Shown piece after piece: positions 1 through 64,000 of a DNA stretch of 64,000 bases. A model generated the notes under the pieces. That model was not told where the DNA came from and made no database searches. It saw only the letters and a program-made list of their open reading frames with translations. Where the stretch lies: assembly GCA_034620365.1 (NCBI GenBank), contig JAQGEQ010000191.1, positions 124,001 to 188,000 on the forward strand, given 5' to 3'. Both the position numbers and the translations under genes were made by a program. Positions within the stretch are counted from its first letter, which is position 1; every line of letters begins with the position of its first letter. Origin of the DNA: Pegea sp. RAD2-039. Its lineage: Eukaryota > Chordata > Thaliacea > Salpida > Salpidae.

Positions 1-1581
1 GAGTCAATAAAAACAAAGCTTTAGTTCAAAGCATTTATAAACAATTTATTTTATTTCTGTTTTCTAAACAAAAAAGTTATGTTAAACCTTTTGTTTTATA
101 TCTAAATTATTTGTTGTAAAAGAAAACCCAGCAAAATCTATAAAAGAATTATTAATTAAAATAACTTGTTGCTATTTTCACAGTAAATTTTTTGGTGTTT
201 ATCAACTCTAAATACAATAAACATAAATTGTGATTTTCAATTCTTCAGATATAAGGCAAGAGTTGAGTTTGGTTATAATCAAAAGTTTGTTGAAACTCGA
301 AATTTGATTTGCTGTATGCACTGATGATCACGAAGCTTCGTCGTACATACCATAACAGCTATGTTGCTGCAAATGCCAGAAATTTTTAAAAAGCTCAAAT
401 ATTTACATTGCCAGAAAAACATATCTCATTAACACCATCTCTAACATTACCCTTATCTAGCTATCTGGGCATCTATTTTGAAAATGCTCTTCAAAACTCA
501 GAAACAGCACTGCATGTCACTTTAACTTTGTATATTTGCTTTTTGCATTTATTTTAACCCCAGGGAAATTAGAGAAGAGCAGAATCGTAAATTTGCTGAA
601 AAACTGAAAAAATTTGACAACAAATTTAAAGATTCAATTCATTTTAAATGATAAGTTGTTAAAGAATTGAAAAACTTTAAAAATGAATTTTATTTCTAAC
701 TTATCTTGTTATTCTTGATGTTTTAGATATTATAGAAGGCGTTAGCTATTTTTACAATGTCAAATATTAATGATAATAAATTGAAAAATATTTTCAATTA
801 TCTATGAATCATATAATAACGTTATATAAGTACAACCAAACGTTAGTAGTTTGCTTCTAATGAAACATTTTATCAGACAAACCAGCAAAGTGATTTCATC
901 TTTAAATGAATAGAATGTTTTCCATTTTTATGATTCATTCAAAAGATCTACTCTTATAATCTTGCTGAATTTCAAATATTTTGTAGCATTTTTATACAAA
1001 TGAAATCATTCAGCAATTTATAAAACAATTTGTAATTAGAACTTGAAATTTTGACATTCATTTACTTCAGCAGTAAATGAAGAAAAAAAATTCAAATAAA
1101 AAAGCCGACTTGAATCTAGACTTGAACAAAACTCCAATTTTCATTTCCTTTTATTTCCTACACCTTTCGACAAGTTAGATTTTTTTCCTTTTCTCTCATT
1201 TTGTTAAGCTAAAGATCGAAATAAGAATTTCTCCTTACATTACTTTCCCTTTATTCAAATTGAAGATGTTGCCACCCGCTAAAATTTTATTTTTCTTTCG
1301 TATCTCTTCCTTTTGTTTTGCTTTCATTTAGACAGTTAAGGGTCAGTGCTTTCAAAAGATTCAGTGAGAGTTGTTCACAAAATTTCAAAACTTATGAAGC
1401 ATCCACATACTTCCTGCTCAAGTCTTATCAATTGACAGAATCTATTTTTTGCCAAATTTTATATTGCAAGCCATAAAAAAACATTGACACTATCAAAAAC
1501 CTTTGCTCGTCTATCTTCACTCAAACAATTCATGAATTTGTTTTTGTTTTTTTGGTTCCTTCCTTTTGACACCTATTAAAG
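1..1581. other. AT-rich DNA upstream of the first TSPEAR exon seen
   Basis: No exon could be supported here. The TSPEAR-like gene should have a signal-peptide exon upstream of 1582, ending in phase 1. The one short hydrophobic frame seen, starting with an ATG near 1266, does not join it convincingly. The exon may lie here unrecognised or before the window. Confidence 0.5.
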
Positions 1582-4500
1582 AACCTGGACCCATAAACAT
1601 ACTTGCTCAAAGTATAAGTTCGTCTTCGGTGTCTCGACTTATGACTGTTGTATCGGACGATGATATTCAGGGCTATGAGTAAGTTGATTTCATTCAATAT
1701 CCGTTCTTTAACATCACGTTTTCTAGATTACTGCTTTTCCTTTTCATATTATTTTGTATTTATTTAAATCTTTGAAAGTTGGCGGATAATAGCTGGCAGA
1801 TGGTCTTTACCGCTTGTTAGCAACTGGATATTTATAAATATGTAAAATTTCAATTTTATGTTTAAACAAACGATATAAAAAACGTGCTTAAGTCGTAAAG
1901 ATTTTAATTGAAATACTTTTATAATGTATAAACATTAAAATTTAATAATTTGCTTTTTATTAAGATGTTTATTGCATTTTCAAAATATCTTTTACCACGT
2001 TAAACTTGAAATCAAAAAATCTTCAAATAACGTTTTAAAATAGTTCTACGATTTTCATGCTTTGATTATTTTCCTTTGAAATTATTCAGACATATAAATA
2101 AAAGAATAGAAACAAAATAATGTTGAAACAATATAAGCTATTTTTGTTTATATTTTATTTTTCTCATAACAAACAGATTTGATCCATTTGAAAAATCTCT
2201 CCGACTCCTGAAAGTTGACAGCAACTCCGTGTTTGTCCACTGCCCCCATTTTCCAGCAGAATTTTCGATTGTCACAACTTTCAAAAGATCAATTTATGAC
2301 AGTAAAAGCGATGTTAACCATTATATCGTTTCATTGGTGGCACAGGTGATATATAAACATAAATTTTCAGTGGTTTGCTTTTTGTTTATTTGTTTTAAAA
2401 AAATTGGAATGTAAACATGATGTATTTGGAAATCTCTTTATTCTTCATTTAGCGGAAAGCATTCAACCATTTGAAGTCGGCTGATCAGAAACCTTTTGTG
2501 GTTTGCACTCGTGTTTTTCATTATCTTGAACGAAGTTAAATTTTTGTTTTTGGTAAAAAAAAAACGATGAAGGCTTGCTTGAAGGCAGAACGGCATGTCT
2601 AATAAGGGCTGTAAACCTATTTAGGTCTTACTCTGCCTTCATGCTAGACATTGAGGTCTTGACTGAGTCATTTGTTTGAGTCACTTACATTTCTGCAAAT
2701 AATCATTCCTTAGACAAGTGTTTAGGTCTTTGGTCCTTTCTCTCATCTACATCCGTCATCAGCATGTTAATAATGAAAGTTGGAGCTTTTAAAACTGATT
2801 TCGACAATTTAAAAATAAATCTTTTGTGAGCAGAAAATTCTAATATCCTTTTAAACTTTACTTTTATCAAATAGGAATAATTTCTATAAGCCCAGAATGT
2901 CTTTTGCTGTTCAATAATTTATTTTTTTTATCTCACAACTTACTAGAAGCAGCAAATTGTTTATTTATCTTTCAAATTAGTTTGATGTAAACTCAGGAAA
3001 CCAAATTGTTCAGCAACTCATTTTTTTCTCAAAACATAATTTATTCATTAAATTTTTTGTAACTTCTTTATTTATATTTTGTTTTATGTTTAGACATCCG
3101 GTTTTCTCATTAGAGTTTTTAATGTTTTAAAAATCCTAAATATAAACTAAAAACGACTAATTATCAAAATGTATGTCAATAAACGTCTTGATATTTTTAG
3201 TTTTAAAATTTCGATTTTTATGCTAATCTCTCACAGAATTCGCCTTTAGTTGGATTGCGAGTGAAAAGAAATCGAATTATTTTCGAATACATTCGTCACA
3301 GCCAGCGATTTACAGCTTTTGGAAAAGATGACAAACTGTTAGATGGTAAATGGCACACAGTAGTTGTAGCTGTCTCTCAATCAAATATCAAGTTTTATGT
3401 CGATTGTGACACAGTGGCTTCCAAGTAAGCCGTTAACTTTGATAATTTAACAATTTTATCTAATTTTCTTTATCGAAATTCTTTTTCGGATGTCAATAAA
3501 AATTAGGAACACTTCTTTATCTTTATTTAGTTGACATTACACCGTCAAGCTAATTATTGAAGTTAGCAACTCAAAATTTGACTTTTGTAAAAAAGCAATT
3601 TGTACAAATAGTTAAACTTGCTGATATTAATAATTTTAGTGAATATTGGAGAACAGAATATTTATATTTGATTATTTATACAAAATTTGATTTTTTAATT
3701 AAAGTAAATAACAATAAAGGTGCTAATTAGCAATAAAATCGAAAAGCACAGAAGAAACAATTTTTTTAAATAACTCATTTGGGAATAATTGTATTAGTAA
3801 CAAGATTAAATTACGATTGTATGAAAATTAAACTGGTTAAAGGTTAAACAAGTTAAAATTAACAATTAGAACCTTTTGAAAGTAAATTGAAAATAAAAAA
3901 TAAAAGAAATTAAAATCAACAGTTACAAAATACTACAAGCACTGATCAAAGCAAACAAAACGAAAATTATAAAAATTATAAAAACTAATTAAAGCTATTA
4001 AGGTTGAGTTTTATTGAAACTATTTAATTATATTTTTGAGAAAAGTTTTAATAATTGCCAAAAATGTTGCAAATAAGTGCAATTATAAAAGTAAAATTTA
4101 TTCAAAAATTTAAACCTGTAATTGATTTATTTAAATATTCACGAATTTTTAAATATTTTAAAGTTATTGTAAAAAATTTCTTCTTAAAAGTTAGCGACCA
4201 AAATCTTTATGTAGAGACATTTCTTTTTATCATGTTCAAGTTTCAATCCGGCATCGTCATGATTGGCAAAGAGTATCTTGCTAAATGAAAAATACTTTAG
4301 AAATTTTTGATTTTACTTTTTAAAGGGTAATTAAATGATGATGACAAAATATTTTGTCACTTCTCTTTTTTGATCTTATATCTTCCTTAGAGAGTATTTT
4401 CATCTTATAGACTTTTTAATTCCATCAAAAAAATCTCCTATACGTTTCTTGGGTAGATTTTAAACGCTTTCGAATGAACTACAACTTTAATTACAAGACA

Positions 4501-7500
4501 TTATATAAAAATATTGAAGTTTCTTCAAAAGATTTCAATTTCATTTCTTCTTTTAGTTTTATTTTGAAGCACAAGTAAACTCTTGTTTACTTTTATCCCT
4601 TAAAAGCTCACCAATTTTACAAGTTGTAGGACTTTACTAACACCTTTTGCGCGTAAAGCGATGACCAACTACGTCATTTACCAAACCTTCAGTAAGTAGT
4701 ACACCCCTCAAACATTATTAAAGTCAATTTAAGCTTTTTTGGCAGCTTTAATTTCGATATCATGTTTGCTGTTACCTTCAATATTAGGCTTCTTATAATT
4801 GTTGATACTTTTCCCAAATGGCGCTGTGATCAAAGCTTTTGGCTTCCGATTCAAAATATTTTCTGATGTCTTCTAATGTCGGTGTCTTGTTTGCCTTTTT
4901 CACTGCTATACGTGTAATAACCCCTTTTGCAGGCGCCTTGCAAGTTTGAGGCCAGTGGCTTACAGTAAAACAAAACAAATATTTACTTTTTCGGAATACT
5001 CGCTGTTCTTCATAATAATAAACTTTCGTGCTAACCTCAAGTAATGTACACATCAAATTTTGATATTTGCTGTCATTTTCTTCCGACAAAGTCTTGTCTT
5101 GAATTATGGCTCTGGGTTCAAAAGTTAATTTCTTTTATTAGGACTCTAATAGTATCGTTCAAACTAATTTATTTCACTTGCTAATACCTTTCAGCTTGCT
5201 TCTTATGACGCTGGCAGCTTGTAAAACTATTTTAGATTATCAGAAATAATAGTAAGGTGCAAATAGGCAAGTTTGGCAAAGCTCTCAGCTATTAGTTTGT
5301 TGTTTGGTTATTCAAATTGTTTGACAAATTCTAGTTATTATCTAACTACGTTTCAAAACTTCTAAAATTAAATTGTAAGATTTTAAGCATTTGCAACAAA
5401 ATTAGAATTGGAATTAAAACAAAAGTCTGTGCGCTTAAGGGAATTCAAACAAATTTTCTAGCTGTGAAATCTAATTTAATGATTAAACAAGTTGTAGAAT
5501 ATTTATGTCTTAAAATATAAACAATAAATTTCATGATTTTAAAACTTTATTGGATAATTTGCATAGAATTTAGCATTAAGCGTCGTAAACTATTTCATTT
5601 GTTCAAAAATACCTGTAGACTATTACTACTTCTTCTTACGTACTTTTTTGTTTTCTTTTTTAACCACGAAGTTCACCAAATATATGAACTAGTTTAACCT
5701 TGCTTAATGTACTTTAGACAAAAAACCAGTTATTCAGTTTTAACATGAAAAACTATTTGGCATTTTACTGGTTATGTCTGCTTGTTTTACCGACTAAGTC
5801 TAAACTTCTTAATTTAAAATATTCTTAACTTTTGTGTTGGACCTAACTTAATATCACATTACTTGAAGTAGCCTTAAAGTTAAACACTTTTCATCTTAGT
5901 ATATTAAAGAAGTAATTTCTGTGGAATTAATTTAAGGATCTTCTTTGCTCCTAGCAAATATTATTCTAGTAACAAGTTACTTAGAGAGTTTAGAAGAGTG
6001 TTGATATTTTACTCTTTGAAATTTAATTATTGATCACTAAAGAACTTTGTCTTAATTTTTCTTTAAATGATCAGTATAGACTTTATCGTCATGCTTTGAT
6101 TTAATCTAATTAAATTACATAAAAATGTAGAAAATCCTCTTTTAAAGTTTCAGCGTTTCTTATTTTAATAGTGGTTGAAGTAATTCGTTACTTACCGGAA
6201 GCAAATATGTACAAGCAAAACCGCAGAGTTTATCGAACATTTTCTGAATCGGCTAGCTAATTTACTGTTAATAGTTTAACCTTGAATCTCTTGAGTCAAT
6301 TTTAGCAATGTTCAAAGAAAAAATATAAATAAATTAGATGATTAAACCATTAGTGTGACAACTTCGTCAATTTGTAAATATATTTTTTAGCTAAATTGTT
6401 AGTTTCATGTCTTTTTGAAAATAGTTTTGCTTCAAAATTTTAATGAGTAATTCTAGAAAAAAATTGTTTTGTTTAATCTTGTTTTTACTTATATTTCGAA
6501 TACAAATTATAAACAAGTAAGTAGTATTTAGCTGTCATTACATTCAAATTTAGATTTGATTATTTGTATGAAAACCAATCATAAATACTTTTTACACAAA
6601 TGAAATTTTATTTGTGTTTATAGAGCTATTAGAAAAAGAGGTTTTTATTTAAACAATTTTGCTTAAGTATCAAAAGTATTTTAAGCACAAACTCAAACTA
6701 AAGAGAAATGTAGAGATATTAAAATAGACTAATCTTTCAATGCGGTAAGATTATGTTTACTTATAATATGGTTAAAAGCTAGGAACTGATTAAAAATTCT
6801 TTAATACTGAAATGATAATGATATTGACTCTCATCAGTTATGGGTCTTTCTCACGATCTTGGTTTGTTGATGAAAAAATTTGAAGCTAAAGGTCACTTTG
6901 TATGCTACCAAAGTTTACAAATAAGTTTGTGACAAATAGTAAAACATAATAAAATTTTTTTTGATTAATAACATAATTTATAAAGTTGATTGATAAAATA
7001 ACTATCTAATTATTCATAGGCTTTAAGCAAGTTTTTTTTAAATTGTTAATCAATTAAAATTAAAAGTATTTTTGATAAAATAAACTTCAAAAACATTTAA
7101 AAGTTTAAAATCTTTCGCCAAGAAGTCAACAAATTTCTCAATAAAGTTCGTCTTCTGTAAAAATCAAAGATTAATTGAAATGATGAAATAGAAAAGACAC
7201 AAGAGAAGAAAACATCTTTTTGATGGCCACCAGCATAGAAATGATTTATCAAACTTTCCTAATTAGTCATTGTCTACAAAATTCAATATTAGTTCTTGGT
7301 TGGTCAGTTATTATAGATCAAATAGAAGTGTTATCGCTAAACTTAAATTGATGTATATTTGTTAAAGTAAATAACAACTTTGTTTAACTTACTCATTAGT
7401 AAACTAATTATTAATAAAAGAAATTATAGAATTTGTCCTTTTCTGTTTTATTTACCAAATCGATAAAAATATATTGAAGTTCTTCGCAAAGGAAATGTAA

Positions 7501-10500
7501 ACAAAGAAAATGTTTTAAAATTCTTTTGTTGACGAAAATGGCTTTTTATAATTATATTTTACAGAAATATGATAATCTTAATTAAAATGTTTTTGTTTTT
7601 TAACAAAAAGTAGTGAAGATAAAATTGATAAAAAATGCTCAAATGTATCTGTATAGGTTAAATTCTGATACATAATCAGATGAACGTGATATGAATAAAA
7701 ACGGAAATCTTTATTCTAGACGTTAACAACTTGATAATTATCAACAAAACTGAGACTAAAACATCTAAAATGCGATTAACTGCAAATAAATCTTTTTATT
7801 ACCTTTAAATATCTCCTTCAGGCTAAAAGTCGCTAATTTTAAAAAATTAATTTTGTCTTTTAGAAGGTTGGAAAGAAATTTTCCGACAAGACTCAATATA
7901 AAAGGAACTAAAATATTTGTTGGAAGTATCGGAGACAAGCGAAAACGTTTCACCGTAAGTTCTATCTTTTGTACTTGGCTGTTTATTTGAATTTCTGTTT
8001 TAAAGAAGCATTTTCCAGAATTTAATAACTCAGTAAATTGGTTTGTTTGGGTTAGATAGTTAAAAGGATTTAATTGGTCGAGAATAATAACTTTTAACCA
8101 TGAATACGTAGTTGAGATCCATATTAATTTAGGCTTTTGATCTTTTCACTTTCATTTACCGACGATACCAAAAACTCTTCATCTATAAGAGGTTATCATT
8201 AAACGCGCCCTTAGTTTGATATAAATGAAAGAAAACAATTAAACTTCTAAAAGTAAAAATGAAATGTATGAACGTTCGTAACGGATTTAATCAAGTAAGT
8301 GATTAAACTAACCAATGTCAACTAGACCAGCAGCATTTGGTAAATAAATAATAAGGTTGCTTGTTTAATTTTAAACAAGTTCAGACAGAAATATTTTTAA
8401 ATGAGAAATAAATGGAAAAAAATTGAATGTTATTAGTGGTAATAGACACGTGTTAAGCTTACGTTAAAGCAGACAAGTTATTTAGGGTTAATTTATTGGT
8501 TTATGTTGAATGATGTTTAACACCCTTTATATAATATTTAGGAGAATTTTTTCTTATCATTTTAAAATGATATCAATTACATGAGTAAATATTATTGTGA
8601 AAACATTAATTCTTTTGTTTAACATTCAAAACAATTCTATTGTCACATTGAACATGCTAAATGAGCTTTTATCGACTATCATAAAAAGATATTAAAAAGC
8701 TTTGTGTTTGTGAAATCTTAAAATTAAGTATAAAAAAAAGACTTGCAAGTTGATAGTTGTTGAAAAAACGAACAAATGTTGAAGCTGATAAAAAGAGTGT
8801 TTATATTAGAAGCAATTGCTTTTCTAAAAGCTTTTGTGGTAAAGTCACTAACCACTTGATAAAAACCAAATTATTTAAAGCTAAATTTTTTTAGGGTATT
8901 TTAAAGCAATTAATGCTAATTCCTGGTTCTGATGGAAGTCTTTTAATTTGTCCCTCAACTAATCCTCCTCTACCTCAAGTTAACTCACATAATAAAAATG
9001 GTAAGTCAATCAAAAAATAGTTAACAAGTTGATAAAGACCATTTTGTGACAGCTGCAAGAGTTTTTCTGGAAGAAAACCATCAAGTGCCCACCTGTACCG
9101 GAAATCAGCAAGGCCGTTTACTGCTGAATACAGACCACGAGTTAAAAGTATGCACCAGTAAAGGGTTTAACTCAGTTAGATCAGGTTTGTTTTGTTTGAT
9201 ATTTAAATAGCCTCAAAATTACATTTCAATTCTTTAATTTTAAGACATTTAGAAGTAGACACTTATGGTTACTACAAAAATAGGAGCAAATCTTTAAAAA
9301 ATATTAAAAAGATAAAAAATTGAACATTAAATCATTTAGAACTATTTAGTAAAAACTCTGCTAAATGAATTTAACTCAAATATCTTTTTTGCAAATATCT
9401 AATCCCTAGATCTTATCAAGTTGACAGTTTCTGAGACTAGATTTCCAAAATTAAGATTTCATCTTTTTATTTTGGTTCCTATAATTCATTTTTAATGATA
9501 AATTCAAACAACTTTTTTGATATTAGTATTTTATTCTTTTTTCTTTTGAAGAGTAAAAATGATAATTTAAGGTTTAAAAACTTTTTTCTAAATTAAACTT
9601 AAGCTTTAAAGCAATCTACCATCAAAAAATATCTTTGTTTCTTTATAGCTGTAAATAAATTGTTTTAATTTGACATTTTGTTGGAATACTTTCACAGTGA
9701 ATGATTAAATCACATTAGTTGTTCACCCCATTTTTATATCTAATAAAATTTTGAAATTGAACTAATCGCCAAACTATTTATTTATATTTGAAAAAATACT
9801 TTGTATACAACAACTCGATAGAAAAAAAGAATTTATACAGTCACAAATGAAAGAAAATTGGAAAATCCTTTTAATGATTACAAACCAGAAGATAAGATAT
9901 CAAAGAAATGCTGAGAATCAAATAATCTTTCAGCAGTTATTTATATTTAAGCTTGTTAACTTATTTGGTTTTTTTTCATCTGAAAAACGTTACACAGAAA
10001 AATATGCTTGGTATTTCAATAAGTTAGTTTCAAAGTCATTTCAGTTTATTTCATTGAAAGTTTAGAATTTAAAATCAACATTTTATCAGTTGTAAGTTAC
10101 GATGTGATGTGAAACTAGGGTTTATTTACATTTAAAAGAATTAAATAGTTTTTGTTTGTATACATTAAAGGTCTTAAAAGCTTAAATTTTTTCAAGTTTG
10201 TTTAATCATTAAAGTAAGAAATAACTTCATTTGAATGATAATTTGATTTAAATTTATCTTGTTAGTTTTAAATTTGGTAATTCATCATTAATATTTTATA
10301 ATAAACTAAACAACAGTATAAATTTTAAGCACTTTTATCTCTGCATTCAACTGCAGCAAATTTGAAAAGTCTGCAGAATATTTTGCTACTTTATTTTATA
10401 TTTACATCTCAAAAACGTCTAAAAATTTAAGAAAAAAATTAAATTGGTTTTTTCCATTAATTTAAAATGGCCTTAATGAAATTTTGAGGCATTACGTTTC

Positions 10501-13500
10501 ATAATTGATTATCATTATTAACCAATTTTTGTTATTACTGAATAAAAATTGGTATATATTTAGAAAAGTAATTTTTGAATATTCAAAAAGCATTACAGGT
10601 TTTTTTCGCTAAGTAATATTTTACAAAACTAAAAAAGCTTTTAAATTCACTTATAAAAATCATTTTTTGATCAAACGTTAAAGTCTTAGAAAATAAAAGG
10701 AAAGTATTTATATAGTTATCTGAACAATTACACAACCTTTAGGTCCTGAAAGAATGGATTATGTCATTGATTTTGAAGATGTTGAAACAAACAATTTTAC
10801 TTTCTCTATGGAGTGGTTTAATATTCCTGGCGATACACTTTTTCTAGCCACTGCAAACACTCAGGCAAAGTCACAAATATTTGAATGGAGAGACGAACGG
10901 TTTATACCTCATCAAGAATTAGATACAAATTATGCTAATTGCTTCAAATATTTTGAGATCGGTAATCGCGTAAGTGAAAGTTAAACTCTAAAATTTCTAT
11001 TTTTTTCTGTTGATTTGAAATTAGTTTAAAATTTAACAACCTAAATCCATTTACACATGAATAGAGTTTGTTTTAGGCTAACTCGTCATGTCAGAATCAA
11101 AAGTAGTATTGTAGATGTCAAGCACACATTTAGATATAACGATAAAATTTTGTAAACAATAAACTCAAACAGAGACAAAAGCACACATCTCACCCAAACC
11201 AACAGATAAATCAGACTTTTAATTTTAGGCATCTGATAAAATTGAAAAAAGTTTAATGAAATTAATTTTGATTGGCAACAGCTGAATATAAAAGAACAGA
11301 TGTCAATAAACCCTACCAACAAACCAACCAACTAACAATGAGATGTTCATCAACTTTAATCGATTTCAACTAAATCATTCTTGTTTTGAAAAACAATTTA
11401 ATTTTGATTTAGTTTTGTTGAGTGAAGTAGAATAAAATAAATAAATTTATTTCATATTTGAAGTTGATTTCACAAAAACGAAAATCTGAGTTTTGTCAAT
11501 AGCGTTTCCTGGCTGTTGCTAACTACGGATCAGAGGAAGAAGACGGAAACTCTGATTCTGTGATTCCCACAACTTATTCAGTTGTATATCGGTGGTCACG
11601 AAAAAAAAGAAAATTTATCAAACATCAAAAGTTCCCAACTTGGAGAGCTAGAAGTGTAGAAGCTTTCTATGCAGAAGATGATTTCTATCTCATCGTTGCA
11701 GACCACCGAACAAATGGTCTGTAGTGTTTATTAAATCTTCTTTTTATCACTAGTTGTAAAGATAAATAGTAAGCTGTGTTATTGTTGTCTGTTTTAACCT
11801 TAAACAAAAGCATACAAATGTTATAAAAGAAATGTTTTTTTGATAAAAACTTGATGAAATTTTCTTTGTACTTTATTAACTTTTTTAACTTAAAATTTAG
11901 AAGCCCTAAAATTGTCAAGATGGAAATAAAATTTGTTTGCTTAAGTTTGTATAATTAAAAGGTTTGTGTTTTTAGTTAAGATTACAAATACAAGTTGATT
12001 TAGTTGTTAGATAGCTTCTTAGAACTTTTAATTCAAGCATAACAAACAAATTTAAAAGATTTATTTTAGACATTTGCCAATAGAATAAAATTTTGAATGC
12101 AAATAAAGATTTGTATTACATTCATGGTTTACTTACAAAAGTTTAGGATTCTATCTATTTCAATAGTTAATTGTTTAAAAATTGTCTTCAACTTGCGAAA
12201 AATAAAAAAATAAATCTTATAAAACTACTACTTTACAAATATAAAAGCTTTTTTAAAAGCTCTCAGTTTATAATCAATCATCAATTCTTCCTATATTGAA
12301 CCAAAGTTGATGAATTTTATCATTCGTAACTATGAGAAATTCAAGTTTAGAAATTCAGATTAGTCTTCAAACATTTTGTCATTAACTTTTATTTTTATTT
12401 TATTCTGTACGAGTTTGAAATTCTATTTTTGGTATTTAGAAATATTGAAGTTTTTGAAATAAATTTGTAAAAATAAATATTCTTTGAATTTCTGCTTTGA
12501 AATATGCTTTTAAAGAAAAGCTTCAAACAGTTTGAAGCGGCAAAAGTAAAAATCTTTTAAGTTTTACAATCCAAGAAAATTTTAACAGGTAAGATTAAAA
12601 AGAATTTTAAACAGCTAATGCGTTTGTAGTATTGATTTTCACAGAAGAGTTATTAGCGCCAATAACTAACAACTTTTCAAACCGAAAAGATTTCTCTGAA
12701 ATTATCAAAGCTGCAACAGAATTTCAATTATTTTTACTAAATTTGAAATAATTTTGCAGGTAAAAAGAATGTTTATAAATGGTCAGAAAATACCCAAAGA
12801 TTTATTCCTTTTCAATACATTCCAACTAAAGGACCTCGTGACATCACTTTTTTCTTCATCGACTACTCAAAGAAATTCAAATTCTATTGCTTTGTAATTG
12901 CAAATGCTTTGTATGATGAAGAAACTGAATTAGATTCGGAAATTTTCTGTTTAGCAAACGAAAATTCACAAACTAAATTCATCTCGAAGCAACGAATCAA
13001 AGTCGGTAACAAAACTTTATGATTTCTTTCACATTTGATTTATTTCTAGACTTATGGAGCTGCCGACTGGGAGTTTTTTAAGATAGAAGATGGTGTTGAC
13101 CATTATCGTTATTTTCTGATTGTTGCTAATAATGTTCGAATCGAAAACGGGAAGAAAGATTACATCGTTCATTCGACAATTTATGAGTTGAACTTTCAAT
13201 TAATGAAATTTATTCTTTATCAACACATTTTATTGAACGGGTGACTTTTTAAGCTACTAGTTTTGCTAATTTCTCAAAATTCAGAATCTTATGACATAAG
13301 AAACTTCTTCAGTAATTTCAATTTCAGTTTTTAATTTGTAAATATTTTCAGTGACTTTGTAGATGATGTTCGAAAAATTTATCCAATGTTAATATTAATA
13401 TTCAATTTCTTTTATCTCAGGGCGCAAGATTGGGAATTTTTCAATATCGGAAAGCAATATTATCTTATAGCCTCGTGCACTGGAAACAAGTCGGATACTT

Positions 13501-14096
13501 CAAAGAGTTTGACAAGTGTGATTTACAGGTGAAAAAGCTTCATATAAAATATGATAAATTTTGCGGTGAGAACCTCCAGAAAAACCTTTTTAGTATAAGA
13601 CGAACAATTAGTTAAGTTCATATCATTGTGGTGTAAAAATGATGGAAGAGATGCTTACAAATACTAAATCAAAGCTCTTTTTGAATAAGATTGATAATTA
13701 AACGGATTACCGTTGACTCATTTACAAAGCTAAAATTAAAATTTGAATATTAACATCAAGTTGTTAGGTAATGAAAACATAGTTAATAAATTATTTTAAA
13801 ACAAATAGAAAACAGAAGATGAAAGAAAGTTATAATTAACTTGTCATTTATCAATCTATTTTCTAAGCACATAAGGTTAATTAGACATTGAAATATATTC
13901 GAAAATATTTCTTTGATCTTATTTTAATTGTTTTGTTGTTAGATGGAAGGGGGTTGAACAATTCAAAAGAGTTCATGAGTTGCCTATAGGAAGAGTTTCA
14001 GATATTGATTATATTCCAATTGCTGGAGGTCATTATCTTGCTGCAGCATCACCTGATAGCAACCTCTCAAAAGTTTACAAGATCATTACCTACTGA
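1582..14096 (+). CDS. TSPEAR: TSPEAR-like protein: TSPN/laminin-G domain plus EAR repeats (5' end missing)
   Basis: Secreted or surface protein; vertebrate TSPEAR is linked to hair-cell and epithelial surfaces. Twelve phase-consistent exons were read: 1582-1678, 2177-2345, 3237-3424, 7864-7954, 8895-9000, 9053-9184, 10743-10969, 11503-11716, 12760-13001, 13050-13240, 13421-13528 and 13943-14096 (TGA at 14094-14096). They total about 639 codons against 669 aa in human TSPEAR. Exons 1-5 make the TSPN domain: PINILAQ, HCPHFPAEFSIV, DGKWHTVVVAVS, FVGSIGDKRKRF and QLMLIPGSDG match the human protein block by block. Exon 6 is the Cys-containing linker. Exons 7-12 encode about seven EAR beta-propeller repeats, with signatures RFLAVANYG, TYGAADWEFF, GAQDWEFF and ending YKIITY. 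The donor after 13001 is the weak GTCGGT, chosen because it alone keeps phase. Introns reach 4.4 kb and are AT-rich. Only the leader exon appears missing. Confidence 0.92.
4729..5125 (-). pseudogene. unidentified intronless coding-like fragment inside a TSPEAR intron
   Basis: A 98-codon open frame (5089 to 4793) is more GC-rich than the intron around it. It extends upstream without a stop to about 5125. A +1 shift near 4795 would add a Lys/Ala-rich tail (KKPNIEGNSKHDIEIKAAKK) ending at 4729. Lack of introns, antisense position in an intron and the shifted tail suggest a retrocopy. The segment FTVSHWPQTCK resembles the strand before the first catalytic motif of RNase T2, but the HGLWP motif itself is absent, so this is only a weak hint. 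I do not recognise the rest. Confidence 0.35.
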
Positions 14097-17000
14097 TGAG
14101 CAAATGAACATGATTTCACTAAAATTGAATTTAGTTAAAAGATTTTTAATCTGCTGACTAAATTTGTTACAATATTTGTTTAAACTCAATATCAGCAGAA
14201 TTAAACAGCAAGACATTATTAGAAGAACAAATGTTCTCATTTATTTATTGCTTTTCGCATTTCTCGAGCAGGTACTCGAACATATTTCCTCTAAACTCTA
14301 TCTCATTTTTGTTTTTATTTCTATAAATCCGTCGTTTTTCAAGATCTGATACAACAGTTAACAAAATGAAACGTGAAGATAAAAATTGGACTTTTTACTG
14401 TGAAATGCCGGGTTCAAAATAAACGTCATTAAGTCAATATCATTACGTCATAAGCTAAGAAATGTTTTACTAAAAAAAGTGTTTCTTTTATTTGATCTTC
14501 ATAAGAATGAATGATATTCAAGAGCGGAGTTTTATTCCTTTTAAGCCGCATGCAGACCGTCTTACTCCTCTTCTTTCGATTCCAAACCTTGAATTTATTT
14601 TTGACGTCAAAAACGTGATTTAACGATAATAGCAAACGCAATAATTGGAAAAACTCTGATAAACTTTATCATCAGCATATTATATTTTATATATCTATAT
14701 ATTTATATATATTCGGTGAGAATTTTTGATAGTTTTGAAATTGAAGACAAACAAAACTCCTAATTTTTGTGACAGTTTCAAGTAATTATCAAAATGGTTT
14801 TGACAAGTTTTTGATGAAAAAAGTTTTTAAATATTCGAAATTCTTGACAAAAAAACTTGCTTATTTTATAAACTGTCTTTATTTAGCAACAAAAAAAGTG
14901 TTCAAGCTTTTACAACTTCAATTAACACTTTCTTTATTTCTTTTAAATCTGAAGTGAAATAAATCAAAAGCTTTTTTAACTTTTGATTCAAATATTTTGC
15001 TGATACCAAAAAATCGAAAAAAAAATAAACCAAAAAGTTTTCAATTTTTAAGCGTCAGTAAAACTTTTTGTAACTAATTTGATATCAAACAGCAAAGTTG
15101 TATTGCGTTGTTTCCGTATTGTGTATAATTACTAATTTTATTTCTATTGTTTTTATCTTACACAATTCAGAAATGATTTTAATCTAGTTCTTTCTTATGA
15201 TAAGCTTCTAAAAATTGTTTAACTTTCGTGTTGTAGATAACAGTCTTTAGCAGGTTTTATAACTTTTTGTTTAAACTAATCTACTAAAACCATTGAAAAT
15301 TATTGGCAGATTCGATTACAGTCAATCAAATTATTTTGTTTATTTTACTGCATTTGTCGTATCCCTTTTGTTTGTCTGATTTTGTTTCAACAATTAACAT
15401 TAGAAGTTGTGATTTGAAGATAAATAAATCGGTTTGTAGAATTCTTAAACAGCATTTTCTCATCAACAAACCAAAAGATCTATCAACGATACAACTTGCC
15501 TCAGCCAACTCGATAATATAAATGCAAACAAATTAAGCTCTTTTCTATCTGTGCCAAACCTCTTACTACCTCCGAGAAACAGCTTTCAACAATTCTTTTT
15601 CAAACTTGAAGATAAATCTTTATCACTGTTTTGCTTTGCCCTTGAATTCATTTCTATATTTTTATCAGCTTTTAGAAAAACTTTGCTTTAACCTGAAACC
15701 CAAATCTCTGCAATTGATTCATGTGTTTTTAAGCAATGCAGACCTAAATAGAGATCTGTTTGTAACGAATTAGAACTCGAAACAATTGAATTAGTATTTT
15801 AATAAAAAACTTATAATGTTTAAATTTCTAAAGATTATAAGAAACTGCTTAATAAGAACTTAAGTTGCTGCTTTATTATCAATATTTTTATTTGTTTTTT
15901 TTCTTGAAACTGTTTGTATCTTTATCAAACTGAAGTACTTGACGGTTTACTACAAAGAATTTACCTTCATTCCCTCAATTAAAACATGACAGTTTATAGG
16001 ATTTTGTGTAGATTAAAATGAGAATGATATTAAAACAAATCGATTTAATTTTGAAAATAATTCCTACAATTTTGTATTTACTCTTGTTGCATATTTCTTT
16101 TTTCAAAATCGCATGTTCATCATTAACAAATCTGTTTGTTATATTTTCAAAATGACAAATACAAGAATTGATTTGCAAAAATTTTCTTCTCTTTATTTAA
16201 TTCTCATCTTTGGATTTAAGTAGTTTAAAAAGACATTTCAAAAAAAATGCAGCTGATAAGTTGAGGAAATAAATAATTATTCATAATTTTAGCTGAGCGA
16301 GTGAACAAAATTCCGATCTATAACTCTAAAATTAAATTTCTGAATTAAGAGATTCACAATCCAAAACATAAGCCTAAATTTATGCTCATAATTAATTCCT
16401 TTGTTTATACAAAGCTTGTAAAAAGTGAAGCTATGTTTGAAAAGTACTCAGCACTCCTTTTAAAAAGAAAATAAATTTCGTGATATATTTAGAAAACTTT
16501 GCTTAATTTATCTAAGATACTTTATTATGGTTTGAACTATTCATTGTTGTTTAAAAATAAAATTTCTTGTAGTTACTAAACACCTTTTTCTGTAAAGTTA
16601 AACTGTTTCCACAAAGTTTTTTGATTAAATGAGAAAAAATAACTTCATGCTTAAAATACTTGCACTGAAATTGTTTAGCTAGTTTGCTTTATACAGATAG
16701 ACATGAGTTAAGTTTCCATAATCCTTATAGTAGAGAGAAAATGGTTTCAACTCAATGCCCAAACATTCAACAATGATTAAACTATTTGTGTATTAAACTA
16801 TACTATGCCTTACAATTATTTTTTCGTGCTATTTGTACAATTATACATATATATTATTATTCTATAATTATCAGCTTTTTGTTTAGTTGTTCTACGATTT
16901 TTAGTTTAACTTCTGTTTGTAATATTGGTCATGAATGACCTCAAAATCTATCAAAATAAAAATAACTCTAAAAAACTTTGGTTGATTCAATTTTCTGTAT

Positions 17001-20000
17001 AATTGTTATAGAGTTTATAATTTGATACAAACAACTATTTTTGTTGCAAGATGAAATATAAAACTATCTATTTCATTCATAAAGTAATCAAAATACCAAT
17101 TATTATAAAAGTTGATTATCAAAATTTTATTAGTTCATTTTTCCAGTTTTCGAGTCACATTTTATTTACTAAATTAATTTGAAACGATAGTTGCTAACAA
17201 AGAAAAACTGTTATTTATAATAGAGCTTTCACTTGACTAGTTGAATAAAAACCAATATTTGTTTTTTTAATTTTAAAGATAAGAAAGTGAATCAATCAAA
17301 AACTAAACTGAAAAACAAAACAACTAAAATTTGAAGTCTGCCATTAATAATAAAGCCTATTTACAATTGAGCTAACTTAACTAATATTTACAAGCTTTTC
17401 TTTCATCTTTTTCATACTACTTATTTACGTTGTGATTAAATACCGTTTAGTAATTGTTTGAATAAACCTTATTTGTATCTATCACATATACCTTAGCTTA
17501 ATTATTTTTTCTATTTATTTAGGATAACAAATTAAGAAGAAATAACTTGAAAGTCAGTTATAATCATGAGATAATAGATTGATACAAGTTGAAAAATTAA
17601 GTATATTGCTATTATTTAAGTTTGATATCTCTTATCAGTACAAGAAATAAATATTTATGTTCAGATAACTCGTAAATAAGGTAAAAAAGGGTTAGCTATT
17701 TTCACAAAAGTTTCTTTGGTGTAATGCTTGTAAAAGAGTGCTCAGAAAAATACTGACTATATTTTAAAAGCTTTTTGTACAAAAAATTGTCATGTTAGTA
17801 AATCAGTTCAAATATAAATAATCTAAAAAATCAATTAATATCATCTGGATTTTATAAAAAAGATTAAAGTGTTTTGTTGGTTTACAACTAATTATTAAAT
17901 AAAAAAATATTTTAAGATTTAAATCAGGTGATGGAATGTATCAACTCTGTAAATGAATTAAAGTTGTTTATTTTTAACTAAATAAATTCTGAATATATTA
18001 TTCTATCGATTCTTATTTTTAAGAATTGAGGCTGATAATCTGCAAGTAAGAAGAAATCTGATTAATCAAAACTTCTTTCTTTTAAAACTTTTAATTTACT
18101 ATTTAAGTAGTTTGATGTAAAATGTCATTTTTAATTTATCTCAATAAAATAAATCTTAATATTGGCATCTAACAAATAGATTGTATCGACATCTCAGTTA
18201 ACGCTAGTATATTTTGCATGTTCATAACTATTAGTTACAAGCAATAAGACTGTTTTTAAATTCAGTTAAAATATGTTTCATCATAAATCTAAGTTAATTA
18301 AATTATAAATGTCTGATCACTTAAATATTAAATTTAATGTCTAGTAAAAATTCTTTTTTAAATTTGTCATCTTACAATAGTTTTTAATAGGATTTGTTTG
18401 TCAGAATTTCACGAATTAAATTAACTTAATTTGAATACTTCTGATTTCCTAGAAGATCTGATCAAATTGTTATGATCTTTTAAGATCTAGTTTGAATTTA
18501 ATTAATTCACTTTATATTTGTTATTTTTCAAGATACTTCAAATACAAATTTTATTTTTGTAATATTTTCTATTTATTGCACATTTTATTTTTATATTTAT
18601 TGTTAATCTTGATATTATGATAATGCTTTTTTTGATTTGTTAATTAATCACTTTTTGAAAGAAAAATAGATTGTTATTAATTACTATTTTGTTACAAATA
18701 TAAACTTTAAGTAAAATGGTGAAATATAATTTTTTAAAGTTCTTCTACACTTAATAACAATTGATTATTAAGCTAGTATCACTTTTAATAAAAAAACTAA
18801 CCAAAGTATCTTGTTAGAACACTGTGCTAACATGACGGATTTTTTTTAAATATAAAAACATTTTAAGAAAAATCAATCACAAAATATCTAAAGTTAATTT
18901 AAGCTGTTTTTATTATGAAGCAATTATAGCTTTAAATAAATTAGAATTAGCTAAAGTTTGTGACCTCAAGTTTAGTGATTAAAACCAACAAATATATTAA
19001 CTTAGATTCTTGTAAGACCTCAACATTTTACATATTTACATGAACTTTATAATATTTATTTTATCTATTTTATTATCGAAATATAAATACGTTAAACCTA
19101 AAAATCATGTTCAGTTATTTGTAGTTTCATTACTCAGCTCCAATTTTACTGATACAAATTAACACTGAGTTTGTTTCGTCTTATTTTCTCAACAGGATTA
19201 ATCCTTATAAAAAAGAAATAATTTTTATAAAGTTGTTGAGAAGTTATGTTTGAGAACATATGTAAAGTTAAAAGGTTTTTTTTTCAAAGATAATTTCAAT
19301 TTTTTTTTAATAAATTAATTTTTATACAACACCATACAAGCTTATCATAAAGAAAATGTTTTTCTAACCATAAAAAATAAGAAAAATTACAGTTTAGTTT
19401 ACAAGAACAAATTTTGAACTTGAACATTTTCAAAAGCAATTTCTATTATCCAAGTATTTCCTTGCCACTGTATCATTTTCAAGAAACTAAAAAGTATTTT
19501 ATTTGTTGTTAATTTGTTAATGTTGGAAATTGATCAATTAGGTGAGAAGATGCTAATTGAAGTTGAAAACTCAGTTTAGGTTATTTGTAAACTTTGAAAA
19601 AATAAGAATAAGAGTTTCAATAGAAGTTAATGGAAAAATATAAATCTAAATTGTTTGCAGACTTGCTCCACATTATCAAAACAAGCTTGCTATTTTGATG
19701 TTTCCGGTATATTCAATAAATAATAATCTGTGTTTTGGAGATCTTCCAATAAAAAAAAACTCTGAAAAAATAAACTTTGTTAACAATACAAACAACTCAG
19801 GTGTAGATTAAATGTTTTTGTCAATTCTATAAATATTTATTGTATGATAGATAATTAATTATTAGAATGCTATTATGATGCTGATTCTATACTAAGATAA
19901 AAAAAGAAATTATCGAAAAATGTAAAGTTAATCATTAATTTTTAGCTTGTGACTTTAATTCAATTTCCAAAATAGTTTAAATTTTTGTCAGTTTATTAAA

Positions 20001-23000
20001 AAGTATCAAACTTTGACAACTTTTGTAATAATCAAATGTTTTATGAAATTATAAATGATAATATATTTCTCAAATATATTAAATGTTAATATAAAAGTTT
20101 ATCTAACAGTTAAATAAAATCCTTATATAATTTGCAAATTAAAAAACATAATGAAATGGCAAACTAACCTTAAACCAATTACTAATGTTCTATTACAAAT
20201 TCTAAACATTTTAATACATATGTTGGGTTAAATTGGTCAAAAAATAAGTTTGTATTAAAAAAGCTGTTCAAAAAAAACAAATAGTTATTAGAAGAAACTG
20301 TTTTGTTAAACTTTTAATCGGTTTTGTTTAAAAAAATGATGTTAATTTTTAGATACATATTGACAAACTATATAAAAACATCAGATTAAAATAAAACATC
20401 ACTTAAACTTTCAACTTCCTTTTTATAATTCACTTCAAATATGAAATAAAACATTTTTCTTTTTAAACCAATTAGCTTGACAACTTAACTAATTGAAACC
20501 ATTAAATTTTCTGATTATTATTTAAACACAAACTAAAATAATTAATTGAAAGCTATTAACAAATAAATAACCAAAAAATATTCTTAGTTAGTTGCCATAA
20601 ATATAAAGTTTAATTTAGTATTTTCACTTTTTGGATAATTAATTATTGAAAAAAATTAAATTGCAAATAAGTTGACGTTTCTATCGTCTAGTTTTCATCA
20701 AGAATTACTCTGAGAAGAACTTCATTTGAAAAGTGAAAAGTTTTCTGCAATCAGTTTGAAAGCATTCACAGGTTGATGGATTGGTTTTTTGTACAAACAA
20801 AACCTGTTTAAAAAAGATTAATTTTGTAAGAAAAATACATCTGAAAGACAAGAAAACACATATTTAGATTATTGATTTCTTTCTACTGTTATGTTTGTTC
20901 TCATTCTTTTGGGGTTTTTGAGTATTTGAATATTAGAAGTAGAAGACGAAACTGAATTGCTTCATGAAATTGAAATCTACGAAATTAGTTAAATCGTCAA
21001 CAACCTATAACATCATAATAAGAGTTTAAAATACAGAACTTTATTTTTTTAAACGCTTTTATTTATACAGAAAAAAAGCATTTAAACTAAATTGTGTATG
21101 AAGTTAACTTGTATTGAAACCTTTAAATGATAAACATGGCTTTATCTGTAAATGAGTTATCTCAGTAAACTATGAAATATGAAATTATATTCATAAGTCA
21201 GAAAATGAAATGTTAAGTTTGATAAAACTCTGTAAACAACATATTCGGTAATTTGAACGCGTTGCCTACTTCTCTACCAAAAACAAACCTATTTAAAAAG
21301 TTTTTGAAAGTATTTTAATATTATTAAACGTTTTGATTTGTAATTTAGAGATAAAAATTATTCAATTTCCAAAGCTAAAATTCGAATTTTTAGTTTCTGT
21401 TGTAAACAGAACTATATTGTATCATCTAATTAAGTAGAATATTAAATCCTAATTAAATAAATGAAGCATAAATTAAACTTTTTGGTGAGTGAACAGAGGC
21501 ATCATTCCTATAATGACAACTTATGTAGAGTTGTGATAAGCAGAGAAAGAAAACCAAGAACAATTTGATGTCACTTAAGATTATAGAGTCTTAAAAAAAC
21601 ACTTCTTTTAAATTTCAAAATAGAATTGAATTGCATTAGACAAATACTAAGCTTATATGTTTAGATAACTAATTCTATATTTTGTAAAAATTTTATTTTG
21701 AAGTGTCTGTTTTATTGTATGTAAATAAACATATTCTGCAAATTAATTTAACTTCTTGTTTAAATAAAGTTTACAGTTAAACTATTTTAAACATAACGTG
21801 TAATTGGTGGTACATAAAGTTTCGACTGTTTTGTTGATAGAACAAATAAAAGTCCTTAATAAGAGAAGTAAGATGTGTTAAACCTTAGTTTACTATAAAA
21901 TGCTTTGATATTGCAATACAAACTTCAATAAGGTTTTTGTAGACACTTCAAAAGCTTCTGTTGGATAATAACCAATTTAAAAAAGATTTTAAACATAGAA
22001 TAAAAAGCTGTTTATCAAATGGACTTCAAAGCTATAGTTGTATTGATTTTGATGCAATTAACTATCGTCTGTTAAAAAGCTTTGATATCAACTTCTATTT
22101 GAAGCTAATTATTAGTTTAAATTAACTAAATCCTAATATTGCTACATGGCATTCAAAAGTCTAGTATTTGGTGTCTGTAGTTTAATGTATTTAATTATAT
22201 GAATTTGTACTAAATATTTAAACATATCAGTTATCAAAAATTGCAAAGTTTTAAAGTTTCAAAATCCGTTATTTATTTACTATAAAATCGAAAGTATAAG
22301 AAACTGGGTAAAGACTTCTTACAGACACTATTAATCTGATTTATACAAAACAAATAACATTATCTTCAAAATAAAATTAAACTCTTCATTTCGTTTAGCT
22401 TACTACAAATACTAGATGATTCTACTAATAAATGTCAAAAAAATAAATTTTAATCAAAATTAAATTAGACAATATATTTTCGCATACTAGGGTTGGATAA
22501 TTTGCTGTCAAATTTACAAAACTTTAGCTGATTCAATTCATGTTATGATTAAAAAGTTTAAAAGTTTAATATTCACTAATGTGCTGTAAAATTAATTAAC
22601 TGTCACCTCAATATCCATAGAGGAAACTTCTGTAAATGATTAATGGTTTATTCATTTAAATTCAAAGCCGGATTTAAGGTTTGAATTGACTTCCGCTTCT
22701 GACGTTTAGTGTGTAGATAGCAAATTTACGGGAGAAAAAAATTATATTTTTCAATTCTGTTTATAAAATAGATTGCTTTTTACTTTCTCATCTTAATGTT
22801 GGTTAGCTAAACAAAGGTGCACCCGTGAAAAATAGTTTTGTATTATCATATTTACTTATTTATATATATTATAGAAAAAATCATTTGAACCTTCTTAATA
22901 GAATTTCGAATATATTTATTATAAATTATAAAGCTTGTAACTAAACAGTTTAAAATAAAAATTAATTTTAAGTTAATTTAAAAGTAGCTTATTATTCAAA

Positions 23001-23762
23001 AAATATAATTAAGTGAAAAAAGAATTAATAAAAATTATGTTTTTGTATTTGAAGCTATAAATGTTGAATAAATTAAATATAAGTTTTAGATAAATATTTT
23101 TATGATAAAAAAGTTTATAATAAATAAATATAAATGATAAACAGTTTTAAAGTTGTATGTTTGATTAGTTATTTGCTAAAACAACAAGCTATATACTAAA
23201 CAATGGTTTCCACTTCTTACAGTAGTATCAATCGTTTTATAAATCTAAATATTTTCTTTAAAACACTTTCCAAGAAATGAAATTTCGATTCAATACTAGA
23301 CTTGTTTCTTTATTTCTAAGTTTGTTTATTTGCTGATACAAACATAAAACTAAATTTAATTTATTTTTAGATGACTGTTGTGTTGTGTTTTTCGTTTTGT
23401 CAATATATTTTTTTGATTTACATTACAAGAACCTTATTCAAACTTAAACCAAAAAGAAAATAGCTTTTATATAAACAATTTTTACTTAGAAAAACTCATG
23501 TTACACAATTGAAAATAAATTATGGTTAAAATAAAAGGTGACTTTTTACTTAAACCTTTCTATTGGTAGGTGAAAAGAACCTTTTATGCGTATATCATTT
23601 GTGAAAACAACTATCTTTTTAATATCACAAGAGTAATTAAACTTATAATTAACTCATGCTTAAAAAGCTTAATAATTATTAGAAGAAGATACAAATAGAT
23701 AAGAAAATACAAAAAACTATTTTTAAAACGAAGCAAGTAATTAAATTTAGTACAAAAGATTA
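14097..23762. other. long AT-rich stretch without a supported gene
   Basis: About 9.7 kb downstream of TSPEAR, dominated by short A/T runs. Only short, compositionally trivial open frames occur. A candidate polyadenylation signal AATAAA for TSPEAR lies at 14418-14423, and a TATATA-rich microsatellite at about 14685-14712. No splice-consistent exon, tRNA or repeat family was recognised. Confidence 0.6.
14418..14423 (+). promoter_or_regulatory. candidate poly(A) signal of TSPEAR
   Basis: AATAAA 322 nt after the stop codon on the gene's strand. This hexamer is common by chance in such AT-rich DNA, so it is only a candidate. Confidence 0.3.
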
Positions 23763-24260
23763 CAATAACTTTTTTTGGATATTAAAAAACTTAGTTTATT
23801 AATAAGCATTGTCTAATTCAACAAATTCATTTATCCTTGAAGTCAACAAAAGTAATTCTGTAATATTGACAAAATAATGGAAATATCTATCAATACAAAA
23901 GCTTTAAATCAATAACTTGTAACATCAGCAAGATATCTCAATCGAGAAGGTCTTGAAGTACACCAACCTGACTACAATATGTTAATCTATCAGAGGTTTT
24001 GCTTGTATGGTCACATACATCGAAAGAAGACGGATAAATCTCAAATGTTATGTGGTATAGAGAGCTTTTAAAAGGCAAACTTGACATCAGATGTCCTTGT
24101 GGTAGCTGTAAGGATACATGAAAGCGTGATATGAAATTGCTTAGCATCGATACCAGCAAATGGGAAGATATCGCTTGGAAGATACACGTCTACAAGTTGT
24201 AGAAAACTGGTCTGTGAACTGACAGCTCGAAGTCTCTTGCACAAAGTCTGAAATTATAAC
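23763..24260 (+). mobile_element. decayed non-LTR retrotransposon (LINE) 3' region, copy 1
   Basis: On the plus strand, 24000-24185 reads like the conserved block after the reverse transcriptase of many animal LINEs (GHV-R-EDGRIP, RELLKGK, CKDT-KRDMK, DTSKWEDIAWK), with in-frame stops. The stretch 23990-24185 is nearly identical to the reverse complement of 38205-38390. 23763-23850 also matches the far side of that copy, so the repeat includes flanking noncoding sequence. It is too short and broken to assign a clade. Confidence 0.75.
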
Positions 24261-24429
24261 TTTCTTTGTCAAGCTGCTCATTCCTTAAACCAATATTTCG
24301 TCAATGGATTTATTATTCAACAAATATCTTTGTAGAGACCTTTGCATTACCATATCATCTGACTTTAAATGGCACAATTATGTTTCTAAAATCTTTGCAA
24401 AATCAAGCAGTCTTGTTTAATTTATCATA

Positions 24430-24830
24430 AAAACCTTTAATTCTAAGAACCGATGCTTCTTTATCAACTTCTTCAAACTGTACGTATGTCCAATTCTTGA
24501 ATACAATGTCAGTGCATGGATGCCATATCAAGTTAGTGATATCAACAAAATCGAGTCTGTTCAGGCAACATTTACGAAATTGGTATGCAGAAAACTCAAT
24601 TTTAAATATGATAATTATAAACATCGTCTCAGCTTCTTCAATTTAGATGCTTTGGAAATTTGACGGATTAAATACGACTTAATTCTTATTTCTAAAATTA
24701 TCCACAATTTAATTGATCTTCAGTTTGATGATTTCTTTTCCATTAGTCCTTCCCTCAAGTTATATCTACTCAGACGACACATCTTAATAAGCTCATATCA
24801 CCTGGTACCTTAATCAGATAAAAAATGTTC
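24430..24830 (+). mobile_element. decayed LINE reverse-transcriptase C-terminus
   Basis: Plus-strand reading matches the thumb and C-terminal region of CR1/L2/Jockey-type reverse transcriptases. It starts with LYVCPILEYNVSAWMPYQ and continues with a DINKIESVQATFTKLV segment. RLSFFNLDALE, ISKIIHNLIDLQFDDFFS and a RRH segment follow. It contains stops, so it is a dead 5'-truncated copy. It lies just downstream of a different LINE tail in the same orientation and may be a separate insertion. Confidence 0.75.
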
Positions 24831-24959
24831 ATACCTCACAGGTAGTACTTAGAACCAGTTGCCATCAGATACTGTCATGTCAGAATGACACTGTTCAAGA
24901 AGAAGTTGAATTGCTTCTAAACATTGGTTTTTCCCCTTTTTTTTACTATTGACATTATA

Positions 24960-25050
24960 AGTAATTGTTCACAGTTATATGCTTTGAGGACTTCTGAAAT
25001 GTCATGTGTTACATCTTTTTCTGTCTATATTTATAACTTAATTATCTATA
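24960..25050 (+). repeat. dispersed repeat shared with 36965-37047
   Basis: Sequence around TATATGCTTTGAGGACTTCT, then GAAATGTCATGTGTTACATC, recurs with few differences at 36975-37047 in the same orientation. It follows the LINE RT remnant here and precedes the retroelement tail there, so it is probably LINE 3' UTR. Confidence 0.55.
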
Positions 25051-25516
25051 AAATTCATTTTTACATTAAGCACCTTCATATACGTTTTTCTAATGAATAT
25101 TTTATTTTATAAAATCCAAATTGGCCATTTTGACAAACTTGAAAATCCTTATAACTTTTTATCATGAAATTTTTACACAAATCTCTAAGTTTTAACTACA
25201 AATTAAGGCAAGCTATCACTTTGCTCATTATGTTTTTGTGGATCAAAAATCAAGATGCTACCGAAGAACCAGACATCATAGACGCTATACTTTCAAGATC
25301 TTAAGTCCTCATACATACTTCGCTGACAGATTATCATCCAAACAATTTATAAAAAGGATCATTTTGTAACTTTACTTGTAAAATTATAACTTAAAATCAA
25401 TTTTATAGCTCTAAGATGATATCAACAAATCTTCCTCTCTTTTGATCGTATAAATCTGCATCTCAAATTCCATTTTGTATTTATTCAATTCTTTTTCTTC
25501 GTTTTCTTTTGTAGTG

Positions 25517-28500
25517 ACGTCACTCAAATATCTTATATTTTTATATTTCAAAAAACAGCACAAATAAAAATGTTTGATGATGACGTATAGCTCAAAGTGA
25601 TGACGTCTAGAGGGCTGATGACGTCACTTGGCGATGTTGATAAACGGAGGAGCGTTGAAAGCATCACATGAACATTTACAGTCACTCACAGGACATTTGA
25701 GGTGCGTTCTGTATAAAGTTCAAAAGTTAATAGAGGTCTTTACAGAAGTTCAAAGGTTACTAGGCGTCTTTACAGAAGTTCAAAGGTAACTAGGGGTCTT
25801 TACAGAAGTTCAAAGGCTACTAGGGGTCTTTACAGAAGTTCAAAGGTTACTAGGGGTCTTTACAGAAGTTCAAAGGTTACTAGGGGTCTTTATAGAAGTT
25901 CAAAGGTTACTAGGGGTCTTTACAGAAGTTCAAAGGTTACTAGGGGTCTTTACAGAAGCTCAAAGGTTACTAGGGGTCTTTACAGAAGTTCAAAGGTTAC
26001 TTAGGGGTCTTTACAGAAGTTCAAAGGTTACTTAGGGGTCTTTACAGAAGTTCAAAGGTAACTAGAGGTCTTTACAGAAGCTCAAAGGTTACTAGGGTTC
26101 TTTACAGAAGCTCAAAGGTTACTAGGGGTCTTTACAGAAGTTCAAAGGTTACTAGGGGTCTTTACAGAAGTTCAAAGGTTACTAGGGGTCTTTACAGAAG
26201 TTTCAATTTTAATAGGAGTCTTTAAAGAAGTTCAAAGGTTACTAGGGGTCTTTACAGAAGTTCAAAGGTTACTTAGGGGTCTTTACAGAAGTTCAAAGGT
26301 TACTTAGGGGTCTTTACAGAAGTTTAAAGGTAACTAGAGGTCTTTACAGAAGCTCAAAGGTTACTAGGGGTGTTTACAGAATTTCAAAGGTTACTAGGGG
26401 TCTTTACAGAAGTTCAAAGGTTACTTAGGGGTCTTTACAGAAGTTCAAAGGTAACTAGAGGTCTTTACAGAAGTTTCAATTTTAATAGGAGTCTTTAAAG
26501 AAGTTCAAAGGTTACTAGGGGTCTTTACAGAAGTTCAAAAGTTACTAGGGGTCTTTAAAGAAGTTCAAAGGTTACTTAGGGGTCTTTACAGAAGTTCAAA
26601 GGTAACTAGAGGTCTTTACAGAAGTTCAAAGGTTACTAGGGGTGTTTACAGAAGCTCAAAGGTTACTAGGGTTCTTTACAGAAGTTCAAAGGTAACTAGA
26701 GGTCTTTACAGAAGTTTCAATTTTAATAGGAGTCTTTAAAGAAGTTCAAAGGTTACTAGGGGTCTTTATAGAAGTTCAAAGGTCACTAGGGGTCTTTACA
26801 GAAGTTCAAAGGTTACTAGGGGTCTTTACAGAAGCTCAAAGGTTACTAGGGGTCTTTGCAGAAGCTCAAAGGTTACTAGGGGTCTTTACAGAAGTTCAAA
26901 GGTTACTAGGGGTCTTTACAGAAGTTCAAAGGTCACTAGGTGTCTTTACAGAAGTTCAAAGGTTACTAGGGGTCTTTACAGAAGTTTCAAGTTTAATAGG
27001 GGTCTTTAAAGAAGTTCAAAGGTTACTAGGGGTCTTTACAGAAGTTCAAAGGTAACTAGGGATCTTTACAGAAGTTTAAAGATTACTAGGGGTCAATAGC
27101 TTACTTAAACCATTCCGACATATGTTCGTAATGGCCTCCATGACGACAGCTTGCACAGACAGCAAGCCAATTACGAATATCTGCGATAAACTTCAAAATT
27201 TAACAGTTTTTCAGATTTAGAAAAGTTTCAAATGAAAAGTTGGAAATTATAATCTTTAGATAAATTAGAATTGCAATTATTTTAATGAAGAATATCCGAC
27301 ATCAGTGTTGGATTTAAGACATAAGATTCGTGGAAAAAGCTATTAAACAGGAGTTCAGGTCTTTTAGGGTCCTTAGACCAGTTTTAGGAGTTTATAAGAT
27401 TTAATGAAAACTGTTTGATTCTAAAATTGAAGATTTTTATATTTTACATCTTAGACAAGAAAAGAGCCCCAAAAAACCCTAAATCCTTTCTCTACCTCGA
27501 TCTTCTGGTCGACATCCAACATATTTGCTACAAACACAACAACGAGGAAGAGGTCTTCTACAATTCGGACAACTTGTAATCTACAAACATTAAACTCATC
27601 GAATCACAAACCGTCATCAAATCGCGACTTACCATCGATGACGTCACAGCATCTCGAAATGCATCACGATAACTAAAAGCTGGTCTCTCTGCAAAGTAGT
27701 AAAATAAGTCATGTGACGTAGCTATGACGTCATCCACACCTTTAGCTGTGATTGGTTTAGCGCAGAAATTGCAGTGAACCATGACGACGGCCTGATTGTT
27801 ACTTGATGACGTCATATACGCGATGACGTGAGACGGCGAAGTTGGTTTAAGGTTGTTGAGCGTCTGCGACCAGGTCTTGTCAAAGTTGATTCGTTCAAAA
27901 TAAAACTGCCACGAGTTAAGAAGCGTCGTGTATCTGTAATTGATGACGTCATCTCAGTGCTTGAGAAGGGATGACGTCATCATTACCGTTCTTTCCAATG
28001 CTGAGATTTCGAAGACTGAAGCAAAGAAGGATTTTGTGAAAGAAGAATTATACCAAGGACTGTTTGATAGTCGAGATTCTGTAGAAAATTGAGTTTAGGG
28101 GCGTTTTTGGGGTTTTTAGGGCACCTTTTCCAGATAATCTTCTAATATTTTAATTGTGACGTCATCATGAAGTCCAGTAATGACGAGAAGATCAAGTGAA
28201 GGATTTGAAATCGATTTGAAACGAAGTTGTTTGAAGAATGAGATTAATGAATCAGATGAAAGATGTAGACATGCAAATCCAATTCGATCAGATAAAAGAA
28301 GGTCCTGAAAGTAAAGATCAGATGAAGATCAGATGAAGATCAACAAATTTTACTTCATTGAAAAGTATTTCTTTAAAATATTCAATTTCTTTTTGATTTT
28401 TTCGTTTCTTTGCAGACATCAGTAAAAACCAAAAAGCGGCACAAAGATATGAATCTTGTATTGTCCATTTCAAGTTACTACAAGTTTCTTTCCATAACTG

Positions 28501-30366
28501 GCTACTTTTCAAACCATCAAAACCACTCATTGCCATGGCGACAGTTGACCAGTTAGGCGATTTCGAAATACCTAGCAACCAACATTACCACATAAAATCG
28601 ATTTGGTTACGTCACTAACCATCATCTTGTAAAACTTCGATTGCAGAAGTCAAATTAAAGTTCCAAAGAGCTATCGAGGCTAATCGGGATGTAGTGGCGG
28701 GGTTTGGAGCGTTAGTTTCCCGCAGATGAGTCATCATAGACTCGAAGCCAATTTCTTCTTCAATATCATCGGTAATTTTTAACCATCCGCACATTTGTAG
28801 AATTAATCGTCTGTTAATACATCAGATATAATTGGCATGATGACGTCATCAGCTGACGTCACCTAGTTGGGCTTTGATAGATGGTTCCAAAATTTCCTTT
28901 AGCTCCTTTCCATTCAACTTTCCTCAAAGAAGTCTTCTCCTCATTACCTGATGACGTCACATACAAGTTAATGATGACGTCACTTAGGAATTACTTACAA
29001 TTGAGAAGTTGAAAACATCCGAAGAGCCCTTTGAGAGGAACAAAATCATTTGATCCTGGAGGTAGGGATCCAGTTGAAGGAGATTGTTGAATATTTGCGG
29101 ATTTTTTTGAAAAAAGTTGAGATTTTGATTTTTGAATATGTTTCAATTTTTGTGTATTTAATTTATTAATTTCATAAACACGATGAATCCACAACCAAAT
29201 CGATTTTAGAGGTAGATTTCCACTTTCCAGTGATAACTCAACATTTTTAATAATATTTTCTGCAAGTTGAAAAACATTTGAAGAAAGTGAAACATTTGAT
29301 GACGTCATCACCTCTTTGAAGAGCGTATCCTGTTTTAGCGCGCTTTTTCATTAAATCAGCGTAACAAACTCCTTCAATATAAAGATGTTCGGCAGTTGAA
29401 CAATCATAGATTGAAACGATGTTTCGGCAAAATGTCCCAACTGTTTTGCCACTTTGAAAACTCGCAAGTAGTCTTTCAGGAACTGTTGCTGTGCAGAAGT
29501 TGCTGACGTCATCACATACCAACAGTTTATTAAGATTGCCAGGAAACCAACTCAAAGTTTCAATATTTTCCTGAAATAACATTTACATCTGAAAGATCAA
29601 CTTCCGGAAGATACAACATCCGGTCACCTTAGGAACACGAACAGTTTTTTTGAACAGATTACAAGGTGATGTTTGTGATTGTCCATTATTGTACATCACC
29701 TGCCTGATGACGTCATACACGTAAACACATGTTCTCGGAACGAGTTGCTGATTTAATGCTGGACCAACATCAACAGCTGATGCAGCGCGACAAACAGCTA
29801 ATTGACCACAAGAGTCCGGGGACCAAGTGATCTGTTGATGACGTAATAAGTCAAAGATGAAATAACAACTTTTATCAACTTTATTCTAATCGCTGATCAC
29901 GTCACAACAACACTGATGACGTCACCATATCCTTACTGACGTAACAACAACACTAATGACGTCACCTTGGTGATTTGTCCGGGAGTAATGATTGAAAGAT
30001 AAGGAGTTGAGAAATTTCTAGAATCCCAAATAACAATTGTTTCATCATGATAAGAAGCAATTCGAGTATCACTAAAAGGATCACAACAGATCCCATAGGT
30101 TGCCTAGAAACAAGATCATGGTTAGAAGATGAAAATGAGATGAAGATCAACTGACAATATTTGAAACTGTTGAATTAACTGGAGTTTTTCCACTTCTGAT
30201 GTCATAAATTTTTACTCCTTTATTACGAAATCCTGTGATAAGGGCATCTGATTGAAGCCATGATAATGACGTCACTGAATCATTCGCTAAGCTCATTGGC
30301 TGTGTTGTGACGTCACTCAAACCAAATCTGAAAAAACCACTTTGGTTACTAGCCTAATATGACGTC
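25517..30366. other. cluster of TGACGTCA palindromes across MIOS
   Basis: At least 20 exact copies of the octamer TGACGTCA lie in this gene. Examples are near 25517, 25618, 27640, 27726, 27804, 27942, 27970, 28156, 28838, 28851, 28951, 28974, 29299, 29503, 29705, 29912, 29957, 30266, 30308 and 30359. They sit in introns and exons alike; in exons they encode DDV[IT] or [VM]TSS. The octamer is the canonical CREB/ATF site, but this density is unlikely to mean 20 real promoters. Confidence 0.85.
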
Positions 30367-31009
30367 ATAAAACCTTGGAGAGTTTGAGGATCCCTTCAGA
30401 GTCGCGATACCTTTGATATCAAATGAACTTTCAATCAAATTAATGTCCCAGATAAGAAGTGATGATAACCTGATGTAACAGCCAATCAGATAACAAGTTA
30501 TCTAGTTGATCACGTGACCTACTTGTTACTTCTATCGAATTTTTCAAAGCCTGCCGCAATTCGATTTGAGTTCTTTTGATTCCATGAAAGACTGGTACAT
30601 GGATGCGTTACAGATGGATGAGATTTAGTTTGCTTGTGGTTTGTACTTTTACTGTTTACAGATTGGCTGAAATATTGACTTACACTGTCTTCTGAGATAG
30701 TTTTCATCAAAACTTCTCCATTCTCTAACCCCAAGGCAACAACATCACCAACATCAGAAGAAGTAGGCCGCCAACAAAAGCACTTTAAAAAGAAATAGAC
30801 AAATATCATCAAGTTGAAACTTTAAATTGTTAATTTACTTTAGTAGGAACTCCAAAATTAATGCTTTGAAAAGGAGAGACTTTTCCTAAATCTTCATTAT
30901 ACTCTTTTACTGTTTTGTTATATTCATTTTTTTGAAGTTTATAAAAACAGATTTCTTTATTTAAAAAAGCCAACAAGTCAGGTTTATATGGATTAAAAGA
31001 TAGTTCCAT
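25624..31009 (-). CDS. MIOS: MIOS, GATOR2 complex subunit
   Basis: WD-repeat subunit of GATOR2, which relieves GATOR1 inhibition of TORC1 at lysosomes when amino acids are present. ATG at 31009-31007, TGA at 25626-25624. Exons: 30839-31009, 30530-30782, 30374-30469, 30156-30327, 29966-30103, 29628-29831, 29312-29570, 28999-29259, 28863-28947, 28620-28810, 28354-28571, 28125-28304, 27987-28078, 27633-27933, 27496-27580, 27105-27180 and 25624-25708. They total about 955 aa; human MIOS is 875. Exons 1-7 form the N-terminal propeller (IAAGFEKF, IWDINL, IASYHDETIVIWDSR). Exons 8-13 form the solenoid (LILQMCGWLKI, VAMAMSGFDG, YLCAAFWFL). Exons 14-17 form the zinc-binding end (VHCNFCAKPI, CPNCRRPLPRCCVC, CASCRHGGHYEHMSEWF, KCPVSDCKCSC). 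Every junction keeps phase except exon 2/3, which is one base off. Most introns are 50-100 nt. Confidence 0.95.
25724..27092. repeat. 30-bp minisatellite filling the last MIOS intron
   Basis: About 45 tandem copies of a 30-bp unit (GGGGTCTTTACAGAAGTTCA then AAGGTTACTA on the plus strand). Variants include CTTAGG insertions, GAAGCTC, and a recurring AATTTTAATAGGAGTC sub-variant repeated at intervals, which points to higher-order expansion of unit blocks. It occupies nearly all of the 1.4-kb intron between the exon ending at 27105 and the final coding exon at 25708. Confidence 0.97.
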
Positions 31010-34000
31010 TTTAGATTTCTCTATTAAATAATTTTCAAATTTATATTTGATAGAATAAGTAAAAATAATGATATAATTTAGAAATATTTACTTAACTGTC
31101 AAAATTAAACAATCTATTATTAAATTATTGTCAACAATCCAACTATATATTTATAAAAAACATAGATTTAATAAAACTGTGAAGTAAATGTATTATTATG
31201 CTTAAGTTCGTAATAAAAATAAACATGATTATAAAATATATATAAAAATCAAATAAATGTTTGTTATGTTATTTTATTGTTTATATATAAAATTGTTTTT
31301 TTTAACATTTATTTTTCTTAAAAAGAAAATAATATTTTGAGTTTAATATTGTTTTTGTGAAAAAAATAACAATTATTAACAGCTTTGGATTTAAAATGAC
31401 AAAACAAACTTTTTTATAATTATATATAATAAACTAATGATCTAAAACATTGATTATTAAAAATAGTTTAACTTTAAAAGGAATATAACAGAAATAGAAA
31501 TATTAAAATATAAAATATGAGACTAAGACTATAAATTACAACCATGTTTTTAAAACGAATTTCAAAATAGACAAAAATGGCAACATGAATCTTTTATTTA
31601 TTTTCTGTCAATTAATCGGGTTTATTTTCGTAGTTATTAAATAAAAAGAAAGCTGCTGATTTTAAAAATTAACTTGAAAGTTATTGATTTAAATATTTTC
31701 GTCAAAGTTCTCAGTAGTTTTTAATAAAATACACCGAACAACTTTAAAGAAAATATTTTGAAGTATTTCACCAATTTTGGGATAATTATTTATATCCTAA
31801 ACTTTTTTAAACTGAAAATTAATGTATTGTATCAAAACACGATTAAGTACTTCGAAAGAAAATTGTTGCTGATTATTTGAAAAGTCATCTGCTTTCTCGA
31901 CTATAAGTTGGTTTATTTTATTTTTGCTAAAATAAAAAAACTATAAGTATAGTTAGAATTGATTGTTCCTTTATTATTTAGCGTTTTTGTTTGTACTTGT
32001 ATATATAAATGTTGATCAGTTTACTTATATGTTTAGGTTTCTTAAAAAACGAAAAGTTTAAATTGTTTTAACAGAAATTTGTATTTTATCAGTGGAATTA
32101 AATTGGTAGGTTTTCAATGCAACAATCAAAAAAGAAGTAGGTTCTCCTCCATAATTTGTTGATCTTCTCTTTTTATCATTGCGTAAGCTTATTATGTTTT
32201 ACTAGAAAGTAGGTGTGTTAAAAAGAATTATTTAAAGTTACTTAAAGACATGTTTTAAAGTTTTAAAGAGTGTAAAGAATAATGTATAAAAATAAATAAA
32301 AAAATATTGTCAATTTATTTATTAATTAATTATACTTTGGCGAATTTGAAAAATTTTCTCAGAACTAGATTTATAGGAAGATTTTTAATCAGAAATATCG
32401 AAATTGATTAGTAACTTTGCAATTTATTTTGAAAGTGTAAAAACAAGGAAGCATGAAAGAGAAAAAAACCCTGAAAGAGTTTGAATGAAAATAATCAACA
32501 AAAATGTTTGACATAAAAACTGCTTCAGAAATAACTGAATGATGAAAAGCATGTGACCAGATAATAAAATTTCACAAAAATATTAGCTAAGTAGAAAGGG
32601 ATTTCGGTTGTTAATTGTTGGGTTTTGGTTAAGCAAATTGAACATTAAGTTGCCAGATATGAACAAAATCATTTTTCTAACTTAACCGGTACAATTTTAG
32701 ACAATTAAAAGATCCACCAGTCAGAGTTTGTAAGAAATTTTCAATTTGTAAATTGTACTTTAATTCCTCATTTTTTAAGTAATAGTGGAAACAAAATCAT
32801 CAACATCGAACTATATGTTTGTTTGCTGTCTCATAATCTTAATGATTAGAAATTTTTATTGTAGAAACCGAAAAACACTTAAAATTGTAAAAACGTTTTT
32901 TAGTAAAGTAAATCTCGTTGTAATAATTTGAGTTTTTCTGGTTACATCTTTAATTTTTTAAAAGTTAAATATCATCTCCATCAAAAACTATTTTGTGAAT
33001 ATACTTAAGCACACAACAGAAACCACTTTTAACTAGTTAATTATAAACTATAATATATATTTAAGTTATACTAAAAGCACTTGAAGCAACAGTTAATTAC
33101 AAAGCTATTTACTAAAGTTTTTAAATAAACAAATTGCTGCAGACAAATATTTTTGTAGTCGGTCACTATAAACTATTTCAAATATTTACAAAATTAGTAA
33201 TCTCAAATCATTTACGTCAATGCTTTAATAAATTTTGAAACTAGATAGTTAGGAAACCTTGGTAATTAATCATTGTTTACTAAATATATCTTTAAAAAAA
33301 TGACTTTATTTGAGCTAGATTCAGTGAAACATTCTGGTTTTGACAGATGAAAAAATAAATTCTTGAAAGTCATGTTAGAAAGTCAACAGAAAAACTTTTC
33401 TAACAAAAAGTTTTTTTATTTTGAAATGTAAATTGTTTTGTTTATCTGGAGGAAACAAGAAACTATTTCACGAAATAATTAGTTGAAAAATATCAGTGTT
33501 CGGTATTTTCTGCACGTTTAAGGGTTTACTAAATTACATTTTACTAAATTTGTGACTGTTATTGTGGTGGTAGTCTTTCCAGAAATGCTTTACAAATAAA
33601 ACTACCGATAGGAAGATGAGGTTGACTAATTCTTTAAAGATTTAAGTAAGATAGAAAAGTCTTTAAAAATTACTAAATCTGTACAAGGAAACTCCGGCAA
33701 ACAACGTTTTTAAGATTAGTACAGCATAAAGAGAATTATTTTTAATCCACATCTTTTAAACTTTCATTTATTATATAAATAATGAAGTGTTTATTTGATC
33801 TAATATTTTATAATTTTGTTTCACAAACTCAACCGTGTAGATTACAAACAGTTTTTAAATTTGAAGATAAAAATCAAATGAAAATAATAAACTTTTTTCC
33901 ATCATTTTCTATTCTTTCAAGCTTCTAACAAAGGCAAGCTAAATTTTCTTTAAAATTCAGAACATTTTTATACAAGGCATTTAACACTTAAGTCTGTTGA

Positions 34001-35990
34001 ATTTATTTTATAAGATTGTACAAAATACAGTCTAAAAATAAAAGGTTTTTTCAATATACAAGCATTGAGTATTTAAAATGTTTAATCAACAGCAAAATGA
34101 AAGATGTGAAAGAAGAAGGACTTGCTCATAAAGCAAAGATGTTATTAAAAACCCATTTTTGAGGTTAACTTATGATGCAACAACGACGTTCATCCATTTT
34201 TATTCTACAGAAAAACATTTATAATGTCTAAAAATAACGTATATGAAATGAAAAAAATTAATATTCTCAGCAATAATCAGTTTTCTACTTGAAATAAAAA
34301 GTATTAGAAACCAAACAGCAGATTTCAAATTTACAATAACATCGAATTAACTGAAGTTTGCTTGTAATGTAAACTAGGTTTATGGAAGACCTGAACATTT
34401 TGTTCAATAAGATTAGAAGGTAGAATCTATCATCAAATCTTTAAATTGATTTCAATTAGATCATTCAAATTTGATTTTTACGTCTAAATGAAAAGGATGC
34501 AGTATCAATTAACTCGATAAATCAGTTTCAATTCCTGCTTCAGCATACACTGACATAAACAAGCTTTATTAGAACATCTGATTTTTTATATATAAACAAA
34601 CTTTTTATTCAAAAATAAGAAACAATAAAATAACTATCAACTTTGAGAAGAAAATTCAAGCTAACACGATCGTAATATTTGTAACACTTCTGAAAAATGT
34701 AGAAACTTAGATTCTACATATTATTAACCTTTCCTAACTTTTCACTTTTAATAAGAATTTTCTAATAATTTTAATATTTTGTAAAATCCATAAAAAGCTA
34801 GAATACAAATCTTTTAAAAGCATTTTTTTTCTACAACAAGTTTCAGTTATTCCATCAAACTATTTTATAATAATCTCTTAAAATTTTGATGACTATTAAA
34901 AACAGATGAAGAATAATTCACCTAGTTATTTTAATCTAAATTTGGTTGATTTGAAATATGCTAACACAAAACCAAATGTGAAAAATTAGTTTGTCTTGTT
35001 GCTGACTTTTTAATAACCAACAATTTTATTTAGTTAATTACTAAATATATTGCAAATGTTGTCAGTTTATAGATAGTGTTTAATAATGATGCGAAAAACC
35101 AACTAAAATTTTATTAAGAATTGTAATTTTTAGAACGCTCATTTGTTTTTATATAAAATCATTTAATCAAGTATAAAATCAGCATCAATAAAAATAGTTT
35201 TTGAATACTGCAACATAATAAAGTTTTTTATCATCAAGTTTTTGCAGTTTTTTAAGGTTTTCAATAATGCACACTAACTGATTACTTTCCTTCAAGATTG
35301 TTGCATTTATAATTTCATATTTCAAAGTTAAATCTTGGTTATATTAAGGTCACAAACACAATCTAACAATCTCTTTACTTTAGGTTTTTTTGAAGTTACT
35401 CCATGTAGTTTCTAATACTTTATCAGCTTCTTTTAGTGATATATGTTCATTTTCCGGTTGTTTAAAATTGTGTGTTAATTATTTTTAATTTGTGTGCTAA
35501 TTTTAAGCTGCAAGTTGGTTTCAGTATTTATTCATCATTTTATAAATAGTAATTTGTTATAAAACGTTTATGTACAATATTTAGTTACTACTTTATACCT
35601 TGTTTATAACTAATTTATTTGATTGTAAAAATAGTTTGAAAAGTTAGTATAGTTATTAAGTTTGCCTCGACTGGTTTGAGGTTCTTTTACTTACGATTTA
35701 TTAAAAAAATAAAGTGATATCAATCAAACAATGATATTGAAACTAAAGAAGTGAACACAGACCTTTATTGCTTTCAAAAAGTTTTTAATTTTGAATGCAC
35801 TTTCGTAAAAGTATTTCAACTATACTTAAATGAATAAAATATTTTCTAACATTAGATTTTTTTATACGCAAAAAGTAAAATAGCTGGTGCTTTAGTAAAA
35901 TGAAAGTAAATCACTTTCTAAAATATTTATTAAATCATAAGAAAAGCTAATATTGAACTATTTGATTGCTTTAAAATACTTAAAGGTATT
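31010..35990. other. AT-rich intergenic DNA, no feature seen
   Basis: Region upstream of MIOS. No splice-consistent exons, RNA genes or recognisable elements were found. The MIOS promoter should begin just above 31009 but shows no distinctive motif beyond A/T runs. Confidence 0.6.
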
Positions 35991-35994
35991 TTTT

Positions 35995-36180
35995 TATGTA
36001 TATAAATGCGAAGGAGGGTGCCTGAAGAGAGCACATCTCGCTGACACACATTCTCACGAGTTTTTTTATAGTTTTTCTCAGGAGTTTTATAAATATGTCT
36101 CCACCTGGGGTCGAACCCGGTACTTCCTAGCTAGAAGCTTGTAGCTAGGTGTAGTAACCGTTTCGCCACCAAGCAGGACA
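35995..36180 (-). mobile_element. tRNA-derived SINE
   Basis: Read on the minus strand, a tRNA-like head starts near 36179. It has a box-A-like TGGCGAAACGGTTACTAC and a box B GGGTTCGACCCC at 36118-36107. Between them is a long hairpin around an AAGCTT core. A body of about 90 nt follows, ending in a conserved-looking tail (TCAGCGAGATGTGCTCTCTT, then CAGGCACCCTCCTTC) near 36007. A matching tail lies in inverted orientation at 37058-37103. It is not a functional tRNA: the acceptor arms do not pair well. Confidence 0.7.
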
Positions 36181-36959
36181 ATTTTCTAGAGTGATCTCTA
36201 CAAAGATCAAAAGTTGAATACTTGATTTAATGATTTAGTTTTAAAGGCTCTTCAACAAGTCTCACTAAAGAAAAATTGTTTGAAACGTGCTTCCGATAAA
36301 ATAATTTCAGAGTAACTTAGAGAATTTTGTTTAGAAATAACTAGAGATCTTTAATTCCGACTTATGATATGATTAAATTATTTTCATAATGCTCAAAAAT
36401 CAATGAAGAGACACCGAATGTAAAAGTAAATATGAAAATAGAATTTTAGAAAAGAAAATTTTTGAATAAAAAAACTTTTTGAATCGGGGCTAAACACAAA
36501 GCTACATGTTTAATATGAATATTAAAGAAATTGTTTCGAATTTGGGAAAATGTTTTCTCCTTTTTCTTGATTATTTAAATTTCTATTTCTCTGAAACTTT
36601 CAGATCGAAACAACTTTTAAGTGTTGTGTATGGATTATTATTTTGAATATTTTAAGAATACTTTTTTAAAGTTTTTATTTTAATATTAATACTATTATCA
36701 GCTTTGTCTTTTCTCAAAGACCTCATACAGAGCTTGGCCTTCTAACCAATCTCCGCTTTTACTCGACTGAAAGAGTTTTTACAAGAAAATGTAAATGGCT
36801 GATTTAATGCTGAGTGCCTCAAAATTTACTATTTTTCATACTAGGGTTACAGATATATCACTCTTTCTACTCTTTAAAAGATGGTATTTAAATCAAATTT
36901 TTTTTCTATATATGAAAAAATAGTTGAAACTATCTGTCGTGCTTTAAAATGGCTTTTAT

Positions 36960-37105
36960 GCGATAGGGCTCACTGTTATATGTTTTGAGGATTACTGAAA
37001 TGTCATGTGTTACATCTGTTGCTTTCTATACTTTTAACTTAATAAATGTTCTTTGTAGAATGTGTGTTAGCGAGAGGTGCTCTCTTCAGGCACCCTTCTT
37101 CATGT
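36960..37105 (+). mobile_element. retroelement 3' end sharing the SINE tail
   Basis: 36975-37047 repeats the putative LINE 3' UTR at 24971-25047. It runs into AGAATGTGTGTTAGCGAGAG, then GTGCTCTCTTCAGGCACCCT at 37058-37103. This is about 45 nt matching the SINE tail at 36007-36052 in inverted orientation. The pair could instead be terminal inverted repeats of a 1.1-kb element. The tRNA head and the LINE-like sequence favour two retroelements with a common tail. Confidence 0.55.
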
Positions 37106-37238
37106 TTATTGTAATAAATCTTGGTATTTGCAATCAAGCTTTTTAATATTAATGCATACACACGTTCTCGTTAACTTAACTCGGTTTTGAAACTAACCTC
37201 GTTTTTACAGAAGCCTTGGGTAGTATATTATTTGTAAA

Positions 37239-37694
37239 ATGACAGAAGGAATGCTTTCTAGCTTTTTAGCTGAATTTTATCATGTATGGGAGATGGAACC
37301 GCACAACTGTGCCGAGTTTTTTAGTCCTCATTACTGTAAGTGGGAGTATCTTGTAAATTCTCATATTATAAGAACTTTTACCACTATTGAACAAATTACA
37401 AACTATTTTGAATATATAAGTGCCCTACCTGCCCAGTTCCTATTTTTTAATGTTGAAACCATAATCAACGAATATAAACAAATCATTATTTCCATAAGTG
37501 GAACAAGCTCTGAAAAAAATTTCATTTTTGATGATTTTTTCATCGTTATTTTAGTGGGAAATGGGTACAAAATCCTTTTCCGAAGAACAAACTTCAAAAA
37601 TATTCCCGCAACTTCACAAGAAGCTCTGCCTATTTTCGATATTTGTTTCAAAAATCATTTTTTGGACAGATCTTCAGGAAGTTTTAAGAAGTAA
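37239..37694 (+). CDS. small NTF2-like protein, paralog A
   Basis: Single-exon 151-aa frame, paralogous to the gene at 46045-46530. The order of motifs resembles an NTF2-like (NTF2/G3BP) alpha-beta fold. An amphipathic FLAEFYHVWEMEP helix with an FFSPHYCKW loop comes first, then helix TTIEQITNYFEYI. Strands IIISISGT, FIFDDFFIVIL and GYKILFRRTNF follow. The acidic patch and charged residues of NTF2 are not conserved, so Ran or FG binding should not be assumed. A splice-acceptor-like TTTTTACAG at 37202-37210 suggests a 5' UTR exon upstream. AATAAA at 37728-37733 lies just after the stop. Fold call rests on pattern only; paralogy is clear. Confidence 0.75.
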   Translation: MTEGMLSSFLAEFYHVWEMEPHNCAEFFSPHYCKWEYLVNSHIIRTFTTIEQITNYFEYISALPAQFLFFNVETIINEYKQIIISISGTSSEKNFIFDDFFIVILVGNGYKILFRRTNFKNIPATSQEALPIFDICFKNHFLDRSSGSFKK

Positions 37695-37727
37695 TTATCA
37701 AATATGTAACTTACTGTTAATATAAGC

Positions 37728-37733
37728 AATAAA
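37728..37733 (+). promoter_or_regulatory. poly(A) signal of NTF2-like gene A
   Basis: AATAAA 34 nt after the stop codon, a plausible compact 3' UTR. Confidence 0.5.
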
Positions 37734-38204
37734 CGTTTCCGGTTACGTTTGGTATTACAGTGTTTCTTTGAACGTGTTACAAATTTTCAAATATGAAAAA
37801 ATGATTTTAAGTTAACCAATTAAAATGTGAATAAACGTTTTTTGAAAATTTTGCAATAATCTTACAGCATTTTTATCATTTTTTTTATATTTTGATTAAA
37901 AAATGAAATATACTTTCCTTATTTTGTGTATAGTTTTTATTGAAGCAAATTAGATTATTTTTAGTTATATTTGATCTTCAGATAACTACATATACCATAG
38001 CTATCACTGAAAATGAAAGTTCTAACCTATCATATTCTATTAAGATTAATAATAATAAAAATGCTTCGATAACGACCATGCTAAACTTCGAATATTTTCT
38101 CAAAAACAGTTAAATACAGAAGAAACAGGAAAAGTTTCTTCCTTTTCTTTGAAGTTGATTTTTCTTCTTCATCCTTCAGTTTAAAGATTAGATTAAACGC
38201 AATT

Positions 38205-38485
38205 TGCTGCGATATCTTCCCATTTGTTGGTATCGGTGTTAAGCGGTTTCATATCACGCTTTCATGTATCCTTACAGCTACCACAAGGACATCTGATGTC
38301 AAGTTTGCCTTTTAAAAGCTCTCTATACCACATAACATTTGAGATTTATCCGTCTTCTTTTGATGTATGTGACCATACAAGCGATAGATATTAGAATAGA
38401 GAATTACTTTTGTTGACTTCAAGGATAAATGAATTTGTTGAATTAGACGATGCTTATTAATAAACTAAGTTTTTTAATATCTAAA
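38205..38485 (-). mobile_element. decayed LINE 3' region, copy 2
   Basis: Minus-strand copy of the element at 23763-24185. 38205-38390 carries the same KRDMK and DTNKWEDIA block, and 38405-38482 the same flanking noncoding segment. About 140 bp present in copy 1 are missing between the two parts. Both copies carry the same two in-frame stops (TAA after KEDG, TGA before KRDMK). Confidence 0.75.
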
Positions 38486-39934
38486 AACAGTTGTTCTAAT
38501 CTTTTGTACTACTATAACATCAAATATTCTTAAATAATTTGCGATAATCAACTCTTTTGTTATATATAAGTTTTCATTGGATTTGTAACTTAATAAAAGT
38601 TTAGTTTTGATTTTATGTCTTTAATCACACTTGTACTATTTGAGTTTTTCTTTGAAAACATTTGGGATTTATCTTTGATCGAGGTTTCTTAAGAATAAAT
38701 TCATCTTTTCATTCGGGAAGAATCTTAATGATAGAAATTATTATCCAATATTTTCTCGGCTTTTGATAGATTAGATATGATTTATACTTCATGCCAGTTT
38801 TGACCTAAATGAAAACGATCAATAATGAATAAATTTTGAATGTTAAGGTTTTTTTCTTTATTCAATTTTTTGTCGTAACCATAAATCTGCATTGTATGTA
38901 AACCTTAGGAATGAAACTTATTGTTGCTGAAAGAAGTAAAAAATCGTTTAATATACTTACTAAGTCCGTTAAAATTATCTTTTTTCGAAAACTGTAAGGT
39001 TGAAAAAAAGTATACAAAGAAACTTTGGTTTCAGTTTCTAAGATTCTTTTAGTTTTTAACTTCCGGTTGAAAATCAAATAACTTTAAAGCTTTATTTTCA
39101 ATTCGAATTTTTTTAATTGAATGGTTCTCAATTTTATTTGTAGAAATAAAGTAAAAATACAAATATCTTCACTTTACTAATTCTTCATACAAAAAATCCT
39201 TTAAAACATATTTGTAGTTCTGGAAATTATTAATTGTATATTTTATGAAGCTTTTAATAAATCTGATATAAGTTTTGATAATTTAGTCTTTTAACTGACG
39301 TCAGTTAAAATTCTTCTAAAAACTCATCACAAAGTCATCGAGTTATATTTCTAAAATTTCTACAAAATTTAGGTGTGTTCGAAAACTAGAATGAATATGA
39401 GATTATATCTCAGAAATAATTTGTAGAATTAAGATACAATCTGAAAGTTGTTGCTGATAACTGAATCAAAAAGTTTTCATTTCTATATTGATTCCTCAAT
39501 CATCAAATACTTTTAAAAGTATCTAATAATTTGATTAAATCTCAAATTAATATTTTGAAATTAAATTTTTGTGTATTAATCGAAAGTTTTTAAAAAATAT
39601 TTCCTTCTAAACTAACTGTGCATGAAACGCTCAAATAGATTTTATCTTTTCAAATGTATGAAGCAAAATAGTTTATTACAGAGCTTAAAGATCGATTAAA
39701 AATTAGCTTATTAGATACATAATCAAAAGACAATTATAAATTTGTAGTTGTAAACAGTTTTTAGCACAAATTACAAATATCATGATTTAGAAATTCACAT
39801 ATCATAGTGACTATTACAGAAATCGAAAACCAAAATAGTTCCAATAAATTAAAAAGCCAAATTAACGCATCTAGTTCAGATGATGATGATAAAACAAAAT
39901 TGCAAAAAATGAAATAATTCGAAATTGAGAGATT
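38486..39934. other. AT-rich DNA between LINE remnant and KYAT3
   Basis: No coding exon seen. One isolated CTGACGTCAG palindrome lies at about 39297. A TTTATT at 39672-39677 could be the KYAT3 poly(A) signal on the minus strand. Confidence 0.5.
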
Positions 39935-42900
39935 TCAAGATGATTTAGAGTTTGACCATTCTTCAAAAATCCTCGACATCCTGTTGATAGTAGAGTCATC
40001 CTGATGAAGATTTTAAAGATTAAAAAGTGATCAGATAGAATTTAATAGACTTACCTTACAGAAACAGAATCTAACGTATTTAGAACCTTCATTTTTATGT
40101 TGATCGCCGTAGAAAGCGGATGTTGGGATTGCAGCAACTTTCTTGTTAATTGTCATCCATTTAACAAATTGGTAATCCCAACATTCATCTTCTGATCCAA
40201 CATTTTCATCAAAGTCTACTTCTAAATGATAGGTTTAGTGATTTAAAGATAGAAATTAGAATAATTACTCATGTTAGATGCATCTGCTACTATAAAATAG
40301 CCACCATCTGGTATAATCGGTTTCATTCCAACATTTTGAAGGATTTTTATCATTTTGTCTCTTTTTGATTTCAAAGTTTGAGGTAAAGTTTTGAAGTATG
40401 ATTGTTCAGTCCCTAAAACTTCGATTTCGTGAGTAAATGATTGAGAAACAGCCTCCTAAATAGTAACAAAAATTGGTTTAAAGTTTATTGAAATAAGAAA
40501 TGTGAAAGTTGCTAACTTGTAGAGGAGTAGGACATGTATATATCGAGTTTTGATGAACAGTAAACAAATGTTTCATCAAATTCTCTCCTCCTATCGTCCA
40601 ACCTAACTATATGATCTTGAAGATAAAATTTGAAATGAAACAAGATCAAAACAACCTTCCAACCGGTTACACTAAAAGTCTTTCCAGCACTTCCAATTGT
40701 AAGACTCCGTTCCCACATACCAGGAAGTGAAGCTACTTACAGATAGTTACATGAAATGTGAGCTTATAGTAAATACAAACCTATTCGTACATGTTGCTTG
40801 TCATCATATGTTAGCCATTCATAAACTTCATCAGAAATACAAAGGCAATCAAACTCGATACAAAGTTCTGATATCATTTCAAGTTCACTTCTTTCAAACA
40901 CCTAAAAATTTCATTAAAATCCTCTTTTAGTTGATAAATGGAATAGTTTTGTAAATTTATATCTGATTAAGTTATAACCTTGCCAAGTGGGTTATTTGGA
41001 GTGTTTATGACGATCGCTTTTGTATTTTTGTTGAATTTTGATCTCAATTCATCTTTATCTAAAGTCCAATCACTACTTCTAAGTGGCTCCATACCTTTTT
41101 TCTGAAAATATGAAATTGTATTTTAATTGTCATTAAAACATTCTTCAGTAAACAAACACTTAAACTAATAAACGATTTACAAATTAATTTATTAATAATT
41201 AAGTTAATGTAAAATTAAGTAGAATATAAATTAATGAAATTTTAGAAGTATTTAAATAATAAATTATTTGATAAAATAACAAACTTTACTTGATGAGTGA
41301 ATAATTTAAACAGGAAATGAATTTGAAACTAAATTTTTTTTTAATATTCAATTTAATAAAACTTTTGAAAATAATTTAAACTTTTTCTCATTAGCTTACA
41401 GGTTTGAGGGAGATAAACCTACATTTCCCACCAGAATACTTCACCATTGGTTGATAACAATCAAAAAACGGTTCCACAATTATAACCTATATCAAAATGT
41501 AACATTTTCACAAAGTGTTTACACATAAACTAATCAAACTATAACTATAAACCAATAGTTGTTTAATCATTATCATAAATTTTTTAATAAAATGAAAATA
41601 TTATATAAACATTAGTTCAAAAAACTAAACAATTATATCTATGCAGGTTTCTAACAATAACTTAATATATATAATTAATCAACGCCAACAAATTTTTATA
41701 AAAATTTGTAGAAAAACTATTAGAAAAAACTTGCTTCATCTCCAGACTGAATGAAAGCTTGAAAACTTGCAAATAAAGCACCATAACCACCAATAGAAAT
41801 CAAAATTTCATTAAGTGGATCAATTTCAATTCCATATAAAGGACTAAACAACTTAGACAAGTTATTCACCAGAGGTAGATGACCCTGGAATTTAAAACCA
41901 AGATTTAAAAGAATAAATCAAATTATCAATTAATTAAACTCACAAATGCTCTAGTGTATTGATTAAGCATATGATCAGATTTTGTAGCATTTGTCAGATG
42001 TTTTATAACATGATCTGGTGGTGAAAAGTCAGGAAAGCCTTGTCCAACATTACAAGCATCATATTCTTTTGCTAAAGCTGTAAATTCAACCCTGTAAGTA
42101 AAAAATATCAATTTCATAAGATTACTAAGAATTTTTTTATTATTTTTCAAACTTTGTTATAAAATTTACTTTCTTATAAATAAAATTGATTAAAAATCAA
42201 ATCAAATTTGAATACTTCAAACTTTTGATGAAAATAATTAACATTTTTAATGTCAATAAACATCAAGTAAATACATATTATTATACATTTACTAACTATA
42301 TCTGTACTACATAAAGCTTTTATATGAATCACATTAAGAAACTACAACAAATTACAAAAAGACAAATTCATAAATCTATCTTTTAAAGCATTTTTATAGA
42401 AGTGACAAATTTACTATAGAACATAAAAACTTAAATAATTAAAATACTACACTGTTTATCATAAATCAAATATTCTTATAGATTATAAATGAATGTTTAC
42501 CAACAACAACAACAAATAATTTAAAACTTAATAAAGATATAAAACTTACCAAACATTTCTATTTACATCCAAAAGTCTTGAAGCTGGTTGAAGTTTAGTT
42601 GATGACATTTTTTTACTGATAATTCCAATCTAAAAAATAAAAGTTGTAAAAAAGAATCAGAAAAAAACTCTTTAACTAATTTTGTTGATAGATCTATGTT
42701 CTAGCTCTTATAAATTTAGGATTTATTTGTGATATTATAATTTTGAATTTATGAAAGTTTAATTTAAACATTAAAACATGAAAATATTTATAGATAAATA
42801 AATTATAAAATATAATCAAGTAATTCAGATAAATTTTATAAAATATTTATTATTAAAAAACTCACCAAACTCGTAGAAGGTTTATTTAGAGTTGTTCTAT

Positions 42901-42943
42901 AAAGTCCATGAAGTTGACGAAGACTAAAATTTACTGAAAACAT
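39935..42943 (-). CDS. KYAT3: kynurenine aminotransferase / cysteine-S-conjugate beta-lyase, mitochondrial
   Basis: PLP enzyme that transaminates kynurenine to kynurenate and cleaves cysteine S-conjugates. Complete: ATG at 42943, TGA at 39937-39935, 457 aa (human KYAT3 is 454). Exons: 42866-42943, 42550-42629, 41944-42091, 41735-41884, 41400-41486, 40979-41101, 40781-40901, 40656-40732, 40517-40606, 40269-40455, 40055-40221 and 39935-40000, all in phase. Residues 1-30 are basic, Ser/Thr-rich and lack acidic residues, like a mitochondrial presequence. Motifs: NVGQGFPDFSPPD, ISIGGYGALF, EPFFDCYQPM, INTPNNPLGK (PLP Asn), ISDEVYEWL (PLP Asp/Tyr), TIGSAGKTFSVTGWK (Schiff-base Lys), PDGGYFIVAD and YVRFCFCKDD (carboxylate-binding Arg). 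It resembles both KYAT1 and KYAT3; the presequence and SDEVYEWL favour KYAT3. The exon ending at 41735 uses a GC donor. Confidence 0.95.
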
Positions 42944-45900
42944 TTTAATTGTTTACATTTTACAATATTTTTCTCAAGGTTGTTGGAACTATTCCGTCTA
43001 TTACGAAATTGGAACTGAAAACAAATGTTACAGTTTTTCAACATGAACTTTAAAAAATAAATTTTTAACAAATTATTATCAAACTAGTTGTATCATTTAT
43101 GTAGCTTATTTACATCTCTATGTATATTTTTGCAGGCTTAGATTGTCCTATTATGTAGTTAATTGTTATAATATTAACCTATAGAACATATTTAAAGTTA
43201 TTACAGTACTTTCTCTACAATGTCTGCTGTTAAATACAATGCTTTTTATAAGTAAACTATTAAAAAAAGATTCAGTAATAAAAAATATTTTCTAAGTGGG
43301 TATTATTGCGAAAAAAGTGATATAACCATGCGGAGTTGCTATGAAATCCAATGTAATAAATGATATATTTCTTATTTGATTTAATTACTTATTTTCTCTA
43401 GTACATATTTTCATCCAGTATAGGCTGTTATTTATCTTAGCCATAAATATTTATATAAAAATCATTATTTGTATTTTATTATTTATCATTATTTTTTTCT
43501 AATAATTATTAAAATGTTTGAGCATAAGTTAATTTTAATTACTCTGGTGATATTCAAAAAATAGTTGTTTTGACATATTAACAAATAATATACACATAAA
43601 AAGTTCTTATCACCTACCAATAGATAGATACGTTCGTTTAAGTAAAAATTCACCTTTTATTTTAACCATAATTTATTTTCAGTTGTGTAACAAGATTACA
43701 ACAGTAAAAATTATTTATATTAAAGCTATATCCATTTTGATTTAATTTTGATAAGGTTCTTGTAGTATAAACCAAAAAAATATATTGACAAAAACGAAAA
43801 AGACAACACAACAGTCATCTAAAAATAAATTCGATTTTATTTTCTTTTAGTATCAGCAAATAAACTTATTTATCATAATTTAGGAAACATAATTAGATGG
43901 AATTACCCACTTAGAAAGGGATCAAAACTTACTAGAAAATTGTTTAACTTTGATAATTCTAATTCAGCCACTCTAATTAATGCCTTTGTGAACTTAATCG
44001 ATACCAATAATTAATCTCGGAAACTTTGTAACTCAAGTTAGCGGTAACGCTTAAGATTTCTTTATCAATTCAACTCCTCAGAATATTATCTATGTTGGTT
44101 AAAAGAAAACTTTTGCATTCACGACAAAATTGAATTCAAACTTTCTCAAAGGTTTTCATTAAGTAAATAAGTAAATTCCCGGAAACTTGTTCTGACCACT
44201 ATAATCAGCTAGACTTCCTTGTAGCAAGACGCAGCCTTCTAGCCAGTGGTTTATTGGCAAGATCACGCCACAATGCTTACAGCGACAATATGCTGCAAAT
44301 TGAACCTTTCTAGGAAATAATGTACTAGTAAAAAGAAGCACGTAAATTGCATTTAGACACCAGAACTATTTGTGTACTTGAAGAAGTCTTAAAATTTTCA
44401 CGTTATATAATTTAGATATGGACAAGAAAGTATCCAACATATTTTTTAATTTAATGATAAGACCTCAAATTGTGATAATTGTTACAAGTGAAATGAAATA
44501 GAATTTCTGTAATAATTAAATTTTTTCTTTGATATTTTGATTTAATAAATTTAGCAATGAATTTAAATTTGAGAACTAAAGTTAATTATATAGTTTAAAT
44601 ATTTAACTTTTTGGTTTAATTTCTCACACCTAATTGTCAAAAATCATTTTTTGAAACGGTGCGATCTCATTCATTAACCGGTTACTTTTTTAATGCTTTT
44701 ATTTCTTTAATAATTCTATTTAATCAAATTAATACTTAAAATCTTTAAATTATTATTATCATAAAATTCTTTACAAAATGTGGTCACAAAGTAAATAAAT
44801 CAGTTTTCATAATCTAAGAAAAATATCATTGATAAAAATAATCAAAACAAAATTTTATTCCCTATTAGTTACTATTTTTAGTTTACTCGAATGACAGCTG
44901 AGAAAAGGTTATCTTATGATGAATTTTGCTGAGTCATTGGATGTTTACTGACACATTTTATTGGTCTTATTGGGGTTTCTTCAGTAAATAATTGTTCAAG
45001 AAAAATAAATGTGATATAAATGTGGTTAGTTATAAAATATTCTAATTTGAAAGAACATGTTTTTTAGTAAACTGATAAATAATATGTAATCTCCTTCTAG
45101 CTTAATCTGCAAATTTTGCAAGGCTTTTGGTGTTAAAAATGCCGGGTATATCACAAAACCAACTCGAAAACCTGTTTTACATTACAGTAGTTTTAGCAAT
45201 GATAGTTGCAAAAACAATTCGTTTGTAATAGTTAGCATTAATAATTATCAATCACATTTCATAGTATAGATTTACGTTAAATTCTGTCATAGGAACTTCT
45301 ATCCCACAGCTTGTTGATAGAATATATTTAGTATTTCTGGGAATTTTGTTGTTACTATTTGGTCTGGTAAAAAGAATTGGTGAGGAAAAGCTTTTGGGAG
45401 TCACAAAGATCAAAGAGTTATTCCTTAAAACTTCTAAAAATATTTTAAACAGAGCTTACATTAGTTTTACATTAAATTTTGACAGTTATACTCTGTCATA
45501 GCTGCTTCTCATTTGCAACATGTTGATAGAATAGGATCCTGTCGTCGAAACGACAGGTTTCTGCCGGACTGCCTCCTGCCAATTTTGGCAGTAGTGAAAA
45601 AAGTGAAACCAGTCATTAAAAAAAGACTACAATATTTTTATTATAGCATTAAAAATCATCTGTAAGCATACAACACTTACAAAGTCTTAAAGGCAGTTAA
45701 AAAAGTTTAAAAAATTATTGAAAACCGTTTACTTATACTTGAGAAATCCATTTTCTTACAAAGTATTTTTTTCAACAAAAGTTTGGCAGAAATACCTTTT
45801 TAAAAATTTAAAATGTTTCTGCCAAAGATTAAATCAAAGGTCTTAAAATAATGTGATGAAAACTCGAAAATTGGATGTTAATTTTTGTCACTTTGACCAA

Positions 45901-46044
45901 AACATAAAAAGTTTTTCAAGAAAAAAGATGTCAATTTTCTAAAAGCAAAAATTTGAAAAGTGAAAAAAAGTCTTCATCTATTTTTTATTTGAAACTAATA
46001 AAGTTGTTGTGTAAACTATTCTTATATATTATGAAAGCTCTCTA
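42944..46044. other. AT-rich intergenic DNA with a GC-rich hairpin pair
   Basis: No supported gene. A short Cys-containing frame at 44341-44159 (minus) is noted but not called. Two adjacent perfect hairpins lie at 45538-45557 and 45576-45591, preceded by two diverged copies of a TCTGTCATA...TTGATAGAATA motif near 45280 and 45500. Confidence 0.5.
45538..45591. other. tandem perfect hairpins
   Basis: CCTGTCGT-CGAA-ACGACAGG (8-bp stem) and CTGCCA-ATTT-TGGCAG (6-bp stem) lie 18 nt apart, joined by TTTCTGCCGGACTGCCTC. They stand out in AT-rich surroundings. They could be a transposon end or a structured RNA; no promoter is visible. Confidence 0.6.
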
Positions 46045-46530
46045 TTAAAGAGAGATTTTTCTATAATAAATAGGAGGGGGTAATGAGGCTTGTTGAAAAA
46101 CATGAAAAATAAATTCTTTAAACTCATAGAAAGGATAAGCTTGATCTTTGGAAACCGATTTTGATTCTATCTTTGATTTTACTTTAGTGATTCTATATAT
46201 ACCTTTAATGAGATGAAAATCTATTACATCAAAAAATTCAAATGTTTTTCCTTTATCTGTTCCATTTATTAGTAATCTAATTTTTTCAATCTTTCTTTTT
46301 GGTATCCAAGTAATATCAAAGAATAAATACTCATCTTTTACAAGTCCATATCTTTTAAAGTAATCCTCAATTTGTATAATTGTAGTTAACACAACAGAAT
46401 CTTTATCGTCAAACCTTCCTTCACAGTGACATTTGTAAGGGTTAAATAGTTTAGCACAAGTTAGTGGGCTCATTCTTATTCGATAGTAAAATTGTGAGAT
46501 GCACTTAAAAAGGTTCTCTGCTGACATAAT
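46045..46530 (-). CDS. small NTF2-like protein, paralog B
   Basis: Single-exon frame of 161 aa if started at the ATG at 46530, which aligns with the start of paralog A. An upstream in-frame ATG at 46587 would add 19 residues, but it lies before an acceptor-like CTACAG, so that stretch is probably 5' UTR or intron. It aligns with paralog A over its length: QFYYRIRMSPLTCAKLFNP, TTIIQIEDYFKRYGL, EYLFFDITW, RLLINGTDKGKTFEFFDV and GIYRITKVK. Identity is low (roughly a quarter by eye), so the duplication is old. The C-terminus is extended. Same tentative NTF2-like fold; function unknown. TTTATT at 45984-45989 could be its poly(A) signal. Confidence 0.75.
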   Translation of the reverse strand: MMSAENLFKCISQFYYRIRMSPLTCAKLFNPYKCHCEGRFDDKDSVVLTTIIQIEDYFKRYGLVKDEYLFFDITWIPKRKIEKIRLLINGTDKGKTFEFFDVIDFHLIKGIYRITKVKSKIESKSVSKDQAYPFYEFKEFIFHVFQQASLPPPIYYRKISL

Positions 46531-46587
46531 GTTGTCGATGCTTAAGTTGTATAAAAAGAAACTGTAGTACAAAAACGTTATTTTCAA

Positions 46588-48009
46588 ATTATTTTACAAA
46601 TAGATAGTTCTAATAATTATTTAAGAGTTTATTTTAGACAGATTTTTCTCGTATTAAAGTTTTTAAAACCCACTCAGTCATAATTTCAAATAAAAATAAT
46701 TCCCAAAAAACAAAACAGTGAAAAAAATAATGGTGAATAAGCATTCTAAACAAAATGACATTTTTAAACTTGTGTTAAAAGATTAGAATTGTTAACATTT
46801 CGATGTTTTTCGAATTTGACGAACAGTTTTGTTTAAAAACTACTTCAAAGTATAACTTAATAATAGGTAAAAATTAAAATTTTACAAAGATATTTGAAAA
46901 ACACAATTTTCTACTTTTTAAGATGTATAAGCAAAGCTAAAAGCAAAATTAAATGTTTTATCGTAGTTCACCGTTGATGTAAATTTATAGTAAATAAAAT
47001 ACAAAAAATTATGCAATTAGTAACAAAAGAAAATCAATAACACAAAGAGACAAATAATTAACAACCGAAGTCTAAATTGGAATAGAATATAGCTTCAGAA
47101 AAAAATTTGTTAAAAGCTTAGTTGCAATGATCAGCTTAATTGAATATGAAGTCAATGACAAAATGCAAGAATGGTTATAACAGATTAATAAAAAGCTTTT
47201 GACGAAAGCCTTAAGTATAAATCTTTAAAAAGAGTTTTTAAAATCATATCAAACGCAATTGAAAGTTAATAATAATCATTTTGTCTTCTTTATAACCTTT
47301 AAAAAACATTAAATTGCACAAATTTTTAGTTTATCAAAAGTTTTCACAAAAAAATATAAACAGATTACTAATTTGAATATAGTCAACAGAAAGATTTTTT
47401 TCTAATTATTTAAAATAGTTATAAGATATTATATATTTAAATAAATTACAAAATGTGTTGTAGGTATACAAAACAAACTTTTACTTTAAGCTAAAGGTTG
47501 AATTATTAAATAATTGTATTATAATTTTTTCGATCTTGATCAAACAATCTTCGCCGACAAACAACATTTTATTCTTTAAAAACACAAAAGACATAACTCA
47601 GAATAGATAAAAAGTAAAAATAAAATTTGTAAACAAAACTACAGAAGTTAGGTGTAAACATTTATGAAACTCAAACTTAAAATGTAAACTGTTCATAAAA
47701 TTGCCAAGAAGTTAGTTTACACAAGTGAACCTTTACATAAAGTTAAATTATGGAAAGTATTGATTAATGAAAAACAATTTTTGATTTACATTTAGTATTT
47801 TTAACTTTATTTTAATTGAAATAAACTTTCTCGCACCAAATCATCTTAATAATTTTTACGCAAACATTTAAATTTCTTATAATTATAACTTTTTCAATTC
47901 TAAATGTCGATCAATAAACCAGTTTTTACTCTGGAGAATATCTAAAAATCGAAGTTTGGTATTGAAAATTATTTTAGTAATAGAAATAGTTACTCAACTA
48001 TTAAATACC
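46588..48009. other. AT-rich DNA, nothing recognised
   Basis: No exon, repeat family or RNA gene was supported in this stretch upstream of paralog B. Confidence 0.55.
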
Positions 48010-48370
48010 TCCTAGTCATTTCCAATTTATAATCTTTATCATTTTCTAATCTTTTTCACTTCTTTTTTTTTAATATTTTGTGCTCTTCATCAATACTTAA
48101 TCTTCTTCATTACATGATCTTCAATAGTTTCTGATCTAACTCACTTCCTAATCTTCCTTATGTTATGATGCTCATCACATTTTCATCTTTTTTATTTCTT
48201 GATCTCTATTACTTCCTGGTCTGTATCATTTGCTTGTATGATGACATTGTAATCTCTATTACTTCATACTCTTCATTACTTTCTAATCCTCATCATTTTC
48301 TTTTCCCGATCTTCATCAATTTATCATTTACACCACTTACTTAATTTCATTCTTTCCTGATCAGTATAGA
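48010..48370. repeat. degenerate GATCTTCAT / ATTACTTC minisatellite
   Basis: Loosely repeated TTC(A/T)TGATCTTCAT, ATTACTTCCT and CACTTCTTA elements at about 15-20 nt spacing. It looks like a decayed plus-strand version of the GATCAAGAAGTGATGAA array at 54845-55275 read on the opposite strand. Confidence 0.5.
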
Positions 48371-48463
48371 TTTAAGATCTGTTAGATTTATTTAAATATT
48401 TACTCAATAAAACTATTTACTAATTTTAGCTTGTCGTTGTTACTTTTTGAATATTTTTACAAA

Positions 48464-48931
48464 CATGATAGATCATTGTAATTATTGAAATAAGTATTTG
48501 CTCTACTATGAGAGCATCAAAATTATGAAAATAGCACAGGATTATACGTAATGTGCTGATTGCAGTCAAACTTTGATCATTATATTTTTTCATTTAGTTC
48601 TTGTGTTTGTGGGACCTTGTTTTTACAACATAATTAACTATTAATTTAGCAACAAATTTTCGGTTTGCAAAATTAAGACAAGTTTAATAATACTATAAGA
48701 TAACTTTTCATGATAGTTATTTTTTTCTCATTTTGGATAAAAAGAGATTAAATTGCAAGTTCTAACTGCAAAGAGTAACTTAAAATTATTTTATAGTTTT
48801 GTTAATTTCTTTATCATTTTAAAAAGATTTATATCATACAGACATATTTAACTTAAAAATTTTGGTTAAATTGTTGTTTTTCTGACAACAGTAAGATTTA
48901 ATATGAGCAAATGACGTCATCAGTGAAGACC
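48464..48931. repeat. diverged direct duplication, copy 1
   Basis: Shares scattered identical blocks in the same order with 49355-49952: AACATGATAGAT, GTATTTGCTCTACTATGAGA, GTGTTTGTGGGACCTT, AACTGCAAAGA and a terminal GAGCAAATGACGTCATCAGT. No coding content. Confidence 0.75.
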
Positions 48932-49354
48932 GTATTACAAGTACAATAAGAATTTCACTTTGAAAAAATATAAATAAGTTTTGAACTTTGTAAAAAATAT
49001 ATTTCATATAAATGCTTTCTTCTTTGATTTTGGGAAAACTTCTCTTTAGCTGCTTCAGAAGCAAAGTGTAAACTCAAACAAAGAATCTAATGACTTCAAT
49101 GTCACTGTCCAAGATCTATACGCAGTGTGAGCGAGAAGTCGATCTACGAAATGAAGAAAGTTCACGTTACTCTATTCTCTGCTGTAATAAAAGTCAACGC
49201 GCATACATGAAGGTAGCATTCGGATGCTATTACCACATCATCATTACAGAGTTGACACGAGATACTTTTTTAAATTTGTTAAATTTTTTTCAGATATTAA
49301 ATCAATAGTTACTAAAATTAGTTTATCTGTTTTATATTTTGACTTCATTTCCAA
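48932..49354. other. spacer between duplicate copies
   Basis: 49090-49270 is less AT-rich than its surroundings and holds a 72-codon plus-strand frame with no recognised motif or clear splice partner. It may be an exon of an unknown gene; it is not supported further. Confidence 0.35.
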
Positions 49355-49952
49355 ACATGATAGATTCAGTTAAGTGAAATGTTCTCAACTATTTGATGAA
49401 GTCAAATAAATCGGCTAATGAAAAGCCTATTCACAGTCATCAGTGTAATTTGTCAAAAAGTATTTGCTCTACTATGAGAGCATCCAAATTAAAAATAATT
49501 TGTCTTGATCTATCAACGTAGACGGTTCAAACTTTGATCAATATACTTTTTCAGTTAGTTCTAGTGTTTGTGGGACCTTATTGTTTTCAAAACTCAGTTG
49601 ACTGTCAATTTGGCGACAAATTTTTTGCTTCGTGAAGTTAAACAAGTTTAACAATATTGTAAGATAGTTTTCCTTGATAGTTGTTTTCTTATTATAATAA
49701 AAAGAAATTAAGATTTGTAAGAGGAAATTTAAATTTCATATTTTGTAAAAACGTAAACTAATTTGCAAGTTTAAACTGCAAAGATTATAAAAAAATGGTT
49801 TTAAAATTTGATTTATTTCTTTATCGATTAAAAAAGTTTGATAATATAGAATCAAATTTAACTCAAAAACTTTTGTTTAAATTGTTAATTTTCTTACATA
49901 AGTTATTTAGTAAGATTTATAAATGAGCAAATGACGTCATCAGTGATGAAAA
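49355..49952. repeat. diverged direct duplication, copy 2
   Basis: Second copy of the 48464-48931 unit, about 0.13 kb longer through small insertions. It ends with the same TGACGTCA-containing block. A 67-codon open frame begins at that ATG (49931-50134) but shows no recognisable domain and is not called. Confidence 0.75.
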
Positions 49953-50189
49953 TAGTTGTATTGATAATCATTCTTTATAGAGCTTTATTCAAATTATTAA
50001 GACGATTAACAACAGCAATAATTACTATTATTAATTTTGCAAAGCAGAACCAAATTTTCTTGATTTTATTTACTGAGAAGTTATCGAGAGAAGTTAAAGA
50101 AAATCTTCGTGGAAAAGACTTTCATCTCTCTTAGAAATTGAAGATTGTCTGTAAAATGTCATACTACCCAAGTTTTAACTGTCTGCTAA

Positions 50190-51640
50190 GGGTACAATCA
50201 ATGCAGCCAAAAGATTATTAAGATCAATTGACAGTTCATGAAGATCAGTAGATAGCGACAAGTATTGTTCAGAAACTTCTCGGTTCCACCTTCTTTTTCT
50301 GCGATTTTTACTGAAAACTGAGAAGCGTCTTTCTTGAAGTCACTTAAAGAAGTTCTTAAACCTCACCTGGGAGGATACTTGTGTAGGAAAGAAAAGTGTT
50401 CCCATTTGTTCTTGATATCATTTTGTATGTTTGAAACAGAAGTAGAGACACACAAAGTAGGTAAAGATGAATATTTATTAAGAAAGACGAGCTGAACGCA
50501 AAACTTGGCGTGTGGCTGGGTTCTTTTAGCTGAGCTTTACAAGGCAAAACAGTAGATGGAAGGAAGTTGACAGCCTTCCTACCTCTACATAAGATTTAAT
50601 TATGTGGCCCAGACACGTAGAACAGTGACATTGAGGGCAGTAGATTATGGATTCCTTGTCTGAGCCTGCTCATCTAGCCTTTTCTTCTTCTGGAACAACC
50701 ACAAGATAGTAAAGCTCATTATCATTAAGAGGCGTAAGCATTAGAATTGAAAAACATTTAGAAGGAGAGGTACAAACTGGTGTGACTGAATAAACCAATG
50801 TGTGAAATGTACAACTGGTCGCACTTTCCACACGAGTATGTTGAATGCAATGATAAGGTGACAGTGGAACTCTTATTTTTCTCGCGCTTTCGCTTTTTTC
50901 TGTCGCAAATACTTGGGTCTTACTTACAGAAGATGCTGAAGTATTGTTGATAGAACTTCCTTATATCCACGATCTGCTACAAGTTAGGACAGCTGAGTTT
51001 GTTCTATACCAAGTTGTTTCAACGAGAATTTTACTATATCTTTTTACTTCTTTTTAAGCTCATTTTAAGTCCAAAGAAACTCGCGGTTTCTATGATAACA
51101 TTCTTTGCAGAGATAAATTAGTGTGCAGCACAAAAGCAGCTAACAACTCATGTGGTGAAAAGTTTTAGTTTCAGATCTTAGATGCCTCAGGTTAAATTCA
51201 GACGATACCTAACATGTCCGTCGACAAGGTTTCATGAGTTACTCCCATCTACAGAGCTGTGAAAGTACATCTTCTGATAATCTTGTAGATCAACAAGCCT
51301 CCGCGTTACTCTTCCCACAACTTCCAGGATCAGAAACATTTCTGGTTATCAAAACTTACAGTTCTTCCATATCAGGAACAGACCCAACAAACTCCTCCAA
51401 CTCTGCATCCTTTTCCTCCCAGATCAATATGGATTTTGTTCTAATTGTCTTCAGCTTTGCTTTTACTTACAAAGTCTCCCATGAAGATATTTCCTAATGA
51501 TTTTTTCTGTAGCTTCAACGCCTACACCTCCATGACGTTGATCAAACTCACTTCGCCCACGATCCTCTCTTTCGTTATAGTCGTCATTATCTTTGTGATT
51601 TTTTGCTTTCTTATATATCTGTTATGTTTCGAACACTAAA
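50190..51640 (-). pseudogene. unidentified broken coding-like sequence
   Basis: Base composition is clearly more balanced than the flanks, and several minus-strand blocks read like protein. One of over 90 codons (50960-50675) includes ILMLTPLNDNELYYLVVVPE. A Cys-rich block follows it (YCPQCHCSTCLGHII). A further block near 50290-50190 contains RRWNREVSEQYL and ends LIVPLADS. Near 51400 there is an acidic block containing EEFVGSVPDMEEL. The blocks lie in different frames and are interrupted, with no consistent set of splice sites, so I read it as a decayed gene or element. I do not recognise the family. Confidence 0.45.
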
Positions 51641-52679
51641 TTCTCATTTTGCTTAACTGTGGAGTTTAAGACTTTTTTTGCTTTTTATTTTTCTGGATTA
51701 ATGTTTGCTATAAGGAGTTATGTGATTGGTTTATTTCGTAAAATAAGATTATAAAAATCTGCTACAATCTTGGCTATATGTATTTATTTCAAATATATGG
51801 TTTTGTGAATAGTTTTTTCAAAATGTCATCTTGCTTGAAATTATACTTTTGAAGTTGACTGCTTTATATCAAACAATAGTTTTATAATTAAAAGAAAATA
51901 TTCAAATTGAAACAAAAAAAGCTGAAAAAAATATTCAACTTGTAAACAAATTTATATAAAAATAAAACTTAGATATAACTATAGATCAGAATTGAATGAA
52001 AATCTTTTAAAATGACATTTTTCAACTTTTACTAAACAAGAGTTTTATGTTTTCAAATATTTTCAACTTGATGTAGTAATTTATTTTGTCCTTTTAATTC
52101 AAAACGAATCAATTTTTATATTTATATCCAGTTAAGACTGATCAAATGCAACGATGTTAATTAAGAATACTGATCCAATAAACAATTTTCAATAAAAGTT
52201 TTCTGTTGAAAGTTGTGGAACATGTTGTCGCTAGAAGTTTGTATCATCCACAATCTTTTTAAGTCTAACTAAATTCAGTTCTTCACTAATTACTTCTTCT
52301 TTTGTTCTATTTTTCAACAATTTTCATAAAATGTAGTTAAAAAGAAATAAAATATTTCGATGTTCTTTTTTTATTCCAACATTTAGAAATATTTTTTACT
52401 TTGATTGTTGATCATGCAATAAATAGAGAAAAGATCCAAAAAACTTATTTCTAACTACACACCTGCAGATAAAGTAGTGAGTAAAACAGAAGAACAAATC
52501 GAACTCTCACGCGTGATGACGTCACAAAGAAGATTGCACAACTACTAATTACCAAAAAAAGAAGAAATATAAAGAAAGATAAATAATATTTGCAGATCAT
52601 TCAATCATTTCAACAATTTGCTAAATTGCACTCAAATGCTCATGACGTCATCATTCAAGTCACAACAGCAATGACGTCA
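51641..52679. other. AT-rich DNA downstream of SEC16
   Basis: No gene seen. Three TGACGTCA palindromes near 52518, 52642 and 52670 lie just past the SEC16 stop. TTTATT near 52370 could be its poly(A) signal. Confidence 0.5.
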
Positions 52680-55600
52680 TCATCTACGAACAGGGTAACG
52701 ACCACGTGGTGCCCTGGAAATTTGTGGTGTTTTGAATTGGGCAGGATTATAAAAAGTAGCAACACTAGGACCGGGTGCTTCCACAGCTGGTTCAGAAACC
52801 TGTTAATTAATTGAAACAATCAGTTGCTAGGTAACTATAACGATCGAAGTGATGACGTCACAATTTGTTGTTAGCAACCAACCTGACTGTTACCATCTTT
52901 ATTATTTGCTTGTTGTTGGCTAGTGACTGGTTTAAAAACACCTGTGCCCAAAATTGGCGCTGAATTCAACTGAAAATTTAGTCAAAAATTAAATTAATAA
53001 AAAATGGCGACAATTTAAGAGCTTACTGAAGTTTGTTCCGAGGTTTCTTCAGTTGCAGATCTTTCTTCAGTTGCTTGAGTCACTTCAGCAGCTGTAGAAT
53101 TAGATTTCAAAAAAATTAAAGATTGGAATAAATTTTGAGTACCTGAAGAAGGAACAAACAAATTAGGAGTGAAGGAGGATTGTGGCATCATTGGCGGCAT
53201 CATAGGCGTTGCAAATGCGGCCGAATTATCATTTGAAGGCCGTTCAGAAGCATAAGGATTCAGATACATCGATCTTTTACCTGAAACAAACTAATTTGAA
53301 CAACTAGAAGTGATGACGTCATCAAGTTACTTTTGTTCTTCAGTGAGTATCTGTTGAGAGCAGATGTAGGTACAGATGGTGGTGATGATGATGTTGGTGA
53401 TGATGATGGTTTTTGTGCAAGAACAGGGTCCATAGGTGGAGGAGCTACTTCTGTCTCTTCATCATCACCATCTTTGTTGATCCAACGTTTGCGCTTTTCA
53501 CACCAATCAATCTGCAGTTGAAATTTCAATTTATTAAACTGGAAACACTACAGTTATCAATTAAAGAAAACAAATTAGAAACACTGTAGCTGAATTTTAA
53601 AGCAAGTGAATTAGAAACACTGTTTTTGAATTTTAAAGAAAGTGAATTAGAAATACTATGTTACTGTTTTAGTTTTGGCATCATCATCAGGTAAATGAAC
53701 TTGATTCTTTTTTTTTGAGAAAGATAACCATGAAAGCCAACCTTTAGTTTGCTACAAACAAAAATAGAATAAAAAATTTGTCGACGATAAAATTTGTTAG
53801 CAGATAAATACTTTTTCATCTTTTATATCTTTCATTGTTTCATTTTTCGAGTCTTTCTTTGATCGATTTGAGCTATGAGAGATTGTTCGATTCCGTCGAT
53901 TGTTTGACGACTGATATAAAAACGAATATTATAGAGAAAATATTGATATTTTTAGGTTAGCAAACTTACTTTGTTAAACATTTGGTCATATAAATCATCA
54001 TCTGCGCTAGTTGGGTGGTTTTCTTTATTGTAATTATCGGTCGGCTTCTATTTTAAATTAGTTTTATTAAAATGAAAATTTGCTTTATTTTTGAAAAAGA
54101 TTTTTTTTAAACAATATAAACCTGCCAAGATGCCTGTTGTTGTTGTTGTTGCTGATGTTGTTGTTGTTGCTGTTGTTGTTGCTGTTGTTGTTGTTGCTGT
54201 TGTTCGGAAGATTGTATCTGTTGTTTCAGTGGTTGATGCTGCTGCCCTAATAATAAGTTTTGTTCTTGTTGTCCATATTGTTGTTGATGTTGAAATGACT
54301 GTTGTTTTCCGTACTGTTGCTGTTGTCCATATTGTTGTTCTTGTTGTCCATATTGTTCTTGTTGTCCATATTGTTGATCTTGTTGTCCATATTGTTGATC
54401 TTGTTGTCCATATTGTTGAACTTGTTGTCCATATGGTTGTTCCTGTTGTCCATATGGTTGTTCCTGTTGTCCATATTGTTGAACTTGTTGTCCATATTGT
54501 TGTTCTTGTTGTCCATATTGTTGCTTCTGTTGATCTTGTTCTTGTTTATTTTCTTCTTGTTTATTTTGGGCATTATATTGTTGTTTATCATAAGACTGTT
54601 CTTGTTGAAATCCGTTATATTGTTGTTTATTATATTGCTGATGTTGTAATATCGGATCATTTAGTTGAGTATTTGAAGGATCTTCTGAAGTTAAATCATT
54701 ATAAAAACTTCGAGTCAAATCAAACTGAATCACTCACTTGTAACTTGATGAGTCAAATGATTATGAGTGACAGCTTCAGAAGATTCCAAATGCAAATGAG
54801 AAAAAGAAGATATTATCTGAAAATTACTGTGTTTGAGCATCACTAGTGAAGATCAGGAAATGATAAGGATCAAGAAGTGATGAAGATCAAGAAGTGATGA
54901 AGATCAAGAAGTGATGAAGATCAAGAAGTGATGAGGATCAAGAAGTGATGAAGATCAAGAAGTGATGAAGATCAAGAAGTGATGAAGATCAAGAAGTGGT
55001 GAAGATCAAGAAGTGGTGAAGATCAAGAAGTAATAAGGATCAAGAAGTGATGAAGATCAACAAGTGATGAGGATCAAGAAGTGATGAAGATCAACAAGTG
55101 ATGAAGATCAACAAGTGATGAGGATCAAGAAGTGATGAAGATCAACAAGTGATGAAGATCAACAAGTGATGAAGATCAACAAGTGATGAGGATCAACAAG
55201 TGATGAGGATCAACAAGTGATGAGGATCAACAAGTGATGAGGATCAACAAGTGATGAGGATCAACAAGTGATTAGGATTAGGAACTTACTGAGACAGGAG
55301 TTGAAACAGATGAATATTTGTCAATCGACTCGATGACGTCACATACTAATTCGCCTCTTAGAGCACTATCACAGAGTTGATGTAGTTGATCTATCCAACT
55401 AAATTCTGCCTCATCACAACCAGCCTTATGACGTGCATCGTGATATTTCATCGAGTCTACTAAATTTGTCAATGACGTCACGAACGCCGTCGTGAAAGAT
55501 CCATTGTTACGAAATAGAGTAGATGCTAGTAACTCGCAATAGTGAAACGCCTATCAAGTCATAATTCGGTTATAATATACTAGTTGGTGAAATCATGAAG

Positions 55601-58600
55601 CTTACTTGAGTTATCATACCACGTTCCATTAAACGACAAGCATATATGAGTTTGTAAGGCTGTAAAGCTAATAATGATGACGTCAAACCAGGGTACGATG
55701 TTCCCATGGAAACCGCATACTCATAAATTTCACTTCTACGGATTGCTTCGTTAGTAGCAAATTGGTTGAAAGGTAATCTGAAAAATTGTTACTATGACAA
55801 ATAGTTGCTATGATAAACGGTTGCTATGGCAAATGGTTGCAATGTCAAATGGTTGCTATGATAAACGGTTGCTATGTCAAATGGTTGCTATGACAAATGG
55901 TTGCTATGGCAAATGGTTGCAATGTCAAATGGTTGCAATGTCAAATGGTTGCAATGTCAAATGGTTGCTATGATAAACGGTTGCTATGTCAAATGGTTGC
56001 TATGACGATTGGTTGCTATGGCAAATGGTTGCAATGTCAAATGGTTGCTATGATAAACGGTTGCTATGTCAAATGGTTGCTATGACAAATAGTTGCTATG
56101 TCAAATAGTTGCAATGGCAAATGGTTGCTATGACAAATGGTTGCTATGTGAAACGGTCGCTATGACAAATGATTGATATGTCAAATGGTTACTATGACAA
56201 ATGGTTGATATGTCAAATGGTTGCTATGACAAATGATTGATATGTCAAATGGTTACTATGACAAATGGTTGATATGTCAAATGGTTACTATGACAAATGG
56301 TTGCTATGTCAAATGGTTGATATGTCAAATAGTTGCAATGGCAAATGGTTGCTATGACAAATGGTTGCTATGGCAAATGGTTGCTATGTCAAATGGTTGC
56401 TATGTGAAACGGTCGCTATGACAAATGATTGATATGTCAAATGGTTACTATGTCAAATAGTTGCTATGTCAAATGGTTGCTATGACAAATGGTTGCTATG
56501 ACAAATGGTTGCTATGTCAAATGGTTGCTATGTGAAACGGTCGCTATGACAAATGGTTGCTATGACAAATGGTTGCTATGGCAAATGGTTGCTATGTCAA
56601 ATGGTTGCTATGTGAAACGGTCGCTATGACAAATGATTGATATGTCAAATGGTTACTATGACAAATGGTTGATATGTCAAATGGTTGCTATGTCAAATAG
56701 TTGCTATGTCAAATAGTTGCAATGGCAAATGGTTGCTATGACAAATGGTTGCTATGGCAAATGGTTGCTATGTCAAATGGTTGCTATGTGAAACGGTCGC
56801 TATGACAAATGATTGATATGTCAAATGGTTACTATGTCAAATGTTATATGTCAAATGGTTGCTATGACAAATGGTTGCTATGACAAATGGTTGCTATGTC
56901 AAATGGTTGCTATGTGAAACGGTCGCTATGACAAATGGTTGCTATGACAAATGGTTGCTAAACGGTCGCTATGACAAATGATTGATATGTCAAATGGTTA
57001 CTATGACAAATGGTTGATATGTCAAATGGTTGCTATGACAAATGATTGCTATGTCAAATGGTTGCTATGACAAATGGTAAATATTAAAACGGTTGCTATG
57101 AGTAATGATTACTGTGATATGGTTACTATAAAACTTACGTATGATCTGATCCCACGAGAACTACTTTACTGGATTTTTTATTAAAATATCCGAATGGAAA
57201 AACTGAGATTAAATAACAAAAATGAGCAGCATCTAATAATCCTTTGCTTGCAAGTGTATCACCCATATTAAGAACAACTTCTGAAGTTTTACTGGTTTCA
57301 TTTGATAATATCATTGCTAAATGAGGTTTCCAATCATTCCAACCTTCACTGGCAACTGACTAAAAAATCGAAATAAATACTTTGATTTGAAGATTGAAGT
57401 GAGATATTTACAGTGACTGAAGCTGGTTGTCTTCCTGACATCAGTTGATACAAAGTTTGTAGAGGATCATTGATAGGTAATGAGTTAGCGAATCGAAGCA
57501 TAACATCAGCTTGCGCTCGTGTGTCGATTTTACTTGCTAATAACAACGCATGTCCCCATAATCCTTTCTTCATCGACCATTCAAGCGCTTCCTGCGGGAA
57601 ATTAGATCGATAAACCCCGACAACATCTAATTTTTTCTCGAACCTTTTTATTGCCACATAGCAAAAGTTGTCGGAAACGATTTAAAGCTGACTCACCGTC
57701 ATCTTCTCTATCTGTGACGTCACACATATTTAGTATAAGCGATAGACACGTGATGAAATGTTACTAACCAATAACTGAACGATCTATAAGTTGAGATGTA
57801 GAAATAAGATCAAAATCTCCATCATGATCAACCATCAACAAATCTGAGATGTCAGATCCCATTACAGTCTGCAAAAAGAATGGAAGATCAAATCTTAAAG
57901 ATTTAAAGATCAAATGATGAAGATTTAAAGATCACATGATGAAGATTTAAAGATCACATGATGAAGATTTAAAGATCACATGATGAAGATTTAAAGATCG
58001 AATGATGAAGATTTAAAGATCAAATCTTAAAGATTTAAAACTAACCCCGTTTTGTCGAACCATTAACGACAAGAAGTTCCAGAGAAGCGATCTTGATTCA
58101 CGATCAACTAAATCGAAGCTTTCAAGACTTGCAGCTGATTTGCGGTTTGCAAATTGAAGAACATCTTTTTTATGGGTACTTTTACTTTCCAGGGGACCCG
58201 GAAATAGTCTAAAATCTTCATAATCTTCCAAATTTTCCAACAAATTCTGTATTTAAATAATCGTTACATGACCTCATGTTGCGTTGATGACGTCACCTCG
58301 ACGTTGTGCACTTCAATGATAGCTGGTTGGTTAAGAGTTGGTTGATTAGGAAGAACATAGATCAATTGACCTCCAGCAGCAAACCGAACAATCGGATGAG
58401 ACATTGCAAACTTTGCTGGTGTACTTCGATGAATTTCATTCACTTCTGCGGGAATTTGAGTGTTGAAAGGCGGCCGAATATGAAACTATTACCGATAGTA
58501 CCTTGAGGAATTGCTGATAAATTACAATCAGTTGTATTATAAGGATCAAATGCTTGTTGATCGTATCCATGGTAACTGTTGACAACGATCGCTAAAATAT

Positions 58601-61600
58601 GATGGTTGTAACTTCATCAATATACTTACGGTCGATTATATTCATCAAAATATTGATTTAAATTTTCCTGTCGATAAGAATGCTCGCTGTAGACACTTCG
58701 TCGCTCGTCATCAACTTCTCGGCGCTGATGACGTAGATAATAATTGTCGTCATAATGACGATTATAATAGTTTTGTTGATGGTCTTGGTATTGGCTAAAA
58801 TAATTTAAAGATTAAATTGAATATCTACAAAAAGTACTAATTACGTTGCTTTATATGAGTCACGTGGTTGAGCGTATTGGTCACGTGATTGGCCATAGTA
58901 ATCACGTGATTGGCCGTAGGGGTCACGTGATTGGCCGTAGTAGTCACGTGACTGGGCATAGTGATCACGTGATTGGCCATAGTGGTCACGTAGCTGGTTA
59001 TAGTAGTCACGTGGTTGGTTGTTATATCCTGTAAATATATTTATGTAAAATGGAAAATATGAAGTTGTAATCTTACTTGAATTATCATATTTGTAATATT
59101 GATCATAATAATATTGTTGATCATAATAATCTCTGTGACCATAATAACCACGATTATAAGCACTGTGACTGCCGACAAAGATCTCGTTAAATTGTATCAA
59201 ATTTGTAACAACTTACCTTGAAAGATGCTGACGACCTGCATAACTGTCATGGTGGTAATCATGGACACTAGCTCGTGATAAAGGTCTGAAAGAAAAAACT
59301 CAGCAAATGTAAAAAATGGTCAGACTCTTACCTTTCATTAGGATTCCGATATAATGGATTTGAATTAGGATCAGGCGGTAATTGTGTTGAATATACTTCT
59401 AAATTATATCAAATAAATAAACAAAATATTTCAATTATCATTAATGACTATAAGTAACCTGATGCAGGTGGTTGGTGCTGAATGGTTGCAGCACTTGCAG
59501 GTGGTTGGTGCTGAATGGTTGCAGCACTTGCAGGTGGTTGGTGCTGAATGGTTGCAGCACTTGCAGGTGGTTGGTGCTGAATGGTTGCAGCACTTGCAGG
59601 TGGTTGGTGCTGAATGGTTGCAGCACTTGCAGGTGGTTGGTGCTGAATGGTTGCAGCACTTGCAGGTGGTTGGTGCTGACACTTGCAGGTGGTTGGTGTT
59701 GAAAGGTTGCAACACTTGCAGGTGGTTGGTGCTGAATGGTTGCAGCACTTGCAGGTGGTTGGTGCTGAATGGTTGCAGCACTTGCAGGTGGTTGGTGTTG
59801 AAAGGTTGCAGCACCTGTAGGTGGTTGGTGCTGAATGGTTGCAGCACTTGGAGGTGGTTGGTGTTGAATGGTTGCAGCGCTTGTAGGTGGTTGGTGCTGA
59901 ATGGTTGCAGCACTTGCAGGTGGTTGGTGCTGAAAGGTTACAGCACTTGCAGGTGGTTGGTGCTGAATGGTTGCAGCACTTGCAGGTGGTTGGTGTTGAA
60001 TGGTTTCAGCACTTGCAGGTGGTTGGTGTTGAATGGTTGCAGCACTTGCAGGTGGTCGATGTTGAAAGGTTGCAGCACTTGCAGGTGGTTGGTGTTGAAT
60101 GGTTTCAGCACTTGCAGGTGGTTGGTGCTGAATGGTTGCAGCACTTGCAGGTGGTTGGTGCTGAATGGTTGCAGCACTTGCAGGTGGTTGGTGCTGAAAG
60201 GTTGCAGCACTTGCAGGTGGTTGGTGTTGAATGGTTGCAGCACTTGTAGGTGGTTGGTGCTGAATGGTTGCAGCACTTGGAGGTGGTTGGTGTTGAATGG
60301 TTGCAGCGCTTGTAGGTGGTTGGTGCTGAATGGTTGCAGCACTTGCAGGTGGTTGGTGTTGAATGGTTGCAGCGCTGGTAGGTGGTTGGTGCTGAATGGT
60401 TGCAGCACTTGCAGGTGGTTGGTGTTGAATGGTTGCAGCACTTGTAGAAGGTTGGTGTTGAATGGTTTCAGCACTTGCAGGTGGTTGGTGTTGAATGGTT
60501 GCAGCACTTGCAGGTGGTTGGTGTTGAATGGTTGCAGCACTTGCAGGTGGTTGGTGCTTGCAGGTGGTTGGTGCTGATGGTTGTAGCACTTGCAGGTGGT
60601 TGGTGCTGAATTGTTTCAGCATTGGTTGGTTGGTCTTGCTGAATGGTTGCAGCAGTGGTTAGTGTTGGGTGCTGAATGGTTGCAGCAATGTTTGGTTGTT
60701 CCTGCTGAATGGTTGCAGCACCAATCGGTTGGTCTTGCTGAATGGTTGCAGCACCAGTTGGTTCATAGATATTTGGATTTAATTGAAGATTAGCTGTCAC
60801 TTGATTCATATGAACAGCGTGAGGTTGCCAGCTGGTTGTTGATTCAACTGTTGGTTGTTGATTAGTCGCATAAGTAGTAGGATGCAAGTGTTGATCCTCA
60901 TTTACTGAATTCAGGTCATCAACAACTTCTACAGATTGATGAAGATCTGGGCTTAGTTGCTGAATATCAAGACTTTGATGATGAAGATCAGAGGTCTGCT
61001 GATAAGGATCATAAGCTAATTGATGAGGATCAGAAGATAAATGATGGGGATCTGAAGATAAATGATGAGAATCATAAACTAGTTGATAAGGATTTGTAAT
61101 ATCTGGTGATATTTGAGACGACTTTTGTTGATCAATGTTTTCTGTAAAATCATCTTCAGTTGAATGCATCTGATCTATAAAAAATTATTTGAAAAAATCA
61201 AAAAAGAAAATAAAACAGAAATAACCTGAAAGAAATTCTTCTGGTGCAGAAATATTGTCATTTTCCTGTAAAAATTTCAATTAAATTGTTTATTTAGTAA
61301 TATTTCGGATTTTCAAACAACTAAATGGAAATCTAGAAATATTTATTGAGGAAACGATATAAGAAATATATTTACTTGAAGAGGTTTACTTGATTCATCG
61401 CCAATTTCATCATTCAAATAATTGTCAAACAGCAAATCATCCTACAAATTCAGAAATTGCTGAAAATATCAAAGAAAAAGTCGAAGAAACCTGTTTAAAC
61501 GTCAATCGAGTGTTGTTACTTGCTTCAGTTACTTCAAAGTCTGTAGTAAATAAAGAATTTAAAAGTTGAAAGTGATTTGAAGGAAGTTATTACTTGGATT

Positions 61601-63283
61601 GTAGATATTACCAGAAGTTGAAGATTGATTCTGCTGAAAAATAAATTCAAATCTTATTTCTGTTCTTAGATTCTTTAATAATCAAATATACTGATAAAAA
61701 GTCTTCAAATATTCTAATTAATTTTTAATTTAATCAAATAATAAAAGCCAAAGAAACCAAACTCTTTCAAACTAACCATATTCCTTTTTTAAACTTAAAA
61801 TAAAAAAAATAAGTGGAAAAAACAACAATTAGTTGATGACAAACACAGCAAGTACTAATCATACAAAATAATCATCTGAACCAACAAATCAAATATCAAC
61901 AACTTCAATAGCTACTTGAAATACCTGTAAAGAGACTGAAGTAGCTTCCACCTCTGTATCAACTGAATAATGTAGATTGATATCTTGTTGTGAATGTAAG
62001 TCCTGATCCACATGACTCTGATTTGAGTGCAAATTTTGCTCAATTGAGTATTCTTGTTGTGAATGCAAAATCTGATCGCTGAAGCCATCTTGTTGTTGTG
62101 AATGAAGTCCTTGTTCTGGTTGATAGATTTGTTGAGAATGTAAATCTTGATCCATTACAAGTTGTTGTGAATGAAGATTTTGTTCAACTAAATAATCTTC
62201 TTGTTGCTGAGAATGTAAATTATGATCCACAAAAGATTCCTGTTGTGAATGTAAGCTGTGTTCTCCATTTGATTCAGGTTGCTCTTGATCTACGTTGATG
62301 TAATCAACATTCGGCTGATTAAAGTGACTTCCGCCGGCTCTTGCAGTTTCATTTCCCGCCTGCTAAAAAAAATAGTTGCCTTTATATTTCTTATTTTTAA
62401 TCAATAACCTCTGATGACGCCAGATAGTGAGCTCTTTCTGGTGATGATGTCATTGGTTGCTCAGTAGCAGTGACGTGTGACGTCATTAGGATCTGGTCTG
62501 GTAACTAGCTGTTGATGAACTGAAGAAGGGATTGAATCTGGATCAGGTGGTATTCGATCAAGATGTAAAGACTGCTGGTTGTCTGTAAATAAAAGATCAG
62601 ATGAAGATTTGATAAAGATCAAGTAAAGATAAGTTAAAAATTAGATAAAATCAGTTGAAGATATAGGGTTAGATAAGCATCAGTTGAGGAAGATCTAAGA
62701 TCAGATCTTCTTACCCATACTTGGCCAGTTGAATTGTTCATTTACTTCATCATTATAAGCAGATTGATGATTATAAAAAGCTGGTTGTTGGTTTGTTGAT
62801 GTTGTTGGTTGACCAAAGTAATTATTATCAGGATCATATGATGACTGCCAGTTCATATTTCCACCACTGCAAAAAAATAGTTTGAAATATGATTCAGAAA
62901 TTGTTTAATTAGATGAATCATTTAACATTAGAGACTAGAATCAAATTTGATCAAAAATGGTTTTAATAATGAAAAACACACATGGGTATTAGAAGCATAC
63001 AAATACATGCAGAAAGTAAGTTGTATCTGATTAAGATTACCTTTGAGGACCTGGAAGGGGGTTTTCTGAATGATGAGGACTATTTGGTCCTAGAAAAATA
63101 AAATATCACTTAATTTACAAGAAAAAACTTTATTTCAAATCATTTGTTTCATGTTGACCTATCACCACCATATATCTCAACTCTGTCACCTTCTCGCTTG
63201 CGTGTTTCACTTATTACAAAAGCTTTTAACAATTTTGCAAGTTGAAGAAGGATATCAGACCAAGAAACCTCTTCTAATGACAT
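52680..63283 (-). CDS. SEC16A: SEC16 (SEC16A-like), ER exit site scaffold
   Basis: Peripheral ER protein that organises COPII budding sites by binding SEC13 and COPII coat subunits. ATG at 63283 (in-frame TGA upstream), TGA at 52682-52680. Thirty-three exons were read, about 2,130 aa; human SEC16A is about 2,360. The N-terminal exons (63283-58630) are a repeat-rich disordered region ending in a Tyr-rich segment like that of human SEC16A. The central conserved domain spans exons 58297-58575, 58046-58246 ([26 protein letters not shown]), 57769-57868, 57644-57711, 57412-57591 ([36 protein letters not shown]), 57139-57359, 55606-55777 and 55290-55550. The C-terminal part has a Gln-rich exon (54122-54684), [12 protein letters not shown] with NQVHLPDDD (53665-53751), [12 protein letters not shown] (53331-53511) and a final exon with FYNPAQF (52680-52799). 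Splice phases agree throughout, but frames slip by one base inside exons 62409-62582 and 58297-58575. Confidence 0.95.
54122..54240 (-). repeat. poly-Gln (CAA/CAG)n tract in SEC16
   Basis: Imperfect CAA/CAG run on the coding strand encoding about 25 Gln with interspersed His, immediately before ASWQ and the exon's donor at 54122. Confidence 0.9.
54250..54535 (-). repeat. QQYGQQE heptad coding repeat in SEC16
   Basis: About a dozen 21-bp units encoding QQYGQQ(E/D/V), continuous with the poly-Gln tract. The repeat is in the coding frame fixed by the flanking splice sites (exon 54122-54684). It is prion-like in composition. Confidence 0.9.
54845..55280. repeat. 17-bp minisatellite in a SEC16 intron
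   Basis: About 25 copies of GATCAAGAAGTGATGAA, changing to a GATCAACAAGTGATGAG variant toward 55280. It fills almost the whole intron 54817-55289. Confidence 0.95.
55785..57085. repeat. 16-bp minisatellite in a SEC16 intron
   Basis: About 80 copies of TGGTTGCTATGACAAA with GTC/GGC, GATAT and GTGAAACGGTCGC variants arranged in recurring higher-order blocks. It fills almost the whole intron 55778-57138. Confidence 0.96.
57890..58035. repeat. 22-bp minisatellite in a SEC16 intron
   Basis: About six copies of GAAGATTTAAAGATCACATG plus AT, running up to the splice donor of the exon ending at 58046. It fills most of intron 57869-58045. Its GATGAAGAT core resembles the 17-bp array in the same gene. 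Confidence 0.9.
58855..59020 (-). repeat. RDYYGQS coding repeat with in-phase CACGTG sites
   Basis: About eight 21-bp units encoding (Q)SRD-YYG within SEC16 exon 58845-59028. The codons TCA-CGT-GAY make seven CACGTG E-boxes at 21-bp spacing, with one unit mutated to CACGTA. Confidence 0.92.
59463..60640 (-). repeat. 33-bp coding minisatellite ([11 protein letters not shown]) in SEC16
   Basis: About 35 copies of a 33-bp unit (plus strand GCAGGTGGTTGGTGCTGAAT then GGTTGCAGCACTT) inside the single exon 59459-61174. In the frame set by both flanks it encodes [12 protein letters not shown] 17-nt partial unit plus a 32-nt unit (about 60548-60596) and a 23-nt unit (about 59668-59690) put the interior one frame off. 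Their combined length is a multiple of three, so the exon ends are in frame. Confidence 0.96.
60930..61100 (-). repeat. SSDPHHL-type coding repeat in SEC16
   Basis: Imperfect units encoding [20 protein letters not shown] and SPDLHQ in the Gln/His/Asp-rich part of exon 59459-61174. Confidence 0.8.
61965..62265 (-). repeat. (D/E)QxLHSQQ coding repeat in SEC16
   Basis: About nine units of 27-42 bp encoding a conserved LHSQQ core ([24 protein letters not shown]) within exon 61925-62362. Confidence 0.9.
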
Positions 63284-64000
63284 CAACCAAAGCTTAAATA
63301 AATTAACTCAATCTAAAAGCTCTCTACTATTATTCATACACTGCCATAGCAAAGACAAATGTTAATAGAAATTAATGAAAAGTAAAAAGAAACTTTATGA
63401 ATGTTAATAAATAAAGCATATTTATTTATGAAAGATTAGTTTAAAAGCTATTAATATACGAGAAAAATAATTAATTATAATAATAATCTAACTGTTAGTA
63501 AGTTAGTAGTGAAAGTTAATACATTTAGTTAGTAATAGAAGTATTTCATTGAACAATTATTTACATCAGATTATGAGTTGCATAATTCTCCATAGGAATT
63601 TACTAAATCAAGAAATTACTAGTATAACTAAAAAATTATAACCCATAAGGCTATGGATTGAACTATAAGACCTTAAATAAAATTAAGGAAATAAAATGTT
63701 AAACATTTAAAATATGAAAAGATATTTGCAAATTTATTTTATAAAAATTATAAAATTAAATCAAAGTATTATCACTTAAAAAGTTATGTTACTTCAAAAC
63801 TTTATAAAACCATAAGAAACATATGATAATAAATTTATGATTTATGTCGTTCTTAATTATTAAGATTAAATACTTTTAAATTATATAATCAAATACAAAA
63901 AAATATAAATTTGTCAAAAGTAATAATAAAAAATGAACAAATAAAGAATTAAGGTTAAGAAAAATATTAATCTTTATCACTTATTTACAAAAATAAATTT
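63284..64000. other. AT-rich DNA upstream of SEC16
   Basis: No exon recognised; contains many short A/T runs. The SEC16 promoter and 5' UTR should be here, but no specific element stands out. Confidence 0.5.

Follow-up and report, generated by a model that had tools for sequence, protein, structure and literature searches.

The palindromic octamer TGACGTCA occurs 27,792 times in the AT-rich, 105.7-Mb genome of Pegea sp. RAD2-039 (263 per Mb), 29-fold more often than its reversed word (969), and these copies may be ATF/CREB/JUN-type bZIP sites that lie genome-wide in gene bodies and are each kept by a small, likely chromatin-based advantage, a reading to which we assign a probability of roughly 0.4. 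The matched CpG palindrome AGTCGACT and its 24 neighbours average 783 copies per word, 35-fold below TGACGTCA, and the enrichment claimed by the first-pass annotation thus withstood comparison with similar CpG palindromes. Allowing up to one mismatch, the genome contains 64,917 copies; the 24 neighbours of TGACGTCA average 1,547, and those of the reversed word 1,154. The palindrome TCACGTGA is counted 4,614 times against 237 for its reversed word. TGACGTCA therefore stands far above the palindromes compared genome-wide (TCACGTGA and the AGTCGACT family; others were judged in the sample only), as a HIP-like palindrome does.

The window, which is the whole stretch of 64,000 nucleotides analysed, holds 35 exact copies (~547 per Mb), whereas dinucleotide and trinucleotide frequencies predict 0.39 and 0.43, respectively (Poisson P ~1e-53), in line with the earlier estimate of about 35–40 copies where one or fewer is expected. 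Expectations from tetranucleotides (2.7) and pentanucleotides (9.2) are higher because the octamer itself inflates those words. The described distribution also held, with 18 of the 35 in MIOS at 27.6–31.0 kb and 13 at 48.9–62.5 kb; the others are two at 25.5–25.6 kb and two single copies (Table 1). PDB MIOS chains match hand-joined exons from the gene start to ~29.8 kb (E 5.5e-24), and the assignment at 27.6–29.8 kb comes from open frames only. A search of the assembly for a second MIOS copy (haplotype or paralogue) returned, besides the gene itself, only short repeat-like matches. The name SEC16 for the second cluster is borne out by Pfam matches to the Sec16 mid-region and TPR_Sec16 (PF12932 at 58019–58252; PF12931 at 57352–57681 and 55576–55788).

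Table 1. Octamers and associated features in the window (positions are those of the window)
Feature	Position	Strand	Basis
Lone octamer	14602..14609	.	exact match
Two octamers left of the 30-bp minisatellite (starts 25515, 25619)	25515..25626	.	exact match
30-bp minisatellite	25716-27094		tandem-repeat listing
MIOS, a GATOR2 subunit gene with several short introns (left end approximate)	27600..31010	-	PDB match and open frames
18 octamers in MIOS, first nine (starts 27639, 27725, 27807, 27944, 27972, 28157, 28841, 28854, 28952)	27639..30367	.	exact match
18 octamers in MIOS, last nine (starts 28975, 29300, 29504, 29708, 29917, 29957, 30267, 30308, 30360)	27639..30367	.	exact match
Octamer at second, probable MIOS 5' splice site reading GTGACGTCA	28854..28861	.	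open frames only
Octamer at MIOS 5' splice site reading GTGACGTCA	29957..29964	.	hand gene model; neighbouring exons in PDB match
MIOS-exon octamer, read VTS in NDSVTSLSW	30267..30274	.	PDB alignment
Octamer within 46-bp MIOS intron	30360..30367	.	hand gene model; both neighbouring exons in PDB match
TCACGTGA, another enriched palindrome, with an octamer 150 bp away	30510..30517	.	word search
Lone octamer	39296..39303	.	exact match
Octamer in first of two paralogous segments (48724-48929)	48912..48919	.	
Octamer in second paralogous segment (49734-49949)	49932..49939	.	
10 octamers in or around SEC16 (starts 52517, 52643, 52672, 52853, 53314, 55334, 55473, 55678, 57715, 58288)	52517..58295	.	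exact match
SEC16 exon pieces (mid-region and Sec23-binding domain)	55576..58252	-	Pfam
Minisatellite, 21-bp unit GTCACGTGATTGGCCATAGTG x7.6	58859..59018	.	tandem-repeat listing
Octamer close to the right end of the window	62478..62485	.	exact match

The octamer is not confined to MIOS and SEC16, as had been supposed: beyond the genome count, 9 of 15 ten-kb stretches chosen blind to the motif carry at least one copy (range 0–32). Its spread is uneven, from 64 per Mb on C1:1-1.56 Mb to the density of the window, and variance-to-mean ratios of 3.1 to 4.0 in 5- and 20-kb bins indicate clustering. Because stretches elsewhere are as dense or denser (32 copies in 10 kb in L024 and 20 in 7.5 kb in L026), the two genes are not special; equal density elsewhere, which the annotation had named as evidence against its claim, is thus found in some stretches, yet others hold none. 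The genome and stretch counts support its proposal of a genome-level process, rather than a few promoter CREs, with strongly gene-dependent density. Stretches L011–L025 were picked blind to the motif and L010, L026 and L027 for sites already listed; L016 and L017 belong to the contig of the window. Flank-logo, companion-word and GC counts cover the window and L010–L025 (109 sites, L002–L009 left out), neighbour counts, CpG counts and GC counts outside CpG/TpG/CpA contexts additionally L026 and L027, and the flank-similarity search 174 sites, L030 included. As a contrast set, homeobox matches were too few (2 of 71 lie in the fully listed C1 stretch, with the nearest octamers at least 4.7 kb off).

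Within the few gene models, all built by hand, the octamers lie in gene bodies. Introns and exons alike carry them in MIOS, as first described. All 30 octamers of the DNAH5 piece are intronic, with none in ~2,050 exon bases, and CCT-gamma has seven, of which five fall in 525 intron bases, one in 1,629 exon bases and one just past the stop codon. No octamer is present in the 992 bp upstream of CCT-gamma, and in MIOS the octamer closest to the start codon is ~640 bp into the gene, so that neither of these two gene starts shows the promoter position of a CRE. Several 5' splice sites read GTGACGTCA. At the protein level, NDSVTSLSW of MIOS pairs ungapped with NDACLSLCW of the PDB chain, and CCT-gamma reads ADVI where its best PDB match has ADII. 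Four of the eight CCT subunits were examined, and the CCT-alpha, -delta and -theta loci have no octamer as compared with seven in CCT-gamma, a pattern that argues against expression class as the controlling factor. An HSP60 reading of the CCT-alpha locus (L035) was dropped, and by-eye readings of formin (L010) and APMAP (L017), for which the Pfam pieces tried gave no match, are not relied on.

The immediate flanks point to a bZIP protein. TGACGTCA is the textbook CREB/ATF binding site, and the family consensus of ATF/CREB/JUN has the flanks R-TGACGTCA-Y. At 109 sites with both flanks pooled, the first flanking base is T in 0.67, C in 0.23, G in 0.06 and A in 0.03, confirming the proposed rule (A/G)TGACGTCA(T/C), since T or C makes up 0.90. 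The logo (TGA)TGACGTCA(TCA) is affinity-like over three bases per side, with A nearly excluded beside the octamer, and its agreement with the consensus RTGACGTCAY identifies it as a bZIP-site logo of the ATF/CREB type. Twelve bZIP_1 exon matches exist in the genome, one of them checked against Pfam, and the three read by eye appear JUN-, CREB- and FOS-like. The earlier dismissal of CREB/ATF was hence too quick with respect to the logo, whereas the location is indeed unusual.

The wider surroundings of the octamers are also distinct. GC content and CpG observed/expected are 0.38 and 1.1 beside octamers versus 0.27 and 0.6 far off, and the rise fades within ~400 bp; outside CpG/TpG/CpA contexts, GC is 0.254 at 0–50 bp versus 0.176 beyond 1,600 bp. 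The link with octamer density is loose: L024 has a GC content of only 0.272 despite its 32 copies, and a 255-bp exon of the site-rich MIOS has a GC3 of 0.306 and a CpG value of 0.53. TpG+CpA is nearly equal near and far (1.09 and 1.12), so methylation-driven CpG decay outside octamers is not clearly shown. Within 400 bp of octamers, there are 128 exact copies and 54 one-mismatch neighbours against 12.2 neighbours expected; far off, neighbours are likewise above expectation (51 versus 30.0). CpG-transition products account for 10 of the 54 and TTACGTCA/TGACGTAA for more (13), suggesting that the central CpG is not strongly hypermutable and leaving its methylation decay unsupported as the main path of loss. 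CCAAT, TCACGTGA and some minisatellites accompany the octamers: within 400 bp, TCACGTGA is found 7 times (0.43 expected) and ATTGGCTG/CAGCCAAT 9 times (0.76 expected), and the unit GTCACGTGATTGGCCATAGTG consists of TCACGTGA and an ATTGG/CCAAT word.

In the reading that we prefer, some genes would carry the sites within their transcribed region: in short introns, directly after stop codons, and wherever an exon can accommodate the readings DV(I), VTS or MTS. A bZIP protein would occupy them in germline chromatin, keeping a few hundred bases around each one open and free of methylation. Each site may confer a small advantage of ~4 on a population-scaled log scale at equilibrium (the value, 4.2, presumes a steady state), by which point mutations that make the octamer would be retained; the advantage would most likely stem from a chromatin role across the gene body rather than from promoter control. 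The neighbour excess per exact copy is 0.66 genome-wide (AGTCGACT-family baseline) and 0.33 near sites (trinucleotide baseline), where neutral decay alone would, by our reasoning, give about 1. In one case, an old duplication at 48.9/49.9 kb appears to have kept its octamer while its surroundings diverged: 162 of 216 columns are identical, and the 24-bp block ATGAGCAAATGACGTCATCAGTGA with the octamer is fully so. This is the single useful non-array pair, picked post hoc, and the match stops just beyond ATGAGCAAATGACGTCATCAGTGA; the paralogue search otherwise gave mostly tandem arrays among the matches listed. A function tied to expression, however, predicts no seven-to-zero split among CCT subunits, unless the chromatin neighbourhood decides, and weak selection over ~28,000 sites is demanding. 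A chromatin signal and a conversion-favoured palindrome are each possible, and we slightly prefer advantage through chromatin function to biased inheritance.

Biased inheritance at meiotic recombination, by which gene conversion would over-transmit the octamer in recombination-active genes, is possible if somewhat doubtful. As an example route, a bound bZIP would shield its own chromatid, so that breakage would fall on the motif-less homologue, with the motif-bearing one as template for its repair. This agrees with the GC raised near octamers also outside CpG/TpG/CpA, with the independence from expression class, with minisatellites at site-rich genes (that of L030 is built of octamer units, 20 bp x21.6), and with the GC of CCT-gamma, which exceeds that of CCT-delta in introns (0.42 with the octamers excluded versus 0.28) and at third positions (0.455 versus 0.324). 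However, GC is confounded with coding density, and the two genes differ little outside CpG-type contexts (0.330 versus 0.299). Moreover, known motif-directed hotspots lose their motif through conversion, the hotspot conversion paradox, which is the opposite direction. According to the excerpted text of PMC3534124, ATGACGTCAT is the meiotic hotspot motif of S. pombe that was tested because it is highly active, and a further motif is CCAATCA; both occur here, and the zone within 400 bp of octamers, which makes up 16 percent of the unmasked bases, contains 15 of the sample's 36 CCAATCA words. In budding yeast, the same excerpt reports M26 and CCAATCA as uncorrelated with natural break sites and the CCAAT motif as no higher than the control, which weighs against a recombination role. 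Conversion drive, in which a chromatid-protecting, bZIP-bound octamer would be over-transmitted, accumulate at protein-tolerated positions and reshape introns, splice sites and proteins, seems unlikely.

Site-directed repair or mutation could instead turn near-matches into TGACGTCA without any site function, an improbable account modelled on HIP1, the over-represented palindromic octamer for which the excerpt of PMC4390886 gives a proposal of creation by methylation-dependent mismatch repair. One exact word dominates here as with HIP1, and C5-methylase genes are present (11 exon matches). Direct conversion should deplete some near-matches, whereas the one-mismatch neighbours are enriched near sites, which counts against it. 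In addition, the methylase frames viewed (2 of 11) are DNMT1-like by eye and not obviously sequence-specific orphans, the one run against Pfam gave a BAH domain, and the restriction to certain genes is left unexplained.

That the octamers are ordinary cAMP- or stress-response CREs serving as promoter or enhancer elements is very improbable, even though the logo is that of a CRE, CREB-, JUN- and FOS-like genes exist, and CCAAT and E-box words are frequent partners in promoters: the CCT-gamma upstream stretch is empty, the MIOS octamers begin well inside the gene, and subunits of one complex differ seven to zero. Octamers acting as internal enhancers are possible. Intragenic rather than upstream placement, as seen in the few genes examined closely, is not predicted by the usual CRE account.

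A repeat origin fares worst. With masked flanks, 10 of 174 octamers show flank similarity elsewhere in the sample (~0.25 Mb including the window), and the unmasked search gave matches for 148 of 204 octamers, those shown being mostly short and octamer-centred. As flanks are otherwise unrelated in the sample, the octamers are not a dispersed repeat. Among 60 near pairs (22–150 bp apart, two known arrays dropped), five have a flank with at least 9/12 identity in direct and one in inverted orientation, compared with 0.33 percent of random pairs; tandem duplication is accordingly a minor route rather than the main source, and the suggestion of a literal propagating element is not supported. Membership of a transposon, satellite or introner family is close to refuted: some minisatellites contain the octamer, several 5' splice sites read GTGACGTCA and 22 of 174 octamers have local flank similarity, but 164 of 174 lack it elsewhere in the sample and near pairs in inverted orientation resemble each other no more than random pairs do.

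Several known systems resemble this pattern in part. Bacterial DNA uptake sequences show sharp single-word enrichment with unrelated flanks, as here; by comparison, the octamer is patchy over the genome and its host an animal, and we know of no uptake system in animals. Periodic A/T clusters (PATC) are short DNA words in introns of C. elegans germline genes, a comparable layout in which short words fill the introns of a gene subset, although here the word is a palindromic CpG octamer in GC-richer surroundings and germline expression of the gene set would be conjectural. In duons, exonic transcription-factor sites, a DNA-binding site overlaps codons as it does here, and the density and genome-wide scale differ. 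The CRE of ATF/CREB/JUN has the same octamer and flank preference, whereas here ~28,000 clustered copies lie in introns and exons of modelled genes and not in the upstream stretch examined. HIP1-like palindromes are spread fairly evenly across a genome, which is not so here. Cyanobacterial HIP1 is likewise one palindromic octamer strongly over-represented genome-wide, as far as the excerpt of PMC4390886 goes; the present case differs in its animal host, subset of loci, bZIP-like logo and enriched neighbours near sites. The M26 (CRE) and CCAAT hotspots of Schizosaccharomyces pombe (PMC3534124, excerpt) have ATGACGTCAT and CCAATCA in common with this genome, where mass accumulation is the difference.

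One word that is 29-fold over its reversed control and sits within exons and introns of 50 bp suggests a pressure at the DNA level, able to oppose base composition and to extend into proteins that are conserved, as at ADVI of CCT-gamma. If the bZIP–chromatin function is true, the octamers would form an easily mapped intragenic code. If biased transmission is true, they would be evidence for motif drive, long argued and rarely seen, and conversion drive would be the hotspot paradox in reverse, an animal genome being rewritten.

The palindromic octamer TGACGTCA occurs 35 times in the window, against an expectation of 0.4 from its di- and trinucleotide frequencies. This agrees with the first-pass annotation, which had estimated about 35–40 copies against about one or fewer expected, with roughly half in MIOS and most of the others between 48.9 and 62.5 kb; the two stretches hold 18 and 13 of the 35, respectively, and the identity of SEC16 was confirmed inside the latter cluster. 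The further claim that the octamer is confined to these two loci does not hold, as the 105.7-Mb genome (387 contigs, window included) carries the exact word 27,792 times, compared with 969 occurrences of the same letters in reverse order. With up to one mismatch allowed, the genome-wide counts are 64,917 for the octamer and 28,668 for the reversed word, and the composition-matched CpG palindrome AGTCGACT together with its neighbours reaches 19,582. By these counts, which include the comparison with similar CpG palindromes that had been put forward as a refuting test, the enrichment amounts to 29- to 35-fold for a single exact word, and the original observation stands. The 24 one-mismatch neighbours, pooled, number 29 in the window and genome-wide exceed the reversed-word neighbours 1.3-fold and the AGTCGACT family about twofold. 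A second palindrome, TCACGTGA, is also enriched (4,614 genome copies versus 237). The distribution of the octamer is patchy, with 64 copies per Mb in the first 1.56 Mb of contig C1, 263 in the genome and 547 in the window; in the same part of C1, 38 percent of the gaps between adjacent octamers are below 1 kb (6 percent expected), and 15 stretches of 10 kb chosen blind to the motif contain 0 (six stretches), 1, 1, 2, 3, 3, 4, 5, 10 and 32 copies.

A repeat family is a very unlikely source of the octamers in the sample, judging by a search with the octamer and three bases on each side masked, in which the flanks of 10 of 174 sites showed similarity elsewhere in the sample and those of 22 showed local similarity. 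Among near pairs, the mean identity of the better flank is 0.414 for direct, 0.343 for inverted and 0.342 for random pairs, and 5 of 60 are clear direct duplicates. Given the unrelated flanks and the few duplicates, most copies seem to be of separate origin, as judged from sequence. One intron of the DNAH5 piece (L030) also holds an octamer minisatellite, a 20-bp array of 21.6 copies. Near sites, 54 one-mismatch neighbours accompany 128 exact copies (12.2 expected), 10 of them CpG-transition products and 13 TTACGTCA or TGACGTAA; far from sites there are 51 (30.0 expected). Decay of the octamer exists, yet seems to be below the level that a neutral balance of birth and decay would leave. Two window segments identical in 162 of 216 columns share an identical 24-bp block around the octamer (P about 4e-4 given 72 percent identity outside the block, for a case picked after the fact), and this is one case in which an old octamer was apparently retained in both copies.

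Positions within genes were obtained from a few gene models built by hand, with about 0.25 Mb of the genome read beyond the window. In the piece whose best PDB match, with five exons as the query, is dynein axonemal heavy chain 5, all 30 octamers are intronic, and 8 of the 10 hand-set introns carry at least one. Each of the first ten exons has an open frame, whereas the last, of 401 bases, is open in two pieces only and so probably contains one further short, octamer-free intron. When the array intron is set aside, 11 octamers fall in 472 intron bases and none in 2,056 exon bases, about 38 of which are possibly intronic (P 1e-8). In MIOS, introns and exons both carry octamers, in line with the first-pass annotation. 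In CCT-gamma (L036), five octamers lie in 4 of 10 introns, one lies immediately 3' of the stop codon, and a single exonic copy lies in codons for NIADVIRTCLG (TIADIIRTCLG in the best PDB match); the 992 bp upstream (16 percent GC) contain none, and three more lie farther downstream. The 5' splice sites of DNAH5 introns 1, 5 and 6 and of CCT-gamma intron 10 are GTGACGTCA, as are two probable ones in MIOS (window 28854 and 29957), and a link of the octamer with intron gain is possible.

Four of the eight chaperonin subunits were compared. Unlike CCT-gamma, the three others, CCT-alpha, -delta and -theta, have no octamer in the loci retrieved, the 5' part of theta extending beyond its locus. Since the subunits share one complex, octamer presence does not appear to track expression class here. 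CCT-gamma has 10 introns of 45–61 bp, CCT-delta (L037) three and CCT-alpha (L035) none; among these three, octamers occur solely in the intron-rich CCT-gamma.

Base composition also changes around the sites. GC falls from 0.38 beside the octamer to 0.275 past 400 bp, and CpG observed/expected from 1.14 to 0.61. Outside CpG, TpG and CpA contexts GC still declines from 0.254 to 0.176 away from sites, indicating that CpG protection is an incomplete cause; uneven coding density may also play a part. CCT-gamma exceeds CCT-delta in GC3 (0.455 versus 0.324) and intron GC (0.42 versus 0.28), with little difference outside CpG-type contexts (0.330 and 0.299). Against a tight link, stretch L024 has 32 sites at a GC of 0.272, a 255-bp MIOS exon has a GC3 of 0.306 and a CpG of 0.53, and TpG plus CpA hardly differs near and far (1.09 versus 1.12). 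Within 400 bp of octamers, TCACGTGA occurs 7 times (0.43 expected) and ATTGGCTG/CAGCCAAT 9 times (0.76 expected). Coordinates of further repeats, the first three of them large minisatellites, are tabulated; the words GGTTACTAGG and GGTTGCTATG within two of them resemble half of an RFX X-box. In the window, the short dispersed repeat lies a few bases past the 49.9-kb octamer block.

Minisatellites and a dispersed repeat in the window, with related copies
Feature	Position	Unit and copies	Remarks
Minisatellite	window 25716-27094	30 bp x46	unit carries GGTTACTAGG
Minisatellite	window 55783-57100	16 bp x83	unit carries GGTTGCTATG
Minisatellite	window 59463-60558	33 bp x33	
Minisatellite	window 58859-59018	21 bp	unit combines TCACGTGA and an ATTGG word; directly right of SEC16 domain exons
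Minisatellite	window 54847-55272	17 bp, TGAAGATCAAGAAGTGA	many similar stretches on contig C374 (L001)
Short dispersed repeat	window 49962-50024; sampled stretches L017 950-1014 and L012 402-473		83 and 79 percent identical

Seven DNA-methylase matches fall within long open frames, each 832-873 codons in length (contigs C57, stretches L040 and L041, C249, C32 and C52). The two frames examined resemble intronless DNMT1 copies; a BAH domain confirms one DNMT1-like frame, and one adjoins a frame similar to the reverse transcriptase of a LINE.

Over 109 sites, the consensus with flanks is TGA-TGACGTCA-TCA. At the position adjoining the octamer, A has a frequency of 0.03 and G of 0.06; the preference is weak past the third base, and nothing is clear past about the seventh. 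Graded flank preference of this sort is what ATF/CREB-type bZIP proteins would impose. At least 12 bZIP exon matches occur in the genome, three of them assigned by eye as JUN-, CREB- and FOS-like. The logo is likewise consistent with M26, the recombination motif ATGACGTCAT of PMC3534124. Among the matches listed from the open-access literature, no report describes TGACGTCA en masse in gene bodies of an animal genome, a scope that lends novelty weak support.

An explanation would have to supply recognition of the exact bZIP-type site, a slight advantage for each site wherever protein and splicing permit, limitation to the bodies of certain genes, and a local rise in GC and CpG. Spread of the octamer by biased gene conversion comes a close second: the restriction to a gene subset and the local rise in GC and CpG would follow naturally, but conversion would have to favour the motif, the reverse of known hotspots. 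Ranked lower is a repair process creating octamers, as proposed for HIP1 (PMC4390886), which leaves the restriction to some gene bodies unexplained. Promoter control, also ranked lower, does not explain the observed octamer positions. We place first, by a narrow margin, a bound bZIP protein with a chromatin role in germline gene bodies, which would fit all four requirements if the chromatin neighbourhood selects the genes.
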